Part shown: positions 1-41,215 of the stretch, piece by piece | How positions within the stretch are numbered: position 1 is the stretch's first letter | How the letters are laid out: each line of letters opens with the position of its first letter | IMG/VR virus record: IMGVR_UViG_3300036823_000095 | Span: 1 to 41,215 of that record | Length of the DNA: 41,215 nucleotides | DNA from: a virus | Reading direction: 5' to 3' (one strand) | Translations under genes and position numbers: made by a program | Notes under the pieces: model-generated | Databases searched by the model: none | Seen by the model: the letters and a program-made list of their open reading frames with translations, nothing else | What the model was told of the DNA's origin: nothing

Positions 1-127
1 GCCGCGCCCGCGAGGTTGATATTTCCCTGGCCGGGCAGTGTCGGCGTGCCCTGTAGCTGGGTCGGTGTGAAGTTCTGCGCGCCCCCGCCCCCGCCGCCTG
101 CACGCATGCCGCCGCCTGCGCCGCCGC
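1..127. repeat. Terminal direct repeat, left copy
   Basis: These 127 bases are identical to the last 127 bases of the window (41089-41215). They lie inside a coding frame that continues without a break from one end to the other, so joining the ends restores a gene. An overlap of exactly 127 is typical of the k-mer overlap left by a de Bruijn assembler on a circular or circularly permuted molecule. It is more likely an assembly overlap than a biological terminal repeat. Confidence 0.95.
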
Positions 128-464
128 CCCCGCCCGCGTCGCCCGCCGACAGGTTGCCCGCGCCTGCGCCGAGCTTCTGCGCAAGCTGGGCCATGTTCGC
201 CGCGCTCATGCCGCTCTGGTCCTGCACCATCTGGCTATAGTCCTGGGCATCCTGCACGCCCGCCGCGCCCCCGAGGGTCGCGGGCATCATTGCGGTGCCC
301 TGATACTGCGGAATGCCGCCGCCTGGCATGGTGAATTGCGAGGGTGCCGAGCCATCGGCGGAAAATGACGCGGCCTGCGGGCTGTTCTGGAATTTTGACA
401 GCAGGCTTTGCAGGCCCGCGCCAGACACGCCAGCGCCGCCGCTGCCCGTATCGCTGCCGCTCAT
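1..464 (-). CDS. Gly/Ala-rich late protein, 5' part (3' end continues at 41088-41010)
   Basis: The ATG at 464 overlaps the stop of the upstream Ig-like protein gene (ATGA). Translation gives a low-complexity Ser/Gly/Ala/Gln-rich protein, including a run of Gly with few other residues, and it runs off the left edge in frame. Joined through the 127-bp overlap to 41088-41010 it makes a 180-residue protein ending in a short leucine-rich segment (VQNLLQLLKLGNTGFSLK). It lies between the Ig-like gene and the small terminase gene, so a virion or packaging-associated role is plausible. No family is recognised. The glycine-rich composition resembles linker-like phage structural proteins, but the function is unknown. 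Confidence 0.8.
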   Translation of the reverse strand, partial: MSGSDTGSGGAGVSGAGLQSLLSKFQNSPQAASFSADGSAPSQFTMPGGGIPQYQGTAMMPATLGGAAGVQDAQDYSQMVQDQSGMSAANMAQLAQKLGAGAGNLSAGDAGGGGGAGGGMRAGGGGGGAQNFTPTQLQGTPTLPGQGNINLAGA

Positions 465-1504
465 GACGCATCCACAAAGGTTAGCTTTGCGGTGCCGCTC
501 ACGTCGCCGCTGGTGGCCGTGACGGTCACTTTCTCCGCGACGGTATCGACAACCGACACGGTAGCGCTGCCGGTTTCCTGCGCGCTGGTGTCGGTGTTCG
601 CGTGCAGTACGGCGGTTTCGCTATCGACGGTCAAAGCGAGGTCAATGCCGCCCATGGGTTGCCCGTACTGGTCGGCGGCTACAAACGTGGCGTTGTTCTG
701 CGTTTCGCCGTCTGCTACGTTGCCGTCCACTGACGCATTGCCCGTAATGGTCGTCAGTACCGAATCGAGCGCCGTAAAATTCACGGTCGCGCTGCCAATG
801 GCCGCGCCACTGGTGCCGGTCACGGTGGACGCGCCGGGCGTTTCGCTGGTCACTGACACGGCCAGCGTGCCCATGCTGTCGGTCGTGCCGCTCGCGGGGT
901 CAACCGTTGCGCCATTGGTCGCGCTCACTGAAACCGGCGCATTGGCAATCGTGACGCCCAGCGAGCTTAGAACGCCAAACGTGACCGTTACGGCGGCGGT
1001 GCCGTCCGCGTCGGCGGGGTCGCCCTCTACCTTGGTGGCAACGGCTGCTGGCACGGTTACGGCGTCGCCCCCTTCGACCAGCGCCGCGCGAATGGCCAGG
1101 CCCTTTGCAATTTCCGGGTTGATGCGCTCGCAGTACTCCGCAATGCCGGTCATGTCGCCCGAGGCCATGGCGTCGTCAATAACCTGCGTCATCGGCGTGA
1201 GGTATTCGGCATTGACGCAGGCCGGATACTCGCGCAAATAGTCTTCGGCGGTCAGTCCTGCCTTGGTGTCGCCCAGCCGTGTAAGCCCGAACGGGGCCGG
1301 TTTGCCTGCCACCTTGGGCAGGGTCGGGGCCACGCGGGCGCGCAGCACGTCGAGCCGCCAGGCGCGGTTGCGCACGTCTGACGGGCTGATAGGGTAAATG
1401 GGCGGTGTGCCCGGCGCTGCGCCTTCTGCCAGACGGGCCTTTTCGGCGGCCATGTATTCGCCCGTGGTGGCGTATTCGGTTGGTGCCTGCGGTGCGGTCG
1501 GCAT
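461..1504 (-). CDS. Virion-associated protein with bacterial Ig-like (Big_1-type) domains
   Basis: 347 residues. The first ~135 residues form a charged, mostly helical-looking domain of unknown family. From ~140 to the end there are two beta-rich Thr/Val/Ala/Gly-rich repeats of the invasin/Big_1 type, with motifs such as ATFVAADQYGQPMGG and a terminal SGTAKLTFVD strand. Ig-like domains of this kind decorate many phage capsids and tails and give weak surface binding. It is the first gene of the late module, downstream of a terminator at 1520-1556. A GGGAG Shine-Dalgarno sits 6-7 bases before the ATG at 1504. The stop overlaps the next ATG. The role as decoration or adhesion protein is inferred. 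Confidence 0.75.
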   Translation of the reverse strand: MPTAPQAPTEYATTGEYMAAEKARLAEGAAPGTPPIYPISPSDVRNRAWRLDVLRARVAPTLPKVAGKPAPFGLTRLGDTKAGLTAEDYLREYPACVNAEYLTPMTQVIDDAMASGDMTGIAEYCERINPEIAKGLAIRAALVEGGDAVTVPAAVATKVEGDPADADGTAAVTVTFGVLSSLGVTIANAPVSVSATNGATVDPASGTTDSMGTLAVSVTSETPGASTVTGTSGAAIGSATVNFTALDSVLTTITGNASVDGNVADGETQNNATFVAADQYGQPMGGIDLALTVDSETAVLHANTDTSAQETGSATVSVVDTVAEKVTVTATSGDVSGTAKLTFVDAS

Positions 1505-1519
1505 GTCGCGCTCCCAATG

Positions 1520-1556
1520 AAAAAAGCCCGCTGCGCGCTACGGGGCGCGGGCGGGC
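1520..1556 (-). terminator. Rho-independent terminator before the late genes
   Basis: Read on the minus strand: stem GCCCGC, ~19-base GC-rich loop that can pair further, stem GCGGGC, then six T. It lies between the Q-like gene and the first late gene, 16 bases before that gene's ATG, so transcripts must pass it to reach the late genes. This matches a leader terminator controlled by antitermination. Confidence 0.8.
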
Positions 1557-1633
1557 ATACAAGCTACTAACGAGGGTGTGAACTGTGCTGCAAATCCAAA
1601 GGCTGAATGAGGGAGCCTATCGAATCAATGGCA

Positions 1634-1663
1634 ATACTATGGTGTTTTGTAGACTATAGCCAA
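1634..1663 (-). promoter_or_regulatory. Possible late promoter
   Basis: On the minus strand TTGGCT (1663-1658) and TAGTAT (1639-1634) are separated by 18 bases, in the untranslated gap downstream of the Q-like gene. A start near 1627 would give a leader of ~70-100 nt ending in the terminator at 1520-1556, like the pR'-tR' layout of lambdoid phages. The boxes are only moderate matches, and no GCTAGC box is present here, unlike the early promoters. Confidence 0.4.
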
Positions 1664-1687
1664 AAACTAAATTCAGACAGGTTGCGT

Positions 1688-2125
1688 CTACATGCTAGCG
1701 GTCTGCTGTCGTTCTGCTTGCAGTACGCGCGCCGAAGCGGTGGACTTTTCGAGCGCCAGGGCGGTGCGGTAGACCTTGCGACGAAAGCGCCGCACACGGC
1801 GATAGAACCCGTCGCGGGTGATTTCCTGCGCCGCTGCTGCCTCTTTGACGCTGCGCGCCGGGACAAGGTAGAACAGCAGAAACGCGGTTTTGGCCGGGCC
1901 GTCGTCCTGCGCGCTGATTGCCGTGTTGAAAATAGACAGCACGGGCGACAGGCCAATGTGAGGCGCGGGGCGGATTTTCGCGGGCTGCATGCGCGCGAGG
2001 ATGTTTTTGGGGATTGGTGGCGCTATGAGGCCGTGCTGGCGGTGCCAGTCTGCCCAGCGCAAGCATAGTGCATGCAGTTCGCTATCTGCGAGGTCGTCGG
2101 CGAGCGTGTTACTGGTGCGGCGCAT
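1688..2125 (-). CDS. HTH protein, candidate Q-like late antiterminator/activator
   Basis: 145 residues, ATG at 2125 after an AAGGGGG Shine-Dalgarno. The C-terminal half (about 95-130) has a helix-turn-helix of sigma-region-4 type: a helix with SVKEAAAA, a turn, then EITRDGFYRRVRRFRRKV, as found in several phage late regulators. The gene is last in the parA operon and is followed by a promoter-like sequence and a terminator placed just before the late genes. That position is classic for Q-type antiterminators. The DNA-binding fold is moderately clear; the antitermination role is inferred from position only. Its last codons contain a GCTAGC, here probably coincidental coding sequence. Confidence 0.6.
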   Translation of the reverse strand: MRRTSNTLADDLADSELHALCLRWADWHRQHGLIAPPIPKNILARMQPAKIRPAPHIGLSPVLSIFNTAISAQDDGPAKTAFLLFYLVPARSVKEAAAAQEITRDGFYRRVRRFRRKVYRTALALEKSTASARVLQAERQQTASM

Positions 2126-2135
2126 AGGTGCCCCC

Positions 2136-2342
2136 TTACAGGTCAGGTGGCACGGCGGCGGCGTCTAGCCATTCGTATCTGTAGCGCATGAGTTCCAGGC
2201 GCTCGCGCGCATCTTCGGCGCTCGTTTGTAGCATCCATTGTAATATCGGCGCGGCCCGTATACAACGCCAGCCTGTCGGGCCGCGCTCCCACACTGCGCC
2301 CGCCGTCCAGTTACGCGTTGTGACACGCAGCAGGCGGCGCAC
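2136..2342 (-). CDS. Hypothetical protein, 68 aa
   Basis: Starts with GTG at 2342, 4 bases after the stop of the upstream gene, with a weak AGGG site upstream, and ends 10 bases before the ATG of the Q-like gene. Tight packing in the operon supports it as real. The sequence is Arg/Trp/Leu-rich with no recognised motif. The C-terminal half is predicted to be helical (SAEDARERLELMRYRYEWLD). Function unknown. Confidence 0.55.
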   Translation of the reverse strand: MRRLLRVTTRNWTAGAVWERGPTGWRCIRAAPILQWMLQTSAEDARERLELMRYRYEWLDAAAVPPDL

Positions 2343-2346
2343 AGGT

Positions 2347-3063
2347 TCAGCCCTGCGCGGCCCGAGGCGCGGCCATCGCTGCGGCGGCTACGCGCTTCGC
2401 TTCGTCACTTTTCAGGCGGTCGGGGTCGATAATGCCCTGGTCAATCACATACTGGCGTAGCTCTGTAGTGGACTCGTCGCGTTTTTGCGCGAAGTAGTCA
2501 GACGCCCCGCTAAACGCGTCGAGCAGCGAGCGCAGCGCCATGATTTCGCCCATGCAGATACTGGCCGCGTTAGAGCCTTCCGGGGCGGTCGTCAAAAGTT
2601 CCTCCTGGTCTTTCAGGCGCTGTTCTGCGGTGCCCAGCACGTCGGCGTAGCCGATAGCTTTACCCGCGTGTACGCCGCCGTCGTGCGAGATTTCCAGCAT
2701 TTTGACCATCTGCGCGCCGCTAATCTCGCCGCTGTCGTCGGCGTCTGCGGCCACGTCGGCGCTATGCGGTGCAAACGGCTTGTGCGGTTCAAGCGGTTCG
2801 TGTGAGCCGTCGCGCGCACGCTTTACCATGGTTACGTCTGCGTCGTCGGGCGCGCGCCCTTGCAGGGACAGGCCCACGCGTTCGAGTGCGCCGCCCAGGT
2901 CGGCGGGTGAGATTGAAACGCCGTCGCCGCCCACGGTCACGAATACCATGGTTTTCGGGTCGTCCATCGAGAAAGCGCCGGTTATCTGCGTGCCCAGCAG
3001 TTTGCGCGCGGTCGTCGCAAGTGCGGTCATGATTGCTTCGGCTTCTTTACGGCTTGTCGTCAT
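2347..3063 (-). CDS. Hypothetical protein, 238 aa
   Basis: The ATG at 3063 was chosen over an upstream Met because AAGGA lies 7 bases before it and the first residues (MTTSRKEAEAIM) start a helix. The start overlaps the end of the YkgJ-type gene by 17 bases. The N-terminal ~70 residues look like a small alpha/beta domain; the middle is acidic and polar (DADDSGE); the C-terminal 100 residues are helical, with the segment EQRLKDQEELL followed by SICMGEIMALRSLLDAF. It could be a cytoplasmic oligomer. No family recognised. Confidence 0.7.
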   Translation of the reverse strand: MTTSRKEAEAIMTALATTARKLLGTQITGAFSMDDPKTMVFVTVGGDGVSISPADLGGALERVGLSLQGRAPDDADVTMVKRARDGSHEPLEPHKPFAPHSADVAADADDSGEISGAQMVKMLEISHDGGVHAGKAIGYADVLGTAEQRLKDQEELLTTAPEGSNAASICMGEIMALRSLLDAFSGASDYFAQKRDESTTELRQYVIDQGIIDPDRLKSDEAKRVAAAAMAAPRAAQG

Positions 3064-3679
3064 GGTCGGGTTCCTTGGGGAAAAATTCGCGTATGTCGGC
3101 AATCGTGACCTTGTGGGGGCCGCCCGCTGCCATAACGCCCGCCATGAAGGTTTTCAGATTGTCATATAGCAGCACAGGGCGGCTATTGTCGAGCTTGCAC
3201 AGGTCGGGGCTTACGTCGAGATTGAAATGCATACGGCACGCGAGCGGGCGCGCATCGTAAATGCTGCATTCATTGTTGACCAGAAACGGGCACGGGTTGC
3301 CATAGCCCAGCGGGATAGCTTCGGCGAATTCTGCGCGCCTTTCCGTCATGCGGTTGACGGGTTTCGCGGGTTCGCGGCCCGTGGCTCGCCCTATCAAATC
3401 GGCTTCGGCCTGGTTGATTGCCACGGCGATATGGCAACAGTGAGAACAGCCCTTGCGGCATACGGCCTGCTTGCCGAGGTCGTCGGCGAGCGGGGCCACG
3501 GCGTCATACAGGGCGCGCGTTTTCGCGCTGTCGGGCATCGCACGATTGCGCAGCACGCGGGCCATGGTGGCCTGTATGCGCGGGTCATTGCGGCGGCTGA
3601 TTGCTTCGATTGCGGGCGCTTTGGCGTGGGCGAATGCCTGCCGGTCGTCGTCGGGCAGTTCGCTAAATCTGTTCGTCAT
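3047..3679 (-). CDS. YkgJ-family cysteine-cluster (zinc/iron-chelating) protein
   Basis: 210 residues from ATG 3679. The cysteine pattern is that of the YkgJ family: CRKGCSHCC at 74-82, CPFL at 130, C138-SIYDARPLACR to C148, and C161. These cysteines are thought to bind a metal or cluster; no reaction is established for the family, though some bacterial members are encoded near modification enzymes. The N-terminal 70 residues are helical and specific to this protein. The start overlaps the end of the membrane-protein gene. Family assignment is fairly sure from the spaced cysteines and the YxxRPLxCR motif. Its role in the phage is unknown. Confidence 0.8.
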   Translation of the reverse strand: MTNRFSELPDDDRQAFAHAKAPAIEAISRRNDPRIQATMARVLRNRAMPDSAKTRALYDAVAPLADDLGKQAVCRKGCSHCCHIAVAINQAEADLIGRATGREPAKPVNRMTERRAEFAEAIPLGYGNPCPFLVNNECSIYDARPLACRMHFNLDVSPDLCKLDNSRPVLLYDNLKTFMAGVMAAGGPHKVTIADIREFFPKEPDHDDKP

Positions 3680-4169
3680 CGTGAGGGTTATGTGTTGTCC
3701 AGCGGCCCAGCCCCATGCGCTCGCTGGCTGCATTTAGCTGTTCCTGTGTCGGGCTGCATGTGGCGCACAGGGCAGACAGCGCCTGCGCGCGCATGTCTAG
3801 CTGTTGTTCGTCCATCGTGACGAATAGCCACGGCTGGCCGTAGGCAATCCATAGCACTATCCAGGCAAGTTGTGCGCCGACCGTCCACCAGCCCCCGCCG
3901 CTGTCGGTGAGGTAGTGCGCGGCCAGCATGAAAAACAGCGGGACCAGCCCGCCTATCTGCGTGCAGTAGAAGCGCCAGCGCGATAGCGTCTGTTCGCCTC
4001 GCATGACGGTATGCACGTAATCGGCCACGGCTTCGGGCGCGGCCAGTGTCGCCACAATGCGGGCGGCCTGCTGCACGCCCATGGCGGCCATGATTGCGCC
4101 GGTTGCCCGCGCATTCCATGGGCGGTTAAGCGTGTCTATCAGGCTATCGAGCAGTTCGCCGGGTTTCAT
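3663..4169 (-). CDS. Membrane protein with two predicted TM helices
   Basis: 168 residues; the ATG at 4169 overlaps the stop of the RHH gene (ATGA), indicating translational coupling. Hydrophobic segments at about 75-92 (GLVPLFFMLAAHYL) and 97-116 (WWTVGAQLAWIVLWIAYG) are separated by a short loop, forming a hairpin in the inner membrane; both flanks are polar. The N-terminal 70 residues contain helical Ala-rich sequence. It is in the parA operon, so superinfection exclusion or membrane anchoring are possible roles, but nothing in the sequence proves either. Confidence 0.7.
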   Translation of the reverse strand: MKPGELLDSLIDTLNRPWNARATGAIMAAMGVQQAARIVATLAAPEAVADYVHTVMRGEQTLSRWRFYCTQIGGLVPLFFMLAAHYLTDSGGGWWTVGAQLAWIVLWIAYGQPWLFVTMDEQQLDMRAQALSALCATCSPTQEQLNAASERMGLGRWTTHNPHDDEQI

Positions 4170-4408
4170 TGCGTCATCAGTTTTTCTTTGGCGGCCATGA
4201 CAAAGTAGGTGGACATGGTGATACCCAGCGCTTCGGCATGCGCCTTGACTTCGGGGACCATTTCCACGGGCACATTGACCATAACCCGTTCGCGCTTTTT
4301 GGCGCTGGTGGCAACCGGCTTTGCGGCCTTGTTGTGCGAGGCGGCCCGCGTTCGGCCTGCGCGCAGGATGGTTGCGGTTTCGTTGGCTTTCTTTGCTGCT
4401 GCTGTCAT
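4166..4408 (-). CDS. Ribbon-helix-helix protein, likely ParA partner / repressor
   Basis: 80 residues. Residues 1-40 are Lys/Ala/Arg-rich and probably flexible. Residues 41-80 fit a ribbon-helix-helix: a beta strand RVMVNVP, helix VEMVPEVKAHAEALG, turn GITMS, helix TYFVMAAKEKLM. A basic flexible tail plus RHH domain is the usual design of ParG/Omega-type centromere-binding proteins, which pair with small ParA ATPases, stimulate them through the tail and repress their own operon. The ATG overlaps the parA stop by 4 bases. RHH partition proteins are known to bind short tandem direct repeats (7-bp for Omega, 11-bp for R1 ParR), so this is my leading candidate for the protein that reads the 11-bp-phased GCTA boxes of this genome. 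That link is inference. Confidence 0.75.
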   Translation of the reverse strand: MTAAAKKANETATILRAGRTRAASHNKAAKPVATSAKKRERVMVNVPVEMVPEVKAHAEALGITMSTYFVMAAKEKLMTQ

Positions 4409-5064
4409 GTCGTGACCTTCAATAGTTCGTTAATGTATGCGTCGATTTCGGCTATAGCTAGCGTGTCGTGCGGCGTGTATTCGTCCACGGCCAGCCCCCG
4501 AGCGCTCGCGCGCCCTACTGCCTTGCGGCGCACGATAGCGGTTTTAAAAACGTTGCCGAACAGTTCCGACTCTTTCGCGTACTTGCGGCATTCGCGGTTG
4601 TCGGCGCTGTCGATTGGGTCGGCGCAGTTCAGCAGCGCCCGGCAGACCAGCGGTTTTTCGCGTGCGGCGTTGATTTCATGCACGACGTTTTCGAGGTCTT
4701 CGAGCGCCCACAATTCATAGATGCCCACGTTGAGCGGGGCAACCAGTACATCAGCCACCAGCAGCGCCGCGCGCAGCGTCTTGCTGTCGCCCCCGCCGCA
4801 GTCAATCACAACATGGTCATACCGCCCGCGCTGCGCGCGGACCTGCGCCCGCATGTCGCCATGGTCGGGGTAAGCGCTCGCCGCAATGGGGGGCAACGCG
4901 CTGATTTCCTCGCGCATGGTCATGCTGCGCATGCCGGTTTTCTGGTCGTCGCCGTCCACAAACCAGGGCGTCAGGCCGCGCATGTGCAGCCCGAGCGCGG
5001 TTTGCACGCTCATGGTTGTCTTACCGGTGCCCCCTTTGGTGTGGGCTACCACGTAGGTTGTCAT
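4405..5064 (-). CDS. parA: ParA-family partition ATPase (small, type Ib)
   Basis: 219 residues from ATG 5064, preceded by AAAAGGGG. The deviant Walker A KGGTGKTT is at residues 10-17 with the signature first lysine, switch I is at about 38-46 (FVDGDDQKTG), and Walker B is VVIDCGGGD at about 86-94. The length is typical of ParF/delta-type ATPases without an N-terminal HTH. Such proteins form gradients on the nucleoid and move plasmid cargo bound by an RHH partner, encoded here directly downstream. The promoter at 5092-5119 holds a GCTAGC box, suggesting autoregulation. Parts of switch I differ from textbook ParA (DGDDQ for D-xDPQ). An upstream Met at 5136 is less likely since it would place the promoter inside the gene. 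Confidence 0.93.
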   Translation of the reverse strand: MTTYVVAHTKGGTGKTTMSVQTALGLHMRGLTPWFVDGDDQKTGMRSMTMREEISALPPIAASAYPDHGDMRAQVRAQRGRYDHVVIDCGGGDSKTLRAALLVADVLVAPLNVGIYELWALEDLENVVHEINAAREKPLVCRALLNCADPIDSADNRECRKYAKESELFGNVFKTAIVRRKAVGRASARGLAVDEYTPHDTLAIAEIDAYINELLKVTT

Positions 5065-5091
5065 TTGAACCCCTTTTCTGTGCTGGTGCCG

Positions 5092-5119
5092 AGTGTAGCA
5101 CAACGCTAGCGAAACGGTT
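5092..5119 (-). promoter_or_regulatory. parA operon promoter with GCTAGC operator
   Basis: On the minus strand the -10 is TACACT (5097-5092). GCTAGC (5105-5110) lies in the spacer, and TAGC units at 5096 and 5107 are exactly 11 bases apart. The -35 (AACCGT) is poor, so the promoter may be weak or need an activator. It is divergent from the plus-strand promoter at 5145. Confidence 0.6.
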
Positions 5120-5144
5120 GCACTCTGAAACATCAAAATACTTG

Positions 5145-5172
5145 TTGCACTCTGCTAGCACTCTGCTACAAT
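5145..5172 (+). promoter_or_regulatory. Strong sigma70-like early promoter with GCTAGC operator
   Basis: TTGCAC (5145-5150), 16 bases, TACAAT (5167-5172). GCTAGC (5154-5159) sits in the spacer and GCTA recurs 11 bases on, overlapping the -10. A partial copy of the -35 segment (GTTGCACTCTG) occurs 27 bases upstream at 5117. Binding of any protein to the boxes would occlude RNA polymerase. Drives 5209-5642. Confidence 0.85.
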
Positions 5173-5208
5173 GTAGTTACTGAAACGCAACGCACAAAGG
5201 GGCAACAC

Positions 5209-5412
5209 ATGGAAAACATTCAACACCTGCCAGTCATTACCGAAGCCCGCGCGATTGACGCGATTTTCGACGCATGCCGCGCCAATGAAACCCGCGAGCC
5301 GAAGAAAGGCGTTACGTTCCGCCTGCTGGTCAATGGCATGCACGAAGCGGCATTGCGCGACGCTGACGGCGTAGTTATCGCAATTGCTCACGTTGACCGT
5401 TTCGACGTTTAA
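5209..5412 (+). CDS. Hypothetical small early protein, 67 aa
   Basis: ATG at 5209 follows AAGGGG with good spacing and is the first gene after the promoter at 5145. The protein has a charged N-terminal helix and a C-terminal beta-rich part (KGVTFRLLVNG, ALRDADGVVIAIAHVDRF) resembling a small alpha/beta fold. No family recognised. It is transcribed with 5424-5642, and the pair ends at a strong terminator at 5668. Small early proteins in this position are often host-takeover or anti-defence factors; no direct evidence for that here. Confidence 0.75.
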   Translation: MENIQHLPVITEARAIDAIFDACRANETREPKKGVTFRLLVNGMHEAALRDADGVVIAIAHVDRFDV

Positions 5413-5423
5413 AGGGGATAGCC

Positions 5424-5642
5424 ATGATTCATTTTCACGACGGTTCTTTCTATCGCAACCGCGCCTGCATGGCGTGGGGCGAAATGCAGCCGGTAGACGA
5501 CATTTTCGACCGTGCTAACGACCTGGCCGCAGGCTACTGCCTGGACGCCATAGAGGAACAGCCAGCGGGCGCAACGTGGCGCGTTGAGCCGGATTCGGGC
5601 GAGCCGTTCGCGGCCCCGCGCAGCGCCTACGGTCGCTATTGA
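5424..5642 (+). CDS. Hypothetical small early protein, 72 aa
   Basis: ATG at 5424 with AAGGGG upstream, 11 bases after the previous stop. Contains aromatic and acidic residues (IHFHDGSFYRNRACMAWGEM, DDIFDRANDLAAGYCLDAIEE) and a proline-rich tail. No motif recognised. Last gene before the terminator at 5668, so it is the second gene of a short two-gene transcript. Confidence 0.75.
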   Translation: MIHFHDGSFYRNRACMAWGEMQPVDDIFDRANDLAAGYCLDAIEEQPAGATWRVEPDSGEPFAAPRSAYGRY

Positions 5643-5667
5643 GCAGATTGCTACGGGGGTAGTTTTG

Positions 5668-5691
5668 GGCCGCATTCGTGCGGTCTTTTTT
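5668..5691 (+). terminator. Rho-independent terminator
   Basis: GGCCGCA, loop TTCG, TGCGGTC, then six T. The stable tetraloop hairpin with T-run lies 26 bases after the stop at 5642 and just before the next GCTAGC promoter, separating the two early units. Confidence 0.92.
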
Positions 5692-5703
5692 CGTTCTAAC
5701 CTG

Positions 5704-5731
5704 TTGCATTCTGCTAGCACTGTGCTACAAT
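5704..5731 (+). promoter_or_regulatory. Sigma70-like promoter with GCTAGC operator
   Basis: TTGCAT (5704-5709), 16 bases, TACAAT (5726-5731). GCTAGC at 5713-5718 and GCTA at 5724 are 11 apart, the same arrangement as at 5145. Drives the 5766-7477 genes. Confidence 0.85.
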
Positions 5732-5765
5732 GTAGTCATGGGTTGAACGAAACGGAGCAAACGAA

Positions 5766-5945
5766 ATGCAAGACGCAATCAAATTCATCAGCTACGCAAA
5801 CGGCACGATTCGCAATGCAGCGGGCAAGCTGGTCGCCTTTTATGACGCAGCAGAAAAAAGCCTGTCAATCGACGGCTTCGCGCTGACGTTCTATGCCGAC
5901 GACCTAGAACATGCAATGGAAATTGTCGGGCGTCGCGCATCATGA
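5766..5945 (+). CDS. Hypothetical small protein, 59 aa
   Basis: ATG at 5766 follows GGAG with 7-base spacing, directly behind the promoter at 5704. The stop TGA (5943-5945) overlaps the next ATG (5942), showing coupling. The sequence begins MQDAIKFISYANGTIRNAAG and contains a beta-hairpin-like AFYDAAEKSLSIDGFALTFY. No family recognised. Well supported by spacing, overlap and Shine-Dalgarno despite its size. Confidence 0.75.
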   Translation: MQDAIKFISYANGTIRNAAGKLVAFYDAAEKSLSIDGFALTFYADDLEHAMEIVGRRAS

Positions 5946-6151
5946 AAACACTAATTCAGGCGCAAACGGCGTACATCGAGCAGGTAAACCGCTGCGTGCG
6001 CCCCAAAGACCGCGCGAGCCGTGTACGCCGGTCGGCGAACGGCAAGCTGCACGCCTACCTTGAACGGCTGGGCATCACGGGCGAGCAGGCCCGCCAAATC
6101 TGCCGCGACGCTTGGGACATGGCAGAGCTTGAACATAACAGCGAGGATTGA
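5942..6151 (+). CDS. Hypothetical basic small protein, 69 aa
   Basis: Starts in the ATGA overlap with the previous gene. Arg-rich middle (RPKDRASRVRRSANGK) followed by helices (LHAYLERLGITGEQARQICRDAWDMAEL). It may bind nucleic acid because of charge, but no fold is recognised. Third element of the early unit. Confidence 0.7.
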   Translation: MKTLIQAQTAYIEQVNRCVRPKDRASRVRRSANGKLHAYLERLGITGEQARQICRDAWDMAELEHNSED

Positions 6152-6155
6152 GAGC

Positions 6156-6461
6156 ATGAAAAAATTTATCTGTATTCTGGCGGCGGCGCTCGCCGTCGTG
6201 TCGGTGCCCGCTGCGGCTGCGCCTAATCTTTTCATCGCCCCGAACAAGGCGGGCGGCCTGATTGTGCTGACAGGTGGCAACGCGTCATGCGCGCCGGGCT
6301 GGCTCGAATACTTCATGACGGATTCGGGCGGGGAAAAGCTGGGCGGCGGCTGCTGGACTGTCACGCCGACAGACAACACCTTTGTGCATGTCTGGAAAGC
6401 GGGCGAGCAAAGCGAGCGGCTTTATCCAATGTCGGCATTCAACGCAACGGGGGAAAAATGA
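6156..6461 (+). CDS. Small exported protein with signal peptide
   Basis: 101 residues. ATG at 6156 chosen because GAGG precedes it and the following 22 residues are a signal peptide: MKK, hydrophobic FICILAAALAVVSVP, then AAAA cleavage site. The mature part (~79 aa) has two cysteines (SCAPGW, GGGCW) that could form a disulfide, and aromatic residues; it should be periplasmic or outer-membrane exposed. An exported product within the early/accessory unit suggests a role at the cell surface, for example superinfection exclusion or receptor blocking. No family recognised. Confidence 0.75.
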   Translation: MKKFICILAAALAVVSVPAAAAPNLFIAPNKAGGLIVLTGGNASCAPGWLEYFMTDSGGEKLGGGCWTVTPTDNTFVHVWKAGEQSERLYPMSAFNATGEK

Positions 6462-6646
6462 ACATTGAGTTCGGCGACAGCGAGCTAGAACTGTTGATAG
6501 AGGCGCTGGGCCGCCTGCACGCGGACAAGGTAGCGGCGCTCGCATCGTCGCAGAAAGCCGGGTTGCCATACGCTGCGCGGGACTTCGGCATGCCGCAGAT
6601 TGAGGCCCTACAGACGCGTATCGAGGCCGCCTATAACGAGGATTGA
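6458..6646 (+). CDS. Hypothetical helical protein, 62 aa
   Basis: ATG overlaps the previous TGA (ATGA at 6458). Acidic and helical (MNIEFGDSELELLIEALGRL, QIEALQTRIEAAY). No cysteine, no membrane segment. Followed by a GC-rich hairpin (about 6653-6668) without a T-run. Confidence 0.7.
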   Translation: MNIEFGDSELELLIEALGRLHADKVAALASSQKAGLPYAARDFGMPQIEALQTRIEAAYNED

Positions 6647-6710
6647 CCCCAGCCCGCCCCGTGCGGGCATTCTGCTATCATTGTGCAACACACAAACTAA
6701 CGAGGGTTTT

Positions 6711-6968
6711 ATGACTTACAACGCTATCGCAGCCCGTAACAGGCTGGTCAAAGAGGGCCACCTGTCGCCCGAGGCGGCGGAAACGGTTATGGCCGTCATC
6801 CTGGAGCATGACGACGCAACCGGGCAGGGACTGGCAACCAAAGCCGATTTGCACGAACTGCGCGCCGGTCTGCTGCACGCTATCTATTTCGCCCTGCTGG
6901 CGCAGACATTGGCCGTGGTGGCGCTCACGACAGGCCTAACGGTCACGCTGGTTAAGGTTCTGCACTGA
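6711..6968 (+). CDS. Small membrane-anchored protein, 85 aa
   Basis: ATG at 6711 after GAGG. N-terminal helix (NAIAARNRLVKEGHLSPEAAETVMAVI), then a short helix (TKADLHELRAGLLH), then one transmembrane segment (IYFALLAQTLAVVALTTGLTVTLV) at the C-terminus. The layout resembles small coiled-coil/TM proteins of the DUF1640 kind, but the match is only in style. A degenerate box GCTATC (6674) with GCAA 11 bases on precedes it, without convincing -35/-10. Confidence 0.7.
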   Translation: MTYNAIAARNRLVKEGHLSPEAAETVMAVILEHDDATGQGLATKADLHELRAGLLHAIYFALLAQTLAVVALTTGLTVTLVKVLH

Positions 6969-6969
6969 T

Positions 6970-7266
6970 ATGACCGATACCACAAAGAGCATGGCGCAGC
7001 ACGTCGCCGAGCGGCTGGCCGATAACCCCGCGCTGGCCGCGCACATGCCCCGTGCGCTGGTCGCGGCGCTGCCCCCTATCCCGAGCGCCGACGAACGGCT
7101 AAAGCTGCTGCTGGCCGGGCTGGACGAACTGCAACACATGATTATTGCGGGGCTGGCGGCGCATGCCTCGCCCGCCGACGTGCTGGCCGCCGTCGCCCGG
7201 CGCATTGCCGTGCTACGCGAGGTACACGAGAAAACGCTCCACGGCGACGCCGCCGACCATGCATAA
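6970..7266 (+). CDS. Hypothetical protein, 98 aa
   Basis: ATG at 6970, one base after the preceding TGA. Ala/Leu-rich and helical throughout, with proline breaks (MPRALVAALPPIPSADERLK). No membrane segment strong enough to call and no motif recognised. The stop overlaps the start of the next gene by 8 bases. Confidence 0.65.
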   Translation: MTDTTKSMAQHVAERLADNPALAAHMPRALVAALPPIPSADERLKLLLAGLDELQHMIIAGLAAHASPADVLAAVARRIAVLREVHEKTLHGDAADHA

Positions 7267-7477
7267 CTTCAAAACCGGCGACGCCGTGCTAATCGAGTGT
7301 GAGGGCCGCCGCGTGCCCGGTGAGGTCGTGTTCGCGTCGGGCAATGGCGTTTCGCTCATGCTGGGTTTCGAGGCCGTGCTAGCCGGTCACGTTGGAATGA
7401 TGCCCGTTCTACGCGACGACAAAGGCGCGTATCAGTCCATCATGACTGGTCACGCGGTCGCGCTATCAGTCCGCTAG
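7259..7477 (+). CDS. Small beta-rich protein, 72 aa
   Basis: ATG at 7259 overlaps the upstream gene. Sequence FKTGDAVLIECEGRRVPGEVVFASGNGVSLML reads like an SH3-type or KOW-like small beta barrel; the C-terminal half is uncharacterised. It converges with the minus-strand gene ending at 7474, overlapping by 4 bases with GCTAGC at the shared end (7473-7478), which may be coincidental. Confidence 0.65.
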   Translation: MHNFKTGDAVLIECEGRRVPGEVVFASGNGVSLMLGFEAVLAGHVGMMPVLRDDKGAYQSIMTGHAVALSVR

Positions 7478-7878
7478 CGAAGTGCAGCCATAACGCGCGG
7501 CATGTCTGCCGGGGTCACGCCCGGTAGGCCTACCATCCACAACGGCGGCAAGGGCACAACGTCATCATGTGGCCGCCACAGGTGCAGCACTTCGGCATTG
7601 TTGACATACTGCGCGGCGGGCGGGTGTAGCTGCATGACTGCCTCGCCGTCGTCAAAAAAGAGCCGCTTTATGTAGGCCATTTCCCCCCACGTCGGCAAGC
7701 GGCGCTCATTCGATACGCTCACGCTCACATGGTCCCAGCCGCCCCCATTGCTCGCTATCACGTAGACCCGCGCCGTCGTCGGGCGTATGCGTAGCTGAAA
7801 CGCGCCGTTGTGCTGGTCGCCTGCAATGTAGCCGCGCAGGGGCACGCGCCAGCGGTTCAGATGGTCGAGCGTTCGCAT
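7474..7878 (-). CDS. DUF7694-like phage protein
   Basis: 134 residues from ATG 7878 (AAAGG Shine-Dalgarno); a longer reading from 7980 would run through a terminator and is rejected. The conserved core reads WDHVSVSVSNERRLPTWGEMAYIKRLFFDDGEAVMQLHPP, then YVNNAEVLHLWRP. I recall this pattern from a widespread phage family of unknown function (DUF7694). Located downstream of the 8011 gene but behind a terminator at 7906, so expression is probably reduced or separate. Confidence 0.65.
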   Translation of the reverse strand: MRTLDHLNRWRVPLRGYIAGDQHNGAFQLRIRPTTARVYVIASNGGGWDHVSVSVSNERRLPTWGEMAYIKRLFFDDGEAVMQLHPPAAQYVNNAEVLHLWRPHDDVVPLPPLWMVGLPGVTPADMPRVMAALR

Positions 7879-7905
7879 AGGTGAGCCTTTACGGGGCCTG
7901 CAAAT

Positions 7906-7946
7906 AAAAAGCGCCCGCTGCGCCACAATCGGGGAACGCGCGGGCG
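7906..7946 (-). terminator. Rho-independent terminator
   Basis: On the minus strand CGCCCGCGCG, loop of ~13, then GCGCAGCGGGCGC followed by TTTTTATTT. Lies between genes 8011 and 7878, ending the DUF2303 transcript or acting as an attenuator. Confidence 0.8.
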
Positions 7947-8010
7947 TAAAGATAACGGGTCGCAGCCGCCGCCGTGCCACCGAAGGCCGCGCAGCCCGCT
8001 ACGGGTAAAA

Positions 8011-8436
8011 CTAGGCTTCGACCAGCGGGTAATGCTGGGCCACGTCGCGCGTGATATCCACCCATGCGATATAGCGCGGCTGGATGCCCTCGCCTGCGCC
8101 CACGGTGCCATTGAGCAGCATGCCGTTTTGCGGGTCGCCCGCGCCTGCCACCTGGTCACTGTTCGGCGCTTCCCATGCCGGGCGCGCGGTCGTGATGTTG
8201 ATAGCGGCAATGGTGCCAGCGGGCACAACGCCCGAGGGTTCGGCGGGCTTCGTTTCGGTGTACGTCGTCGTGCCCGTGCCCGCACCGAAGCCCCCCGTTT
8301 CCTGGCGCACATAGCCCGCGAACGAACCGCCCTGCATGGCACGCGCGAGCGCTTCGGGGTCCATCGCGCCCACGGCTGGCGCTGCGTCCTGTGCTGCCGG
8401 TGCTGCGTCTGCCTTGACTGCCTTTTTCTTTGCCAT
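8011..8436 (-). CDS. Hypothetical protein, 141 aa
   Basis: ATG at 8436 chosen, with AGGTGG upstream, over a GTG at 8445. A Lys/Ala-rich N-terminus (MAKKKAVKADAAPAAQ) precedes a Gly/Thr-rich beta-like part (GGFGAGTGTTTYTETKPAEP, AGTIAAINITTARP). It follows the DUF2303 gene by 29 bases. No family recognised; an unstructured N-terminus and beta-rich body could suit a binding or decoration protein. Confidence 0.65.
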   Translation of the reverse strand: MAKKKAVKADAAPAAQDAAPAVGAMDPEALARAMQGGSFAGYVRQETGGFGAGTGTTTYTETKPAEPSGVVPAGTIAAINITTARPAWEAPNSDQVAGAGDPQNGMLLNGTVGAGEGIQPRYIAWVDITRDVAQHYPLVEA

Positions 8437-8465
8437 GATTGCCACCTTTCCTGTGTTGCAGCGTG

Positions 8466-9335
8466 CTAGCCCAATGCTGGCATATCGCCACTACGCTGCA
8501 CGCGTTGCGGGACGCCCATAAACAGCGGTAGGGCGGTCTTTTCGGTGATACGTTCGATAATGTCGGCGGCGGCCTGTTCAATCACCTTGTGGGCGCGCAC
8601 CAGATCAAAACCGATTTGCAGCGTGTGACTATGCGGGTCGATGCGGTAGCGCAGGCGCGCGCCGATTTTGTACGTCGGGCCGCCCATGAAAACCGGAATG
8701 CCGAGAAAGAACTGTTCGGGCATTTCGAGCGCGCCATTGCCGCCTGTCGCGTTGATGGTTTCGGCATAGCGCAGTTGGGTTGCGCCGTTCGTCAGGCGCG
8801 TGGCGCTGGAAAATTCCGCCTTGATGGTCGCATGCAGTACCTGCGCCAGTTCGAGCAGTACCGCGCCGGGCGGTTCCGTGGGCGAGCCGCTAAACACGTC
8901 GTCAACATTGCTTTCAACGAATTCCGCAAAGTCGCGTTGCGCCCCACGCTTGCCATTCATTGCCGTCCATATCTGCCATTCGGGCGTGACCATCGGGGCA
9001 TACACGCCGCGCCAGTCTGCCCATGAGGGCTGTTCGCCGCTGGTCGTGTCATCCAGCACGGCCACAAAGCGCACGCCCTGCGTGGGGTTGTTCGTTGCAT
9101 AGATGCGCGTGCGCTCGCCCTTGCGCTCATTGACCCATGCACAGAAGGATTCACAATCGCCGAGTTCGGTCTGGCCGCGTGCGCGCGCCGGGGCCGGTAG
9201 CAGGGCTTCGAGGTCGTGTAATGACCAGTCGGGCGGGACAACCGTATAGGGTGCGCCGAAGTCGCTCACGCGGCGGGCTTCGAGGCCTGCCACGGTGAAA
9301 GAGGCGAGTTCCTGGATAGCGCTGCGGTCAATCAT
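8466..9335 (-). CDS. DUF2303 (YfdQ-like) family protein
   Basis: 289 residues. Features of the family: an N-terminal region starting MIDRSAIQEL, a PPDWSLHDLEAL segment, a YVNERKG-like FCAWVNERKGERTRIYATN, then a conserved alpha/beta core with FAEFVESNVDDVF. Members occur in many phages and prophages beside recombination or replication genes; no biochemical role is firmly established. The ATG overlaps the stop of the 9332 gene (ATGA). On the plus strand its end carries a match to the GCTAGC promoter element at 8456-8483. Confidence 0.8.
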   Translation of the reverse strand: MIDRSAIQELASFTVAGLEARRVSDFGAPYTVVPPDWSLHDLEALLPAPARARGQTELGDCESFCAWVNERKGERTRIYATNNPTQGVRFVAVLDDTTSGEQPSWADWRGVYAPMVTPEWQIWTAMNGKRGAQRDFAEFVESNVDDVFSGSPTEPPGAVLLELAQVLHATIKAEFSSATRLTNGATQLRYAETINATGGNGALEMPEQFFLGIPVFMGGPTYKIGARLRYRIDPHSHTLQIGFDLVRAHKVIEQAAADIIERITEKTALPLFMGVPQRVQRSGDMPALG

Positions 9336-9688
9336 TGTGCGCCCCCGTTGGTGCCGGTCGCAACGTCGCGCGGCGGTTCGTGAGCGGTCGGTACTTCGCG
9401 CAGGTCGAGCGGGGTCTGGCGCGGATTGTTGCGGGTGAGGTCGCCCCCTGCGGTGACAAAGAACAGGCTGCTGCCGCGTTCGTTACGCGGTTCCTTCATG
9501 CCGATTTTGTCGCACACTTCGACGGCTTCGCCGCTGTTCTTTAGCGGCTTGACCGATAGCGTGTAAGTGATTTCGCCACCGCGCCCGGTTTCAAGACATG
9601 CGCGCACCAGTGCGGCCAGTGATTCGCTCAGTTCGTCGTGAGACTGCCCACCGCGCATATCGCGCAGCACGTCCGCAAACAATCGCAT
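9332..9688 (-). CDS. Hypothetical protein coupled to DUF2303, 118 aa
   Basis: ATG at 9688 after a full GGAGG. Helical N-terminus (FADVLRDMRGGQSHDELSESLAALVRACLETGR), then a beta strand rich part (GEITYTLSVKPLKNSGEAVEVCDKI) and a disordered tail. Genes of this kind often precede DUF2303 in phages, so they probably act together; no function known. Expressed from the promoter at 9772-9800. Confidence 0.75.
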   Translation of the reverse strand: MRLFADVLRDMRGGQSHDELSESLAALVRACLETGRGGEITYTLSVKPLKNSGEAVEVCDKIGMKEPRNERGSSLFFVTAGGDLTRNNPRQTPLDLREVPTAHEPPRDVATGTNGGAQ

Positions 9689-9771
9689 AGCGCCTCCATG
9701 GCGTTACGTTGGTCGATTGTGTTTCGGAATGTGTAACGGTGCGCTCTGTAGTGGCGCTGGGCTGCTGTTGC

Positions 9772-9800
9772 ATCATAGTTGCCAAGCATGATTCATACAA
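9772..9800 (-). promoter_or_regulatory. Sigma70-like promoter for the DUF2303 unit
   Basis: Minus strand TTGTAT (9800-9795), 17 bases, TATGAT (9777-9772). It sits in the 148-base gap between 9837 and 9688 and lacks a GCTAGC box, so this unit may be controlled differently. Confidence 0.7.
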
Positions 9801-9836
9801 TATCGTGCGTTGTGCTGCGCATTGCGCACTGTTGCG

Positions 9837-10091
9837 CTATGCTAGCACACTGCTGACGTTTTGTGCGTCCTGCTGCTGCCACTCGCCGCATAGGTCAATG
9901 TCATACGTCGCAGGCCATTTCGCCAGGTTCGGCATGTCGTCGTCTGAGTCTTTGCACTTGCCGGGGCGCGGCGCATGGCGGGTGCATAACCCTACGCTGC
10001 TTGCAACCTGAAAATACGCGGGCAGGTCGTCGCGCTCAAACCAATGCCGACAGGTCGCGCAGCATTGCTGCGCCGGTAATTCGTCCGTCAT
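9837..10091 (-). CDS. Small cysteine-rich, probable zinc-binding protein
   Basis: 84 residues, ATG at 10091. Cysteines: CCATCRHW near the N-terminus, GLCTRHAP in the middle, GKC, and DLCGEW near the C-terminus. The order CxxCxxW ... GxCxxHxP ... C ... CGEW/F is typical of a family of small phage proteins that probably fold round one zinc. Function unknown. Last gene of the replication operon (12803 to 9837). Its end overlaps a plus-strand match to the GCTAGC promoter element. Confidence 0.75.
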   Translation of the reverse strand: MTDELPAQQCCATCRHWFERDDLPAYFQVASSVGLCTRHAPRPGKCKDSDDDMPNLAKWPATYDIDLCGEWQQQDAQNVSSVLA

Positions 10092-10093
10092 GG

Positions 10094-10378
10094 CTAGCCC
10101 CCGTTCTTTCCGTAGCCGTTGCGAATCAGCACGCGTTCAATGGCACGCCATAGCGGCCCCTCATTGGCCCCGAGGCCTGCGCGGTACTGGCGCGGCGGAT
10201 ACAGCGCATGCTCGCGCCCTGGGTCGTACTCGTCGCCGTGCGTGTGTGCCCATGCGCGCAGTGCCGCCGCGAGGCCGCATAGCTCGCGCAGGTCGTCGGC
10301 GTCGGGGTTGTGGATAGGTGCGTCCATACCCTTAGCCCTGAGTGCGGGGTCGGTTCGCGCGTCGCCGTACAGGTGCAT
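10094..10378 (-). CDS. Hypothetical protein, 94 aa
   Basis: ATG at 10378, inside the end of the preceding gene (46-base overlap). Contains a polar N-terminus and helices (DDLRELCGLAAALRAWAHTHG, GPLWRAIERVLIRNGYG). No family recognised. Ends two bases before the next ATG, as expected for an operon gene. Confidence 0.6.
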   Translation of the reverse strand: MHLYGDARTDPALRAKGMDAPIHNPDADDLRELCGLAAALRAWAHTHGDEYDPGREHALYPPRQYRAGLGANEGPLWRAIERVLIRNGYGKNGG

Positions 10379-10643
10379 TGCGTGCGTCCTGCAAAGCCGC
10401 GAGTCTGCCGCATGCCTCGTCGTACATCAATCCCGCCTGGTCGAGCATTTCGCCGAATTCCGAACAACGCAGCGCCAGTTCCTCTGCAAAAGCAGCAGCG
10501 CCGAGCCAGTAGCCCTGTTCCAGGTCACGGCGGGTACGCGAGCCGGGGCGCGGGTGACTACCAAACGCGCTTGTCATGCTGTCTAGCGCGCCGTCGAGTC
10601 GTGCGGTTAGCAAGGTTGAACGGCGTTCGATTGTCGTTTCCAT
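10332..10643 (-). CDS. Hypothetical protein, 103 aa
   Basis: ATG at 10643 with AGGGA upstream. Helical, with acidic residues in the middle (DLEQGYWLGAAAFAEELALRCSEFGEML) and an Arg-rich C-terminus. Overlaps both neighbours in other frames (86 bases upstream, 47 downstream), unusual even for a compact phage. If one of the three is wrong, the C-terminal tail of the upstream gene is the likeliest error. Function unknown. Confidence 0.6.
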   Translation of the reverse strand: METTIERRSTLLTARLDGALDSMTSAFGSHPRPGSRTRRDLEQGYWLGAAAFAEELALRCSEFGEMLDQAGLMYDEACGRLAALQDARNAPVRRRANRPRTQG

Positions 10644-10896
10644 GGCGTTTATCCCTGAGTTCTCCCAGCCGTTCGGCGGCCTGCCGTTGCAGCGCCAGCG
10701 CCCGCGTGCGTATGTCGTCGCCGGGATGCCCCATAGCCAGCCCGAGCGAATCTAACGCGCCGGTCATATACGCGATTTCCAGCGCGTGTTCCATGGCGGG
10801 TAATAGCGTTCGTTTGCCGCCGTAAATCAGCGCGTCGAAATAAAAATCGCGCAGCGTCGCCGACCATCTATGAAAATCAATCCGTTCTCTTTTCAT
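10558..10896 (-). CDS. Hypothetical protein, 112 aa
   Basis: ATG at 10896 overlaps the previous stop (ATGA). Residues 1-80 are helical and well formed (WSATLRDFYFDALIYGG, AMEHALEIAYMTGALDSLGLAMGH); the last ~30 are basic and share DNA with the start of the next gene. No family recognised. Confidence 0.6.
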   Translation of the reverse strand: MKRERIDFHRWSATLRDFYFDALIYGGKRTLLPAMEHALEIAYMTGALDSLGLAMGHPGDDIRTRALALQRQAAERLGELRDKRHGNDNRTPFNLANRTTRRRARQHDKRVW

Positions 10897-11195
10897 GAGG
10901 CGCGTTCGGGAAATAACCGGTGAATACAAACCGCTGCAATGTGTTCGTGCGGCCAGCCCTCCGGGTAGCCGTCGCGGCCCATTACCAGCCCCTGCGCCCG
11001 CATTTCGTCGTGTGCTAGCTGGGCGGCGTCAAACGCGAGCGCGCCCGACAGCACGCGCAGCATGCGCGCGATTACTTCGCTGCCGGGGATGCCCAGCGCC
11101 GCGCCTATGCGGTCTGCGTCGAATTCAACCATGACCAATCCGGTTTTGCTATCGGTATGGCCCGTGCAATCAATAATACGCATCGGTGCTGTCAT
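10893..11195 (-). CDS. Hypothetical protein, 100 aa
   Basis: ATG at 11195 after AAAAGGG, in a short leader with two perfect palindromes (11204-11215 and 11221-11232), the first of which holds the Shine-Dalgarno. An N-terminal beta strand segment (MRIIDCTGHTDSKTGLVMVEFDADRIG) is followed by helices (SEVIARMLRVLSGALAFDAAQLAHDEM). No family recognised. Confidence 0.65.
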   Translation of the reverse strand: MTAPMRIIDCTGHTDSKTGLVMVEFDADRIGAALGIPGSEVIARMLRVLSGALAFDAAQLAHDEMRAQGLVMGRDGYPEGWPHEHIAAVCIHRLFPERAS

Positions 11196-11203
11196 TGTGC
11201 AAC

Positions 11204-11232
11204 CCTTTTAAAAGGCCCTTTAAACGCGTTTA
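11204..11232. promoter_or_regulatory. Two 12-bp palindromes before the 11195 gene (possible operator)
   Basis: CCTTTTAAAAGG (11204-11215) and TAAACGCGTTTA (11221-11232) are perfect palindromes with centres 17 bases apart in the 172-base gap between the replication gene and the next operon. The first covers the ribosome binding site of the 11195 gene. A regulatory site is possible; the binder is unknown. Confidence 0.45.
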
Positions 11233-11367
11233 CAGCCGTTTTGGGCGGTCGTCAAAAAATCGCGTCCAGCGGCCCAAATTCTGCCAGCCAGCGGCTTGTA
11301 CGCGATTCTGGCGGGCCAGCGGGCCTGTTTTGCGTTTACTGCCGGTCTGCGAGCCTGCCCGTTTCTT

Positions 11368-12522
11368 TCAAAAGCGCGCCTTGTCGCGCGCCTGTCGAGC
11401 CGCCGCCAGTGCTGCCGCCAGACTTTGCTCGCCTACAGCCGTGACCTGTTTCGCCTCGCCGTTGATGCGGTTGATTTCTTCGAGCGCGACATTGCGGGCC
11501 ATGGGCACACTACCGATAGGGGTTTCCCCTCGTTTCTGGCCCTCTTTGCGCGCATTGTCTATCACGGCTTTAAAGTAATTGAACGAATCTATGGGGTTGG
11601 GGCTGTTCTGCGCGATGCCTACGGCGTGCGTGGCTTCGGCTGGGGTCACGTTGCGCACCGTGCAGAAATTGCGCACGGCGGCTGGGTCGGCGTTTATGCC
11701 CATCTGGCCGCAGCAGCGTATCAGCGCGTGCGCGGCGGCTTCGGTGTCGGCGGGGGGCTTGGCAGGCGCGGGCGGTTTTGACGTTGCCTTGTCTTCGTCC
11801 TCGCCGGGGTTGCTGGGGCCGTCGTGTTGCGTTGCGGTATCCACAGGGTGCGCAGGGGGGTTTTGAAGTTCTTTTCCCTGTATACGGGTTTGCGGGTTTC
11901 CCTCAAACCACTTGCGGGATTCCCTCAAACCGTGAAACTTTTCGCGGGTCTGTTCCACGGTTTTGGGGTTTCCCTCAAACCGGGCCGCCAGCCCTTTAAA
12001 ATCAACGCCCATGGCGTCGCCGTACCCATGCGTGAGGGCCGTAATCGCCTCATGGTCTAGCTGGTAGGTCGTCACGTTGCAGCGGCCCACCTTGCGGCGC
12101 ACCAAGCGCAGGCGGTGCATGACCGTTTGCACGCGGCGGAACTGTTCTACGGATATGCCGAGGTCGGCGGCCCATTCCGGCGCGGTCTTCGTCCACCAGC
12201 CGCCGCCGCCGTTCAGACGCCACGCGAACGCACTACAGAAGACGCCAAAGCCCAGCGGCTGTTCGGTGGCCGCCGCGATTGCTTCGGCTTCATGCAGGTT
12301 AAACGTGCGTATGCCCCCCGCGCGCCACGCCTGATAGCCCGCCATGGTCTGCGGGTCCGATAGCGGGCCGTCGTCGGGGTCTTCGTCTTCGTCGGGTTCG
12401 GGTACAGCGGGCAGGGCTTCGGGCAGGTCAAACGTGAGCGCGAGCCAGTGCGAGCGCTGCGCCGCCGTCATGGCCGCAAGCTGGTTGCGGTCGTCGTCGC
12501 TGATTGCAAGGGTCGTCGTCAT
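11368..12522 (-). CDS. Winged-helix replication initiator (O-like)
   Basis: 384 residues; ATG at 12522 (GTGAGGG upstream) overlaps the previous stop. An acidic linker lies at 40-58. A winged-helix domain at about 95-157 contains GWWTKTAPEWAADLGISVEQ, then a recognition helix FRRVQTVMHRLRL and a wing VRRKVGRCNVTTYQL. A Pro/Lys-rich linker (225-262) leads to a C-terminal helical domain (about 265-335, IRCCGQMGINADPAAVRNF) that could bind host helicase or loader. This matches the plan of phage O-type initiators. The gene contains 22-bp iterons at 11889-11982, encoding the FEGNP-K/Q-T repeats (182-188, 206-212), as lambda carries its origin in O. A GTATCCACA at 11837-11845 resembles a DnaA box. 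No phage helicase is found, so host DnaB is probably recruited. Confidence 0.65.
   Translation of the reverse strand: MTTTLAISDDDRNQLAAMTAAQRSHWLALTFDLPEALPAVPEPDEDEDPDDGPLSDPQTMAGYQAWRAGGIRTFNLHEAEAIAAATEQPLGFGVFCSAFAWRLNGGGGWWTKTAPEWAADLGISVEQFRRVQTVMHRLRLVRRKVGRCNVTTYQLDHEAITALTHGYGDAMGVDFKGLAARFEGNPKTVEQTREKFHGLRESRKWFEGNPQTRIQGKELQNPPAHPVDTATQHDGPSNPGEDEDKATSKPPAPAKPPADTEAAAHALIRCCGQMGINADPAAVRNFCTVRNVTPAEATHAVGIAQNSPNPIDSFNYFKAVIDNARKEGQKRGETPIGSVPMARNVALEEINRINGEAKQVTAVGEQSLAAALAAARQARDKARF
11889..11982. repeat. Iterons: candidate replication origin
   Basis: Three copies of a 22-bp repeat at 11889-11910, 11911-11932 (directly tandem) and 11961-11982. Each contains TTCCCTCAAACC and agrees with the first at 19 of 22 positions. 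Two copies hold the 15-bp inverted repeat GGTTTCCCTCAAACC. A degenerate unit (GCGGGT...) occupies the space between copies two and three. They lie in the replication initiator gene, with a DnaA-box-like GTATCCACA 44 bases away. Likely binding sites of the winged-helix initiator. Confidence 0.7.
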
Positions 12523-12803
12523 GCTGCGGCCCTCACAAAGCAGCGCACGCAGGCCGCGCCCGCGCATGCCGTGTACATCAGCATGCTGGGGGAAATGACC
12601 AGCCCGGGCAGACAGCCTGCGTCCTCAAGCTGCCCGAGGGCAACCGCGAGGCGGTAGCGGTTCTGGCCGGTCGCGGCGCTCGCGGTGTCGAGCGGTACGC
12701 CGTAGGCGGTGCGTCCTGGTGCCGTTGCAAGTACGGCGAACAAAGCTACTGCATCAGCGCCCACGCTGGGGGCAAGCGCCTTGCGGCGGTATCCGGCTGT
12801 CAT
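12519..12803 (-). CDS. Small winged-helix-like protein, 94 aa
   Basis: ATG at 12803, preceded by a weak GGAAAA; its stop overlaps the initiator ATG (ATGA), so the two are coupled. The core (ADAVALFAVLATAPGRTAYGVPLDTASAATGQNRYRLAVALGQLEDAGCL) reads as a winged helix-turn-helix such as those feeding phage replication genes. It could be a regulator of the origin or a replication accessory. It has two cysteine-containing segments near the C-terminus (CAGAACVRC) of unknown significance. Confidence 0.6.
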   Translation of the reverse strand: MTAGYRRKALAPSVGADAVALFAVLATAPGRTAYGVPLDTASAATGQNRYRLAVALGQLEDAGCLPGLVISPSMLMYTACAGAACVRCFVRAAA

Positions 12804-12895
12804 TGTCGTTATTTTCCATAATGGCTAAACGACGTGGCACGGCTTGGGGTTTGTCACACACAACCGAAACGCGGGTACGTGCCCACGTTTTCTGG

Positions 12896-12924
12896 TTGCA
12901 CACATGGCGCGACCTGTCTACAAT
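12896..12924 (+). promoter_or_regulatory. Strong sigma70 promoter of an ncRNA
   Basis: TTGCAC (12896-12901), 17 bases, TACAAT (12919-12924): a near-consensus promoter with ideal spacing and no GCTAGC box. No coding start follows closely; a terminator follows within ~60 bases of the expected start. Confidence 0.85.
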
Positions 12925-12930
12925 CGGCCC

Positions 12931-13018
12931 TGAAGTGACAAACGCCCCTTGCCGGGCCATGTCGCGGAGTAGTCTCTTTTAAAGCCCCGATACTTTCCAC
13001 GGTTCCGGGGCTTTTCCT
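12931..13018 (+). ncRNA. Candidate small regulatory RNA (~90 nt)
   Basis: Starts about seven bases after the -10 at 12919-12924 and ends at an intrinsic terminator, giving ~85-90 nt with no open frame or ribosome site. A 5' hairpin is possible from GGCCC near the start pairing with GGGCC ~25 bases on, followed by a single-stranded A/T-rich stretch (AGTCTCTTTTAAAG). It lies between the divergent replication and recombination units, a usual position for immunity or copy-number RNAs. Target unknown. No known RNA family recognised. Confidence 0.6.
12982..13018 (+). terminator. Rho-independent terminator of the ncRNA
   Basis: AAGCCCCG (12982-12989), a 16-base loop, CGGGGCTT (13006-13013), followed by TTCCTTTT. 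An 8-bp GC-rich stem and a T-rich tail. Confidence 0.85.
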
Positions 13019-13216
13019 TTTGTGCAGCGCAAACGTTTAAAACGCTCACAACCCGCACTGGCGCTCATTTTTCACCTGGTTAGCCTGGTTTTGCAATACT
13101 TTCATCGCGGAAAGTATGAGAATAATTTACTTGCAAAATCCGCCAGAATCGGCATTCAATCGGCATCTATTCAACCCGCATAATCATTATTCCGGGTGAA
13201 TTACGCCCTGCTGCTG
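13019..13216. other. Non-coding control region with inverted and direct repeats
   Basis: About 200 bases without a gene. It contains ATACTTTC/GAAAGTAT (13096-13117, 8-bp arms, 6-base gap), a direct repeat of ATCGGCAT (about 13148-13167), a compound palindrome with outer arms ACCCG/CGGGT and inner ATAATCATTAT (13174-13197), and AT-richer stretches than the rest of the genome. The segment ATACTTTC also occurs in the ncRNA terminator loop (about 12990). It may be an operator or part of a secondary origin. Confidence 0.6.
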
Positions 13217-13244
13217 TTGCACTGTGCTAGCAGTGTGCTATACT
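13217..13244 (+). promoter_or_regulatory. Sigma70-like promoter with GCTAGC operator
   Basis: TTGCAC (13217-13222), 16 bases, TATACT (13239-13244). GCTAGC at 13226 and GCTA at 13237, 11 apart. Drives the 13282-14006 genes. Confidence 0.85.
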
Positions 13245-13281
13245 TCTGTTATCGCAACGCAACACAGAAGGGAACCGCACC

Positions 13282-13623
13282 ATGCACCATATCAATTCGT
13301 TTTTCCGCTCCGACCTTGACCGCTATTACGCCCAGGCCGATGCCGCCGACAGCCGCGCCGACGCGGTAGACGTGCGTATGAACGCGATTGCAGCCGCGCC
13401 CAATATGGAACAGTTCGCAGACGCATTCTGCGCCATCGGCACGGGCAAGGGCGACATGCAAAAACTGTTGACGGCGTATACCCTGGGGCGCGATGCTTTC
13501 ATGTCTGAGGTCTTCGAGCAGTTAAACGCGGGCTTCGCCGACGTTGCAGACCTTGAAATTGAAGAACAGGATACGCAGGCGCTCGAATGCAACGCGCGTG
13601 AGGTTCTTTCCGATTGGGATTAA
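13282..13623 (+). CDS. Hypothetical early protein, 113 aa
   Basis: ATG at 13282, with AAGGGA upstream and 38 bases after the promoter -10. Acidic and helical along its length (HINSFFRSDLDRYYAQADAADSRADAV, MEQFADAFCAIG, MSEVFEQLNAGFADVADLEIEEQD). Its stop TAA shares a base with the next ATG. Acidic helical proteins of this size can be DNA mimics or regulators; no family recognised. Confidence 0.75.
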   Translation: MHHINSFFRSDLDRYYAQADAADSRADAVDVRMNAIAAAPNMEQFADAFCAIGTGKGDMQKLLTAYTLGRDAFMSEVFEQLNAGFADVADLEIEEQDTQALECNAREVLSDWD

Positions 13624-14006
13624 TGCCCATGATTGCCGGTTATTACTATCTGCATGCCAATGGCGCGGTTCTCTATAAGAGGGCCGCGCCTGGTGTCATT
13701 ACGGATTTTGAAAATTCCGACCTGGTTAAATGCTGGTGGCCGGTTGAACCCGACGACCGGCGCGGCGCGTGGCGCATCCTGATTGAAGCGAGCGCACGCG
13801 GGGCCACGCCCGAAACCATCGCCCAGCACGCCCACCTATGGCACTGCGACAGCCCCGACGCGTACCGCTACGCCCTGCGCGAGGGTATCGAGCTACGCGA
13901 GGATGCGGGCGAGTTCGTCGCCACACTCAACGGCTGCGAGGGCAGGGGCGCACACGCGCTAACCGCGTTCGTCGCCCTGTTCAATGCGATGCATCCCGCG
14001 CATTAG
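13623..14006 (+). CDS. Hypothetical protein, 127 aa
   Basis: ATG at 13623 overlaps the upstream TAA by one base (TAATG). A beta-rich start (IAGYYYLHANGAVLYKRAAPGVITDFENSDLVKCWWPVEPDDR) is followed by helices (TPETIAQHAHLWHCDSPDAYRYALREGIELRE). No family recognised; the compact alpha/beta composition fits a soluble cytoplasmic protein of the early unit. Confidence 0.7.
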   Translation: MPMIAGYYYLHANGAVLYKRAAPGVITDFENSDLVKCWWPVEPDDRRGAWRILIEASARGATPETIAQHAHLWHCDSPDAYRYALREGIELREDAGEFVATLNGCEGRGAHALTAFVALFNAMHPAH

Positions 14007-14008
14007 TG

Positions 14009-14061
14009 CTAGCGTTCCACTGAGAAAGTGCTAGCACTTCGCTAGCGCTTCGGCTATACTG
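14009..14061 (+). promoter_or_regulatory. Promoter with multiple phased GCTAGC boxes
   Basis: GCTAGC at 14009, 14031 and 14042 with intervals of 22 and 11, plus GCTA at 14054 (12 on). -35 TAGCAC (14033-14038), 17 bases, -10 TATACT (14056-14061). The -35 itself overlaps a box. Drives the exonuclease at 14094. The weaker -35 suggests a regulated promoter. Confidence 0.8.
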
Positions 14062-14093
14062 TTTCCACAGTCAACCGAACGGAGTAATGCAGC

Positions 14094-15011
14094 ATGTCTA
14101 ACGCCCTTACCATCATCACGCCCGACGCATACAACCGCACAAAGTTTGTGGGCGGTTCCGATATCGCCTCAATTATGGGCATCAACCCGTACCGCAGCGG
14201 CCTGGATTGCTGGCTGGACAAGGTAAGCCCCGACACACGCCCCGACAGCGACAACCCCGCCACGCGTCGCGGCAAGCGCATGGAACCGGTGATTCTCGAA
14301 TGGGCGCGCGAAGACTTCGGGTTAGAGGTCGAGCATAGAAACCGTCGTTTTGTGGATTCCGCGGTGCCGTTTTTCGCGGCTGAAATTGACGCGGAAACGA
14401 CCGTTGACGGCGAGCCGGTCAATGTTGAGGTAAAGACCGTGCATCCCTTCCTTGGCAAAGAGTGGGGCGAGCAGGAAAGCGACGGCATGCCGCTGCACTA
14501 TCTGGCCCAAACCATGTGGGGCCTGTCGGTCACGGGCCGCAATCTGTGCGTGGTGTATGCCGGTGTCGGCGACGAACTGCGCCGCTACTTTGTCGAGCGC
14601 GACGACGCGCTAATTGATTTGATGCGCCATGAGGCCGATTCGTTCTGGCGCGGCTACGTCGAAACGCGCCTGCGCCCGGATATCGACCCGAGCCATGCAC
14701 GCGTATTCGAAACCCTCAAACGCCTGTATCCGGGCACGAACGGCGAGGCCGTCAATGCGTCCACTACGCACGAATCCTGGTACGCCACCATGGTTGACGC
14801 TGCCGAAAAGGCGGCCATGTATGAGGGCGTGGCAAAGGGTGCAAAGGCGCATCTGGTGTCGGAAATGGGCGAGGCCGCGCAACTGGTCTTTGCAGACGGG
14901 CAGGCATTGAAGCGCGCCAAGCGCAAGCGCGCAGGCTACACGGTGGACGCAACCGAGTATTGGGATATCCGCGTCGCCAAGTTCAAAGAGGAAAGCGCAA
15001 AGGCAAAATGA
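14094..15011 (+). CDS. YqaJ-type phage exonuclease
   Basis: 305 residues, ATG at 14094 after GGAG. A GGSDIASIMGINPY motif (20-33) and RRGKRMEP (58-65) begin the YqaJ/lambda-exo nuclease fold. Catalytic acidic residues fit D99 (FAAEIDA) and the EVK motif (E112, K114), with E64 from RMEP. The C-terminal third is helical. Such enzymes resect one DNA strand to give the 3' overhang used by an annealing partner, the RecT encoded next at 15083. Family assignment is confident from order of motifs and length. Confidence 0.88.
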   Translation: MSNALTIITPDAYNRTKFVGGSDIASIMGINPYRSGLDCWLDKVSPDTRPDSDNPATRRGKRMEPVILEWAREDFGLEVEHRNRRFVDSAVPFFAAEIDAETTVDGEPVNVEVKTVHPFLGKEWGEQESDGMPLHYLAQTMWGLSVTGRNLCVVYAGVGDELRRYFVERDDALIDLMRHEADSFWRGYVETRLRPDIDPSHARVFETLKRLYPGTNGEAVNASTTHESWYATMVDAAEKAAMYEGVAKGAKAHLVSEMGEAAQLVFADGQALKRAKRKRAGYTVDATEYWDIRVAKFKEESAKAK

Positions 15012-15025
15012 GGGCGTGCGCTATG

Positions 15026-15053
15026 CAGCATTCTGCTAGCAGTGTGCTAATAT
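15026..15053 (+). promoter_or_regulatory. Promoter with GCTAGC operator before recT
   Basis: CAGCAT (15026-15031), 16 bases, TAATAT (15048-15053). GCTAGC (15035), GCTA (15046) and GCTG (15057) are at 11-base steps. Same arrangement as other early promoters but a weaker -35. Confidence 0.75.
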
Positions 15054-15082
15054 AGCGCTGTCAACTTACACGCGAGGAAACA

Positions 15083-16231
15083 ATGTCACGCACCGAAGAA
15101 CTGAAACAGAAAATGCAGGCCCGCAACGGCGTAACAGGGCAGGGGGGGGCGAACGGCAACGGCGAGGCGCTGGCCCCGCTCACGCAGTCACAACAGGCTG
15201 ACGCGCTGGCTAAATTCCTGTCGTCGCCTGCGGTCATGGCGCAAATCATGAAAGCCCTGCCGCGTCATCTGACAGCGGACAGGCTGATTCGTATTGCGAC
15301 AACCGAGCTACGCAAAAACCCCAAGCTGGCACTCTGCACGCCCCAATCATTCCTTGGTGCAGTCATCCAGTGCGCGCAACTTGGGCTAGAGCCGGGCAGT
15401 GCGCTGGGCCATGTCTACCTGGTGCCGTTCAAACGCAATTTCAAGCGCGGCAACGAATGGTTCAGCGAAATGATTACGACCGTGATAGTGGGCTATCGCG
15501 GCATGATTGACCTTGCCCGCCGCAGCGGTCAGATTGAGTCTATCGAGGCGTGGCCGGTGTACCTGGGCGACAGGTTCGAATGTCTGCTGGGGCTGGAACC
15601 GTCGCTGGTGCATGCGCCGGATTGGGAGAACCCGAACCGCACGAACCCCGACATGCTGCGCTTCGTGTACGCGGTCGCCCGCCTTAAAGACGGTGGCCGC
15701 CAGTTCGCGGTTATGTCGCGCGCCGAAGTCGAAATGATTCGCAACCGGACTTTCGACAAAAACAAGACGAGCGCCGACGACCGCGCGAAAAGCCCATGGG
15801 CGACGGACTTCGAGCAAATGGCATTGAAGACGGTTATTCGTCGTCTGTTCAAGCATCTGCCAGTGTCTATCGAAATGGTTATCGCCGACGCGCTGCGCCG
15901 CCCGGATAGCGACGAACTGCAACTGGCCGAAACTGCCGCGCTCATGCTTGAGGATAACGCCAGCCCCACGCTTGATATCCCGATGCACGAAGTACCTGAA
16001 ATGGTTGTGCCGGGCGAGCAGGGCACGGGAGAGGGCGAGCCGGAAAGCCTGCAAACGGACTTTGACGGCCCAGGGCAGACGCTGGGCGAGCGTATCGAGG
16101 CCGCGCTACTCAATGCAAAATCGCGTGACGTGCTGGACGTGGCCGCCGACGAGATACGCGAACTGGCCGCGCCTGCCGAGCGCGCGAAACTTGAGGCCCT
16201 GTACAGGGAGCGCCGCGAAGTGCTGCAATAA
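15083..16231 (+). CDS. recT: RecT single-strand annealing protein
   Basis: 382 residues, ATG at 15083 (GAGG upstream). Starts MSRTEELKQKMQARNG. The RecT core includes KNPKLALCTPQSFLGAVIQCAQLGLEPG and SALGHVYLVPFKR, followed by VIVGYRGMIDLARRSG and later FEQMALKTVIRRLFKHLP, all hallmarks of RecT/RedB-type annealers. The C-terminal ~90 residues are variable and acidic. It forms rings on single-stranded DNA and anneals the ends made by YqaJ. The 3' end overlaps the 11-bp GCT array at 16222. Confidence 0.95.
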   Translation: MSRTEELKQKMQARNGVTGQGGANGNGEALAPLTQSQQADALAKFLSSPAVMAQIMKALPRHLTADRLIRIATTELRKNPKLALCTPQSFLGAVIQCAQLGLEPGSALGHVYLVPFKRNFKRGNEWFSEMITTVIVGYRGMIDLARRSGQIESIEAWPVYLGDRFECLLGLEPSLVHAPDWENPNRTNPDMLRFVYAVARLKDGGRQFAVMSRAEVEMIRNRTFDKNKTSADDRAKSPWATDFEQMALKTVIRRLFKHLPVSIEMVIADALRRPDSDELQLAETAALMLEDNASPTLDIPMHEVPEMVVPGEQGTGEGEPESLQTDFDGPGQTLGERIEAALLNAKSRDVLDVAADEIRELAAPAERAKLEALYRERREVLQ

Positions 16232-16284
16232 TGCTATATTTGTGCTGCCGGGCCGCTAGTGTTCTGCTAGCGGCCTGCTGTCAT
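16222..16284 (+). promoter_or_regulatory. Six-unit 11-bp-phased GCT-R array and promoter
   Basis: GCTG 16222, GCTA 16233, GCTG 16244, GCTA 16255, GCTA 16266 (within GCTAGC) and GCTG 16277 are exactly 11 bases apart, five consecutive intervals. Five of the six are preceded by T. A promoter fits -35 TAGTGT (16257-16262), 16 bases, -10 TGTCAT (16279-16284). The first unit lies in the last codons of recT. This is the longest array in the genome. Confidence 0.8.
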
Positions 16285-16298
16285 TGAAGCGGGGAATA

Positions 16299-16895
16299 AT
16301 GGATAAGAGAAACCTGTGTGAAGTCGCCCGCGAGCTTTTCGAGCATGAGGAAAACCGCGAGGGCGACTATATGGCGTTCGTCATGGGGGCGGCTTTCATG
16401 CACGAACGGCTAACCTGGCTGATTAGCGAAGCCACCACGCGCGACGATAATATGCTGGACCCGTCCTTTCTGGACTGGATAGAGAAAGACCTGAAATATG
16501 CACAACGCACGGGAGCCGCCTGGGAATCAGAGCCGCAACCCGTCTATCATCCCGAGCCGCCGCCGCTGCCGGTGCGTGCCCGCAATGTACTGAGTGACCG
16601 GCGCGCAGACCAGGCCTATGCGATTTTTGGCGAGGGCTGGAACCCCGACAGGTTCGCGCATTTCTGGCATATGTTCGAACGCGACATACTGCCCGATGGT
16701 CTGGACAGTGAGGGGCGTTCAAAGATGCGCGCAACTTTCCTTGCGGGAATTTCTACCGCCTTTTATGATATAGCCCGTATCTACGTTAAAGCCGCGAATG
16801 CAAAGAACCCCGAAGCATTCAGGATTTACCTTAGAGATTTCAGGCGTTCATTAGAGCGGACAATGCAGCCCGCCGACGCCCGGAACATGCACTAA
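16299..16895 (+). CDS. Hypothetical protein, 198 aa
   Basis: ATG at 16299 preceded by GGGGA (short spacing of 3-4), chosen over ATG 16284 because it follows the promoter -10 with room for a leader. Helical N-terminus (MDKRNLCEVARELFEHEEN), central helix with aromatics (YMAFVMGAAFMHERLTWLI), then a proline-rich linker (EPQPVYHPEPPPLPV) and a helical C-terminal half ending RRSLERTMQ. No family recognised; a member of the recT operon. Confidence 0.7.
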   Translation: MDKRNLCEVARELFEHEENREGDYMAFVMGAAFMHERLTWLISEATTRDDNMLDPSFLDWIEKDLKYAQRTGAAWESEPQPVYHPEPPPLPVRARNVLSDRRADQAYAIFGEGWNPDRFAHFWHMFERDILPDGLDSEGRSKMRATFLAGISTAFYDIARIYVKAANAKNPEAFRIYLRDFRRSLERTMQPADARNMH

Positions 16896-16924
16896 CGGGC
16901 TAACGAGAATGAGGGCATAGAGAC

Positions 16925-17125
16925 ATGTCCGAAGTAACGCGCATTGACCGCTGGGAACCTTCCTATGAACGCGGTTGCGAGGTCTGCGGCATGAAACCCG
17001 TTGTTACGGGTGTGGCCGCTGGCCGCGTGGTCTATAGCGGTAGCATGTGCGGCGTGCATACCTGGGGTCGCTCCGATATGGACGACCCCGTATCATGGAA
17101 TGACGACGACGACGGGGGCCAGTAA
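16925..17125 (+). CDS. Small zinc-ribbon-like protein, 66 aa
   Basis: ATG at 16925. CEVC (18-21) then CGVH around residue 42-45 give a CxxC-x20-CxxH pattern able to hold zinc, followed by an acidic C-terminus (DDDDGG). The stop shares a base with the next ATG. Small zinc-ribbon proteins in phages often bind host RNA polymerase or nucleic acid; role unknown here. Confidence 0.65.
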   Translation: MSEVTRIDRWEPSYERGCEVCGMKPVVTGVAAGRVVYSGSMCGVHTWGRSDMDDPVSWNDDDDGGQ

Positions 17126-17490
17126 TGCCCGCGCTCAACGTGCCGCCGCACGCGCACAACTCCCAAACCATCATTGGCGACGCTGTACCTATTCCCGAGC
17201 TAATGCAACTGGTGGACGCGCTCACGGCTATCCGCGACGCGGGCGGCCCCGACGACCGCGAGACTATCCAGAAGGCAATGGACTGGTTGAGCTTTCAGGG
17301 GGGAGCCATTCGCGGCCTTGAGTCGCGCCTGGCCGGTGATTTAGACGTGATACCGGAAAAGGCGCTAACCGGCGTAGTCATGCAGCATTGCGGGGACGAA
17401 CCCGAGGCCTATAACGCCGGTATGGCGCTCGCGCGTGACGTGCGGCTACTGTGTTTCTTTCGTGCCATCGAGCGCAGCCGGGATGCCTGA
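17125..17490 (+). CDS. Hypothetical helical protein, 121 aa
   Basis: ATG at 17125 in a TAATG overlap. Helical (IPELMQLVDALTAIRDAGG, DDRETIQKAMDWLSFQGGAIRGLESRLAG, EAYNAGMALARDVRLLCFFRAIER). No membrane segment and no motif. Overlaps the next start by 8 bases. Confidence 0.7.
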   Translation: MPALNVPPHAHNSQTIIGDAVPIPELMQLVDALTAIRDAGGPDDRETIQKAMDWLSFQGGAIRGLESRLAGDLDVIPEKALTGVVMQHCGDEPEAYNAGMALARDVRLLCFFRAIERSRDA

Positions 17491-17767
17491 CACTCTCTAT
17501 CACATCAGCATCAACGTGCGCGAAATGCTCGCCAAGTGCGACGACGTTCTATGCGACATGTACCGGTGCGACCCCGAGCATTTGCCCGAGATACGCGCAC
17601 GCCTTGTCATTGCCATGGCGCGCGGCCACGTCTGGACGCCTCTGTATGGGCAGTGCGATAACTTCGACCCCGCCAAAGGATGCCGGGGGCATAACGTCAA
17701 TCAGGCCGATTTTCCGCAACCGGATATGCCATGCAAAGAAAACCGTTCGCCCCCATTGTCCTATTGA
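17483..17767 (+). CDS. Hypothetical cysteine-containing protein, 94 aa
   Basis: ATG at 17483 overlaps the end of the previous gene. Contains CDDVLCDMYRCDPEHLPEIR, then a segment with YGQCDNFDPAKGCRGHN. Spacing of the cysteines fits a metal or disulfide site but not a family I can name. A polar proline-rich C-terminus follows. Overlaps the membrane-peptide gene at 17731 by 37 bases. Confidence 0.6.
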   Translation: MPDTLYHISINVREMLAKCDDVLCDMYRCDPEHLPEIRARLVIAMARGHVWTPLYGQCDNFDPAKGCRGHNVNQADFPQPDMPCKENRSPPLSY

Positions 17768-17877
17768 GCGCCGAGGAAATAGAGCGCGACAAGCGCCGCA
17801 TGCGCCTGACTGTCATTGTCCTTTACACAATCGGACTACCGTTAATCTTTGTCCTTCTATGGTTTGCACTTAGCTAG
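17731..17877 (+). CDS. Small single-TM protein, 48 aa
   Basis: ATG at 17731, stop TAG (17875-17877) inside GCTAGC. Polar basic N-terminus (MQRKPFAPIVLLSAEEIERDKRRMR) then one transmembrane segment (LTVIVLYTIGLPLIFVLLWFALS), likely N-in. It overlaps the upstream gene's end in another frame. The weak Shine-Dalgarno (GGA) lowers confidence. Function unknown; small membrane proteins of phages may act in lysis timing or exclusion. Confidence 0.5.
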   Translation: MQRKPFAPIVLLSAEEIERDKRRMRLTVIVLYTIGLPLIFVLLWFALS

Positions 17878-17893
17878 CACTATGCCGCACTTT
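17864..17893 (+). promoter_or_regulatory. Weak promoter with GCTAGC box before the HTH gene
   Basis: TTGCAC (17864-17869) with GCTAGC at 17873-17878 in the same relation as the other promoters, but the -10 position is poor (CACTTT at 17888-17893 with an 18-base spacer is best). The next gene starts at 17933. It could be a self-regulating operator. Confidence 0.4.
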
Positions 17894-17932
17894 TCCCAAA
17901 TCCGACGTAATCGACACAGAGAGGCAAACGCG

Positions 17933-19042
17933 ATGCTTGATACTTTCACGCCCGAACAGAAAGCCTCAATTCTCGCCCAAATCATGAAAGAGGAAAGCAG
18001 CGGGGCGAGCCTGCGAGAATGCTGCCGCGCACAGGGCATTACGCTGCAAACGTTCCTTGACTGGAAAGCAAGCGCGAGGCGTCATAACCAGTTCGATACC
18101 CTGCATTTAAATGGCATTCACCCCGAGCGCAAACCCTCACGGTTCCGGCATGAAAAGCCAAAGACAGCACTACAGATAGCACTCGAAACCGCCCAGCGCC
18201 GCAGTTATCCCGAAGACAACCCCGAAGACGTGGCCGCCGTGCGAGCCATGGAAAGAGGCGAGCCAGTACCGACAGCAACGCCGCCAGACATGCCGCCAGA
18301 AACGCCCCCAGCGGCCCCGCCGCCTGCGGTTGACGTGCCAATAGCCGCAGCGCCGCCCGAGGCCGCCAGCGAGCCGGAAAACCCGCCCCCGCCGCAGATT
18401 GAACCCTCATACCCGATATATGACGCAGTACGCGGCATGCTTGAGCAGCAACCCGAACCGGATAAAGAGCCGGTCAATTCAATTATCAAAGACGAGGTTA
18501 TAACCGTGCCAAAATCTGAAAACGTCATCAAACCGCGTGGCATAGCTGCCACCATGCACAACGCTATGCCGTGGCTCGCCGCTGTCGAGCGGAAAACAGA
18601 AAAGGCAATGGGGCCTAAGCCCGCGAGCAAAGCGCCGGGCTATTACGCCTGGATTGCGCATCGAAAGGAATTAATGACGCCCGAGCAGAAAGCGGAAATT
18701 GAAACTTATTTTGGTGTCAACCGGCGCGGCGCTCGCGCGACGAAACCCGATGCGCCGACAGCCAGGCGCGCACCGAAGCCCGCACAGGTAGAGGAACAGC
18801 GCGAAATGGTGGCCGCCCGCGTGACCAATGGGCCGCGCAAGGTGCCCGCCTCGCCGCGTGTCAATGAACTGGTCAACCAGCATGCAGAGCTATCCGCACA
18901 GATTGCAGACCATCAGCAATTGGGGCTGGTGCGCGCACATGCGCCGCGTGAGCATGGGGGGCTGGTGACAGAGAATGAACGACTCAAACGCGCACTCACG
19001 GCGCTGACTATGGAAAACCTGCAACTGCGCGGGCTGCTTTAA
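17933..19042 (+). CDS. HTH / proline-rich / coiled-coil protein, candidate regulator
   Basis: 369 residues from ATG 17933 (GAGAGG upstream; an earlier Met at 17849 is rejected as lacking a ribosome site). N-terminal transposase-like helix-turn-helix: FTPEQKASILAQIMKEE, then SLRECCRAQGITLQTFLDWKA. A Pro/Ala-rich linker lies at about 120-165. A conserved-looking central block (KPRGIAATMHNAMPWLAAVERK, GYYAWIAHRKELMTPEQKAEIE) is followed by a basic stretch and a C-terminal leucine-zipper coiled coil (LVNQHAELSAQIADHQQ, ENERLKRALTALTMENLQLRGLL). The design of DNA-binding head, flexible linker and dimerising tail fits a transcription regulator. It is preceded by a GCTAGC box, so it is an alternative reader of the boxes. 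Confidence 0.6.
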   Translation: MLDTFTPEQKASILAQIMKEESSGASLRECCRAQGITLQTFLDWKASARRHNQFDTLHLNGIHPERKPSRFRHEKPKTALQIALETAQRRSYPEDNPEDVAAVRAMERGEPVPTATPPDMPPETPPAAPPPAVDVPIAAAPPEAASEPENPPPPQIEPSYPIYDAVRGMLEQQPEPDKEPVNSIIKDEVITVPKSENVIKPRGIAATMHNAMPWLAAVERKTEKAMGPKPASKAPGYYAWIAHRKELMTPEQKAEIETYFGVNRRGARATKPDAPTARRAPKPAQVEEQREMVAARVTNGPRKVPASPRVNELVNQHAELSAQIADHQQLGLVRAHAPREHGGLVTENERLKRALTALTMENLQLRGLL

Positions 19043-19206
19043 TTTTTCTGTAGCCGGTCGAGCAGTGAGGGTTCAGTGTGGGGGGGCAGTGCCACGCCCC
19101 CGCCGTGCCCGCCTACGTCGGTGGCCGTGTTGCCATTGCCGCGCATCACGACAAGGGTACAGGCCGTGAGCAATGAGGCCGTGAGCATGACAAGGGCGGT
19201 TCTCAT
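19039..19206 (-). CDS. Small lipoprotein (possible Rz1-like o-spanin)
   Basis: 55 residues, ATG at 19206 in an ATGA overlap with the fibre-chaperone gene. Signal peptide MRTALVMLTASLLTAC with a clear lipobox (L-T-A-C) for lipidation. The mature part is short and polar with a Gly stretch and ends LLDRLQKN. Outer-membrane lipoproteins of this size at the late end of tail genes are sometimes o-spanins, but no partner Rz-type gene is recognised and the Pro-rich Rz1 composition is missing. Its last bases overlap the convergent HTH gene. Confidence 0.6.
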   Translation of the reverse strand: MRTALVMLTASLLTACTLVVMRGNGNTATDVGGHGGGVALPPHTEPSLLDRLQKN

Positions 19207-19586
19207 TGCGGCGGTTCGGGCCAGTCGATATCGAGCGGAAAGCCTGCCTGCTGCGGTACATCGCGCAGCGCCTGCCGGTAGCCTTTCCATGTATCCGACA
19301 GCGTAGCCGGTGCGTCTGCGCCCTGCGTCCAGTCGGATTTCCTTAGCAGGTAGTCGCGCTGTATGCGCGCCTCTTTCGCCTCATACTCATTTTCGAATTC
19401 TGGATAGCGCGCGATGGTCGCGGGCACGTCCAGCGGTGCCATGTCATCGGGCCAGCGGATTAGATACGGGTCGCCGCACTGGTTGCCGTCGTCGCCCAGC
19501 GGGTGCGCCACGAGAAAATCACGCCCATGCATCATGTCCGGGTACTGTTTCGTAATCACGAATATAAGCTGGTCGTGTGTAATCAC
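19203..19586 (-). CDS. Tail fibre assembly chaperone (Phage_tail_APC type)
   Basis: 127 residues with GTG start at 19586, immediately behind the fibre stop with GAGG as ribosome site; an ATG at 19619 would give 138 residues and overlap the fibre. The C-terminal half has the family signature: E-A-RIQRDYLLRKSDWTQ, W-GYRQALRDVPQ and a terminal DIDWPEPP. Such proteins help fold fibres and lie just downstream of them, as here. The assignment comes from this motif and position. Confidence 0.75.
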   Translation of the reverse strand: MITHDQLIFVITKQYPDMMHGRDFLVAHPLGDDGNQCGDPYLIRWPDDMAPLDVPATIARYPEFENEYEAKEARIQRDYLLRKSDWTQGADAPATLSDTWKGYRQALRDVPQQAGFPLDIDWPEPPQ

Positions 19587-19593
19587 TTTCGCC

Positions 19594-20952
19594 TCACTGG
19601 TTGCGCTGCCAGACGACATGGAACCATAGCCGGTTAATGTCGGTTCCCACTGCGGCGCGCGCCCCTATCACGACCCATGGGCTAGACGCATCAATAGCGG
19701 TGGACGAACGCCCATTCAATTCCCCGAGTTCGCTAACGCCTGAGTTCCATACTACCTGTGCGCCGTTGTTTGCCTTGCCGTTGAATGTGTCACTAATCCA
19801 CTGGCCCGCCCATGGCATATAGATATTGCCATCGGTTCGCACGGTGCAACTGCCAAACACGCCCTGGCCGTTGTGCTGGACATTGCCGCCGTCGTCCATA
19901 TAGGCGACAACGCCGTTATAGGCATTGTTGACCCATTCCATGCCCCCGCCTGCCGCGCGCCCACGCAGAAACATCTGAGTGCCGTCTGTCGAATGCATGG
20001 CCATCTCGCCATAGCTGCCGGTCTGGTTCAGGTTGAGGCGACCATAGATATCTGCGCCGCCCGCGCTGATAAAGAGGTTGTTTCGCAGATTGATAACGCC
20101 GTTATCGCGTATCTGCATGTTCCAGAATGAATGCGTCGAATCCACAAAACCCACGCCCGGTATACCCGCGTCGCCCACCAGGTACGGCGTGCTGGTGCCG
20201 TAGCCGATATAGATTGGCACGCCTGCGGCCAGGTTAAGTGCGCCGGTCATGGTGTCGCCGGTTTTCTTGACCGTGTTCGCAACCGTGTTAGCCGCCGTCG
20301 TCGCGCTGGCCGCTGCGTTCGTTTCGCTGGTCTTCGCATTGGCCGCACTGCCTGCCGAGGCGGTGGCGCTCGCCTGCGAGTTCGTCGCGGCGGTGTCTGC
20401 GGCGGTGGCTTTGGTCGTCGCCGTGGTGGCGCTCGCGGTCGCGGCCTGCGCCCAATACTTTGCGCTGTAGCCTACGCCGTCCACGGTGCCGCCGAGCTTT
20501 TGCGCCCAATCCTGCGCGAGCGCTTCCCAGGCCTTGGAGTTCGTTTCGCTGGTCTTCGCCGCCGTGGCGCTCGCCGCGCTCGCCTCTGCCTGCGCCTGCG
20601 CGCCGGTCTGGTTTGACTGCGCCTGTTGCGCGGCGGCTTCGGCGTCGCGCGCTGCGGCCTTGGCATCGTCGGCGGCGGCCTGCCCGTCGTCTACCGCGTG
20701 TTGTGCGCTGTTGGCCGCATTGGTCGCGCTGTTCGCCGCAGCCGTGGCGCTGCCCGCTGCATTGGCCGCCGACGTGCCCGCCTGCGATACGGCCTTGTCG
20801 AGCTTCGCCGTGTCGTCGGGGGTCAATGTTCCCATGGGGCCGGGTTCGCCCTGTTGCCCCTGGTCGCCGCGCGGGCCAATCATGTACTGGCCTAACTTCA
20901 ATTCGAGTACGGCGGTTTCGTCGGAGTCCAGAATAAAAGACAGTTCAGCCAT
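19594..20952 (-). CDS. Tail fibre 2, collagen-like N-terminus
   Basis: 452 residues, ATG at 20952 (GGGG upstream). Residues 1-45 share a module with fibre 1 (LELKLGQYMIG then a collagen-like GDQGQQGEPGP), followed by GTLTPDDTAKLDKAV. Next is a long Ala/Ser/Thr-rich heptad-like shaft (about 50-210, with recurring KTSETN), then a C-terminal beta-rich receptor-binding part (Gly/Trp/Asn-rich, ending VVWQRNQ). No S74 chaperone domain is seen. It is followed by its assembly chaperone. The shared N-terminus suggests attachment at the same virion site as fibre 1. Confidence 0.85.
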   Translation of the reverse strand: MAELSFILDSDETAVLELKLGQYMIGPRGDQGQQGEPGPMGTLTPDDTAKLDKAVSQAGTSAANAAGSATAAANSATNAANSAQHAVDDGQAAADDAKAAARDAEAAAQQAQSNQTGAQAQAEASAASATAAKTSETNSKAWEALAQDWAQKLGGTVDGVGYSAKYWAQAATASATTATTKATAADTAATNSQASATASAGSAANAKTSETNAAASATTAANTVANTVKKTGDTMTGALNLAAGVPIYIGYGTSTPYLVGDAGIPGVGFVDSTHSFWNMQIRDNGVINLRNNLFISAGGADIYGRLNLNQTGSYGEMAMHSTDGTQMFLRGRAAGGGMEWVNNAYNGVVAYMDDGGNVQHNGQGVFGSCTVRTDGNIYMPWAGQWISDTFNGKANNGAQVVWNSGVSELGELNGRSSTAIDASSPWVVIGARAAVGTDINRLWFHVVWQRNQ

Positions 20953-22432
20953 TTTTAGCCCCTTCGAGCGCGGCCACACGCGCGAGCGCGGCCTGTAGCT
21001 GCGCGGTCAATTCCTTGATTGCCCCGCACAGGTCGGGCACGCACGCGGACAAATCCACGCCCTGATAAACCGGGTTGCCGTCGTCGTCTTCTGCATCCTT
21101 TTCGCCGACAACCGCGCCGGGTTCCGGGCCTGCCAGTTCGTCGGCAATGAAACCCCGCCCGGCTGCGCCGTTGGTTTTCCACGTAAAGGAAACCGGGTTC
21201 GTGTCGAGAATGCGCGCGAGGCAACCGGCGAGCGGCTGCACGTCGGTTTTTAGCCGATGGTCCGAAGTCGTCACATACTGCGTGGTCGCGCCGTCGTTCG
21301 TGACAATCGCTCCTACCTGCGTTGCGCCCACGCGGATAGATACAAACGTGCCGTTGGTATAGGCGGTTTTTTTGCTCCACCACTCATTAGCGCTTGCGCT
21401 GTTCTGAATGGCAATTGCGGGCGAAGCGCCCATGAAAAACCCGCCATCGGTTGCGGCGGTGCCGTCTGTAATTCCCGTGGTGGACGTGCCCGCAAAAATC
21501 GTATTCCCGTTTGAATCAATGCATAGGCCCAATTTGCTGCCGACTTCGAGATATAGCGGCCTGGCATATGCCGAACCATTGCCCAGCGAGCGCACATGTG
21601 TTGCTGAATAGTCGGCAAATAGCTGCACGGTCGAGGCGTTCGCCGTGTCGGAGTTGTTATAGGCGACAAAGCCGCCGACGCCCCCACCAGTCGGTATTGA
21701 GCCTACCCAGCTATAGGAACCGGGGGCCTGAAAACATGGCCCATATCCCAGCGTGTCGTTAATGTGCGCGCCCGCGACGCCCGTAAAGCGAGGCTTATCG
21801 CCCAGCAGTATGAGGCCCGGTGTCTGTAGCGCGCCGGTCATCGGGCGCGAGCCATCAACAGGAACCAGCCCGCTTGTATCGGCGTTGCCCGCTGCGGCTT
21901 CGGCACGGTCGGCGGCGTCCGACGCATCCGACGCGCTGGCGCTGGCGCTGGCCGCGCTCGCGGCGGCGTCCGTCGCGCTGCCCTCGCATTGCGTAGCCCA
22001 ATCGTGCGCGAGCGCTTCCCACTGCGCGGCGTCCGTTTCGCTGGTGGCCGCCGCGCTCGCGCTCGCGTCCGCGTTCGTCGCGCTGCCTGCTGCATTGCTC
22101 GCGCTGTCGGCGGCGGCCACGGCCTGCGCGCCTGCTGCCGTGGCGCTGTTGCTCGCCGCGCCCGCACTTGCGGCGCTATTGGTTTCGCTGGTCTTTGCCT
22201 TGCTCGCGCTGGTGGCCGCTGCATCGGCGCTGCCTGCGGCGGCTGCTGCTGCACTCTGCGAATCCGTTACGGCCTTATCGAGCTTCGCCTGGTCGGCATC
22301 GGTTAGCGTGCCCTGCGGGCCGGGTTCGCCCTGCTGGCCCTGGTCGCCCTTGTCGCCAATCATGTACTCGCCGAGCTTTAGCTCTAACAGGCTGGTGCGC
22401 GTGGCCTGGAGTTCAAAGGTTAGTTTGCTCAT
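20945..22432 (-). CDS. Tail fibre 1 with C-terminal S74 chaperone domain
   Basis: 495 residues; ATG at 22432 overlaps the upstream stop. N-terminal module: LELKLGEYMIG, then a collagen-like stretch GDQGQQGEPGP, then GTLTDADQAKLDKAV. Residues ~60-190 form an Ala/Ser-rich trimeric shaft with KTSETN-type repeats; the middle is a beta-rich head. The last ~110 residues carry the peptidase S74 intramolecular chaperone motif: SDHRLKTDVQPL, then GFIADEL, ending in a coiled coil (AIKELTAQLQAALARVAALE). Self-cleavage after trimerisation is expected from the family. Overlaps the next fibre by 8 bases. Confidence 0.9.
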   Translation of the reverse strand: MSKLTFELQATRTSLLELKLGEYMIGDKGDQGQQGEPGPQGTLTDADQAKLDKAVTDSQSAAAAAAGSADAAATSASKAKTSETNSAASAGAASNSATAAGAQAVAAADSASNAAGSATNADASASAAATSETDAAQWEALAHDWATQCEGSATDAAASAASASASASDASDAADRAEAAAGNADTSGLVPVDGSRPMTGALQTPGLILLGDKPRFTGVAGAHINDTLGYGPCFQAPGSYSWVGSIPTGGGVGGFVAYNNSDTANASTVQLFADYSATHVRSLGNGSAYARPLYLEVGSKLGLCIDSNGNTIFAGTSTTGITDGTAATDGGFFMGASPAIAIQNSASANEWWSKKTAYTNGTFVSIRVGATQVGAIVTNDGATTQYVTTSDHRLKTDVQPLAGCLARILDTNPVSFTWKTNGAAGRGFIADELAGPEPGAVVGEKDAEDDDGNPVYQGVDLSACVPDLCGAIKELTAQLQAALARVAALEGAKNG

Positions 22433-22764
22433 GACGGCGACACGGTTTTACCCGCGTTCAACATGGATTCAATGATGCGCAGATAGTCGGGCTGGCTGTT
22501 GTACGTGTTGCCGTTGCTGTCCACAATCTGCGCATCCATGCGAGCGCGCCCCACGGGCCACGCGCTTGTATCGGCGGCGGATACGGCCACAATGCCGGTG
22601 GCCGGTTCCACAATCGTTGTCGTGAGCGTGGCGAAAACCGTCTGGCCTGTGTAGTCGGACAATGTGACCTTGACCGTTTGCCACTGGCTGATATCGTGAT
22701 TTTTGCCGTCCAGCAGAATGCGGCCCATCATCTGAAAACGCGAGCCGCGCGCAAATTCAATCAT
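22429..22764 (-). CDS. Tail-associated hypothetical protein, 111 aa
   Basis: ATG at 22764, stop overlapping the fibre ATG. Beta-rich (VKVTLSDYTGQTVFATLTTTIVEPATGIVAVSAADTSAW, ARMDAQIVDSNGNTYNS), resembling the small beta-sandwich adaptors found near baseplates or fibres. No family can be named with confidence. The position between collar and fibre suggests a tail component or adaptor for the fibres. Confidence 0.7.
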   Translation of the reverse strand: MIEFARGSRFQMMGRILLDGKNHDISQWQTVKVTLSDYTGQTVFATLTTTIVEPATGIVAVSAADTSAWPVGRARMDAQIVDSNGNTYNSQPDYLRIIESMLNAGKTVSPS

Positions 22765-22771
22765 GACTGCC

Positions 22772-23587
22772 TCACGATTTCATCAGGTAGTGCAGCCCCA
22801 CAAACGCGGGCCGGTTATCGAACGCGGCGTTGCCCCCTGCGGCCTGAATGGATACGCCTGTGCCGCTGCCGTAAATGCCTATGCCGGTGGCCGCGCCATA
22901 AATGCCTATGCCGGTGCCGCTGGGGCTTACTGGCCCCTGTCCGCGCCCGGTGCCGTAGGTGTTCTGTACCGCGCAGCCTACGCCGCCGTTATCGGCCCCC
23001 GCCTGCACGCTGCCGAGGTTCGGCTGGGCGTGCGCGTGGCCGGGGTCTGCCACGCCGTGCGCGTGCGAGGGGTCATACACGCTATGGGCGTGGCCGGGGT
23101 CATTGATACCGTGCGCGTGGCTGGGCATTTGCGCGGCGCTGATAACGGGAAAGCTGCTACCGCCCAGCACGCCGTTTGCGGTCTGGTCGCCCGCGCCAAT
23201 CGCAAACTTGTTGCGCATGTCGGGCGTGCCGTTGGTGCCGTCGCAGACGAGCCATGCGGCCGGTTTTTTCGTCACGTCGCCAAACCACAGAATGATTGAG
23301 CCGCGCGGAAAATTGTTGTTAAAAAGGTTGTCCGCATAGGCCTTGTTTACGAGGTCGCCGGTATCGACGGGCGCACCTGAATTCTTGAAAACAAAGCCCC
23401 CCATGTCGAGGTCCGCAGTCGCGGCAACGGAACCATCGGCGGCTATCCAGCCGTCGTGCAACTGCTTGCAGAATGCGAACGCCTGGCGAATGTAATCATC
23501 GGCCTGCGTGCCGAGCGGTTCGGACCCCTGGGGCGAGTTCTGTACGGGATTGGGGTAAATGTCATCCCATGAAACGGGTACGGGCAT
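22772..23587 (-). CDS. Tail collar-domain fibre protein with HAH metal-binding repeats
   Basis: 271 residues, ATG 23587 (GAGG upstream). N-terminal region binds the tail (PVSWDDIYPNPVQNSPQGS), then a shaft, then a collar domain (about 110-140): PRGSIILWFGDVTKKPAAWLVCDGTNGTPDMRNKFAIGAGD, typical of T4 gp12/lambda-like collars. Next, four 9-residue repeats of the form PxHAHxxxD, which in related proteins chelate metal in the fibre axis, and three TGIGIYG-type hexad repeats. C-terminus FVGLHYLMKS closes the fold, as in other collar proteins. Forms part of a receptor-binding fibre. Confidence 0.85.
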   Translation of the reverse strand: MPVPVSWDDIYPNPVQNSPQGSEPLGTQADDYIRQAFAFCKQLHDGWIAADGSVAATADLDMGGFVFKNSGAPVDTGDLVNKAYADNLFNNNFPRGSIILWFGDVTKKPAAWLVCDGTNGTPDMRNKFAIGAGDQTANGVLGGSSFPVISAAQMPSHAHGINDPGHAHSVYDPSHAHGVADPGHAHAQPNLGSVQAGADNGGVGCAVQNTYGTGRGQGPVSPSGTGIGIYGAATGIGIYGSGTGVSIQAAGGNAAFDNRPAFVGLHYLMKS

Positions 23588-23603
23588 GGCTTCGCCTCAC
23601 TGT

Positions 23604-23650
23604 GCTATTATGCTAGCGTTGTGATAACTGTGTGCTAGCGTGGTGCTAGC
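23604..23650. promoter_or_regulatory. Phased GCTAGC cluster between collar gene and opposite ORF
   Basis: GCTA at 23604, GCTAGC at 23612, 23634 and 23645; the last three plus GATA at 23623 fall on an 11-base lattice. A minus-strand promoter fits TAGCAC (23648-23643), 16 bases, TATCAC (23626-23621), ahead of the collar and fibre genes. A tiny plus-strand ORF starts at 23676. So the boxes may control receptor-binding genes independently of the rest of the late unit. Confidence 0.7.
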
Positions 23651-23675
23651 CTTTTACTGTCTAAATGAGGTATTA

Positions 23676-23819
23676 ATGCAACAGAATCCGTTTATCGCGT
23701 TCGGCGGTATCCTGGGCGTTTGCTGGTATGTGGCCGCCCGCCAGTTCAGCGCGTGGCTATCGGTTCGTCGCGCGATTCGCCGCGCCCGCGCCAAGCAGGC
23801 CGAGCAGGCCCGGCGCTGA
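23676..23819 (+). CDS. Small membrane-type peptide, antisense to ejection gene
   Basis: 47 residues, ATG at 23676 with GAGG five bases upstream, on the strand opposite all neighbouring late genes. Sequence starts MQQNPFIAFGGILGVCWYVAARQFSAW, a short hydrophobic segment, then a basic tail (VRRAIRRARAKQAEQARR), a typical small inner-membrane or amphipathic layout. The last 63 bases overlap the 3' end of the 23757 gene. Preceded by the GCTAGC cluster. Its isolation on the plus strand and good Shine-Dalgarno argue for function, for example in lysis control or exclusion. Confidence 0.6.
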   Translation: MQQNPFIAFGGILGVCWYVAARQFSAWLSVRRAIRRARAKQAEQARR

Positions 23820-26594
23820 GTTCGGGCCGCCCAGCGCTGCCGGTGTCATCTGCTGGAATCCGCCCGCCAGTGCCTGATTGGCAAAACTGCGGTCTGCCAC
23901 TGCGCCCGCTGCCTTTCCGACCCATGGAATTTTCGACAGCAGCCCGTTATCCGCTGCGGCTGCTGCGAGGCTGGTAAAGGTATTGGCGTAATTGACGGGC
24001 GAGGCGCTGGGCTTCGTGCGCATGTACGACCCCACGCGCCCAATCGTCTTTAGCTGTTCTACTTCGTCGGGGTTGAAAAACGCGGCCAGTTTCTGCGGCC
24101 CGAACGTGTCTAGCTGCTTGGCATAGTTGCCGGGCCGGAATTCCTCGCCCGCACCATAGGCCGCGTCCTGCAACTTCTGCACGACCTGCGCGCGGACCTG
24201 GTTGAACTGGTCGGGCGAGTGCTGGCGCAGCAGGTCTGCCATTCCGCGTACTTCGTCGGTGTTGCCGCCGATAACGTACTTCTGGATAAACTTGTCCGCG
24301 CTGGTCGCATCGGTGGCCGCGTCTTTCAGTGCCGGTATCGCGTCGTGTAGCTGGAAACGCTGCGCGGCGGCCTGCTTGGCGGGCGCAAATACGCCGCCCC
24401 TGTCGTCGGCACTCTGCACGGCATCATTAACGGCCTTGCGCAGTTCGCCCAGCGCCGTATTGGCCGTCTTGTCATTGCCCACGTTTTTATTAATGACCTG
24501 GGTTAGCTGGTTCGCGTCTTCCATGTCAAAAATCTTTCGCTGGGTGCCGTCCATCAGCCCGAGTTTTTCAAACTGGTTGCGCACGCCCGAGGGTACGGCG
24601 TCGCCGAATTCATCCAGCACACGCGCGTAATCCTGCGCGAGTCCTTTTGTCGGTACGTCGAGCTTTGCGCCCGAGCTTTCACGCGCGGCGGTGTAGGCGT
24701 CCGTGACCTGCTGGCGCATCTGGTCATCAATGTTTTTCAGCGCGGTCTTTGCCCCGCTGCCTGCCTGGTATGTGTCGGCGGCGGTCGTCGGTGAAAGGTC
24801 ATCGAGCGCGTTCGCTAGTTGCCTGTCCTGCTGGTTAAAGCGGTTGGCGAGCTTCGTCTGTGCGCCGCGCAGGTTCTGTTCCTTGGCGTACTGGCCGGGG
24901 TCGCGCGATAGCTGGCCGGTCGTCGGTTCCATGCCGAGCGCGCGAAAATCCTGCGCCCGCTGTAGCTGCGTGCTGTCCACGCTGGGATTGTCGAGCGCTG
25001 ACTGTGTGAGGCGTGCGGCATCGTCCGCGCCCATGTTGTCGGCGGTCAATGCCCGGCGCGCGGTCGGCGGCAAATCGGGCGTGCCGGTCGTCGCGCGCTG
25101 CACGGCGCTTTCTAGCTGCTGCTGCTGGTAGTCGGGGTTCGCCGCGAGTCGCGCGGCCTGCTGCGCGTCCTGGCGGTTGGTAATCATGCGGTTTAGCCCG
25201 CCCGCCGTACCTGCGCCTGCAATCGAGCCAAGCAGGCCCGCGCCTAGCTGCGCGCCGGTTCCCCAGCCTGCCTCACGCGCCCCGCTGCTGCCTGCTGCGC
25301 CTCCTGCGGCGCTCGCTATCTGCGTGCCGGGCTGGGCGGCCAGAAAGTCGCCCACGGTGCCAATGGCCGGAGCGCTGCGCTGCGCGAGCCGCCCGAGCAG
25401 ACCGGGCGCGGCCTGATTCGCGGCGGTGGCATATTCCGGTACAGCGGCCAGCGCCTGCAACCCCTTGCCCGCCGCGTTGCCGGTGGCCGCGCCTACTATG
25501 GCGCTGCCCACGTCCTGTACAACGCGCTCGCTGGCGTTTTCAGGCTTCGCCACGCCCGCCCTGTCCTGCAAATCCTGCACTGACGACGACACAGCCTGTA
25601 GGCGCGGAATGTCGGTTCCTGCCACCTTGTTGATACCGCCCGTGACGGCATTTACGCCGCTGTTCAGCAGGTCGCCGACAGCCGCAGGCAGTGAGCTAAC
25701 GCCGGTAATGCCCATGCGCGCGGTGAGGCCTGCCTGGTGCGCGAGGTCGCCGAGGAACCCGCGTTGCTCTGGTGCTGCGGCGGGCGTCGCGGCTGCTGGT
25801 GCCGCTGCTTTCTTCGGCTGGGGCGCTGGCATCGTCGCGGGTGCGGCGGGGCCGCCTGCGTCCATCTGCGCGGCTGGCGTGGCGCTGGCGCTGCTGTCGC
25901 CTGGGTCAACCGTGTATTTTTTCTGTAGCGCGGCCCACGGGTCGCCATCGTCGGCGGCGGCCTGCGCGTCGGGCTGCGCATACTTCTTTTCGAGCGCGGC
26001 CCACGGGTCATTTGCGCCGCCGCCCGCGTTGCCCTGCTGTTGCTTTGCGCTAGCGCTTTGCTGCTGCTTTGCAACGGGGGGCGGGGTCGGGCCACTGGCG
26101 GCGCTCGCATAGGCGCGCTGGGCCGGTGTGAGTTCGCCCGCCTGCGCGCTGGTCGAGCCGGTGAGTGCGCCCAGCACGTTAGAGGCATAGCGCTGCAACG
26201 TGTCGGATACGCCGCCGATTTTCTTTACATAGTCCGGGTCTTCGGCATAGCCGCCTTTTTGCAACGCCTGGCCGAACGCCTGCGGCGTGCGCGTGCCTTC
26301 CACGCCCGGATAGCGACGGTTGAGCAAATCGCCGTAGCCTGCCGCACCAGCGGCGGGGCTGTCGTATGCCTGATAGCTGTCGGTCGTGCCGAGCATGTTA
26401 TCGCGCGCACTGACGCCCTGCCCCTTGATGTTGCCCAGGTTGTTAGAGCCGGGAATGATGCTCTTTCCGTAGCCGGTTTCCAGCGCCCATTGCGACAGGA
26501 TATTTTGCGGCGTGGTGTTCAGCCGCTGGGCCTGCTGCGCCGCGAGCGGCCCGTATTGCTGGACGAATGCGCGGATTTCTTCGGGGGTTGCCAT
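23757..26594 (-). CDS. Large internal virion/ejection protein with N-terminal glucosaminidase domain
   Basis: 945 residues from ATG 26594 (AAGGGG; overlaps previous stop TAATG). Residues ~1-150 form a FlgJ-like glucosaminidase/muramidase domain: TTPQNILSQWALETGYGKS with the catalytic E in LETGYG, then NNLGNIKG and SYQAYDSPAAGAAGY. The rest is long, Ala/Gln-rich, helical, with repeated DPWAAL-KKY boxes near 200-235 and C-terminal hydrophobic segments. Such proteins sit in the head, are ejected, cut peptidoglycan and form a channel for DNA entry in podoviruses. Its 3' end overlaps the plus-strand peptide gene. Confidence 0.85.
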   Translation of the reverse strand: MATPEEIRAFVQQYGPLAAQQAQRLNTTPQNILSQWALETGYGKSIIPGSNNLGNIKGQGVSARDNMLGTTDSYQAYDSPAAGAAGYGDLLNRRYPGVEGTRTPQAFGQALQKGGYAEDPDYVKKIGGVSDTLQRYASNVLGALTGSTSAQAGELTPAQRAYASAASGPTPPPVAKQQQSASAKQQQGNAGGGANDPWAALEKKYAQPDAQAAADDGDPWAALQKKYTVDPGDSSASATPAAQMDAGGPAAPATMPAPQPKKAAAPAAATPAAAPEQRGFLGDLAHQAGLTARMGITGVSSLPAAVGDLLNSGVNAVTGGINKVAGTDIPRLQAVSSSVQDLQDRAGVAKPENASERVVQDVGSAIVGAATGNAAGKGLQALAAVPEYATAANQAAPGLLGRLAQRSAPAIGTVGDFLAAQPGTQIASAAGGAAGSSGAREAGWGTGAQLGAGLLGSIAGAGTAGGLNRMITNRQDAQQAARLAANPDYQQQQLESAVQRATTGTPDLPPTARRALTADNMGADDAARLTQSALDNPSVDSTQLQRAQDFRALGMEPTTGQLSRDPGQYAKEQNLRGAQTKLANRFNQQDRQLANALDDLSPTTAADTYQAGSGAKTALKNIDDQMRQQVTDAYTAARESSGAKLDVPTKGLAQDYARVLDEFGDAVPSGVRNQFEKLGLMDGTQRKIFDMEDANQLTQVINKNVGNDKTANTALGELRKAVNDAVQSADDRGGVFAPAKQAAAQRFQLHDAIPALKDAATDATSADKFIQKYVIGGNTDEVRGMADLLRQHSPDQFNQVRAQVVQKLQDAAYGAGEEFRPGNYAKQLDTFGPQKLAAFFNPDEVEQLKTIGRVGSYMRTKPSASPVNYANTFTSLAAAAADNGLLSKIPWVGKAAGAVADRSFANQALAGGFQQMTPAALGGPNSAPGLLGLLGAGAANRATNR

Positions 26595-28060
26595 TACTGC
26601 CCCTTCTCCTGTGCCCATTTTTTAAGCACGGGGTAATTCCAGATAGACCCCTGGATTGCGCGCCAGCGGCGGTCAATTTCGGCGAGGTCGCCCGTCTTCT
26701 GCGCGAGCGGCAATGCGTCGCGGTAAAAGTCGGCCTTGCGCTGTTTCTGTAGCGCCTGCGCTTCGGCGAAGTCTTCAATGAATTTGTTTGCGTCGGGCGT
26801 GTTGGCGAGTGACGCGAACGTTTTGCCCGCGCGCTGCGCGTCGCCCTCTGTCTGCGGGCCTTTCTGCGCCGCGAGGTTCTGCTGTAGCTTGGTCATGGCG
26901 ACATTCTGGAATTTCTGCTGGTCGCCCGCGTACTTTTCGGCCTGCGGAATACCGAGCGCGCCGAGGAAAGAGGCGGCCTTGCCCTGCCATTCCTTTGTTG
27001 CGCCCGTGTCGGCGGGCAGGTTGCGCAACGTGCGAATCTGGTCGAGGTCGGTCGCCGCGCTGTCGCCCGCGTCCATCGTCGGCGTATAGGCGCGCTTCAT
27101 AAAGTCTTCATTGCCAAGCTGGTAGGCCTGCGCGACCTGCGGGGGCTGCTGCAACGGAATGCCGCCGCCGCCGTTTTCGGCCTTTAGCTGCGCTTCGGTT
27201 TTCAGCACGCGCGAGCCGTTCGGCCCTGCCACTTCGCGCCATGCATTCTGTGCGGCGCTGTCTGCCTTGATTTTTAGCTGTTCGCGCATCACGTCCTGGG
27301 AACCCTGCGGAATCGTGAGCTTGTACTGGCCGTTTCCAATCGGTTGCCACTGGATAGCCTGCCCGTCTGGTGTCGTCGTCGGCAACGTCTGGCCGGGCTG
27401 CATCTTGTTCATATCCACGACGATACCGTTTTGTATCGACATGTCAGGCTTGGCAATATCGGCCATGCCCTTGCCGCCGTTAAAGGTCAAATCCAGACCC
27501 ATGCGCGCCCGCTGGCTCGCCGACAGTCCCGCGAGCGGGTCGGCGGCGCTGCCGCCAGCCTGGCCGCCTGCTGCCGGTGCTGCTGCGGCTGCTGCCTGCA
27601 TCGGCAACGGCGCGGCGCTGGTGGCCTGCCCTGCGCCCCCCATTGCGCCCGACAATGCCGAGCCGCCCGCGTTCGATAGCATCGCGGGTGTACCGGCGTC
27701 GAGTGCGGGTGTCGCCACTGCCCCCGCGAGGTCGGGAAACAGTTTTGCAACCATCGCCTGTTTCTGCGTTTCGCTGCGCATCGCCTGCGCGAGTTGCTGC
27801 TGTTTCATCTGCGTTTCGGCGTCTACCTGCTGCATCTGCTGTTGCATCATTGCGGCTTTGAGCTTGTCCTGTTCGGCCTGGCGTTGCGCCTGCCCTGCGC
27901 TGTTGTACGCATTCATGCCGAGCAGCCCGCCACGCCCGAGCGCTTCGCCCGTGCTGACGCCCCCGCGATTGTTGGCGAGCATGCCCAGGCCCGCCGCGAG
28001 CAGACCCTGTTGCGCCGCGCCGTTGTTTGAAAAGCCCTGCAAAACGTCGAGAATGCCCAC
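26594..28060 (-). CDS. Internal virion (ejection) protein, 488 aa
   Basis: ATG at 28060, stop sharing bases with the next ATG. N-terminus hydrophobic and Gly-rich (GLLAAGLGMLANNRGG), then a Gln-rich coiled coil (KLKAAMMQQQMQQVDAETQMKQQQLAQAM), an Ala/Gly-rich middle and a helical C-terminus. Composition and position between two other internal proteins match ejection proteins of podoviruses (like gp7/gp16/gp20 of P22 in role, not sequence). No catalytic motif seen. Confidence 0.75.
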   Translation of the reverse strand: MGILDVLQGFSNNGAAQQGLLAAGLGMLANNRGGVSTGEALGRGGLLGMNAYNSAGQAQRQAEQDKLKAAMMQQQMQQVDAETQMKQQQLAQAMRSETQKQAMVAKLFPDLAGAVATPALDAGTPAMLSNAGGSALSGAMGGAGQATSAAPLPMQAAAAAAPAAGGQAGGSAADPLAGLSASQRARMGLDLTFNGGKGMADIAKPDMSIQNGIVVDMNKMQPGQTLPTTTPDGQAIQWQPIGNGQYKLTIPQGSQDVMREQLKIKADSAAQNAWREVAGPNGSRVLKTEAQLKAENGGGGIPLQQPPQVAQAYQLGNEDFMKRAYTPTMDAGDSAATDLDQIRTLRNLPADTGATKEWQGKAASFLGALGIPQAEKYAGDQQKFQNVAMTKLQQNLAAQKGPQTEGDAQRAGKTFASLANTPDANKFIEDFAEAQALQKQRKADFYRDALPLAQKTGDLAEIDRRWRAIQGSIWNYPVLKKWAQEKGQ

Positions 28061-28069
28061 GGTCGCCCC

Positions 28070-29080
28070 CTAGCTGAATAGCCCCATGAGGCCGCCGCCG
28101 ATGCCGCCTATTGCGGTGCCCCATGGGCCGAACATTGAACCGGCTGCCGCGCCCGAGGCCGCACCACCTAATGCGCTGGTCGCCTTTGAGCCGCTGCCGC
28201 CGCTGTTCGTGCTGGTCGTCACGCCCTGCGCGCCCGCGCCCATTGCACCAGACAACGCACTTTGCAGTACGCCTAACTGCTGGTAGGGCTGCATTGCATT
28301 GTTGTACCAGGATTGGTAATCGGCATTCATCTGGTTCTGGTTCTGCGATTGCTGCATCTGGCCCATGTTGAGCAGGGCTTGCGCGCCCGTGTACTGCCCT
28401 TGCGCGATACCGGGCGCGAGGCCAGCGGCGGCCAGCATGCCCTGCTGGTTTAGCTGGTTGGTGGCGAGGCCGTACTGTGCATTGCGTGCGGCGTCCTGCT
28501 GCGCGCTGCTGTTCTGCAATGCAATGTTCTGCTGGGCAAGCTGCTGCGTATTCGCATAGTCCTGCCCGTACATGTTGGTGCTGATTTGCCCTAGCTGGTT
28601 GCCTAGCGTCTGGTTCTGCGAGTTGGTGTACTGCTGCTGCGCCGAGCCGCCGAACGCGCCCGCGTTGCGAAACTGCGCCATGGTCTGGCTGGCGGTGCCC
28701 TGCTTGTAGGCGTCGGCGGCCTGCCCCTGCGCGTTGGCTACCTGCTGGGCCAGATACGGATTGGAACCCATGTACGGATTCGTGCCCACGTCCGTAGAGG
28801 TCGGCGCGTAGGTCGCGTTATTGCCGCCGTTTAGCTGGTTCGTGACCGCGCTATTGGCCGCGTCTACCGCACTACTGCCCTGGGTTGCCTGGTTGCGAAT
28901 CATATCCATGGCGTTTTGCTGGTCGTCGCTAAAGCCCGCAACCGTATCGCCCGAATATTGCGGAATCCCCTGGTTAGAGAGGTCCGAACCGCGTTCGAGA
29001 ATCTGCTTGGCATACGGCTGCGCCCAATCGGGCAAATTCGCCGTGGTCGTCGTGCTGCCGCTGCTGCCGCCGCCGCTCAT
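28070..29080 (-). CDS. Internal virion protein, Gln/Asn/Gly-rich
   Basis: 336 residues; ATG overlaps the previous stop (ATGA). Starts MSGGGSSGSTTTTANLPDWAQPYAKQ; the body is rich in Gln, Asn, Ala, Tyr (many Q-x-Q and NQxx repeats); the C-terminus is Gly/Ala-rich with an amphipathic, membrane-like end (SMFGPWGTAIGGIGGGLMGLFS). This matches the smallest of three internal/ejection proteins, whose C-terminal helices can insert into membranes during DNA injection. Function inferred from composition and position. Confidence 0.75.
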   Translation of the reverse strand: MSGGGSSGSTTTTANLPDWAQPYAKQILERGSDLSNQGIPQYSGDTVAGFSDDQQNAMDMIRNQATQGSSAVDAANSAVTNQLNGGNNATYAPTSTDVGTNPYMGSNPYLAQQVANAQGQAADAYKQGTASQTMAQFRNAGAFGGSAQQQYTNSQNQTLGNQLGQISTNMYGQDYANTQQLAQQNIALQNSSAQQDAARNAQYGLATNQLNQQGMLAAAGLAPGIAQGQYTGAQALLNMGQMQQSQNQNQMNADYQSWYNNAMQPYQQLGVLQSALSGAMGAGAQGVTTSTNSGGSGSKATSALGGAASGAAAGSMFGPWGTAIGGIGGGLMGLFS

Positions 29081-29559
29081 GGTGCCACCTTCACAAGTTT
29101 TTCATAGGTGATTTCGCGCGGCGTAAAGTCGTATCGCGGCGCGAGCTTGTGCCAGCCGGGGCGGTTCGTTGAGAACGTCAGACGCGTGGCCCCTGCATTG
29201 CGCGCGAGGGCCTGCAATTCGTTATCGAATGCGGCCATCACATCGAATTCAGCGTCGCGTGCGTAGAGAATCCAGATATGCACGCGCGAGCCGTCAAAAT
29301 CCTGCAACAGCCGCAGAATGAAAAAACCGGCGCGTGCGCCGGTTTCGTCGTAAATCATGTAGAGGCTGGCCCCGTTGTTTCGCAGTAGCAGATACACGTC
29401 TTCGGGGAGCCATCCATCGGGCCTGTCCATCGTGTCGAGCGCGGGGCGCACGAATGCCCAGGCGTCGCGTAACTCGCCGGGCTGGATAACGGCAAAGCGC
29501 GGCGGCGGTGCCATGCGGGCGCGGTTAATGTCGATAGGTTCGCTCAGTGTGTCGCTCAT
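29077..29559 (-). CDS. GNAT-like (acetyltransferase-fold) phage protein
   Basis: 160 residues, ATG 29559 chosen since it follows the end of the previous gene and starts a well-formed domain. A compact alpha/beta protein with strands ASLYMIYDETGARAGFFILRLL and VHIWILYARDA, then helices (VMAAFDNELQALARNAGATRLTF) and a final strand, all reminiscent of GNAT folds, although the acetyl-CoA loop (R-x-x-G-x-G/A) is not clear. Many podophages carry a similar gene between internal proteins and gp10-like protein; its role in the virion is unknown. Enzymatic activity is doubtful. Confidence 0.55.
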   Translation of the reverse strand: MSDTLSEPIDINRARMAPPPRFAVIQPGELRDAWAFVRPALDTMDRPDGWLPEDVYLLLRNNGASLYMIYDETGARAGFFILRLLQDFDGSRVHIWILYARDAEFDVMAAFDNELQALARNAGATRLTFSTNRPGWHKLAPRYDFTPREITYEKLVKVAP

Positions 29560-29560
29560 G

Positions 29561-29842
29561 TCATGCCCCAATCGAAACAGGTTTCCAGGTGCCAGGCGTG
29601 CCAGACGCGATGCATACCCAGCCAAACACGCCCCCCGCGTCCGGTTGCGTGTTGCGTACAAAGTCGCCCCGCGCGTGCTGCCCCGTGGTCGGCGCTGCGG
29701 CCTGCGCTGTAGTCGCTGCGTTGAGTGTTCCATCTGACAGGGCGTTTAGCTGGTCAATGACCGTGCGCAGTAGCAGCGTGAGCGCGCGGGAAAGGTCTTC
29801 TGTGCTGCCATGGGCGGGCAACTGCGGTTGACGGATTCGCAT
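29561..29842 (-). CDS. Hypothetical late protein, 93 aa
   Basis: ATG at 29842, two bases before the stop of the gp10-like gene. A helical segment (DLSRALTLLLRTVIDQLNALSDG) follows a Pro/Gln stretch; the C-terminus (GDFVRNTQPDAGGVFGWVCIASGTPGTWKPVSIGA) looks like a small beta domain found at the ends of phage tail proteins (GWVC-xxxGTPGTWK). Possibly a minor tail or head-tail component. Confidence 0.65.
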   Translation of the reverse strand: MRIRQPQLPAHGSTEDLSRALTLLLRTVIDQLNALSDGTLNAATTAQAAAPTTGQHARGDFVRNTQPDAGGVFGWVCIASGTPGTWKPVSIGA

Positions 29843-29844
29843 GA

Positions 29845-31683
29845 TTAGAAAAGCCCGTCAGGAACCGACGTAGGCGTATAACCCAATACTTCGAGGTCGC
29901 CGCCGAACGCCCACACGACCGAATGCCAGCGCGCGGAAACGTCCACGTCAAACATGGTGCCGTCGTGCATGGTCGTTTTTGAAGTCTCGTAATCGGTGCT
30001 GCCCAGCGTGCGGCGGTGCATGCCCGCCATGGTGGCGCTGGCCGGGTCCGTCTTGCAGCGCAGGCGCACATACTGCAAATCGGTATACGTCTCGTCGTCG
30101 CCCATTTCGCCGGTCTGCAATGCGCTGGCCGTGCATGGTCCGGTGAGCGTTTCGACCGTATGCGCAGGCGAGATAATCGAGGGCACGCGCGAGGCGTTGA
30201 CCCAAAACGGCGAGTTGTACGCGACCGCTGGCAGGTCGTCCCACGTCGGGTAAAACGTGCCCAGGTCGTCCCAGGTCATCTGTCCAACAATGTGTTCAAA
30301 CGTCGCCTCTAACCTGTAGGCGACATGCCCCCACTTGTTCGCGCGATAGTTGTACACAATGCCGCTGTCAATCGTTGTGCCGTCGCCCCTGCCCGACACA
30401 TAGAACCAGTAGACGAGGCTATTACGCTGGTCGTGCATGCTGCGCATAATGTAATCAACGGCGGGGTCACGGTCGGCGAAAAACCATTCCTTTACCGGGT
30501 CGCCGATTGGTTGCGGGCGCGTGCCGTCGTACACATAGAAATTGTCATTGCCTAGAAACACATGCGCGGTCCCGATGCTTATAACGGCTTCCTGCGTCGG
30601 TGCGCCTATCTCGTTTGATGCGACCGTGAAAGCCCATATCACGGGCGGCCCCTGATAGGTGCCATAGATAACCGACGAGGCTTTGTACAGCACGACATTG
30701 GAGCCGAGCGCCTTGCATGCGGTAATCGCGCCGGGCGTGTCAATCAGGCGGCCTGTCGCGCACTGCGTGGCAATATCAGGAACCCAATCCATCTGGTTGT
30801 ACAGCGCACTGCACCACCAGCCGTCAGGCCGCTCGCCGTAAATTTCGTCTGTCACGTTGGCGACGAAAACAAAGCCCTGTGTCACGTCAATGACGGTGGC
30901 AACAGGCGAGCCGGGAATGTCTTCAAACGGCCCGCTTACGATACTTTGCTGTATCGGGTCCGCGCCATTGACCGCGAGCGTTGCATTGCCCATCTGCGCG
31001 AAGCGCCACACGTTCGCATCAGTGCCGCCGTAGGGTTCGGCTACCTGCGTGTCATCGCTGGCGCTCACTGCATCCATGTGTGCGTCCAGCGGGTCGCCTG
31101 CGGCCAGCGGCCCGAGCGTGTGCGGACCCTCTAGCAGCGCCTGCGCCGGGTCGGGTGCGGCGGCCACGGTCACGGTGAGCGTGTATGCGGTCGTGCTGTT
31201 ATCGGCCAGCACAACCGTACACGTTACGGTATAGGTGCCTGCATCGGCCCATGTGTGCGTTGTCTTCGGGTCGGTCGTCGCGGTCGATTCGCTGCCGTCG
31301 TCAAATTGCCAGGTGTAGCCCTGTGCGCCGGTCGGCGGTTCGGCAACCGTGAGCGTAACCGCCTCGCCCGCCGTGGGGCTGGCCGGGCTGGTCGTGACAG
31401 CAGCGGTCATGCGCGTGACGTCGAGCCATGACGTGCTGAGAGCCTCATAGATGCGCGTGGCCGTGCCCGCGAATGCGCGCGACGTGCCCGTAAGCAATAC
31501 GACGGTCGCCGCTCCGGTCACTTCGTCATCGAGCGCGGGCAGACCCTGCGCCGGTACGGGTGAGGCTGCGCCCTTCATGCCGATAAGCGTCGGAACCAGC
31601 ATTTCGCAGGCGACAATCACGCCGGGCGTGGTCGGGTCGAGGTCGGGCGCGAAGCCCATAAACGGCACGTAGGGGCCTGGCAT
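29845..31683 (-). CDS. P22 gp10-like head-completion protein with inserted PKD domain
   Basis: 612 residues. N-terminal and C-terminal parts follow the DNA-stabilisation/gp10 pattern: DVTR at ~88-91, WRFAQMGNATLAVNG, FVFVANVTDEIYGERPDGWW, NNFYVYDG-like DNFYVYDGTRPQPIGDPVKEWFF and SMHDQRNSLVYWFYVSG. Between DVTR and WRFAQ there is an Ig/PKD domain (~95-174: WQFDDGSESTATTDP, HTWADAGTYTVT). gp10-like proteins form part of the head-tail junction and keep packaged DNA inside. The PKD insert is extra to the family as I know it. Confidence 0.8.
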   Translation of the reverse strand: MPGPYVPFMGFAPDLDPTTPGVIVACEMLVPTLIGMKGAASPVPAQGLPALDDEVTGAATVVLLTGTSRAFAGTATRIYEALSTSWLDVTRMTAAVTTSPASPTAGEAVTLTVAEPPTGAQGYTWQFDDGSESTATTDPKTTHTWADAGTYTVTCTVVLADNSTTAYTLTVTVAAAPDPAQALLEGPHTLGPLAAGDPLDAHMDAVSASDDTQVAEPYGGTDANVWRFAQMGNATLAVNGADPIQQSIVSGPFEDIPGSPVATVIDVTQGFVFVANVTDEIYGERPDGWWCSALYNQMDWVPDIATQCATGRLIDTPGAITACKALGSNVVLYKASSVIYGTYQGPPVIWAFTVASNEIGAPTQEAVISIGTAHVFLGNDNFYVYDGTRPQPIGDPVKEWFFADRDPAVDYIMRSMHDQRNSLVYWFYVSGRGDGTTIDSGIVYNYRANKWGHVAYRLEATFEHIVGQMTWDDLGTFYPTWDDLPAVAYNSPFWVNASRVPSIISPAHTVETLTGPCTASALQTGEMGDDETYTDLQYVRLRCKTDPASATMAGMHRRTLGSTDYETSKTTMHDGTMFDVDVSARWHSVVWAFGGDLEVLGYTPTSVPDGLF

Positions 31684-31685
31684 GA

Positions 31686-32279
31686 CTAGCTCGCCCTCGC
31701 CACCAGTCCCGAACCCGAGGCGCGGGCGCGGCTGCTGTTGCTGTTCATTGCTTCAATAATCGCGCTGTACTGGCTGCCCCAAATCTGCACGCGGGCATCG
31801 TTTTTCAGATACGGTTCGGCCTGCATCAGCGAGCCATACAGATACGCGTCGGGCGCGTCTTCAATCAGCCAGTTTTGCGGTTCGGCATCCGACAGGGGCG
31901 TAAGGCGCTGATAGTAGAACAGCCGGAACAGGGAGCCTGCATCAATGCGGCCCATAATCCAGACGCTGTTACCAATCATCGTATAAAGCCGGTCACTGGT
32001 CTGGCCTAGCTGGTCGGCGTCGGCGGTCCAGCGTGCGGTATACGTGAGCGTTTCGCCGTTGAGGTCGAGCTTTTCCGCGTCGAGAAAATCATCTGGCAGG
32101 GTGATAACGTTCTGGTCGGTCGTGCGCATATAGATGCTTGCCATTTGCCGCGTGCGCAACTGACGGTTTAGCGATGCTTCGGCCAGCGTAATAAAATCGG
32201 GTATGCGGTCGGTGAGGTTGGTACGCTTGAGCCAGCCCGCAATGCTGGTCTGCAAATCCTTGTAGTTTTTAATGGTCAC
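31686..32279 (-). CDS. SU10-type head-tail adaptor
   Basis: 197 residues, ATG 32279 overlapping the upstream gene. Begins MTIKNYKDLQTSIAGWLKRTNLTDRIPDFI, followed by ITLAEASLNRQLRTRQM, then a beta-rich middle (TLPDDFLDAEKLDLNGETL) and FRLFYYQRLTPLSD, the pattern of phage adaptor proteins encoded between portal/capsid and gp10-like genes. It likely binds the portal and links it to the tail. Family named from pattern, not from a search. Confidence 0.75.
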   Translation of the reverse strand: MTIKNYKDLQTSIAGWLKRTNLTDRIPDFITLAEASLNRQLRTRQMASIYMRTTDQNVITLPDDFLDAEKLDLNGETLTYTARWTADADQLGQTSDRLYTMIGNSVWIMGRIDAGSLFRLFYYQRLTPLSDAEPQNWLIEDAPDAYLYGSLMQAEPYLKNDARVQIWGSQYSAIIEAMNSNSSRARASGSGLVARAS

Positions 32280-32578
32280 GCGCGGCCCCCTTTGACACGA
32301 AACAGACTGTTATCGGGGTCGTTCAGAAACTGCGCGCGTAATTTCGGGTCGCGTGTGAACTGGTCAAACGATACTTTCTGTTTGATACACCAGTCTTCAA
32401 TCACCACGCCCGGAACATGCGCGAGTACGGGCATATCCTTGTGCCCGGTCTGGCCGGTGTTGCGCAGAAAGGCGCACGTATCGAGCAGGCCCGGAAACCA
32501 TTCCGTGTGTTCCACAATGACGCCTAGAACGTCATCCCACAACACGCGGTTTTCAATATTGGCGAATGGGTCACGCAT
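32276..32578 (-). CDS. Hypothetical late protein, 100 aa
   Basis: ATG at 32578 directly follows the eight-T tract of the terminator at 32579-32604. Sequence: DPFANIENRVLWDDVLGVIVEHTEWFPG, a central part with cysteines and a C-terminal acidic-basic stretch (FLNDPDNSLFRVKGGRA). Located between capsid and adaptor, so it may be a capsid accessory. No clear Shine-Dalgarno outside the hairpin, so translation may depend on the hairpin being unfolded. Confidence 0.65.
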   Translation of the reverse strand: MRDPFANIENRVLWDDVLGVIVEHTEWFPGLLDTCAFLRNTGQTGHKDMPVLAHVPGVVIEDWCIKQKVSFDQFTRDPKLRAQFLNDPDNSLFRVKGGRA

Positions 32579-32604
32579 AAAAAAAAGCCCCTGTTTCCAG
32601 GGGC
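32579..32604 (-). terminator. Terminator/attenuator after the capsid gene
   Basis: Minus strand GCCCCTG, loop GAAA, CAGGGGC, then eight T, touching the next ATG. Perfect 7-bp stem. Placed after the most expressed gene, it should lower downstream expression. Confidence 0.92.
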
Positions 32605-32628
32605 TTCCTCTGTTGTCGTCGCTGCCTG

Positions 32629-33597
32629 TTACGGCGTGACCGGGGCGGTTGCGTTCAGGTCGCGCACGGCAAACGAACTGCGTTCCTCGCGCGCTTCCAG
32701 CGTCAGTTCCGTGACCATTTCATAGCTGACGTTATCGCCCGTCTTCGCTAGCTGGTCGGTTTCGAATCCGCGCAACGTTGCCACGGCCCAATAATCCGGG
32801 TCAATGCCGTAGACATTGTTATCAATGCCATTCGACATAACACGGTCAGGGACCATTTCAATATTGCCGAAGTCGGAACCGTAGAACGTGTAGGCCGTGT
32901 TCAGTGTCACACGGGCCACGCCGTTAATGTCCTGTTCGCGTACAACGTTGCCGTCAAACGTTGAGGCTACCTGTTTGAGGTACGGGGCCATGATTGCAAA
33001 ACGCACGTCGCCGCCGTTCGTGTAGGCCTGCAAAATCGCATCCTTGAACGAGGCTTCGTCAAAATCACGGGCCGCGCCTGCAACCGGCGCAACATTGTTT
33101 TTCGGGTCCGGTGCAACGCCGCCCACGCCCATATTGTTGTTCGTTTCCATCCAGCCATTGAGGCCGCGCAGTTTGCGGTTGCCGCTCGCGTCTTCAATCT
33201 GCTGCACGGCGTTGGCAATGCAGGCCGCTTCGATATCCTTTTTGATTTCGAGCGCCTTTTTGGCCTTTAGCCGGTTCAGTTCCGGGCCGCCTGCATGGTT
33301 GACCGCGTTTTGTGTGCCGCTGATAGAAAACGTATCAGTGAAAATCTGGCAACGGTTCCCGAGGCGTTCGGTTGGTTGCTGCTTGGCAAACGTCGCGTCT
33401 GCGCCTTCCGGTGCGGCGTTGTTCGGGTTCGGCGCGCGCAGCGTGTCGCGTTGCCATTCGTGCCAGACAGCATCGGCATTTACGCGGTCGATACGCGAAA
33501 CAAACGGCGTATCTGTCGGCGACGTGCGAAAAATCCGGTCAATCAAATCCTCGCGGTTGCCGACTACCTGCGTGGTCGTATATACATTTGCGGGCAT
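32629..33597 (-). CDS. Major capsid protein, SU10/DUF5309 type
   Basis: 322 residues, ATG 33597 (GGAG and AAGGA upstream). Family pattern: TTQVVGNREDLIDRIFRTSPTDTPFVSRI (N-terminal), HEWQRDTLRAP, ETNNNM-like GLNGWMETNNNMG, DAILQAYTNGGDVRFAIMAPYLKQVAS, and a C-terminal VRDLNATAPV. These HK97-fold proteins need the scaffold encoded directly upstream. The gene is followed by a strong terminator. The assignment is strong. Confidence 0.9.
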   Translation of the reverse strand: MPANVYTTTQVVGNREDLIDRIFRTSPTDTPFVSRIDRVNADAVWHEWQRDTLRAPNPNNAAPEGADATFAKQQPTERLGNRCQIFTDTFSISGTQNAVNHAGGPELNRLKAKKALEIKKDIEAACIANAVQQIEDASGNRKLRGLNGWMETNNNMGVGGVAPDPKNNVAPVAGAARDFDEASFKDAILQAYTNGGDVRFAIMAPYLKQVASTFDGNVVREQDINGVARVTLNTAYTFYGSDFGNIEMVPDRVMSNGIDNNVYGIDPDYWAVATLRGFETDQLAKTGDNVSYEMVTELTLEAREERSSFAVRDLNATAPVTP

Positions 33598-33609
33598 GTT
33601 CCTTGACTC

Positions 33610-34734
33610 CTAAAAGAGCCGCGCAAGGTTGTCCAGATTGGGGTTTTTCTCCCACTGCGACACGGCGCGTTTGCGCTGGTCTGCCTTCTGGTTCTGTGCG
33701 GGCTGACGGTTGCCGGGGCGTTCCGAAACGGGCGGCAAATCGCGCACGCGTTTTTGCGCGGTGCCTGCCTTCGATTTCAGTTCGTCGTACTTGCGGGCCT
33801 TGTCGGCGTTGATAGCAGCGGCGTGCAGCACGCGCACAATGCGCGCGTCGCCGATTTCGCTGATTTCCTGCGCGTTAAATCCTGCATCCGACAGCAGGGT
33901 ATTAATGCGCGCGATGCCGCGTGAGGCCTTTTCCGGGTCGCGCCATGCGGGGATAGCTTCGAGAACGCTATCCTTCTGGATTTCGAGAAACTGCCCTTTC
34001 TGTGCTTCGTGCAACTGCGCCTGTTGGTTAGCGAGGTAGGCTTGTGCCGCCTCTGCATCACGCAAGTGCTGTTGACGTTGCTCCATCAGGTGTTTTTGTC
34101 GAACCCATGCGGCGGGGTCGGTCTGTGCGAGTTCGTCCAGATTGGGTGTCTCGCTTTGCATCAACGCACGAATGTGCGTCTGCACGTTCTGCAACATCGT
34201 GTTCAACTGCTGGCGCTGCTGGTTGACTGCATGAATCAGGTTATCGGCCTGTTTCTGCGTGGTGGCCGCCTTTTCCCAGCGGTCATGCGCAGACAGGCCC
34301 TTGCTTGCCGCTTCGAGCATTTCGGCACGCGTGAGCGTGCGCTTTTCGCCGTTGACTTTCAGCGTGTATTTTTCCGCGCCGTCGTCGTCGTCGTGTTCCT
34401 CGCCGTCGTCGTCGTCGCCGCCGTCGTCGTCGCCTGCTGCGTGCTGGGTGTCGTCGCCGTCGTCGCCATCGTCGCCGGTGTCGCCGTCGTCGTCGTCGCC
34501 TTTGGGTTCCGGCTTGCCCTTCTTTTTGCCGGGTTTAGCTTCCTCGTCGTCGCCGTCGTCGTCGTGTTCGTCGTCGCCCGTGTCATCACTGGCGGCCTGA
34601 AAACGTCCATTGTCTGCCCGCGCTGCCTTGCGGCTTTCCTTGGTCGTCGCTTTCTTTTCCACGTCGCCGAACGCGTCGCCGAGTTCGCCCAGGGATTGCG
34701 CGCCCGCTTGCGGGTTAGCTGCGTCCTGTCCCAT
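33610..34734 (-). CDS. Scaffolding protein
   Basis: 374 residues, ATG 34734 (GGAG, spacing 8). An acidic low-complexity region (about 40-115, runs of D, E, G, encoded by GAC/GAT triplets) is followed by a helical part (TRAEMLEAASKGLSAHDRW, KQADNLIHAVNQQRQQLNTML, AQAYLANQQAQLHEAQKGQ) and a basic C-terminus (KNPNLDNLARLF) of the kind that contacts capsid. Lies directly before the major capsid gene, the usual site for scaffolds. Preceded by a terminator/attenuator at 34747-34781. Confidence 0.8.
   Translation of the reverse strand: MGQDAANPQAGAQSLGELGDAFGDVEKKATTKESRKAARADNGRFQAASDDTGDDEHDDDGDDEEAKPGKKKGKPEPKGDDDDGDTGDDGDDGDDTQHAAGDDDGGDDDDGEEHDDDDGAEKYTLKVNGEKRTLTRAEMLEAASKGLSAHDRWEKAATTQKQADNLIHAVNQQRQQLNTMLQNVQTHIRALMQSETPNLDELAQTDPAAWVRQKHLMEQRQQHLRDAEAAQAYLANQQAQLHEAQKGQFLEIQKDSVLEAIPAWRDPEKASRGIARINTLLSDAGFNAQEISEIGDARIVRVLHAAAINADKARKYDELKSKAGTAQKRVRDLPPVSERPGNRQPAQNQKADQRKRAVSQWEKNPNLDNLARLF
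34380..34573. repeat. GTC/GAC trinucleotide low-complexity tract
   Basis: The plus strand shows many GTCGTC and CGTCGC units, encoding Asp/Gly/Glu runs of the scaffold on the minus strand. It is a low-complexity coding repeat liable to slippage length changes; no separate function is indicated. Confidence 0.8.
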
Positions 34735-34746
34735 TTTTCACGCTCC

Positions 34747-34781
34747 AAAAAAATGCCCGAATCCTGTAACGGGTATCGGGC
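34747..34781 (-). terminator. Terminator/attenuator before the scaffold gene
   Basis: Minus strand GCCCGA, 15-base loop, TCGGGC, A, seven T. It starts immediately after the stop of the 34782 gene and 13 bases before the scaffold ATG, so a promoter or antitermination is required for scaffold and capsid expression. Confidence 0.85.
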
Positions 34782-35297
34782 TTAGTCAGGTTGAATTACT
34801 TCCATGGCCTGCGAAAAATTGCCGGGCCAGTCATCGGGCCGGGGTTTGCCTGGCCGCCATGTTCTGAGGGCGTACATATCCCAGCCGCCTTGCGGGTCGT
34901 CGGTGTCCGGTAGCGGGTACGGGTCGGTGTACATCAGCAGGCGCGCACACGCTGCGGCTAGTACGTCGTCCTGGTCGAGCCGGTTGTAAATCGCCACGGG
35001 GTCAAACGCGACATGACGACGGCGGCAAACGTGCTGCAATGGGGCGGCGCTCGCGCTCGCCTCATAGATGCCCCATACGCCGCCGTGGCTCGCCTGGGTG
35101 CCCTGTTCAAACTGCCAGTACCCGCGCGCCGGGCCGCCGCCGTACTGGTCGCGTGTAACGAACCCGCTTTCCTGCAAGCCGATAGCGAGCAGCAGCACGC
35201 GGGCCGCGTCAGAGGTCATTTCAGCGGGCAACAGGCGCAGCGCCGGGCGGATTGCGCGGCGCAGGATGCGTTGCAGGTTCGGGCCGGTCGTCGTCAC
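34782..35297 (-). CDS. Lytic-transglycosylase-like protein
   Basis: 171 residues, GTG start at 35297 with GGAG nine bases upstream. Motifs: LLAIGLQESGF (catalytic Glu in the LQES motif) and GPARGYWQFEQGTQASHGGVWG, resembling the ExxS and GxxQ-type motifs of SLT/lysozyme folds. It may be a virion-associated peptidoglycan enzyme or the endolysin; no signal peptide. Positioned between portal accessory genes and scaffold and preceded by its own GCTAGC promoter. Confidence 0.6.
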   Translation of the reverse strand: MTTTGPNLQRILRRAIRPALRLLPAEMTSDAARVLLLAIGLQESGFVTRDQYGGGPARGYWQFEQGTQASHGGVWGIYEASASAAPLQHVCRRRHVAFDPVAIYNRLDQDDVLAAACARLLMYTDPYPLPDTDDPQGGWDMYALRTWRPGKPRPDDWPGNFSQAMEVIQPD

Positions 35298-35301
35298 TGT
35301 G

Positions 35302-35338
35302 TAGCACTCCTATAGCATTGTGCTAGTCATTCGCTAGC
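35302..35338 (-). promoter_or_regulatory. Phased GCTA/TAGC array and promoter before the transglycosylase gene
   Basis: TAGC at 35302, 35313, TAGT 35324 and TAGC 35335 (the last within GCTAGC 35333-35338) at 11-base steps. A minus-strand promoter fits TAGCGA (35336-35331), 16 bases, TATAGG (35314-35309). It lies in the 44-base gap between the small ORF at 35342 and the 35297 start, in the middle of the late block. Confidence 0.7.
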
Positions 35339-35341
35339 GTT

Positions 35342-35494
35342 TTACTGCAACATTACCAGCGTTCTGCCATCAGAAAGACGGCATGCGGGCGGCCCTTTGT
35401 GGATGCGTGCGCCGTGGCCGCCAGCCACGCGCAGACTGACGCCAGGCGGGCTGTTCTTTGCCCAAACGTCGGTAATGAAAACGTTCTGCGGCAA
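35342..35494 (-). CDS. Possible 50-aa protein with TTG start
   Basis: The frame is open upstream, but a TTG at 35494 preceded by GAGG with five-base spacing is the only start with a ribosome site after the end of the 35509 gene. Sequence: PQNVFITDVWAKNSPPGVSLRVAGGHGARIH and a short tail. The frame overlaps no other gene in this interval. An ATG at 35695 would run through the 35509 gene and is rejected. Function unknown. Confidence 0.4.
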   Translation of the reverse strand: MPQNVFITDVWAKNSPPGVSLRVAGGHGARIHKGPPACRLSDGRTLVMLQ

Positions 35495-35508
35495 GGTTTC
35501 CTCAACGG

Positions 35509-35820
35509 CTACAAGCCACCTATTGAACGAATTCCAAGACGCTCTTTCATCGTCCTGTATTCCTTTAGCTGGATGCGCGCCATTTCCCCCGTCTGTATGT
35601 GCTGGGTGAGCGCCTGCCTCAACTGGCCTAGTAGTGTCACCATCAGGAAACACCTTTCGCGCCCGTCCTGCCCTATTGCTGCGTCCTGTTTCCATCGCGT
35701 CATTAACTCCTTTTCGACGGCTTCAAATGCGTCCACAAAGAGGGGGCTTTCAATCACGGCGCGCGCCCGTTCGGCGCGCTCCACTTCGTGCGCGCGTTTC
35801 ACGCGGTCTGCGTCATCCAT
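35509..35820 (-). CDS. Hypothetical late protein next to portal, 103 aa
   Basis: ATG 35820, three bases after the portal stop. Helical with acidic/basic heptads (ADRVKRAHEVERAERARAVIESPLFVDAFEAVEKELMTRW, TLLGQLRQALTQHIQ). Small helical proteins downstream of portals often aid assembly or packaging. No family recognised. Confidence 0.75.
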   Translation of the reverse strand: MDDADRVKRAHEVERAERARAVIESPLFVDAFEAVEKELMTRWKQDAAIGQDGRERCFLMVTLLGQLRQALTQHIQTGEMARIQLKEYRTMKERLGIRSIGGL

Positions 35821-35823
35821 GGT

Positions 35824-38475
35824 CTAGCCGCTCCCAATGCCGGGCATCGGCGGTTGCGGGCCGCCCGGAATGCCGCCGCCCGGATTGCCGGGGTTGGGCT
35901 GTTCTGGAATAGCGCCGCCCGCTGGCACGCCGGGCACGCCGTTAAATTGCGACATGTCGGGGGGCGCGACGGTCTGGCCGCCGAGCGCCTGCATGTTCTG
36001 GTCGAGTGCCGAGATAAACGTAATGCCCTCATACATCGGGTGTACGCCGTACTTGAACAGCAGTTCCTCGCGCTGAATGGCGAGTGTGGCCGCCGTCTTG
36101 TCGCGCTCGCGCTCGTCTTCCTTGTTGGCCTTTTCGGTGTCTACCTTGGCCTGCGTCAAAATCTTGCCCTGTTCCGTCTTGTTCTTTGCCGATTCAATCT
36201 GTAGCGCCGCGTCGGTCTGCGCCTTGGTGGCCGCAATAGTCGGGTCTTCGGGGGGCGGCGGTGGCGGCGGCATGCGGTCGGGGTCGGTAAAGAACGAATC
36301 CGCGTCTTTGAAGCCCAGCACGCCGCACATTTTGGCCGCGCTGTTGTACATGTTTTTCGGCGTGCAATAGCCCATTTGCAACGCCTGCGCCTGCAACTGC
36401 TGTATCTGCGTCAGGTGTGCTACGGCCACGTCCTTATTGCCCGTGCCCAGCCCCACGTTTACCGACATGTCAAAGCGGTTAAACCATTCGCGCGGGTCTA
36501 CGTTGACCCATTTTCCAGTCAGGCGCACCACGGCTGGTTTGTCCTGATACTGCGCGCACAATTTCAGCATCAGCCAAAACAAATCTTTAACGCCCGTTTC
36601 GGCAAAGATGCGTGCCACCAGTTCAACGCGCATATCGGCGCGGTTGGTGATATTGGCGAGGCCCGTCGCCGTCTTGTTCAGCGTGTCGGCGTCGCTGCCC
36701 TGCGTGTACTTCGTTACGCCCGTCGCGTCCTGTTTCTGGTCGTCGGCATATTGCAGCATCTGCATAGCCGCTGCCGGGTCGCTCGCGCTGCTGGACAACG
36801 GCCCCGCCATGCCGGGTTGCTTCATGCGGACAACGCCGCCTGGCCGGTTGGTGAGCAGGTCATCCAGATTCACCATGTTATCCACGGCGAATGTGCGCGC
36901 GTTCGTCTGGAATGCCAGGTTGTCGAGCGCGTTACGCAGAATGTGCGTTTTCGTGCGCTGCGAGGGCATCGCCAAATCTGCCTCACTGCGCCCAAAAAAC
37001 ACATGCGGAATGGGCACGGGGCAAAGGGTCGCCCAGGGCGGCCCGTCAATCGGTTCGTCATCCAGTATCTGGTCGCCTGCGCGCGTGATTTTGCGCCATT
37101 CGGCTACGCCGTCGCCGTCAACATCAATGGGCAGATAGCATTCAGTTAGCCAGACTTCGCGCATGCTGTCATCGCCCTTGCCGCTGGTGTCGTCAAAGGT
37201 GAGCGGCCCCTGGTTGTTCTGCAATGCAAAGCGCGCGTCGAGCATGGGCGCATTCTGACTGCTGGGGCCAGACGGTATCGAGTTATCAGACGTGATTTCG
37301 TCCACGTTCTTATAGCCGCGCTCGCGCAGATACCCAATCGTGCGTTTGACGCGGTGCGCGGTGAAACCATCGCGGGCGGTCGAGCAATCCGGGTGTATCA
37401 AAAATTCCTCGCCCGGTACGGCGCAGATTTTCACGCGCCCGCCAGACTTCGTGCGCTTTAGTCGCAGGTCATGCAACTGCGGCATCTGGCGCGGGTTCGG
37501 TTGCCTGGGCGGCTTGATTAGCGGCGGCTTCGGTGGCGGCGCTGGCGGTTGCTGGGGGCCTGCTTGTGGTGCCGCTGGCCCGCCCGGCTGGGGTTGACCC
37601 CCTGGGCCGGGCGGGGGCGGCGGTGCTGCACTCGCTGGCGGTTGTGGTGGCGGCGGCGGCTGCTTGGGTTGCTGTGCGGGCGGTGGCGGCGGTTCCATCG
37701 TCTTGCCCGTCATCATCGGCGATTGCTTCGCCTGCATGGTCTGGCTGGCGGCCATTTCGGCGGCCTGTTCCGGTACGCCCGAGGCTACCAGCGCCTTTAT
37801 CATCGCCTGTTGTTCGGCGTATAGCTGTAGCTTGAGCGTGTAGTCTGCCTGCGCCTGGTGCAGCGCTGCGGGGTCGGGGTACGCGGTGTGTTCAATCGGT
37901 TCGATACTGTCGTCTTCGAGCAGTTCGGTTAGCTGGTCTTCGTTTAGCCCCCTGTAAAATTCCGTGACCTGTTCGGGCGCGTCATCCCACCACACTTTCA
38001 TGACGCCCACTTTCTGAATCAGGGCATCTTTGAACCATGTGTAGAGTTCGGACCAGCCCGGATTCTGCTGATAGAAAACGTAGTTTAAATATTCGGTGGC
38101 CTGTTCGGCCTGGTCTTCGTCGCCCTCTTTGCGCGGTACGAATTCCACCACAGACGGGCCAGCGGTGAAAATGTTCATCAGCGCCGGTAGCATCCATTCG
38201 ATTGTGTCGCTTACGTCGGTTGACACAACGGCGCTGCGGTCGGGAATCGCGGGCGGTGCCAGGTCATCCTCTGGCAACCCGAGGTAATACGACATGGCGC
38301 GGTTGCGTTCCTCGCCTAGCTGGTCAAAGCAGAAGGTCTGCGCTTCCTGAATGTACTTGTCGGTAATCTGCCGGATTTCTACATCGTCCATCGCGTCGCG
38401 GCTACGCGGTTCCTTGAACGTTTCTTTCGTGACTTCCACGTCTTCAACGTCGTCCGGTTTTACGATTGTCGGCAT
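35824..38475 (-). CDS. Portal protein (large podovirus type)
   Basis: 883 residues, ATG 38475 (GAGG upstream). N-terminal: YIQEAQTFCFDQLGEERNRAMSYYLG, DVSDTIEWMLPALMNIFTAG and VKVWW, the clip/wing start of large portals. Residues ~260-332 are a proline-rich insertion (PPPPP, QPP, PKPP). Conserved core later: HPDCSTARDGFTAHRVKRTIGYLRERGYKN, WLTECYLPIDVDGDGVAEWRKIT, then CPVPIPHVFFGRSEADLAMPSQ. C-terminus Gly/Pro/Gln-rich. The portal forms the twelve-fold channel where terminase docks. The length is large compared with most portals, partly due to the insertion and tail. Confidence 0.9.
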   Translation of the reverse strand: MPTIVKPDDVEDVEVTKETFKEPRSRDAMDDVEIRQITDKYIQEAQTFCFDQLGEERNRAMSYYLGLPEDDLAPPAIPDRSAVVSTDVSDTIEWMLPALMNIFTAGPSVVEFVPRKEGDEDQAEQATEYLNYVFYQQNPGWSELYTWFKDALIQKVGVMKVWWDDAPEQVTEFYRGLNEDQLTELLEDDSIEPIEHTAYPDPAALHQAQADYTLKLQLYAEQQAMIKALVASGVPEQAAEMAASQTMQAKQSPMMTGKTMEPPPPPAQQPKQPPPPPQPPASAAPPPPPGPGGQPQPGGPAAPQAGPQQPPAPPPKPPLIKPPRQPNPRQMPQLHDLRLKRTKSGGRVKICAVPGEEFLIHPDCSTARDGFTAHRVKRTIGYLRERGYKNVDEITSDNSIPSGPSSQNAPMLDARFALQNNQGPLTFDDTSGKGDDSMREVWLTECYLPIDVDGDGVAEWRKITRAGDQILDDEPIDGPPWATLCPVPIPHVFFGRSEADLAMPSQRTKTHILRNALDNLAFQTNARTFAVDNMVNLDDLLTNRPGGVVRMKQPGMAGPLSSSASDPAAAMQMLQYADDQKQDATGVTKYTQGSDADTLNKTATGLANITNRADMRVELVARIFAETGVKDLFWLMLKLCAQYQDKPAVVRLTGKWVNVDPREWFNRFDMSVNVGLGTGNKDVAVAHLTQIQQLQAQALQMGYCTPKNMYNSAAKMCGVLGFKDADSFFTDPDRMPPPPPPPEDPTIAATKAQTDAALQIESAKNKTEQGKILTQAKVDTEKANKEDERERDKTAATLAIQREELLFKYGVHPMYEGITFISALDQNMQALGGQTVAPPDMSQFNGVPGVPAGGAIPEQPNPGNPGGGIPGGPQPPMPGIGSG

Positions 38476-38663
38476 TACCGCATTTCCTCAAAAAGTACGC
38501 CCTGCCCTTTCGCGGCGGTTAGCAGCGGTTGACCAGCGGCGCGACGGCGGCGGTTAGCGGCCCACGTCAGTAACAGCGCGTGAAACGCACCATGACGACG
38601 AAAGGCGCGCGCCTGCGCGAGGTACACGCGAGCGGCGTGTATGTGACGCTCGCGCTCACTCAT
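38475..38663 (-). CDS. Hypothetical basic protein, 62 aa
   Basis: ATG 38663; stop shares bases with the portal ATG. Arg/Ala-rich helices (MSERERHIHAARVYLAQARAFRRHGAFHALLLTWAANRRRR). A basic helical protein next to portal and terminase could bind DNA. No family recognised. Confidence 0.65.
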   Translation of the reverse strand: MSERERHIHAARVYLAQARAFRRHGAFHALLLTWAANRRRRAAGQPLLTAAKGQGVLFEEMR

Positions 38664-38875
38664 AGCGCCACCAGAAAACCGGCTTCGGCCAGCGTCTGAT
38701 TGGGCAACATGCCCAGCGCTGCCTTTGCCACCAGGTGCCCGTTGCCGTTCGTCTGCGGTTGCTCGCGTGCCTCATAGAGCAGCAGGAATTTCACGGCCCA
38801 TAGTCGCCTATGGTTGGTGTTTTCGGCGGCCAGCAGCGCGGGCTTTATCTGCCAGCCGTGGGGCACTTCAATCAT
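38660..38875 (-). CDS. Hypothetical protein, 71 aa
   Basis: ATG 38875 chosen because it overlaps the stop of the upstream membrane-peptide gene (ATGA); an earlier Met at 38917 lies inside that gene. Sequence MIEVPHGWQIKPALLAAENTNHRRLWAVKFLLLYEAREQPQ is helical with aromatic residues. No family recognised. Coupled to the next gene by an ATGA overlap. Confidence 0.6.
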   Translation of the reverse strand: MIEVPHGWQIKPALLAAENTNHRRLWAVKFLLLYEAREQPQTNGNGHLVAKAALGMLPNQTLAEAGFLVAL

Positions 38876-39024
38876 GACGCGATGAAATGCCCGAGCAGCA
38901 CAGAGAGAACCCAGCACGCGAGGCCAGCGCCCAGCAGGTTGACGCGGGGCACGGGAACCGACAGCGCGGCCAGCACGAACAGCACGAACGCGGCAACCAT
39001 CAACACCAGTGAGACAGTGACCAT
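38872..39024 (-). CDS. Small membrane protein with two TM segments (possible holin)
   Basis: 50 residues, ATG at 39024 with AGGGGG upstream, stop overlapping the next ATG (ATGA). Two hydrophobic segments: VSLVLMVAAFVLFVLAALSVP and LLGAGLACWVLSVLLGHFIA, linked by a short polar loop, giving a membrane hairpin like small class II holins. The location between terminase and portal genes is unusual for a holin, so the role is uncertain. Overlap and Shine-Dalgarno support it as a real gene. Confidence 0.6.
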   Translation of the reverse strand: MVTVSLVLMVAAFVLFVLAALSVPVPRVNLLGAGLACWVLSVLLGHFIAS

Positions 39025-39033
39025 TTCGGCCCC

Positions 39034-40443
39034 CTATGCAACAGTGAGTTTCGGATACTTCAAAGCCTGCCCCCAGCCGTTAAAGCTGTTGCTCATCAGT
39101 GGCACATCGAGCGCGACATAGCGCCATGCGTCCGCGCCGTGGCTGTACTGGTCATGCACGGGCATGCTCGAAAACTCGCCGTACTTTTCCTTGTACTCGC
39201 GCCGGTAATTCGTCAGGCATTCGAGGCCACGCGCGCATTTCTCGCTGTCAAAAAAGAACGTCGGAAAAATCATGCGGCCCGCGTGTATGCCGTCTTCTAA
39301 CGACAGGTTCGGCGTTATCTGAAAACTGATACCGAGGCTGGCGGCCACTTCAAAGCGGCTGCGCCCCGTGCCGAGTTCGCGCACCTGTATATCGTGCGGC
39401 GCGAAGTGCTGGCCGTACTTGTATTTGCGTTCATCCAGCACGCGGGCGTAGTGCTGCAACCCCTCGCCGTTCATTTCGTAATAGTCGATTGCGCGGCGCT
39501 CAGTGCCGACAATCTGGATAAACCAGATTGCCGTTGCGTCGCCCATGCCCAAGTCCCATACCGTATGCACAGGTAGCGTGGGTTCATAGGGCACGCGGCA
39601 TATGCGCTTCTCAAAAAAGGCGTGTTCCATCTCCTTTTTGTAGATAGCGCCCGCAATGTCTATCACGTCCCAGCGTCCAGAAAGCAGCGCGCGGCGCTGC
39701 ATTTCGTCCAGTAGTAACAGGTTCGTTTCATAGTCCGCGCCCAGGTGCGGGTTATCCGTCAAACGCGCGGGAATGAAACGGCGTGCAACCAGTCTTTGTT
39801 CGCCGCTTGCCAGCGTGAGAATCTGTTTCGAAAGCGTGGGGCCGCCATCGTTGCCGATACCCCAGCGGTCTTTAACCCATTTGTGCCCGCGCCCGCCTGG
39901 GTTGCAGTTCGCGCGCATCACGCATTTAAGCGCCGGGTTTGACGTGCGCAGCCGCGAAAAAAGGTACGTGTAGCCCACGTCATTAGGCCACTGCGTCAGT
40001 TCCTCAAACCCGACAAACTGAAACTCGAATGACTGCCATCTATAGCGGTCATCCTCTGTCTGCATGTAGCTGGTGTAAATCTCCGCGCCACTTGGGAAGT
40101 GCCAGATATGGTCGGTTTTGTTAAACTCCGCGCCCGGATAGCACAGCGGGTAAATCTCGCGCATGCGGCTTTCTAGCTCGCGCAGTTCGGGAAACGTTGG
40201 CCGGAAAATCACGGCCTTGTAGTCGCTTTGCAATACCGCCTGCTGCCACAACCCGAGCGCGTCTATAACCATCGCTTCGGACTTGCCGCCGCCCGCCGCG
40301 CCTCCATACAACACTTCGAATTCAGGGGCCGCGAGGTATTCGGCCTGCTTGCGTGTCGGCGTCCAGGCGGCCCGTACTTCTATCTCGTCGTCGTCGTCAT
40401 CCCATGCGCCGCCGTCGTCATTGCGCAGGCTGGGGCGTGGCAT
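39034..40443 (-). CDS. terL: Terminase large subunit
   Basis: 469 residues. Walker A at 47-55 (GGAAGGGKS), motif with EAMVIDALGLWQQ, Walker B-like FVGFEE at 143-148 followed by ELTQW, then a coupling motif region (NCNPGGRGHKWVK). The RNaseH-type nuclease domain includes HTVWDLGMGDATAIWFIQIVG (first acidic residue D) and later IQVRELGTGRSRFE and SLEDGIHAGR. Translocates DNA into the capsid and cuts it. ATG at 40443 overlaps the small subunit gene; no strong Shine-Dalgarno, so coupling is likely. Confidence 0.93.
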   Translation of the reverse strand: MPRPSLRNDDGGAWDDDDDEIEVRAAWTPTRKQAEYLAAPEFEVLYGGAAGGGKSEAMVIDALGLWQQAVLQSDYKAVIFRPTFPELRELESRMREIYPLCYPGAEFNKTDHIWHFPSGAEIYTSYMQTEDDRYRWQSFEFQFVGFEELTQWPNDVGYTYLFSRLRTSNPALKCVMRANCNPGGRGHKWVKDRWGIGNDGGPTLSKQILTLASGEQRLVARRFIPARLTDNPHLGADYETNLLLLDEMQRRALLSGRWDVIDIAGAIYKKEMEHAFFEKRICRVPYEPTLPVHTVWDLGMGDATAIWFIQIVGTERRAIDYYEMNGEGLQHYARVLDERKYKYGQHFAPHDIQVRELGTGRSRFEVAASLGISFQITPNLSLEDGIHAGRMIFPTFFFDSEKCARGLECLTNYRREYKEKYGEFSSMPVHDQYSHGADAWRYVALDVPLMSNSFNGWGQALKYPKLTVA

Positions 40444-40948
40444 CGGGCGTTGTTTCGTCGGCGGCGCTCGCGTCTTTCATCACAAATTCAATGGGGCGCG
40501 CGTTGAGTTCCCCATGTGTGGGCAGGCCCGATTCAATGCGGTTTACCGGCTTCCACAAATCCGGCTGGCGGTTGAATAGCCACGTCTGGCAGGCGCTCAC
40601 GTCGGGCGGCGTATAGACTTCGTGCGCGCCTACTTCGTTGCCGCCCTTCCATTCGCGCACTTTGACGATATGGCCGGTGCAGCGCTTTAGCAGCCCTTCC
40701 ACAACGGCAAAATCGCCAATCATCATCCCTTCGTCAAGCGCGCGGCGGAATTCTGGATAGTCGTGTACCCAGCGTTCAAACGTCGCGGGCGAGGCCCCGA
40801 GGTTGCGCGCTACTTCGCGGCGCGAGCAGCCCAGCAGTGCGAGCTTGCGCGCGAAAACGATAAATTCCGGGTCGAAACTGTCGTCTGCCCGGCGCATGCG
40901 CTCATTGACGAATTCGAGGCGCTGGCGGTCATTGCGGTTAATCGGCAT
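40418..40948 (-). CDS. terS: Terminase small subunit
   Basis: 176 residues, ATG 40948. N-terminal helix (DRQRLEFVNERMRRADDSFD), then a helix-turn-helix (CSRREVARNLGASPATFERWVHDYPEFRRALDEGMMIGDFAVVEGLLKR), the DNA-recognition part that binds the packaging site. The C-terminal half is variable. Overlaps TerL by 26 bases. The gene order of small then large terminase, then portal, is standard. Confidence 0.85.
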   Translation of the reverse strand: MPINRNDRQRLEFVNERMRRADDSFDPEFIVFARKLALLGCSRREVARNLGASPATFERWVHDYPEFRRALDEGMMIGDFAVVEGLLKRCTGHIVKVREWKGGNEVGAHEVYTPPDVSACQTWLFNRQPDLWKPVNRIESGLPTHGELNARPIEFVMKDASAADETTPDATPQPAQ

Positions 40949-41009
40949 GGTTCAAACTCCGCGCGAATCCGGCATGGTGGCCGGGTATCGTGTAGGGCGT
41001 TCATTAGGA

Positions 41010-41215
41010 TTACTTGAGGCTAAAGCCGGTGTTACCGAGCTTCAAAAGCTGCAACAGGTTCTGCACGCTCGCCGAGGGCGACGCGTTGGCCGCGCCCGCG
41101 AGGTTGATATTTCCCTGGCCGGGCAGTGTCGGCGTGCCCTGTAGCTGGGTCGGTGTGAAGTTCTGCGCGCCCCCGCCCCCGCCGCCTGCACGCATGCCGC
41201 CGCCTGCGCCGCCGC
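41010..41215 (-). CDS. Gly-rich late protein, 3' part (5' end at 464-1)
   Basis: The last 68 codons of the gene begun at 464, including the 127-base overlap; ends with NLLQLLKLGNTGFSLK and stop at 41010. The residues from the first Gly run to the end are in the same frame as the left copy. Read together with 464-1, the full-length product is 180 residues. The 61 bases from here to the terminase gene hold no gene or recognisable site. Confidence 0.8.
   Translation of the reverse strand, partial: GGAGGGMRAGGGGGGAQNFTPTQLQGTPTLPGQGNINLAGAANASPSASVQNLLQLLKLGNTGFSLK
41089..41215. repeat. Terminal direct repeat, right copy
   Basis: Identical to 1-127; removing one copy gives a circular genome of about 41,088 bp. 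See the left copy for interpretation. Confidence 0.95.

Follow-up and report, generated by a model that had tools for sequence, protein, structure and literature searches.

ParG of plasmid TP228, the ribbon-helix-helix (RHH) partner of the ParF ATPase, is known to autoregulate only its own operon. In the plasmid prophage N15 the centromere sites lie in regulatory regions; unlike the genome described here, N15 has an HTH-type ParB (SopB), long inverted repeats, four sites and a separate repressor. In cluster A mycobacteriophages with parABS, the repressor is a protein distinct from ParB, and each of the two has sites of its own. The N15 plasmid prophage carries several separate centromere sites (PMC7205306), and in some cluster A relatives parABS replaces the integrase (PMC7157519). 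L5-type mycobacteriophages possess many dispersed short repressor sites, the stoperators (PMC9283540). Because the parS arrays of Omega, the RHH-type ParB of pSM19035, overlap with several promoters, the protein serves both partition and copy-number/par regulation; full ParA activation in this system needs at least four contiguous repeats (PMC9499535). The KS14 prophage has been obtained as a plasmid from lysogens (PMC3091744).

Here we analysed a viral record of 41,215 bp (the whole stretch is referred to as the window). Its first and last 127 bases are identical, as in a circular, complete assembly. Since an overlap of equal length recurs in several unrelated records of the study, it is most likely an assembler overlap of a circular or circularly permuted genome and not a biological end repeat. 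The virion genes (terminase, an 883-aa portal, major head protein, ejection protein and tail fibres) are located on the minus strand, with portal and ejection proteins of podovirus type, and recE and recT belong to a plus-strand early block. Two sister phages, G001 (41,038 bp) and G002 (39,693 bp), are collinear with the window. The preliminary description had recognised neither an integrase nor a CI-like repressor, and in agreement with this the profiles for tyrosine integrase (PF00589), serine recombinase (PF00239) and HTH_3 (PF01381) gave no match in the window or the two sisters. The window hence shows the combination typical of phage-plasmids, a circular complete genome with virion and par genes and without an integrase, and lacks the HTH_3 domain of a classical CI/HTH_3 repressor.

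The preliminary description had also proposed a deviant-Walker ATPase overlapping an RHH gene with a basic N-terminus, on the ParF/ParG or delta/Omega plan. Our data confirm this cassette:

4405–5064, minus strand: parA, deviant-Walker partition ATPase of 219 aa, ParF-like, type Ib
4166–4408, minus strand: rhh, 80-aa ribbon-helix-helix protein with a basic N-terminal tail, whose modelled fold matches CopG/Arc/AmrZ

The parA product carries the Walker A motif KGGTGKTT at residue 10 and matches Pfam AAA_31 (9e-13) and PHROG 164, ‘ParA-like partition protein’ (2e-36). The solved chains nearest to it in phmmer are TP228 ParF (4dzz), the best match, and a ParA (5u1g). Three sequence features of a type-Ib cassette are present: a small deviant-Walker ParA without N-terminal HTH domain, an RHH partner whose N-terminus is basic and flexible and whose gene comes immediately after parA (parA, 5064–4405, and rhh, 4408–4166, overlap by 4 nt), and short repeated sites upstream of parA. 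Five more minus-strand genes follow the pair. ParA is 73–75% identical to its counterparts in both sisters and every ParA motif is kept, which indicates that it is under selection. Among GenBank phages the closest ParA proteins are those of KS14 and FLC5 (42–44% identity; KS14 gp40, 44%). Small plasmids encode ParA proteins of the same 42–44% identity, the one from Advenella being followed by an annotated RHH protein. Megablast of the sequence against phage and plasmid records gave no match.

At the sequence level the RHH match is weak (CopG_antitoxin, 0.0037, under the cut-off). In an AlphaFold2 model, built with 36 relatives from the fetched loci, a strand region precedes two confident helices (residues 48–61 and 65–79; pLDDT >90). 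The PDB entries that match this model best are RHH proteins (MazE6, CopG, Arc, NikA and AmrZ), with ParG also among the matches at a weak score. No PDB match fell under E 0.001, because the domain comprises only about 45 residues. Residues R41, M43 and N45 are predicted to face the DNA; this triad is identical in both sisters, while the RHH proteins are otherwise 52–58% identical. The N-terminal tail of most RHH proteins of the family (L008–L085) contains a conserved FIxxAPDA motif, possibly a ParA-contact segment. The window clade lacks it and has ETATILRAGR in its place.

The boxes upstream of parA share the core TGCTAGCA, repeat with an 11-bp phase and occur at the parA promoter and at most early promoters. 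In the window they are located as follows:

1691–1724, minus strand: three units in phase where the Q-like gene ends, late-operon side; clusters likewise placed in both sisters
5076–5135, minus strand: parA promoter with phased boxes CGCTAGCGTTG and TGCTACACT; autoregulation predicted
5143–5175, plus strand: boxes within the divergent early promoter TTGCAC-N16-TACAAT of gene 5209
5703–5735, plus strand: boxes within the promoter TTGCAT-N16-TACAAT of gene 5766
6668–6690, plus strand: box TTCTGCTATCATTGTG before gene 6710
8464–8490, minus strand: phased boxes upstream of gene 8436–8011; counterpart box in both sisters
9835–9863, minus strand: box GTGTGCTAGCATAGCG upstream of gene 9688–9332, inside the end of gene 10091–9837
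13216–13244, plus strand: boxes in the promoter TTGCAC-N16-TATACT of gene 13282; kept in both sisters
14006–14062, plus strand: box array in the recE promoter; kept in both sisters
15025–15050, plus strand: boxes in the recT promoter; found in one of two sisters
16229–16280, plus strand: boxes before gene 16299; kept in both sisters
17862–17885, plus strand: box before HTH gene 17936; kept in both sisters
23606–23655, minus strand: four in-phase units upstream of tail-collar gene 23587–22772; boxes there in both sisters
35298–35345, minus strand: four units in 11-bp phase upstream of head-region gene 35297–34782; candidate larger partition site

The 11-bp phase claimed in the preliminary description stood a word-distance test that needs no motif training: GCTA pairs 11 bp apart number nine in the window (0.37 expected), 11 in G001 (0.27 expected) and five in G002 (0.17 expected). 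Lag autocorrelation in a 60-nt window gave z of about 1 for the window clade, hence the use of word distances there. The placement at early promoters needs to be widened, as boxes also precede the tail-collar and head-region genes. A 16-column motif trained on the three sisters reads WnTGCTAGCAnW, with TG again at +11. The window has 22 strong boxes, and 14 of them fall within the 6.8% of intergenic DNA (binomial 8e-12). In-phase clusters, most of them of 1–4 units, number 15 in the window and 16 and 8 in the sisters (about 1–1.6 expected) and are spread genome-wide. Boxes overlap the -35/-10 elements of early promoters and of parA’s own promoter. Boxes precede the orthologous parA/5209, 8011, 13282, recE, 16299, 17936 and collar genes in all three phages, and recT in two of the three. 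A single site that recurs many times at early promoters and is kept in related phages is a feature of global repressors with dispersed operators. The virion genes tested within the late operon (MCP, scaffold, portal and TerL) are not preceded by boxes. An interpretation of the boxes as generic sigma-70 elements was rejected on array geometry.

Which protein binds the boxes was addressed by comparison. A scan for relatives yielded 80 viral ParA loci, and an RHH-like gene adjoins parA in nearly all of the 50 inspected. At most inspected ParA-RHH loci, repeats in the DNA upstream of parA have 11 bp, or a multiple of it, as their strongest period, and 11-bp phased palindromic boxes are usual in this position across the wider family, KS14 included. 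The core differs with the RHH strand: SLT/TMT occurs with TGATATCA, SLG/SxD with CGATATCG, FxVG with GGATATCC, TMLY with ATACGTAT, and MVN of the window clade with TGCTAGCA. At RHH residue -2, T goes with TGATATCA in all three arrays, G or D with CGATATCG/GGATATCC (C/G-GATATC-G/C) in ten out of ten, and N, in the window clade, with TGCTAGCA. The association of T versus G/D with the core is significant (Fisher 0.0035), a value that is inflated by shared ancestry among the about 13 dereplicated arrays. Only dereplicated arrays above the shuffled score were counted, and the palindrome-chain score is near null at many loci. The association points to the RHH protein as the binder, although it is not decisive; on the comparison as a whole, the RHH protein is supported as the best candidate. 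The RHH family here offers one strand position that tracks an operator base. A very regular arrangement was seen in L058 (2016–2960) and in G008/G009, where eight ATACGTAT-like boxes precede parA and a second array lies beyond rhh; these arrays are a clean model centromere for the ParA-RHH family.

Judged by the sequences compared, the dispersal of the boxes is specific to the window clade. The clear arrays of 16 other ParA-RHH phages keep to the par locus, where they are found upstream of parA, in the stretch between parA and rhh, or immediately past rhh. G013 has four clusters outside the parA promoter (1.1 expected), of which one is close to the par locus, and G008 and G009 show scattered clusters with a short core that makes chance clusters common. 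An HTH_3 match was obtained for 10 of the 13 other ParA-RHH phages tested (seven over the cut-off) versus none of the three phages of the window clade; the three other phages that lack a match are KS14-like, and in KS14 itself a repressor is annotated. In the distant relatives G022 and G023 a Q-like gene is kept (43–46% identity), in G023 together with head and tail genes. Neither ParA nor RHH was detected in these two, and their box counts do not exceed chance (0 and 2 versus 19–29), a comparison that is partly built in, as the motif was trained on the sisters; no palindrome repeated at one spacing was found in the stretches examined. Among viral contigs without ParA (L088, L090–L093) no box pattern resembles a dispersed regulon: G006 has boxes inside a coding gene, G005 a single promoter-like match, and G004 an unrelated cluster near an integrase. 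The latter (L090, 5170–5285) consists of about seven boxes resembling GCTAGCA, some of them in 11-bp phase. It occupies an intergenic region close to a tyrosine integrase, and no ParA or RHH was found on this 8.9-kb fragment.

Compared with the known systems, KS14 and FLC5 resemble the window in their ParA, the adjoining RHH gene (with a disordered tail in KS14) and the 11-bp phased boxes upstream of parA. They differ by a P2-like virion, a core TTGATATCAA restricted to the par locus, and separate annotated repressor and Arc-like genes, KS14 also by a serine recombinase; the window has neither P2-like virion genes nor the FIxxAPDA-type tail motif. TP228 ParF/ParG shares the type-Ib plan with an RHH partner and provides the nearest solved ParA, but it belongs to a plasmid and has another box. 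Delta/Omega of pSM19035 likewise employs one RHH protein with sites overlapping several promoters; unlike the window, it uses 7-bp non-palindromic heptads in arrays of 7–10 units at three genes, resides on a plasmid and has no phage early regulon. N15 Sop (IR1–4) resembles the presumed plasmid prophage in its multiple separate sites, and stoperators resemble the boxes as many dispersed short sites.

We infer binding, repression, partition and the plasmid state, and consider it probable that the window represents a phage-plasmid in which a type-Ib centromere-binding protein doubles as early-gene repressor. The podovirus would then probably persist as a circular plasmid prophage instead of integrating, with the rhh product predicted to be both centromere-binding protein and repressor. 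RHH dimers would bind the palindromic 8-bp cores (TGCTAGCA), one per DNA turn of 11 bp and on one face of the DNA. At roughly ten promoters the bound protein would cover -35 and -10, shutting off recE, recT and other early genes as the lysogeny repressor and autoregulating parA-rhh. ParA would pull on RHH at one or more larger arrays and so segregate the circular prophage copies. The weakest step is the centromere function proposed for the scattered clusters: pSM19035 requires four contiguous repeats, a number that most of the clusters do not reach; partition may be carried out by some clusters, or by the clusters together. As a whole, the reading of the preliminary description is partly supported.

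A stronger version, which we regard as slightly short of an even bet, makes RHH the sole lysogeny repressor and the centromere and the immunity operator one dispersed site. Prophage segregation and incompatibility would then depend, like superinfection immunity and induction, on the level of a single protein, and ParA could influence induction if it remodelled the repressor or competed for it. Should the main reading hold, plasmid partition and the immunity switch have become one in a phage, a centromere-binding protein controls early promoters besides its own operon where no classical repressor was found, and plasmid incompatibility and superinfection immunity are predicted to coincide. KS14-type relatives suggest a centromere-binding protein that regulates its own operon, and the phages could be arranged in a testable evolutionary series that leads from par-confined boxes with HTH_3 to boxes that are dispersed and not accompanied by it. 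For each half there are precedents (Omega, N15), and type-Ib partition of phage-plasmids is already known. In the open-licence literature we found no description of a centromere and an early-regulon operator merged in one dispersed site.

Alternatively, ParA-RHH might only partition and autoregulate, the dispersed boxes being operators of another repressor that shares the box of the parA promoter. Other DNA-binding candidates are encoded (notably the HTH_Tnp_1 protein 17936–19042, a possible repressor by the comparison, and the Q-like protein 1688–2125), and in KS14 and FLC5 the annotated repressor is separate from the par cassette. Still, compact 8-bp palindromes in 11-bp phase upstream of parA are common to RHH-cassette phages with different other regulators, the window clade has no HTH_3 gene, and the Q-like protein is ruled out as the binder by G022 and G023, which carry its gene without boxes. 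We consider this scenario unlikely, albeit the most serious competitor. A strictly lytic phage, in which ParA-RHH is a regulatory relic or a timing switch and RHH represses early genes late without any lysogeny, appears less probable still. In its favour, the phage was found in viral contigs only, a genome-collection scan for host prophages found no host genome with a close relative, and par comprises the only recognised lysogeny genes. Against this stand the selection on ParA evident from its motifs and its identity in the sisters, and the fact that ParA in this family is a plasmid and plasmid-prophage gene (PMC3091744).

Least plausible, and hardly to be expected, is a role of the boxes not as operators but as activator sites or as a dedicated promoter consensus (e.g. 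for a host factor). In at least three promoters the units do form TTGCA and TAnnnT at a fixed 16-bp spacing. The arrays, however, reach beyond the core promoter, their distance to the start codon varies, and a general promoter consensus should not be absent from the RHH-less relatives G022 and G023.

The HTH-like protein encoded at 1688–2125, just before the late operon, is highly conserved (71–79% identity in the sisters, 43–46% in distant relatives) and possibly a Q-like late regulator; its model, with a pLDDT of 56, was too poor for a fold assignment. A record of 80,256 bp (G024, the record of L149/L153) contains two copies of the Q-like locus plus a tyrosine integrase and may be a joined or chimeric assembly. 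The last gene of the early block, 17936–19042, encodes a putative regulator of 368 aa, in which an HTH_Tnp_1 domain forms the N-terminal part and the long middle part is rich in proline. A candidate replication gene was also annotated:

11368–12522, minus strand: replication-initiator-like gene, function assigned from its sequence by eye

This gene had no Pfam or PHROG match. It holds three 23-nt iteron-like repeats (GGTTTGCGGGTTTCCCTCAAACC) at 11,887–11,981, a possible lambda-O-like origin; the origin of lambda likewise lies within its O gene.

Follow-up and report, generated by a model that had tools for sequence, protein, structure and literature searches.

The GCTAGC boxes dispersed among the promoters of this virus genome are likely to be operators of a ribbon-helix-helix (RHH) centromere-binding protein, encoded at 4166-4408 as part of a type Ib partition cassette, which would act as a phage-wide repressor while also autoregulating its own cassette and probably marking its centromere. 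The whole stretch analysed, hereafter termed the window, is the 41,215-base virus record IMGVR_UViG_3300036823_000095. The argument is built upon the sites, their statistics, conservation and phasing, as well as the reappearance of the sites at related par cassettes and a change of palindrome alongside a divergent RHH protein, all of which are established here; from these, we infer RHH binding, repression, the dual centromere role and lysogeny.

The phage and its relatives

The window encodes RecE/RecT, a phrog_1216 portal, a terminase, a scaffold, a major head protein and tail fibres. Its nearest relatives are two IMG/VR contigs, G001 (3300036772_000181, 41,038 bp) and G002 (3300036831_000043, 39,693 bp), whose portals are 80-84% identical to that of the window, and the three constitute a podovirus lineage. 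The portal of a sister lineage (L182, L183, L124 and fragments) is ~72% identical to that of the window, while those of the more distant G003 and G004 are ~49% identical. No DNA-level relatives of the first 24 kb of the window were found among 50,697 phage records, and a RecT query retrieved no relatives from the viral contigs. Pfam and PHROGs revealed neither an integrase nor a classical CI/Cro-type repressor in the window, where several small genes match nothing, and no Rfam family or tRNA was matched anywhere in it. Searches of genome contigs yielded no prophage or host of this phage, a search of plasmids with its portal returned distant fragments only and no plasmid form, and no lysogen was found in the searches.

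Enrichment and phasing of the boxes

An initial annotation of this DNA had suggested that one protein could coat a series of promoters sharing a GCTAGC box, and the notion of one protein for many promoters is now well supported by the enrichment, phasing and conservation of the box. GCTAGC occurs 24 times in the window and 16 of these copies lie outside genes, in 4.0 kb of intergenic DNA, which corresponds to 3.95 per kb as compared to 0.21 per kb of coding sequence (~19-fold). This intergenic count is far above chance, with 1.7 copies expected and a maximum of 6 among 300 dinucleotide shuffles of the intergenic DNA. Genes were called with a simple codon-usage program (our own script), and gene starts are therefore approximate. 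The corresponding intergenic and coding densities are 2.45 and 0.19 per kb in G001 and 5.22 and 0.28 per kb in G002, and intergenic GCTAGC is entirely absent from G003 and G004. The longer word TGCTAGCA is found at 5 intergenic positions of the window versus 0.12 expected, and it is the top over-represented 8-mer in both G001 and G002. GCTA pairs spaced exactly 11 bp apart number 9 in the window (0.33 expected), and the same spacing is found 11 times in G001 and 5 times in G002, versus ~0.35 expected. With up to three mismatches, TTGCANTNTGCTAGCANTNTGCTA occurs at 16 places in G001 and 6 in G002, whereas the reversed control pattern occurs at none. Conservation in relatives, upon which the proposal of a common binder depended, is borne out as well: enrichment and 11-bp phasing are found in all three phages, G001 and G002 share the layout at orthologous promoters, and the two more distant phages, G003 and G004, are without it.

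An exact pattern scan also returned 118 contigs, most of them unrelated, and several of these have the word inside a replication-like gene; the GCTAGC word alone is therefore not diagnostic. In G003, GAGTACTC was considered as a counterpart operator and rejected, as it is scattered and lacks promoter context.

Promoters bearing the putative operators

Every coordinate listed in the initial annotation was verified in the sequence, but the list proved incomplete. Boxes are also present at 8465, 17873 and 9841, and control would therefore be wider and less selective than had been claimed. The putative operators and associated features are as follows:

5096-5119, promoter on the minus strand: operator at the parA promoter, box at 5105, -10 TACACT (sequence inspection)
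5145-5168, plus strand: operator-promoter TTGCACTCTGCTAGCACTCTGCTA(CAAT) before 5209-5412 (sequence, matrix, frame analysis)
5704-5727, plus strand: operator-promoter before 5766-5945 (sequence, matrix, frame analysis)
8456-8479, minus strand: operator between the DUF2303 gene and 8011-8436, absent from the earlier list (conserved in G001 and G002)
9832-9855, no strand assigned: operator upstream of the DUF2303 operon, 9332-9688 and 8466-9335 (boxes at the G001 and G002 counterparts)
12896-12924, plus strand: box-free sigma70-like promoter TTGCAC-17-TACAAT, a contrast case (sequence inspection)
13217-13240, plus strand: operator-promoter before 13282-13623 (sequence, conservation, matrix)
14008-14060, plus strand: boxes at 14008, 14030 and 14041 with promoter TAGCAC-17-TATACT (14032) before RecE (sequence, conservation)
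14094-16231, plus strand: RecE-like exonuclease and RecT-like annealing protein, proposed to be box-controlled (phrog_434, phrog_148)
15026-15049, plus strand: operator-promoter CAGCAT...TAATAT before RecT (sequence, conservation)
16257-16280, plus strand: operator before 16299-16895, weak hexamers TAGTGT...TGTCAT (boxes in the window and G002, near copies in G001)
17864-17887, plus strand: operator before the HTH/small-terminase-like gene 17933-19042, absent from the earlier list (box in all three phages)
23603-23650, minus strand: three boxes with poor hexamers before the tail-fibre gene 22772-23587 (sequence, conservation)
35302-35347, minus strand: phased half-sites and a box with poor hexamers before 34782-35297 (window and G002)

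At 5145, 5704 and 13217, TTGCAC/T is followed by TGCTAGCA within a 16-bp spacer and then by TACAAT/TATACT. Across the three phages, 11 of 47 intergenic boxes stand in a good -35/-10 frame, as opposed to 0.8% of random intergenic positions, and the corresponding figure for coding boxes is 0 of 25. The boxes are located 30-60 bp ahead of the start codons of specific orthologous genes, preceding parA, 5209, 8011, 13282, recE and 17933 in all three phages; in two of the three, they also precede recT, the fibre gene 22772, 34782 and 16299, the last of which has a near copy in the remaining phage. It is G002 that has no box before its RecT gene. Relative to parA, the box is at -46, -44 and -42 in the window, G001 and G002, respectively. 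No boxes are present at the portal, terminase, scaffold or capsid gene starts of the window.

Selective control had been suggested from the absence of the box at certain promoters. This absence is confirmed by the sequence at the 12896 promoter, a region that is not conserved in relatives and matches no Rfam family. At DUF2303, the promoter spacer does indeed lack a box, but the operon has an upstream box in all three phages (at 9841 in the window), which in the window and G002 lies ~45 bp before a clear -35. Here, the same protein could act differently, via an upstream site, or not at all.

Form of the proposed operator

When aligned, the boxes give the 24-bp TAGCANWNTGCTAGCANWNTGCTA, beyond which conservation declines. 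GCTAGC had been described as a 6-bp palindrome repeated at one helical turn, and of this description the 11-bp phasing holds while the 6-bp unit probably does not. What recurs every 11 bp is probably a palindrome of 13 bp, TAGCANWNTGCTA, two copies of which join at a central CTAG, such that GCTAGC would be their seam. Three observations favour a 13-bp unit over the 8-bp TGCTAGCA, namely that the array stops at the outer TA, that the site in Burkholderia phage KS14 (see below) stops there too, and that 13-bp palindromes occur singly in the sister lineage. Because the boxes were chosen on GCTAGC, we only infer the placement of the dyad. The half-site TTGCA on the upstream side also serves as the -35, and TGCTA on the downstream side as an extended -10; judging from the sequence, the -35/-10 elements are operator half-sites, and operator and promoter are fused.

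The ParA-RHH cassette

The RHH protein at 4166-4408 is the most likely binder of the boxes. It is encoded within a two-gene cassette:

4405-5064, minus strand: ParA, 219 aa (phrog_164 ParA-like, E 4e-38; Pfam AAA_31/MipZ)
4166-4408, minus strand: 80-aa RHH protein, next gene after parA, candidate box binder (weak match to the RHH-fold Pfam family CopG_antitoxin, below cut-off)

The two genes are adjacent and the RHH gene overlaps the parA stop. ParA has a deviant Walker A (KGGTGKTT) from residue 10 and no N-terminal HTH, as in small ParA proteins of type Ib size. The repeat array upstream of parA overlaps the promoter, as it does in type Ib cassettes, with lag 11 as the top periodicity and a box at the -10 in all three phages. 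ParA is 73-75% identical to its G001 and G002 counterparts, and among the scanned IMG/VR viral contigs, this ParA and its RHH partner were found only in the window, G001 and G002. The RHH strand RER[VL]M[VI]N is invariant in these three phages, and the tail of the protein is rich in Lys/Arg and includes a conserved ETA-ILRAGR-like motif. Its AlphaFold model is of modest confidence (pLDDT 69.5) and consists of an extended stretch followed by two C-terminal helices; when compared with the PDB, MazE6, CopG/DNA, Arc and AmrZ rank high, none of them at E<=0.001. As a sequence query, it gave chance matches only in the PDB and no match in the phage and plasmid collections. The syntenic partners in three phages with a related ParA (L178-L180; KS14, PARCL1pr, Dfl-JY14) exceed the Pfam RHH_1 cut-off, and the plasmid partners of related ParA proteins are annotated as RHH or CopG.

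We propose that RHH dimers would bind the 13-bp palindromes side by side at an 11-bp pitch, i.e. one helical turn, such that at least two dimers, lying on the same face of the helix, would span the -35 to the -10. At the parA promoter, this would amount to ordinary type Ib autoregulation and, as the RHH gene sits in a par cassette, the operator sites probably serve as the centromere as well. At the ten or so further promoters, those of early, recombination and fibre genes and of an additional gene in the virion region, RNA polymerase would be kept out by the bound RHH. The partition protein would then be the phage-wide repressor and possibly the holder of a plasmid-like prophage. Shut-off of the box promoters is suggested by the position of the operators, whereas a plasmid-like prophage is suggested by the kinship of ParA with those of KS14 and plasmids. 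Consistent with a global repressor, the partition operator is present at promoters of unrelated genes, about ten in the window, and is conserved there in G001 and G002.

Recurrence at related par cassettes

The prophage of Burkholderia phage KS14 is a plasmid (PMC3091744). Its ParA is 44% identical to that of the window, has an RHH partner, and is preceded by the 11-bp-phased TAGCA-AGT-TGATATCA-ACA-TGCTA. An operator matrix was trained on the boxes of the window, G001 and G002 and then run on KS14 as well as FLC10 and FLC5 of the same genus. In KS14, rank 2 is TAGCAAGTTGATATCAACATGCTA at 30378, just before parA, and rank 3 lies just before the RHH gene; in FLC10 and FLC5, ranks 3-4 and 2-3, respectively, adjoin the same two genes. 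The KS14 scores are barely above the shuffle maxima, and the weight of this evidence therefore lies in the site positions. The KS14 cassette resembles that of the window in its ParA, RHH partner and phased palindromes before parA, but it differs in that no dispersed operators were seen. Given that the best-scoring KS14 site is located elsewhere than the par cassette, that scores scarcely exceed those of shuffles, and that KS14 has a separate annotated repressor, gp5 (as well as a serine recombinase), dispersed operator use is not general.

When the 200 bp preceding each of 15 related parA genes were examined, a lag-11 self-match of at least 10 was found in 7, versus 9 of 2400 random 200-bp windows, although the 15 regions are not all independent, as KS14/FLC5/FLC10 and window/G001/G002 are related sets. 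The seven belong to an Advenella plasmid, KS14, FLC5, FLC10, the window, G001 and L183. The region upstream of L182 parA has a 21-bp periodicity rather than 11, 11-bp phasing is absent from the par cassettes of Komagataeibacter, pMNBL076 and Agrobacterium, and several plasmid and phage members of the set exhibit neither period clearly.

These cassettes also bear upon whether a different DNA-binding protein of the phage could be the repressor, with the par promoter merely one of its targets. The candidates would be the HTH/small-terminase-like product of 17933-19042 or an unrecognised small early protein, and we consider this unlikely. The 17933-19042 product does have an N-terminal HTH_Tnp_1 match, its orthologues are found in both box-bearing relatives and not in the box-free G003 and G004, and many small genes of the window are without a recognisable domain. 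However, the product has a better match among terminase small subunits (phrog_1482, E 8e-4), and any such binder would leave unexplained the 11-bp-phased palindromes at parA of KS14 and the Advenella plasmid; ParA is the one protein that convincingly matches between KS14 and the window. Between the RHH (4166-4408) and HTH (17933-19042) proteins, both of which had been named initially as candidates, KS14, the plasmids and the sister lineage favour the former.

Candidate operators of the sister lineage

The RHH proteins of L182 and L183 are only 22-29% identical to those of the window lineage. In these phages, the palindrome TAG[TC]GNNNC[AG]CTA, at a 21-22 bp pitch, is found at the parA promoter and in the gap between the DUF2303 and 8011 orthologues, which are GCTAGC places of the window lineage, as well as at a few other gene starts. 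This is the pattern of an RHH protein and its operators changing together between sister lineages, in effect a natural specificity-swap experiment. We considered whether the strand residues alone set the operator and rejected this, since L183 keeps RxMxN yet has the other palindrome; other residues must therefore contribute to specificity.

It is quite improbable that the boxes are instead read by a host regulator or sigma factor to which the phage promoters have adapted. The -35/-10 elements do resemble those of host sigma70, with the box in their spacer, but the palindrome differs between sister phages at the same positions, the arrays reach beyond the promoters, and the related G003 and G004 do without the intergenic box. 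Highly improbable is the case that the boxes are iterons or dispersed centromeres serving replication or partition only, with no regulatory role. Centromeres and origins do typically contain phased iterons, the cassette here is a par cassette, and unrelated phages have the same 11-bp TGCTAGC iterons within a replication-like gene. Incidental placement would nevertheless not account for boxes falling in -35/-10 frames ~30x more often than random intergenic positions or for their proximity to the start codons of specific orthologous genes.

Implications and comparison with known systems

If the RHH protein is the binder of the boxes, one 80-residue protein and one operator would carry both partition and lysogenic repression, and incompatibility, a plasmid trait, would therefore equate to superinfection immunity, a phage trait. 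It would also illustrate a centromere spreading over a genome as promoter operators, with -35/-10 elements built from its half-sites. Conceivably, though with some doubt on our part, the RHH protein is even the only immunity repressor of the phage, both segregating a plasmid-like prophage and silencing lytic promoters, in which case the joint change of operator and protein would yield heteroimmune, compatible phage-plasmids in one step. In the mostly open-access literature searched, we found no phage in which a partition protein of the RHH type is described as a genome-wide repressor.

In the ParR/parC system of plasmid R1, an RHH protein acts upon 11-bp iterons around its own promoter, within a type II (ParM actin) cassette whose sites are not known to be dispersed to other genes. 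The window is similar in having an RHH protein with 11-bp repeats at its own promoter and differs by its type Ib cassette and dispersed sites. A further parallel is pSM19035 omega, an RHH ParB encoded with a small ParA (delta), which binds tandem short repeats overlapping the copS, delta and omega promoters and is both a centromere binder and a repressor (PMC9499535). The likeness lies in the RHH protein, the small ParA and the operators at several promoters; however, pSM19035 is a plasmid on which non-palindromic heptads of 7 bp are grouped in clusters of 7-10, located at three promoters, whereas the window is a phage with palindromes at an 11-bp pitch at about ten. RK2 KorB is likewise a partition protein and a genome-wide repressor (PMC11790492, PMC5577506), and the logic of a partition protein as global repressor is alike. 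KorB belongs to the HTH ParB class, forms a CTPase clamp and works with KorA, whereas the window has a small RHH protein, 80 aa long, whose RHH-like region is C-terminal and which has no match to the ParB CTP-binding and HTH domains, and KorA was not found. Lastly, cluster A mycobacteriophages employ one repressor with many dispersed stoperators, and some have parABS. They resemble the window in having many related sites genome-wide, the sequence of which changes with the repressor between relatives (PMC6550527). Stoperators are asymmetric, oriented with transcription, located mostly outside promoters, and bound by a dedicated repressor rather than a partition protein (PMC6550527), whereas the sites of the window are palindromic and promoter-enriched.

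Placement of the box upstream of the DUF2303 operon

Upstream of the DUF2303 operon (window 9332-9688 and 8466-9335), the GCTAGC box is located ~45 bp upstream of the -35 sequence, a distance that is nearly equal in two phages, the window and its close relative G002. At such a position, direct occlusion is less typical than activation or looping.

Box upstream of the DUF2303 operon
window 9832-9855
G002 24731-24754

Phased repeats in other viral contigs

TGCTAGC/TGCAAGC arrays with 11-bp phasing also occur in two distant portal relatives (46-49%), and no related ParA was found in the partial sequences of these relatives.

TGCTAGC/TGCAAGC arrays
L132:3880-3960
L155:4150-4200

In unrelated phages, TGCTAGC/TTGCAAGC/GATAGC repeats, likewise 11-bp-phased, fall within the coding region of one gene, the product of which is replication-initiator-like (N-terminal start K..NW..FQHYK.R.PPWIKL). 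These repeats probably represent an array of origin iterons built into the codons.

Intragenic 11-bp-phased repeats
L116:840-1030
L097:1930-2160
L086:1740-1935
L005:3860-4060
L081:3600-3890

Other loci of the window

At 12896-13060, a strong box-free promoter precedes a short stretch with a terminator-like hairpin, GCCCCGATACTTTCCACGGTTCCGGGGCTTTT, at its end; this region has no Rfam match and its DNA is not conserved in G001 or G002, the closest relatives. Left of the par operon, 461-1504 encodes a protein in which Pfam recognises Big_1 and invasin-type Ig domains (E 3e-25); this protein is common to both relatives and the sister lineage L182/L183. A CxxCxxCC zinc/iron-chelating domain protein (3047-3679; Pfam E 1e-8) is conserved downstream of the RHH gene.
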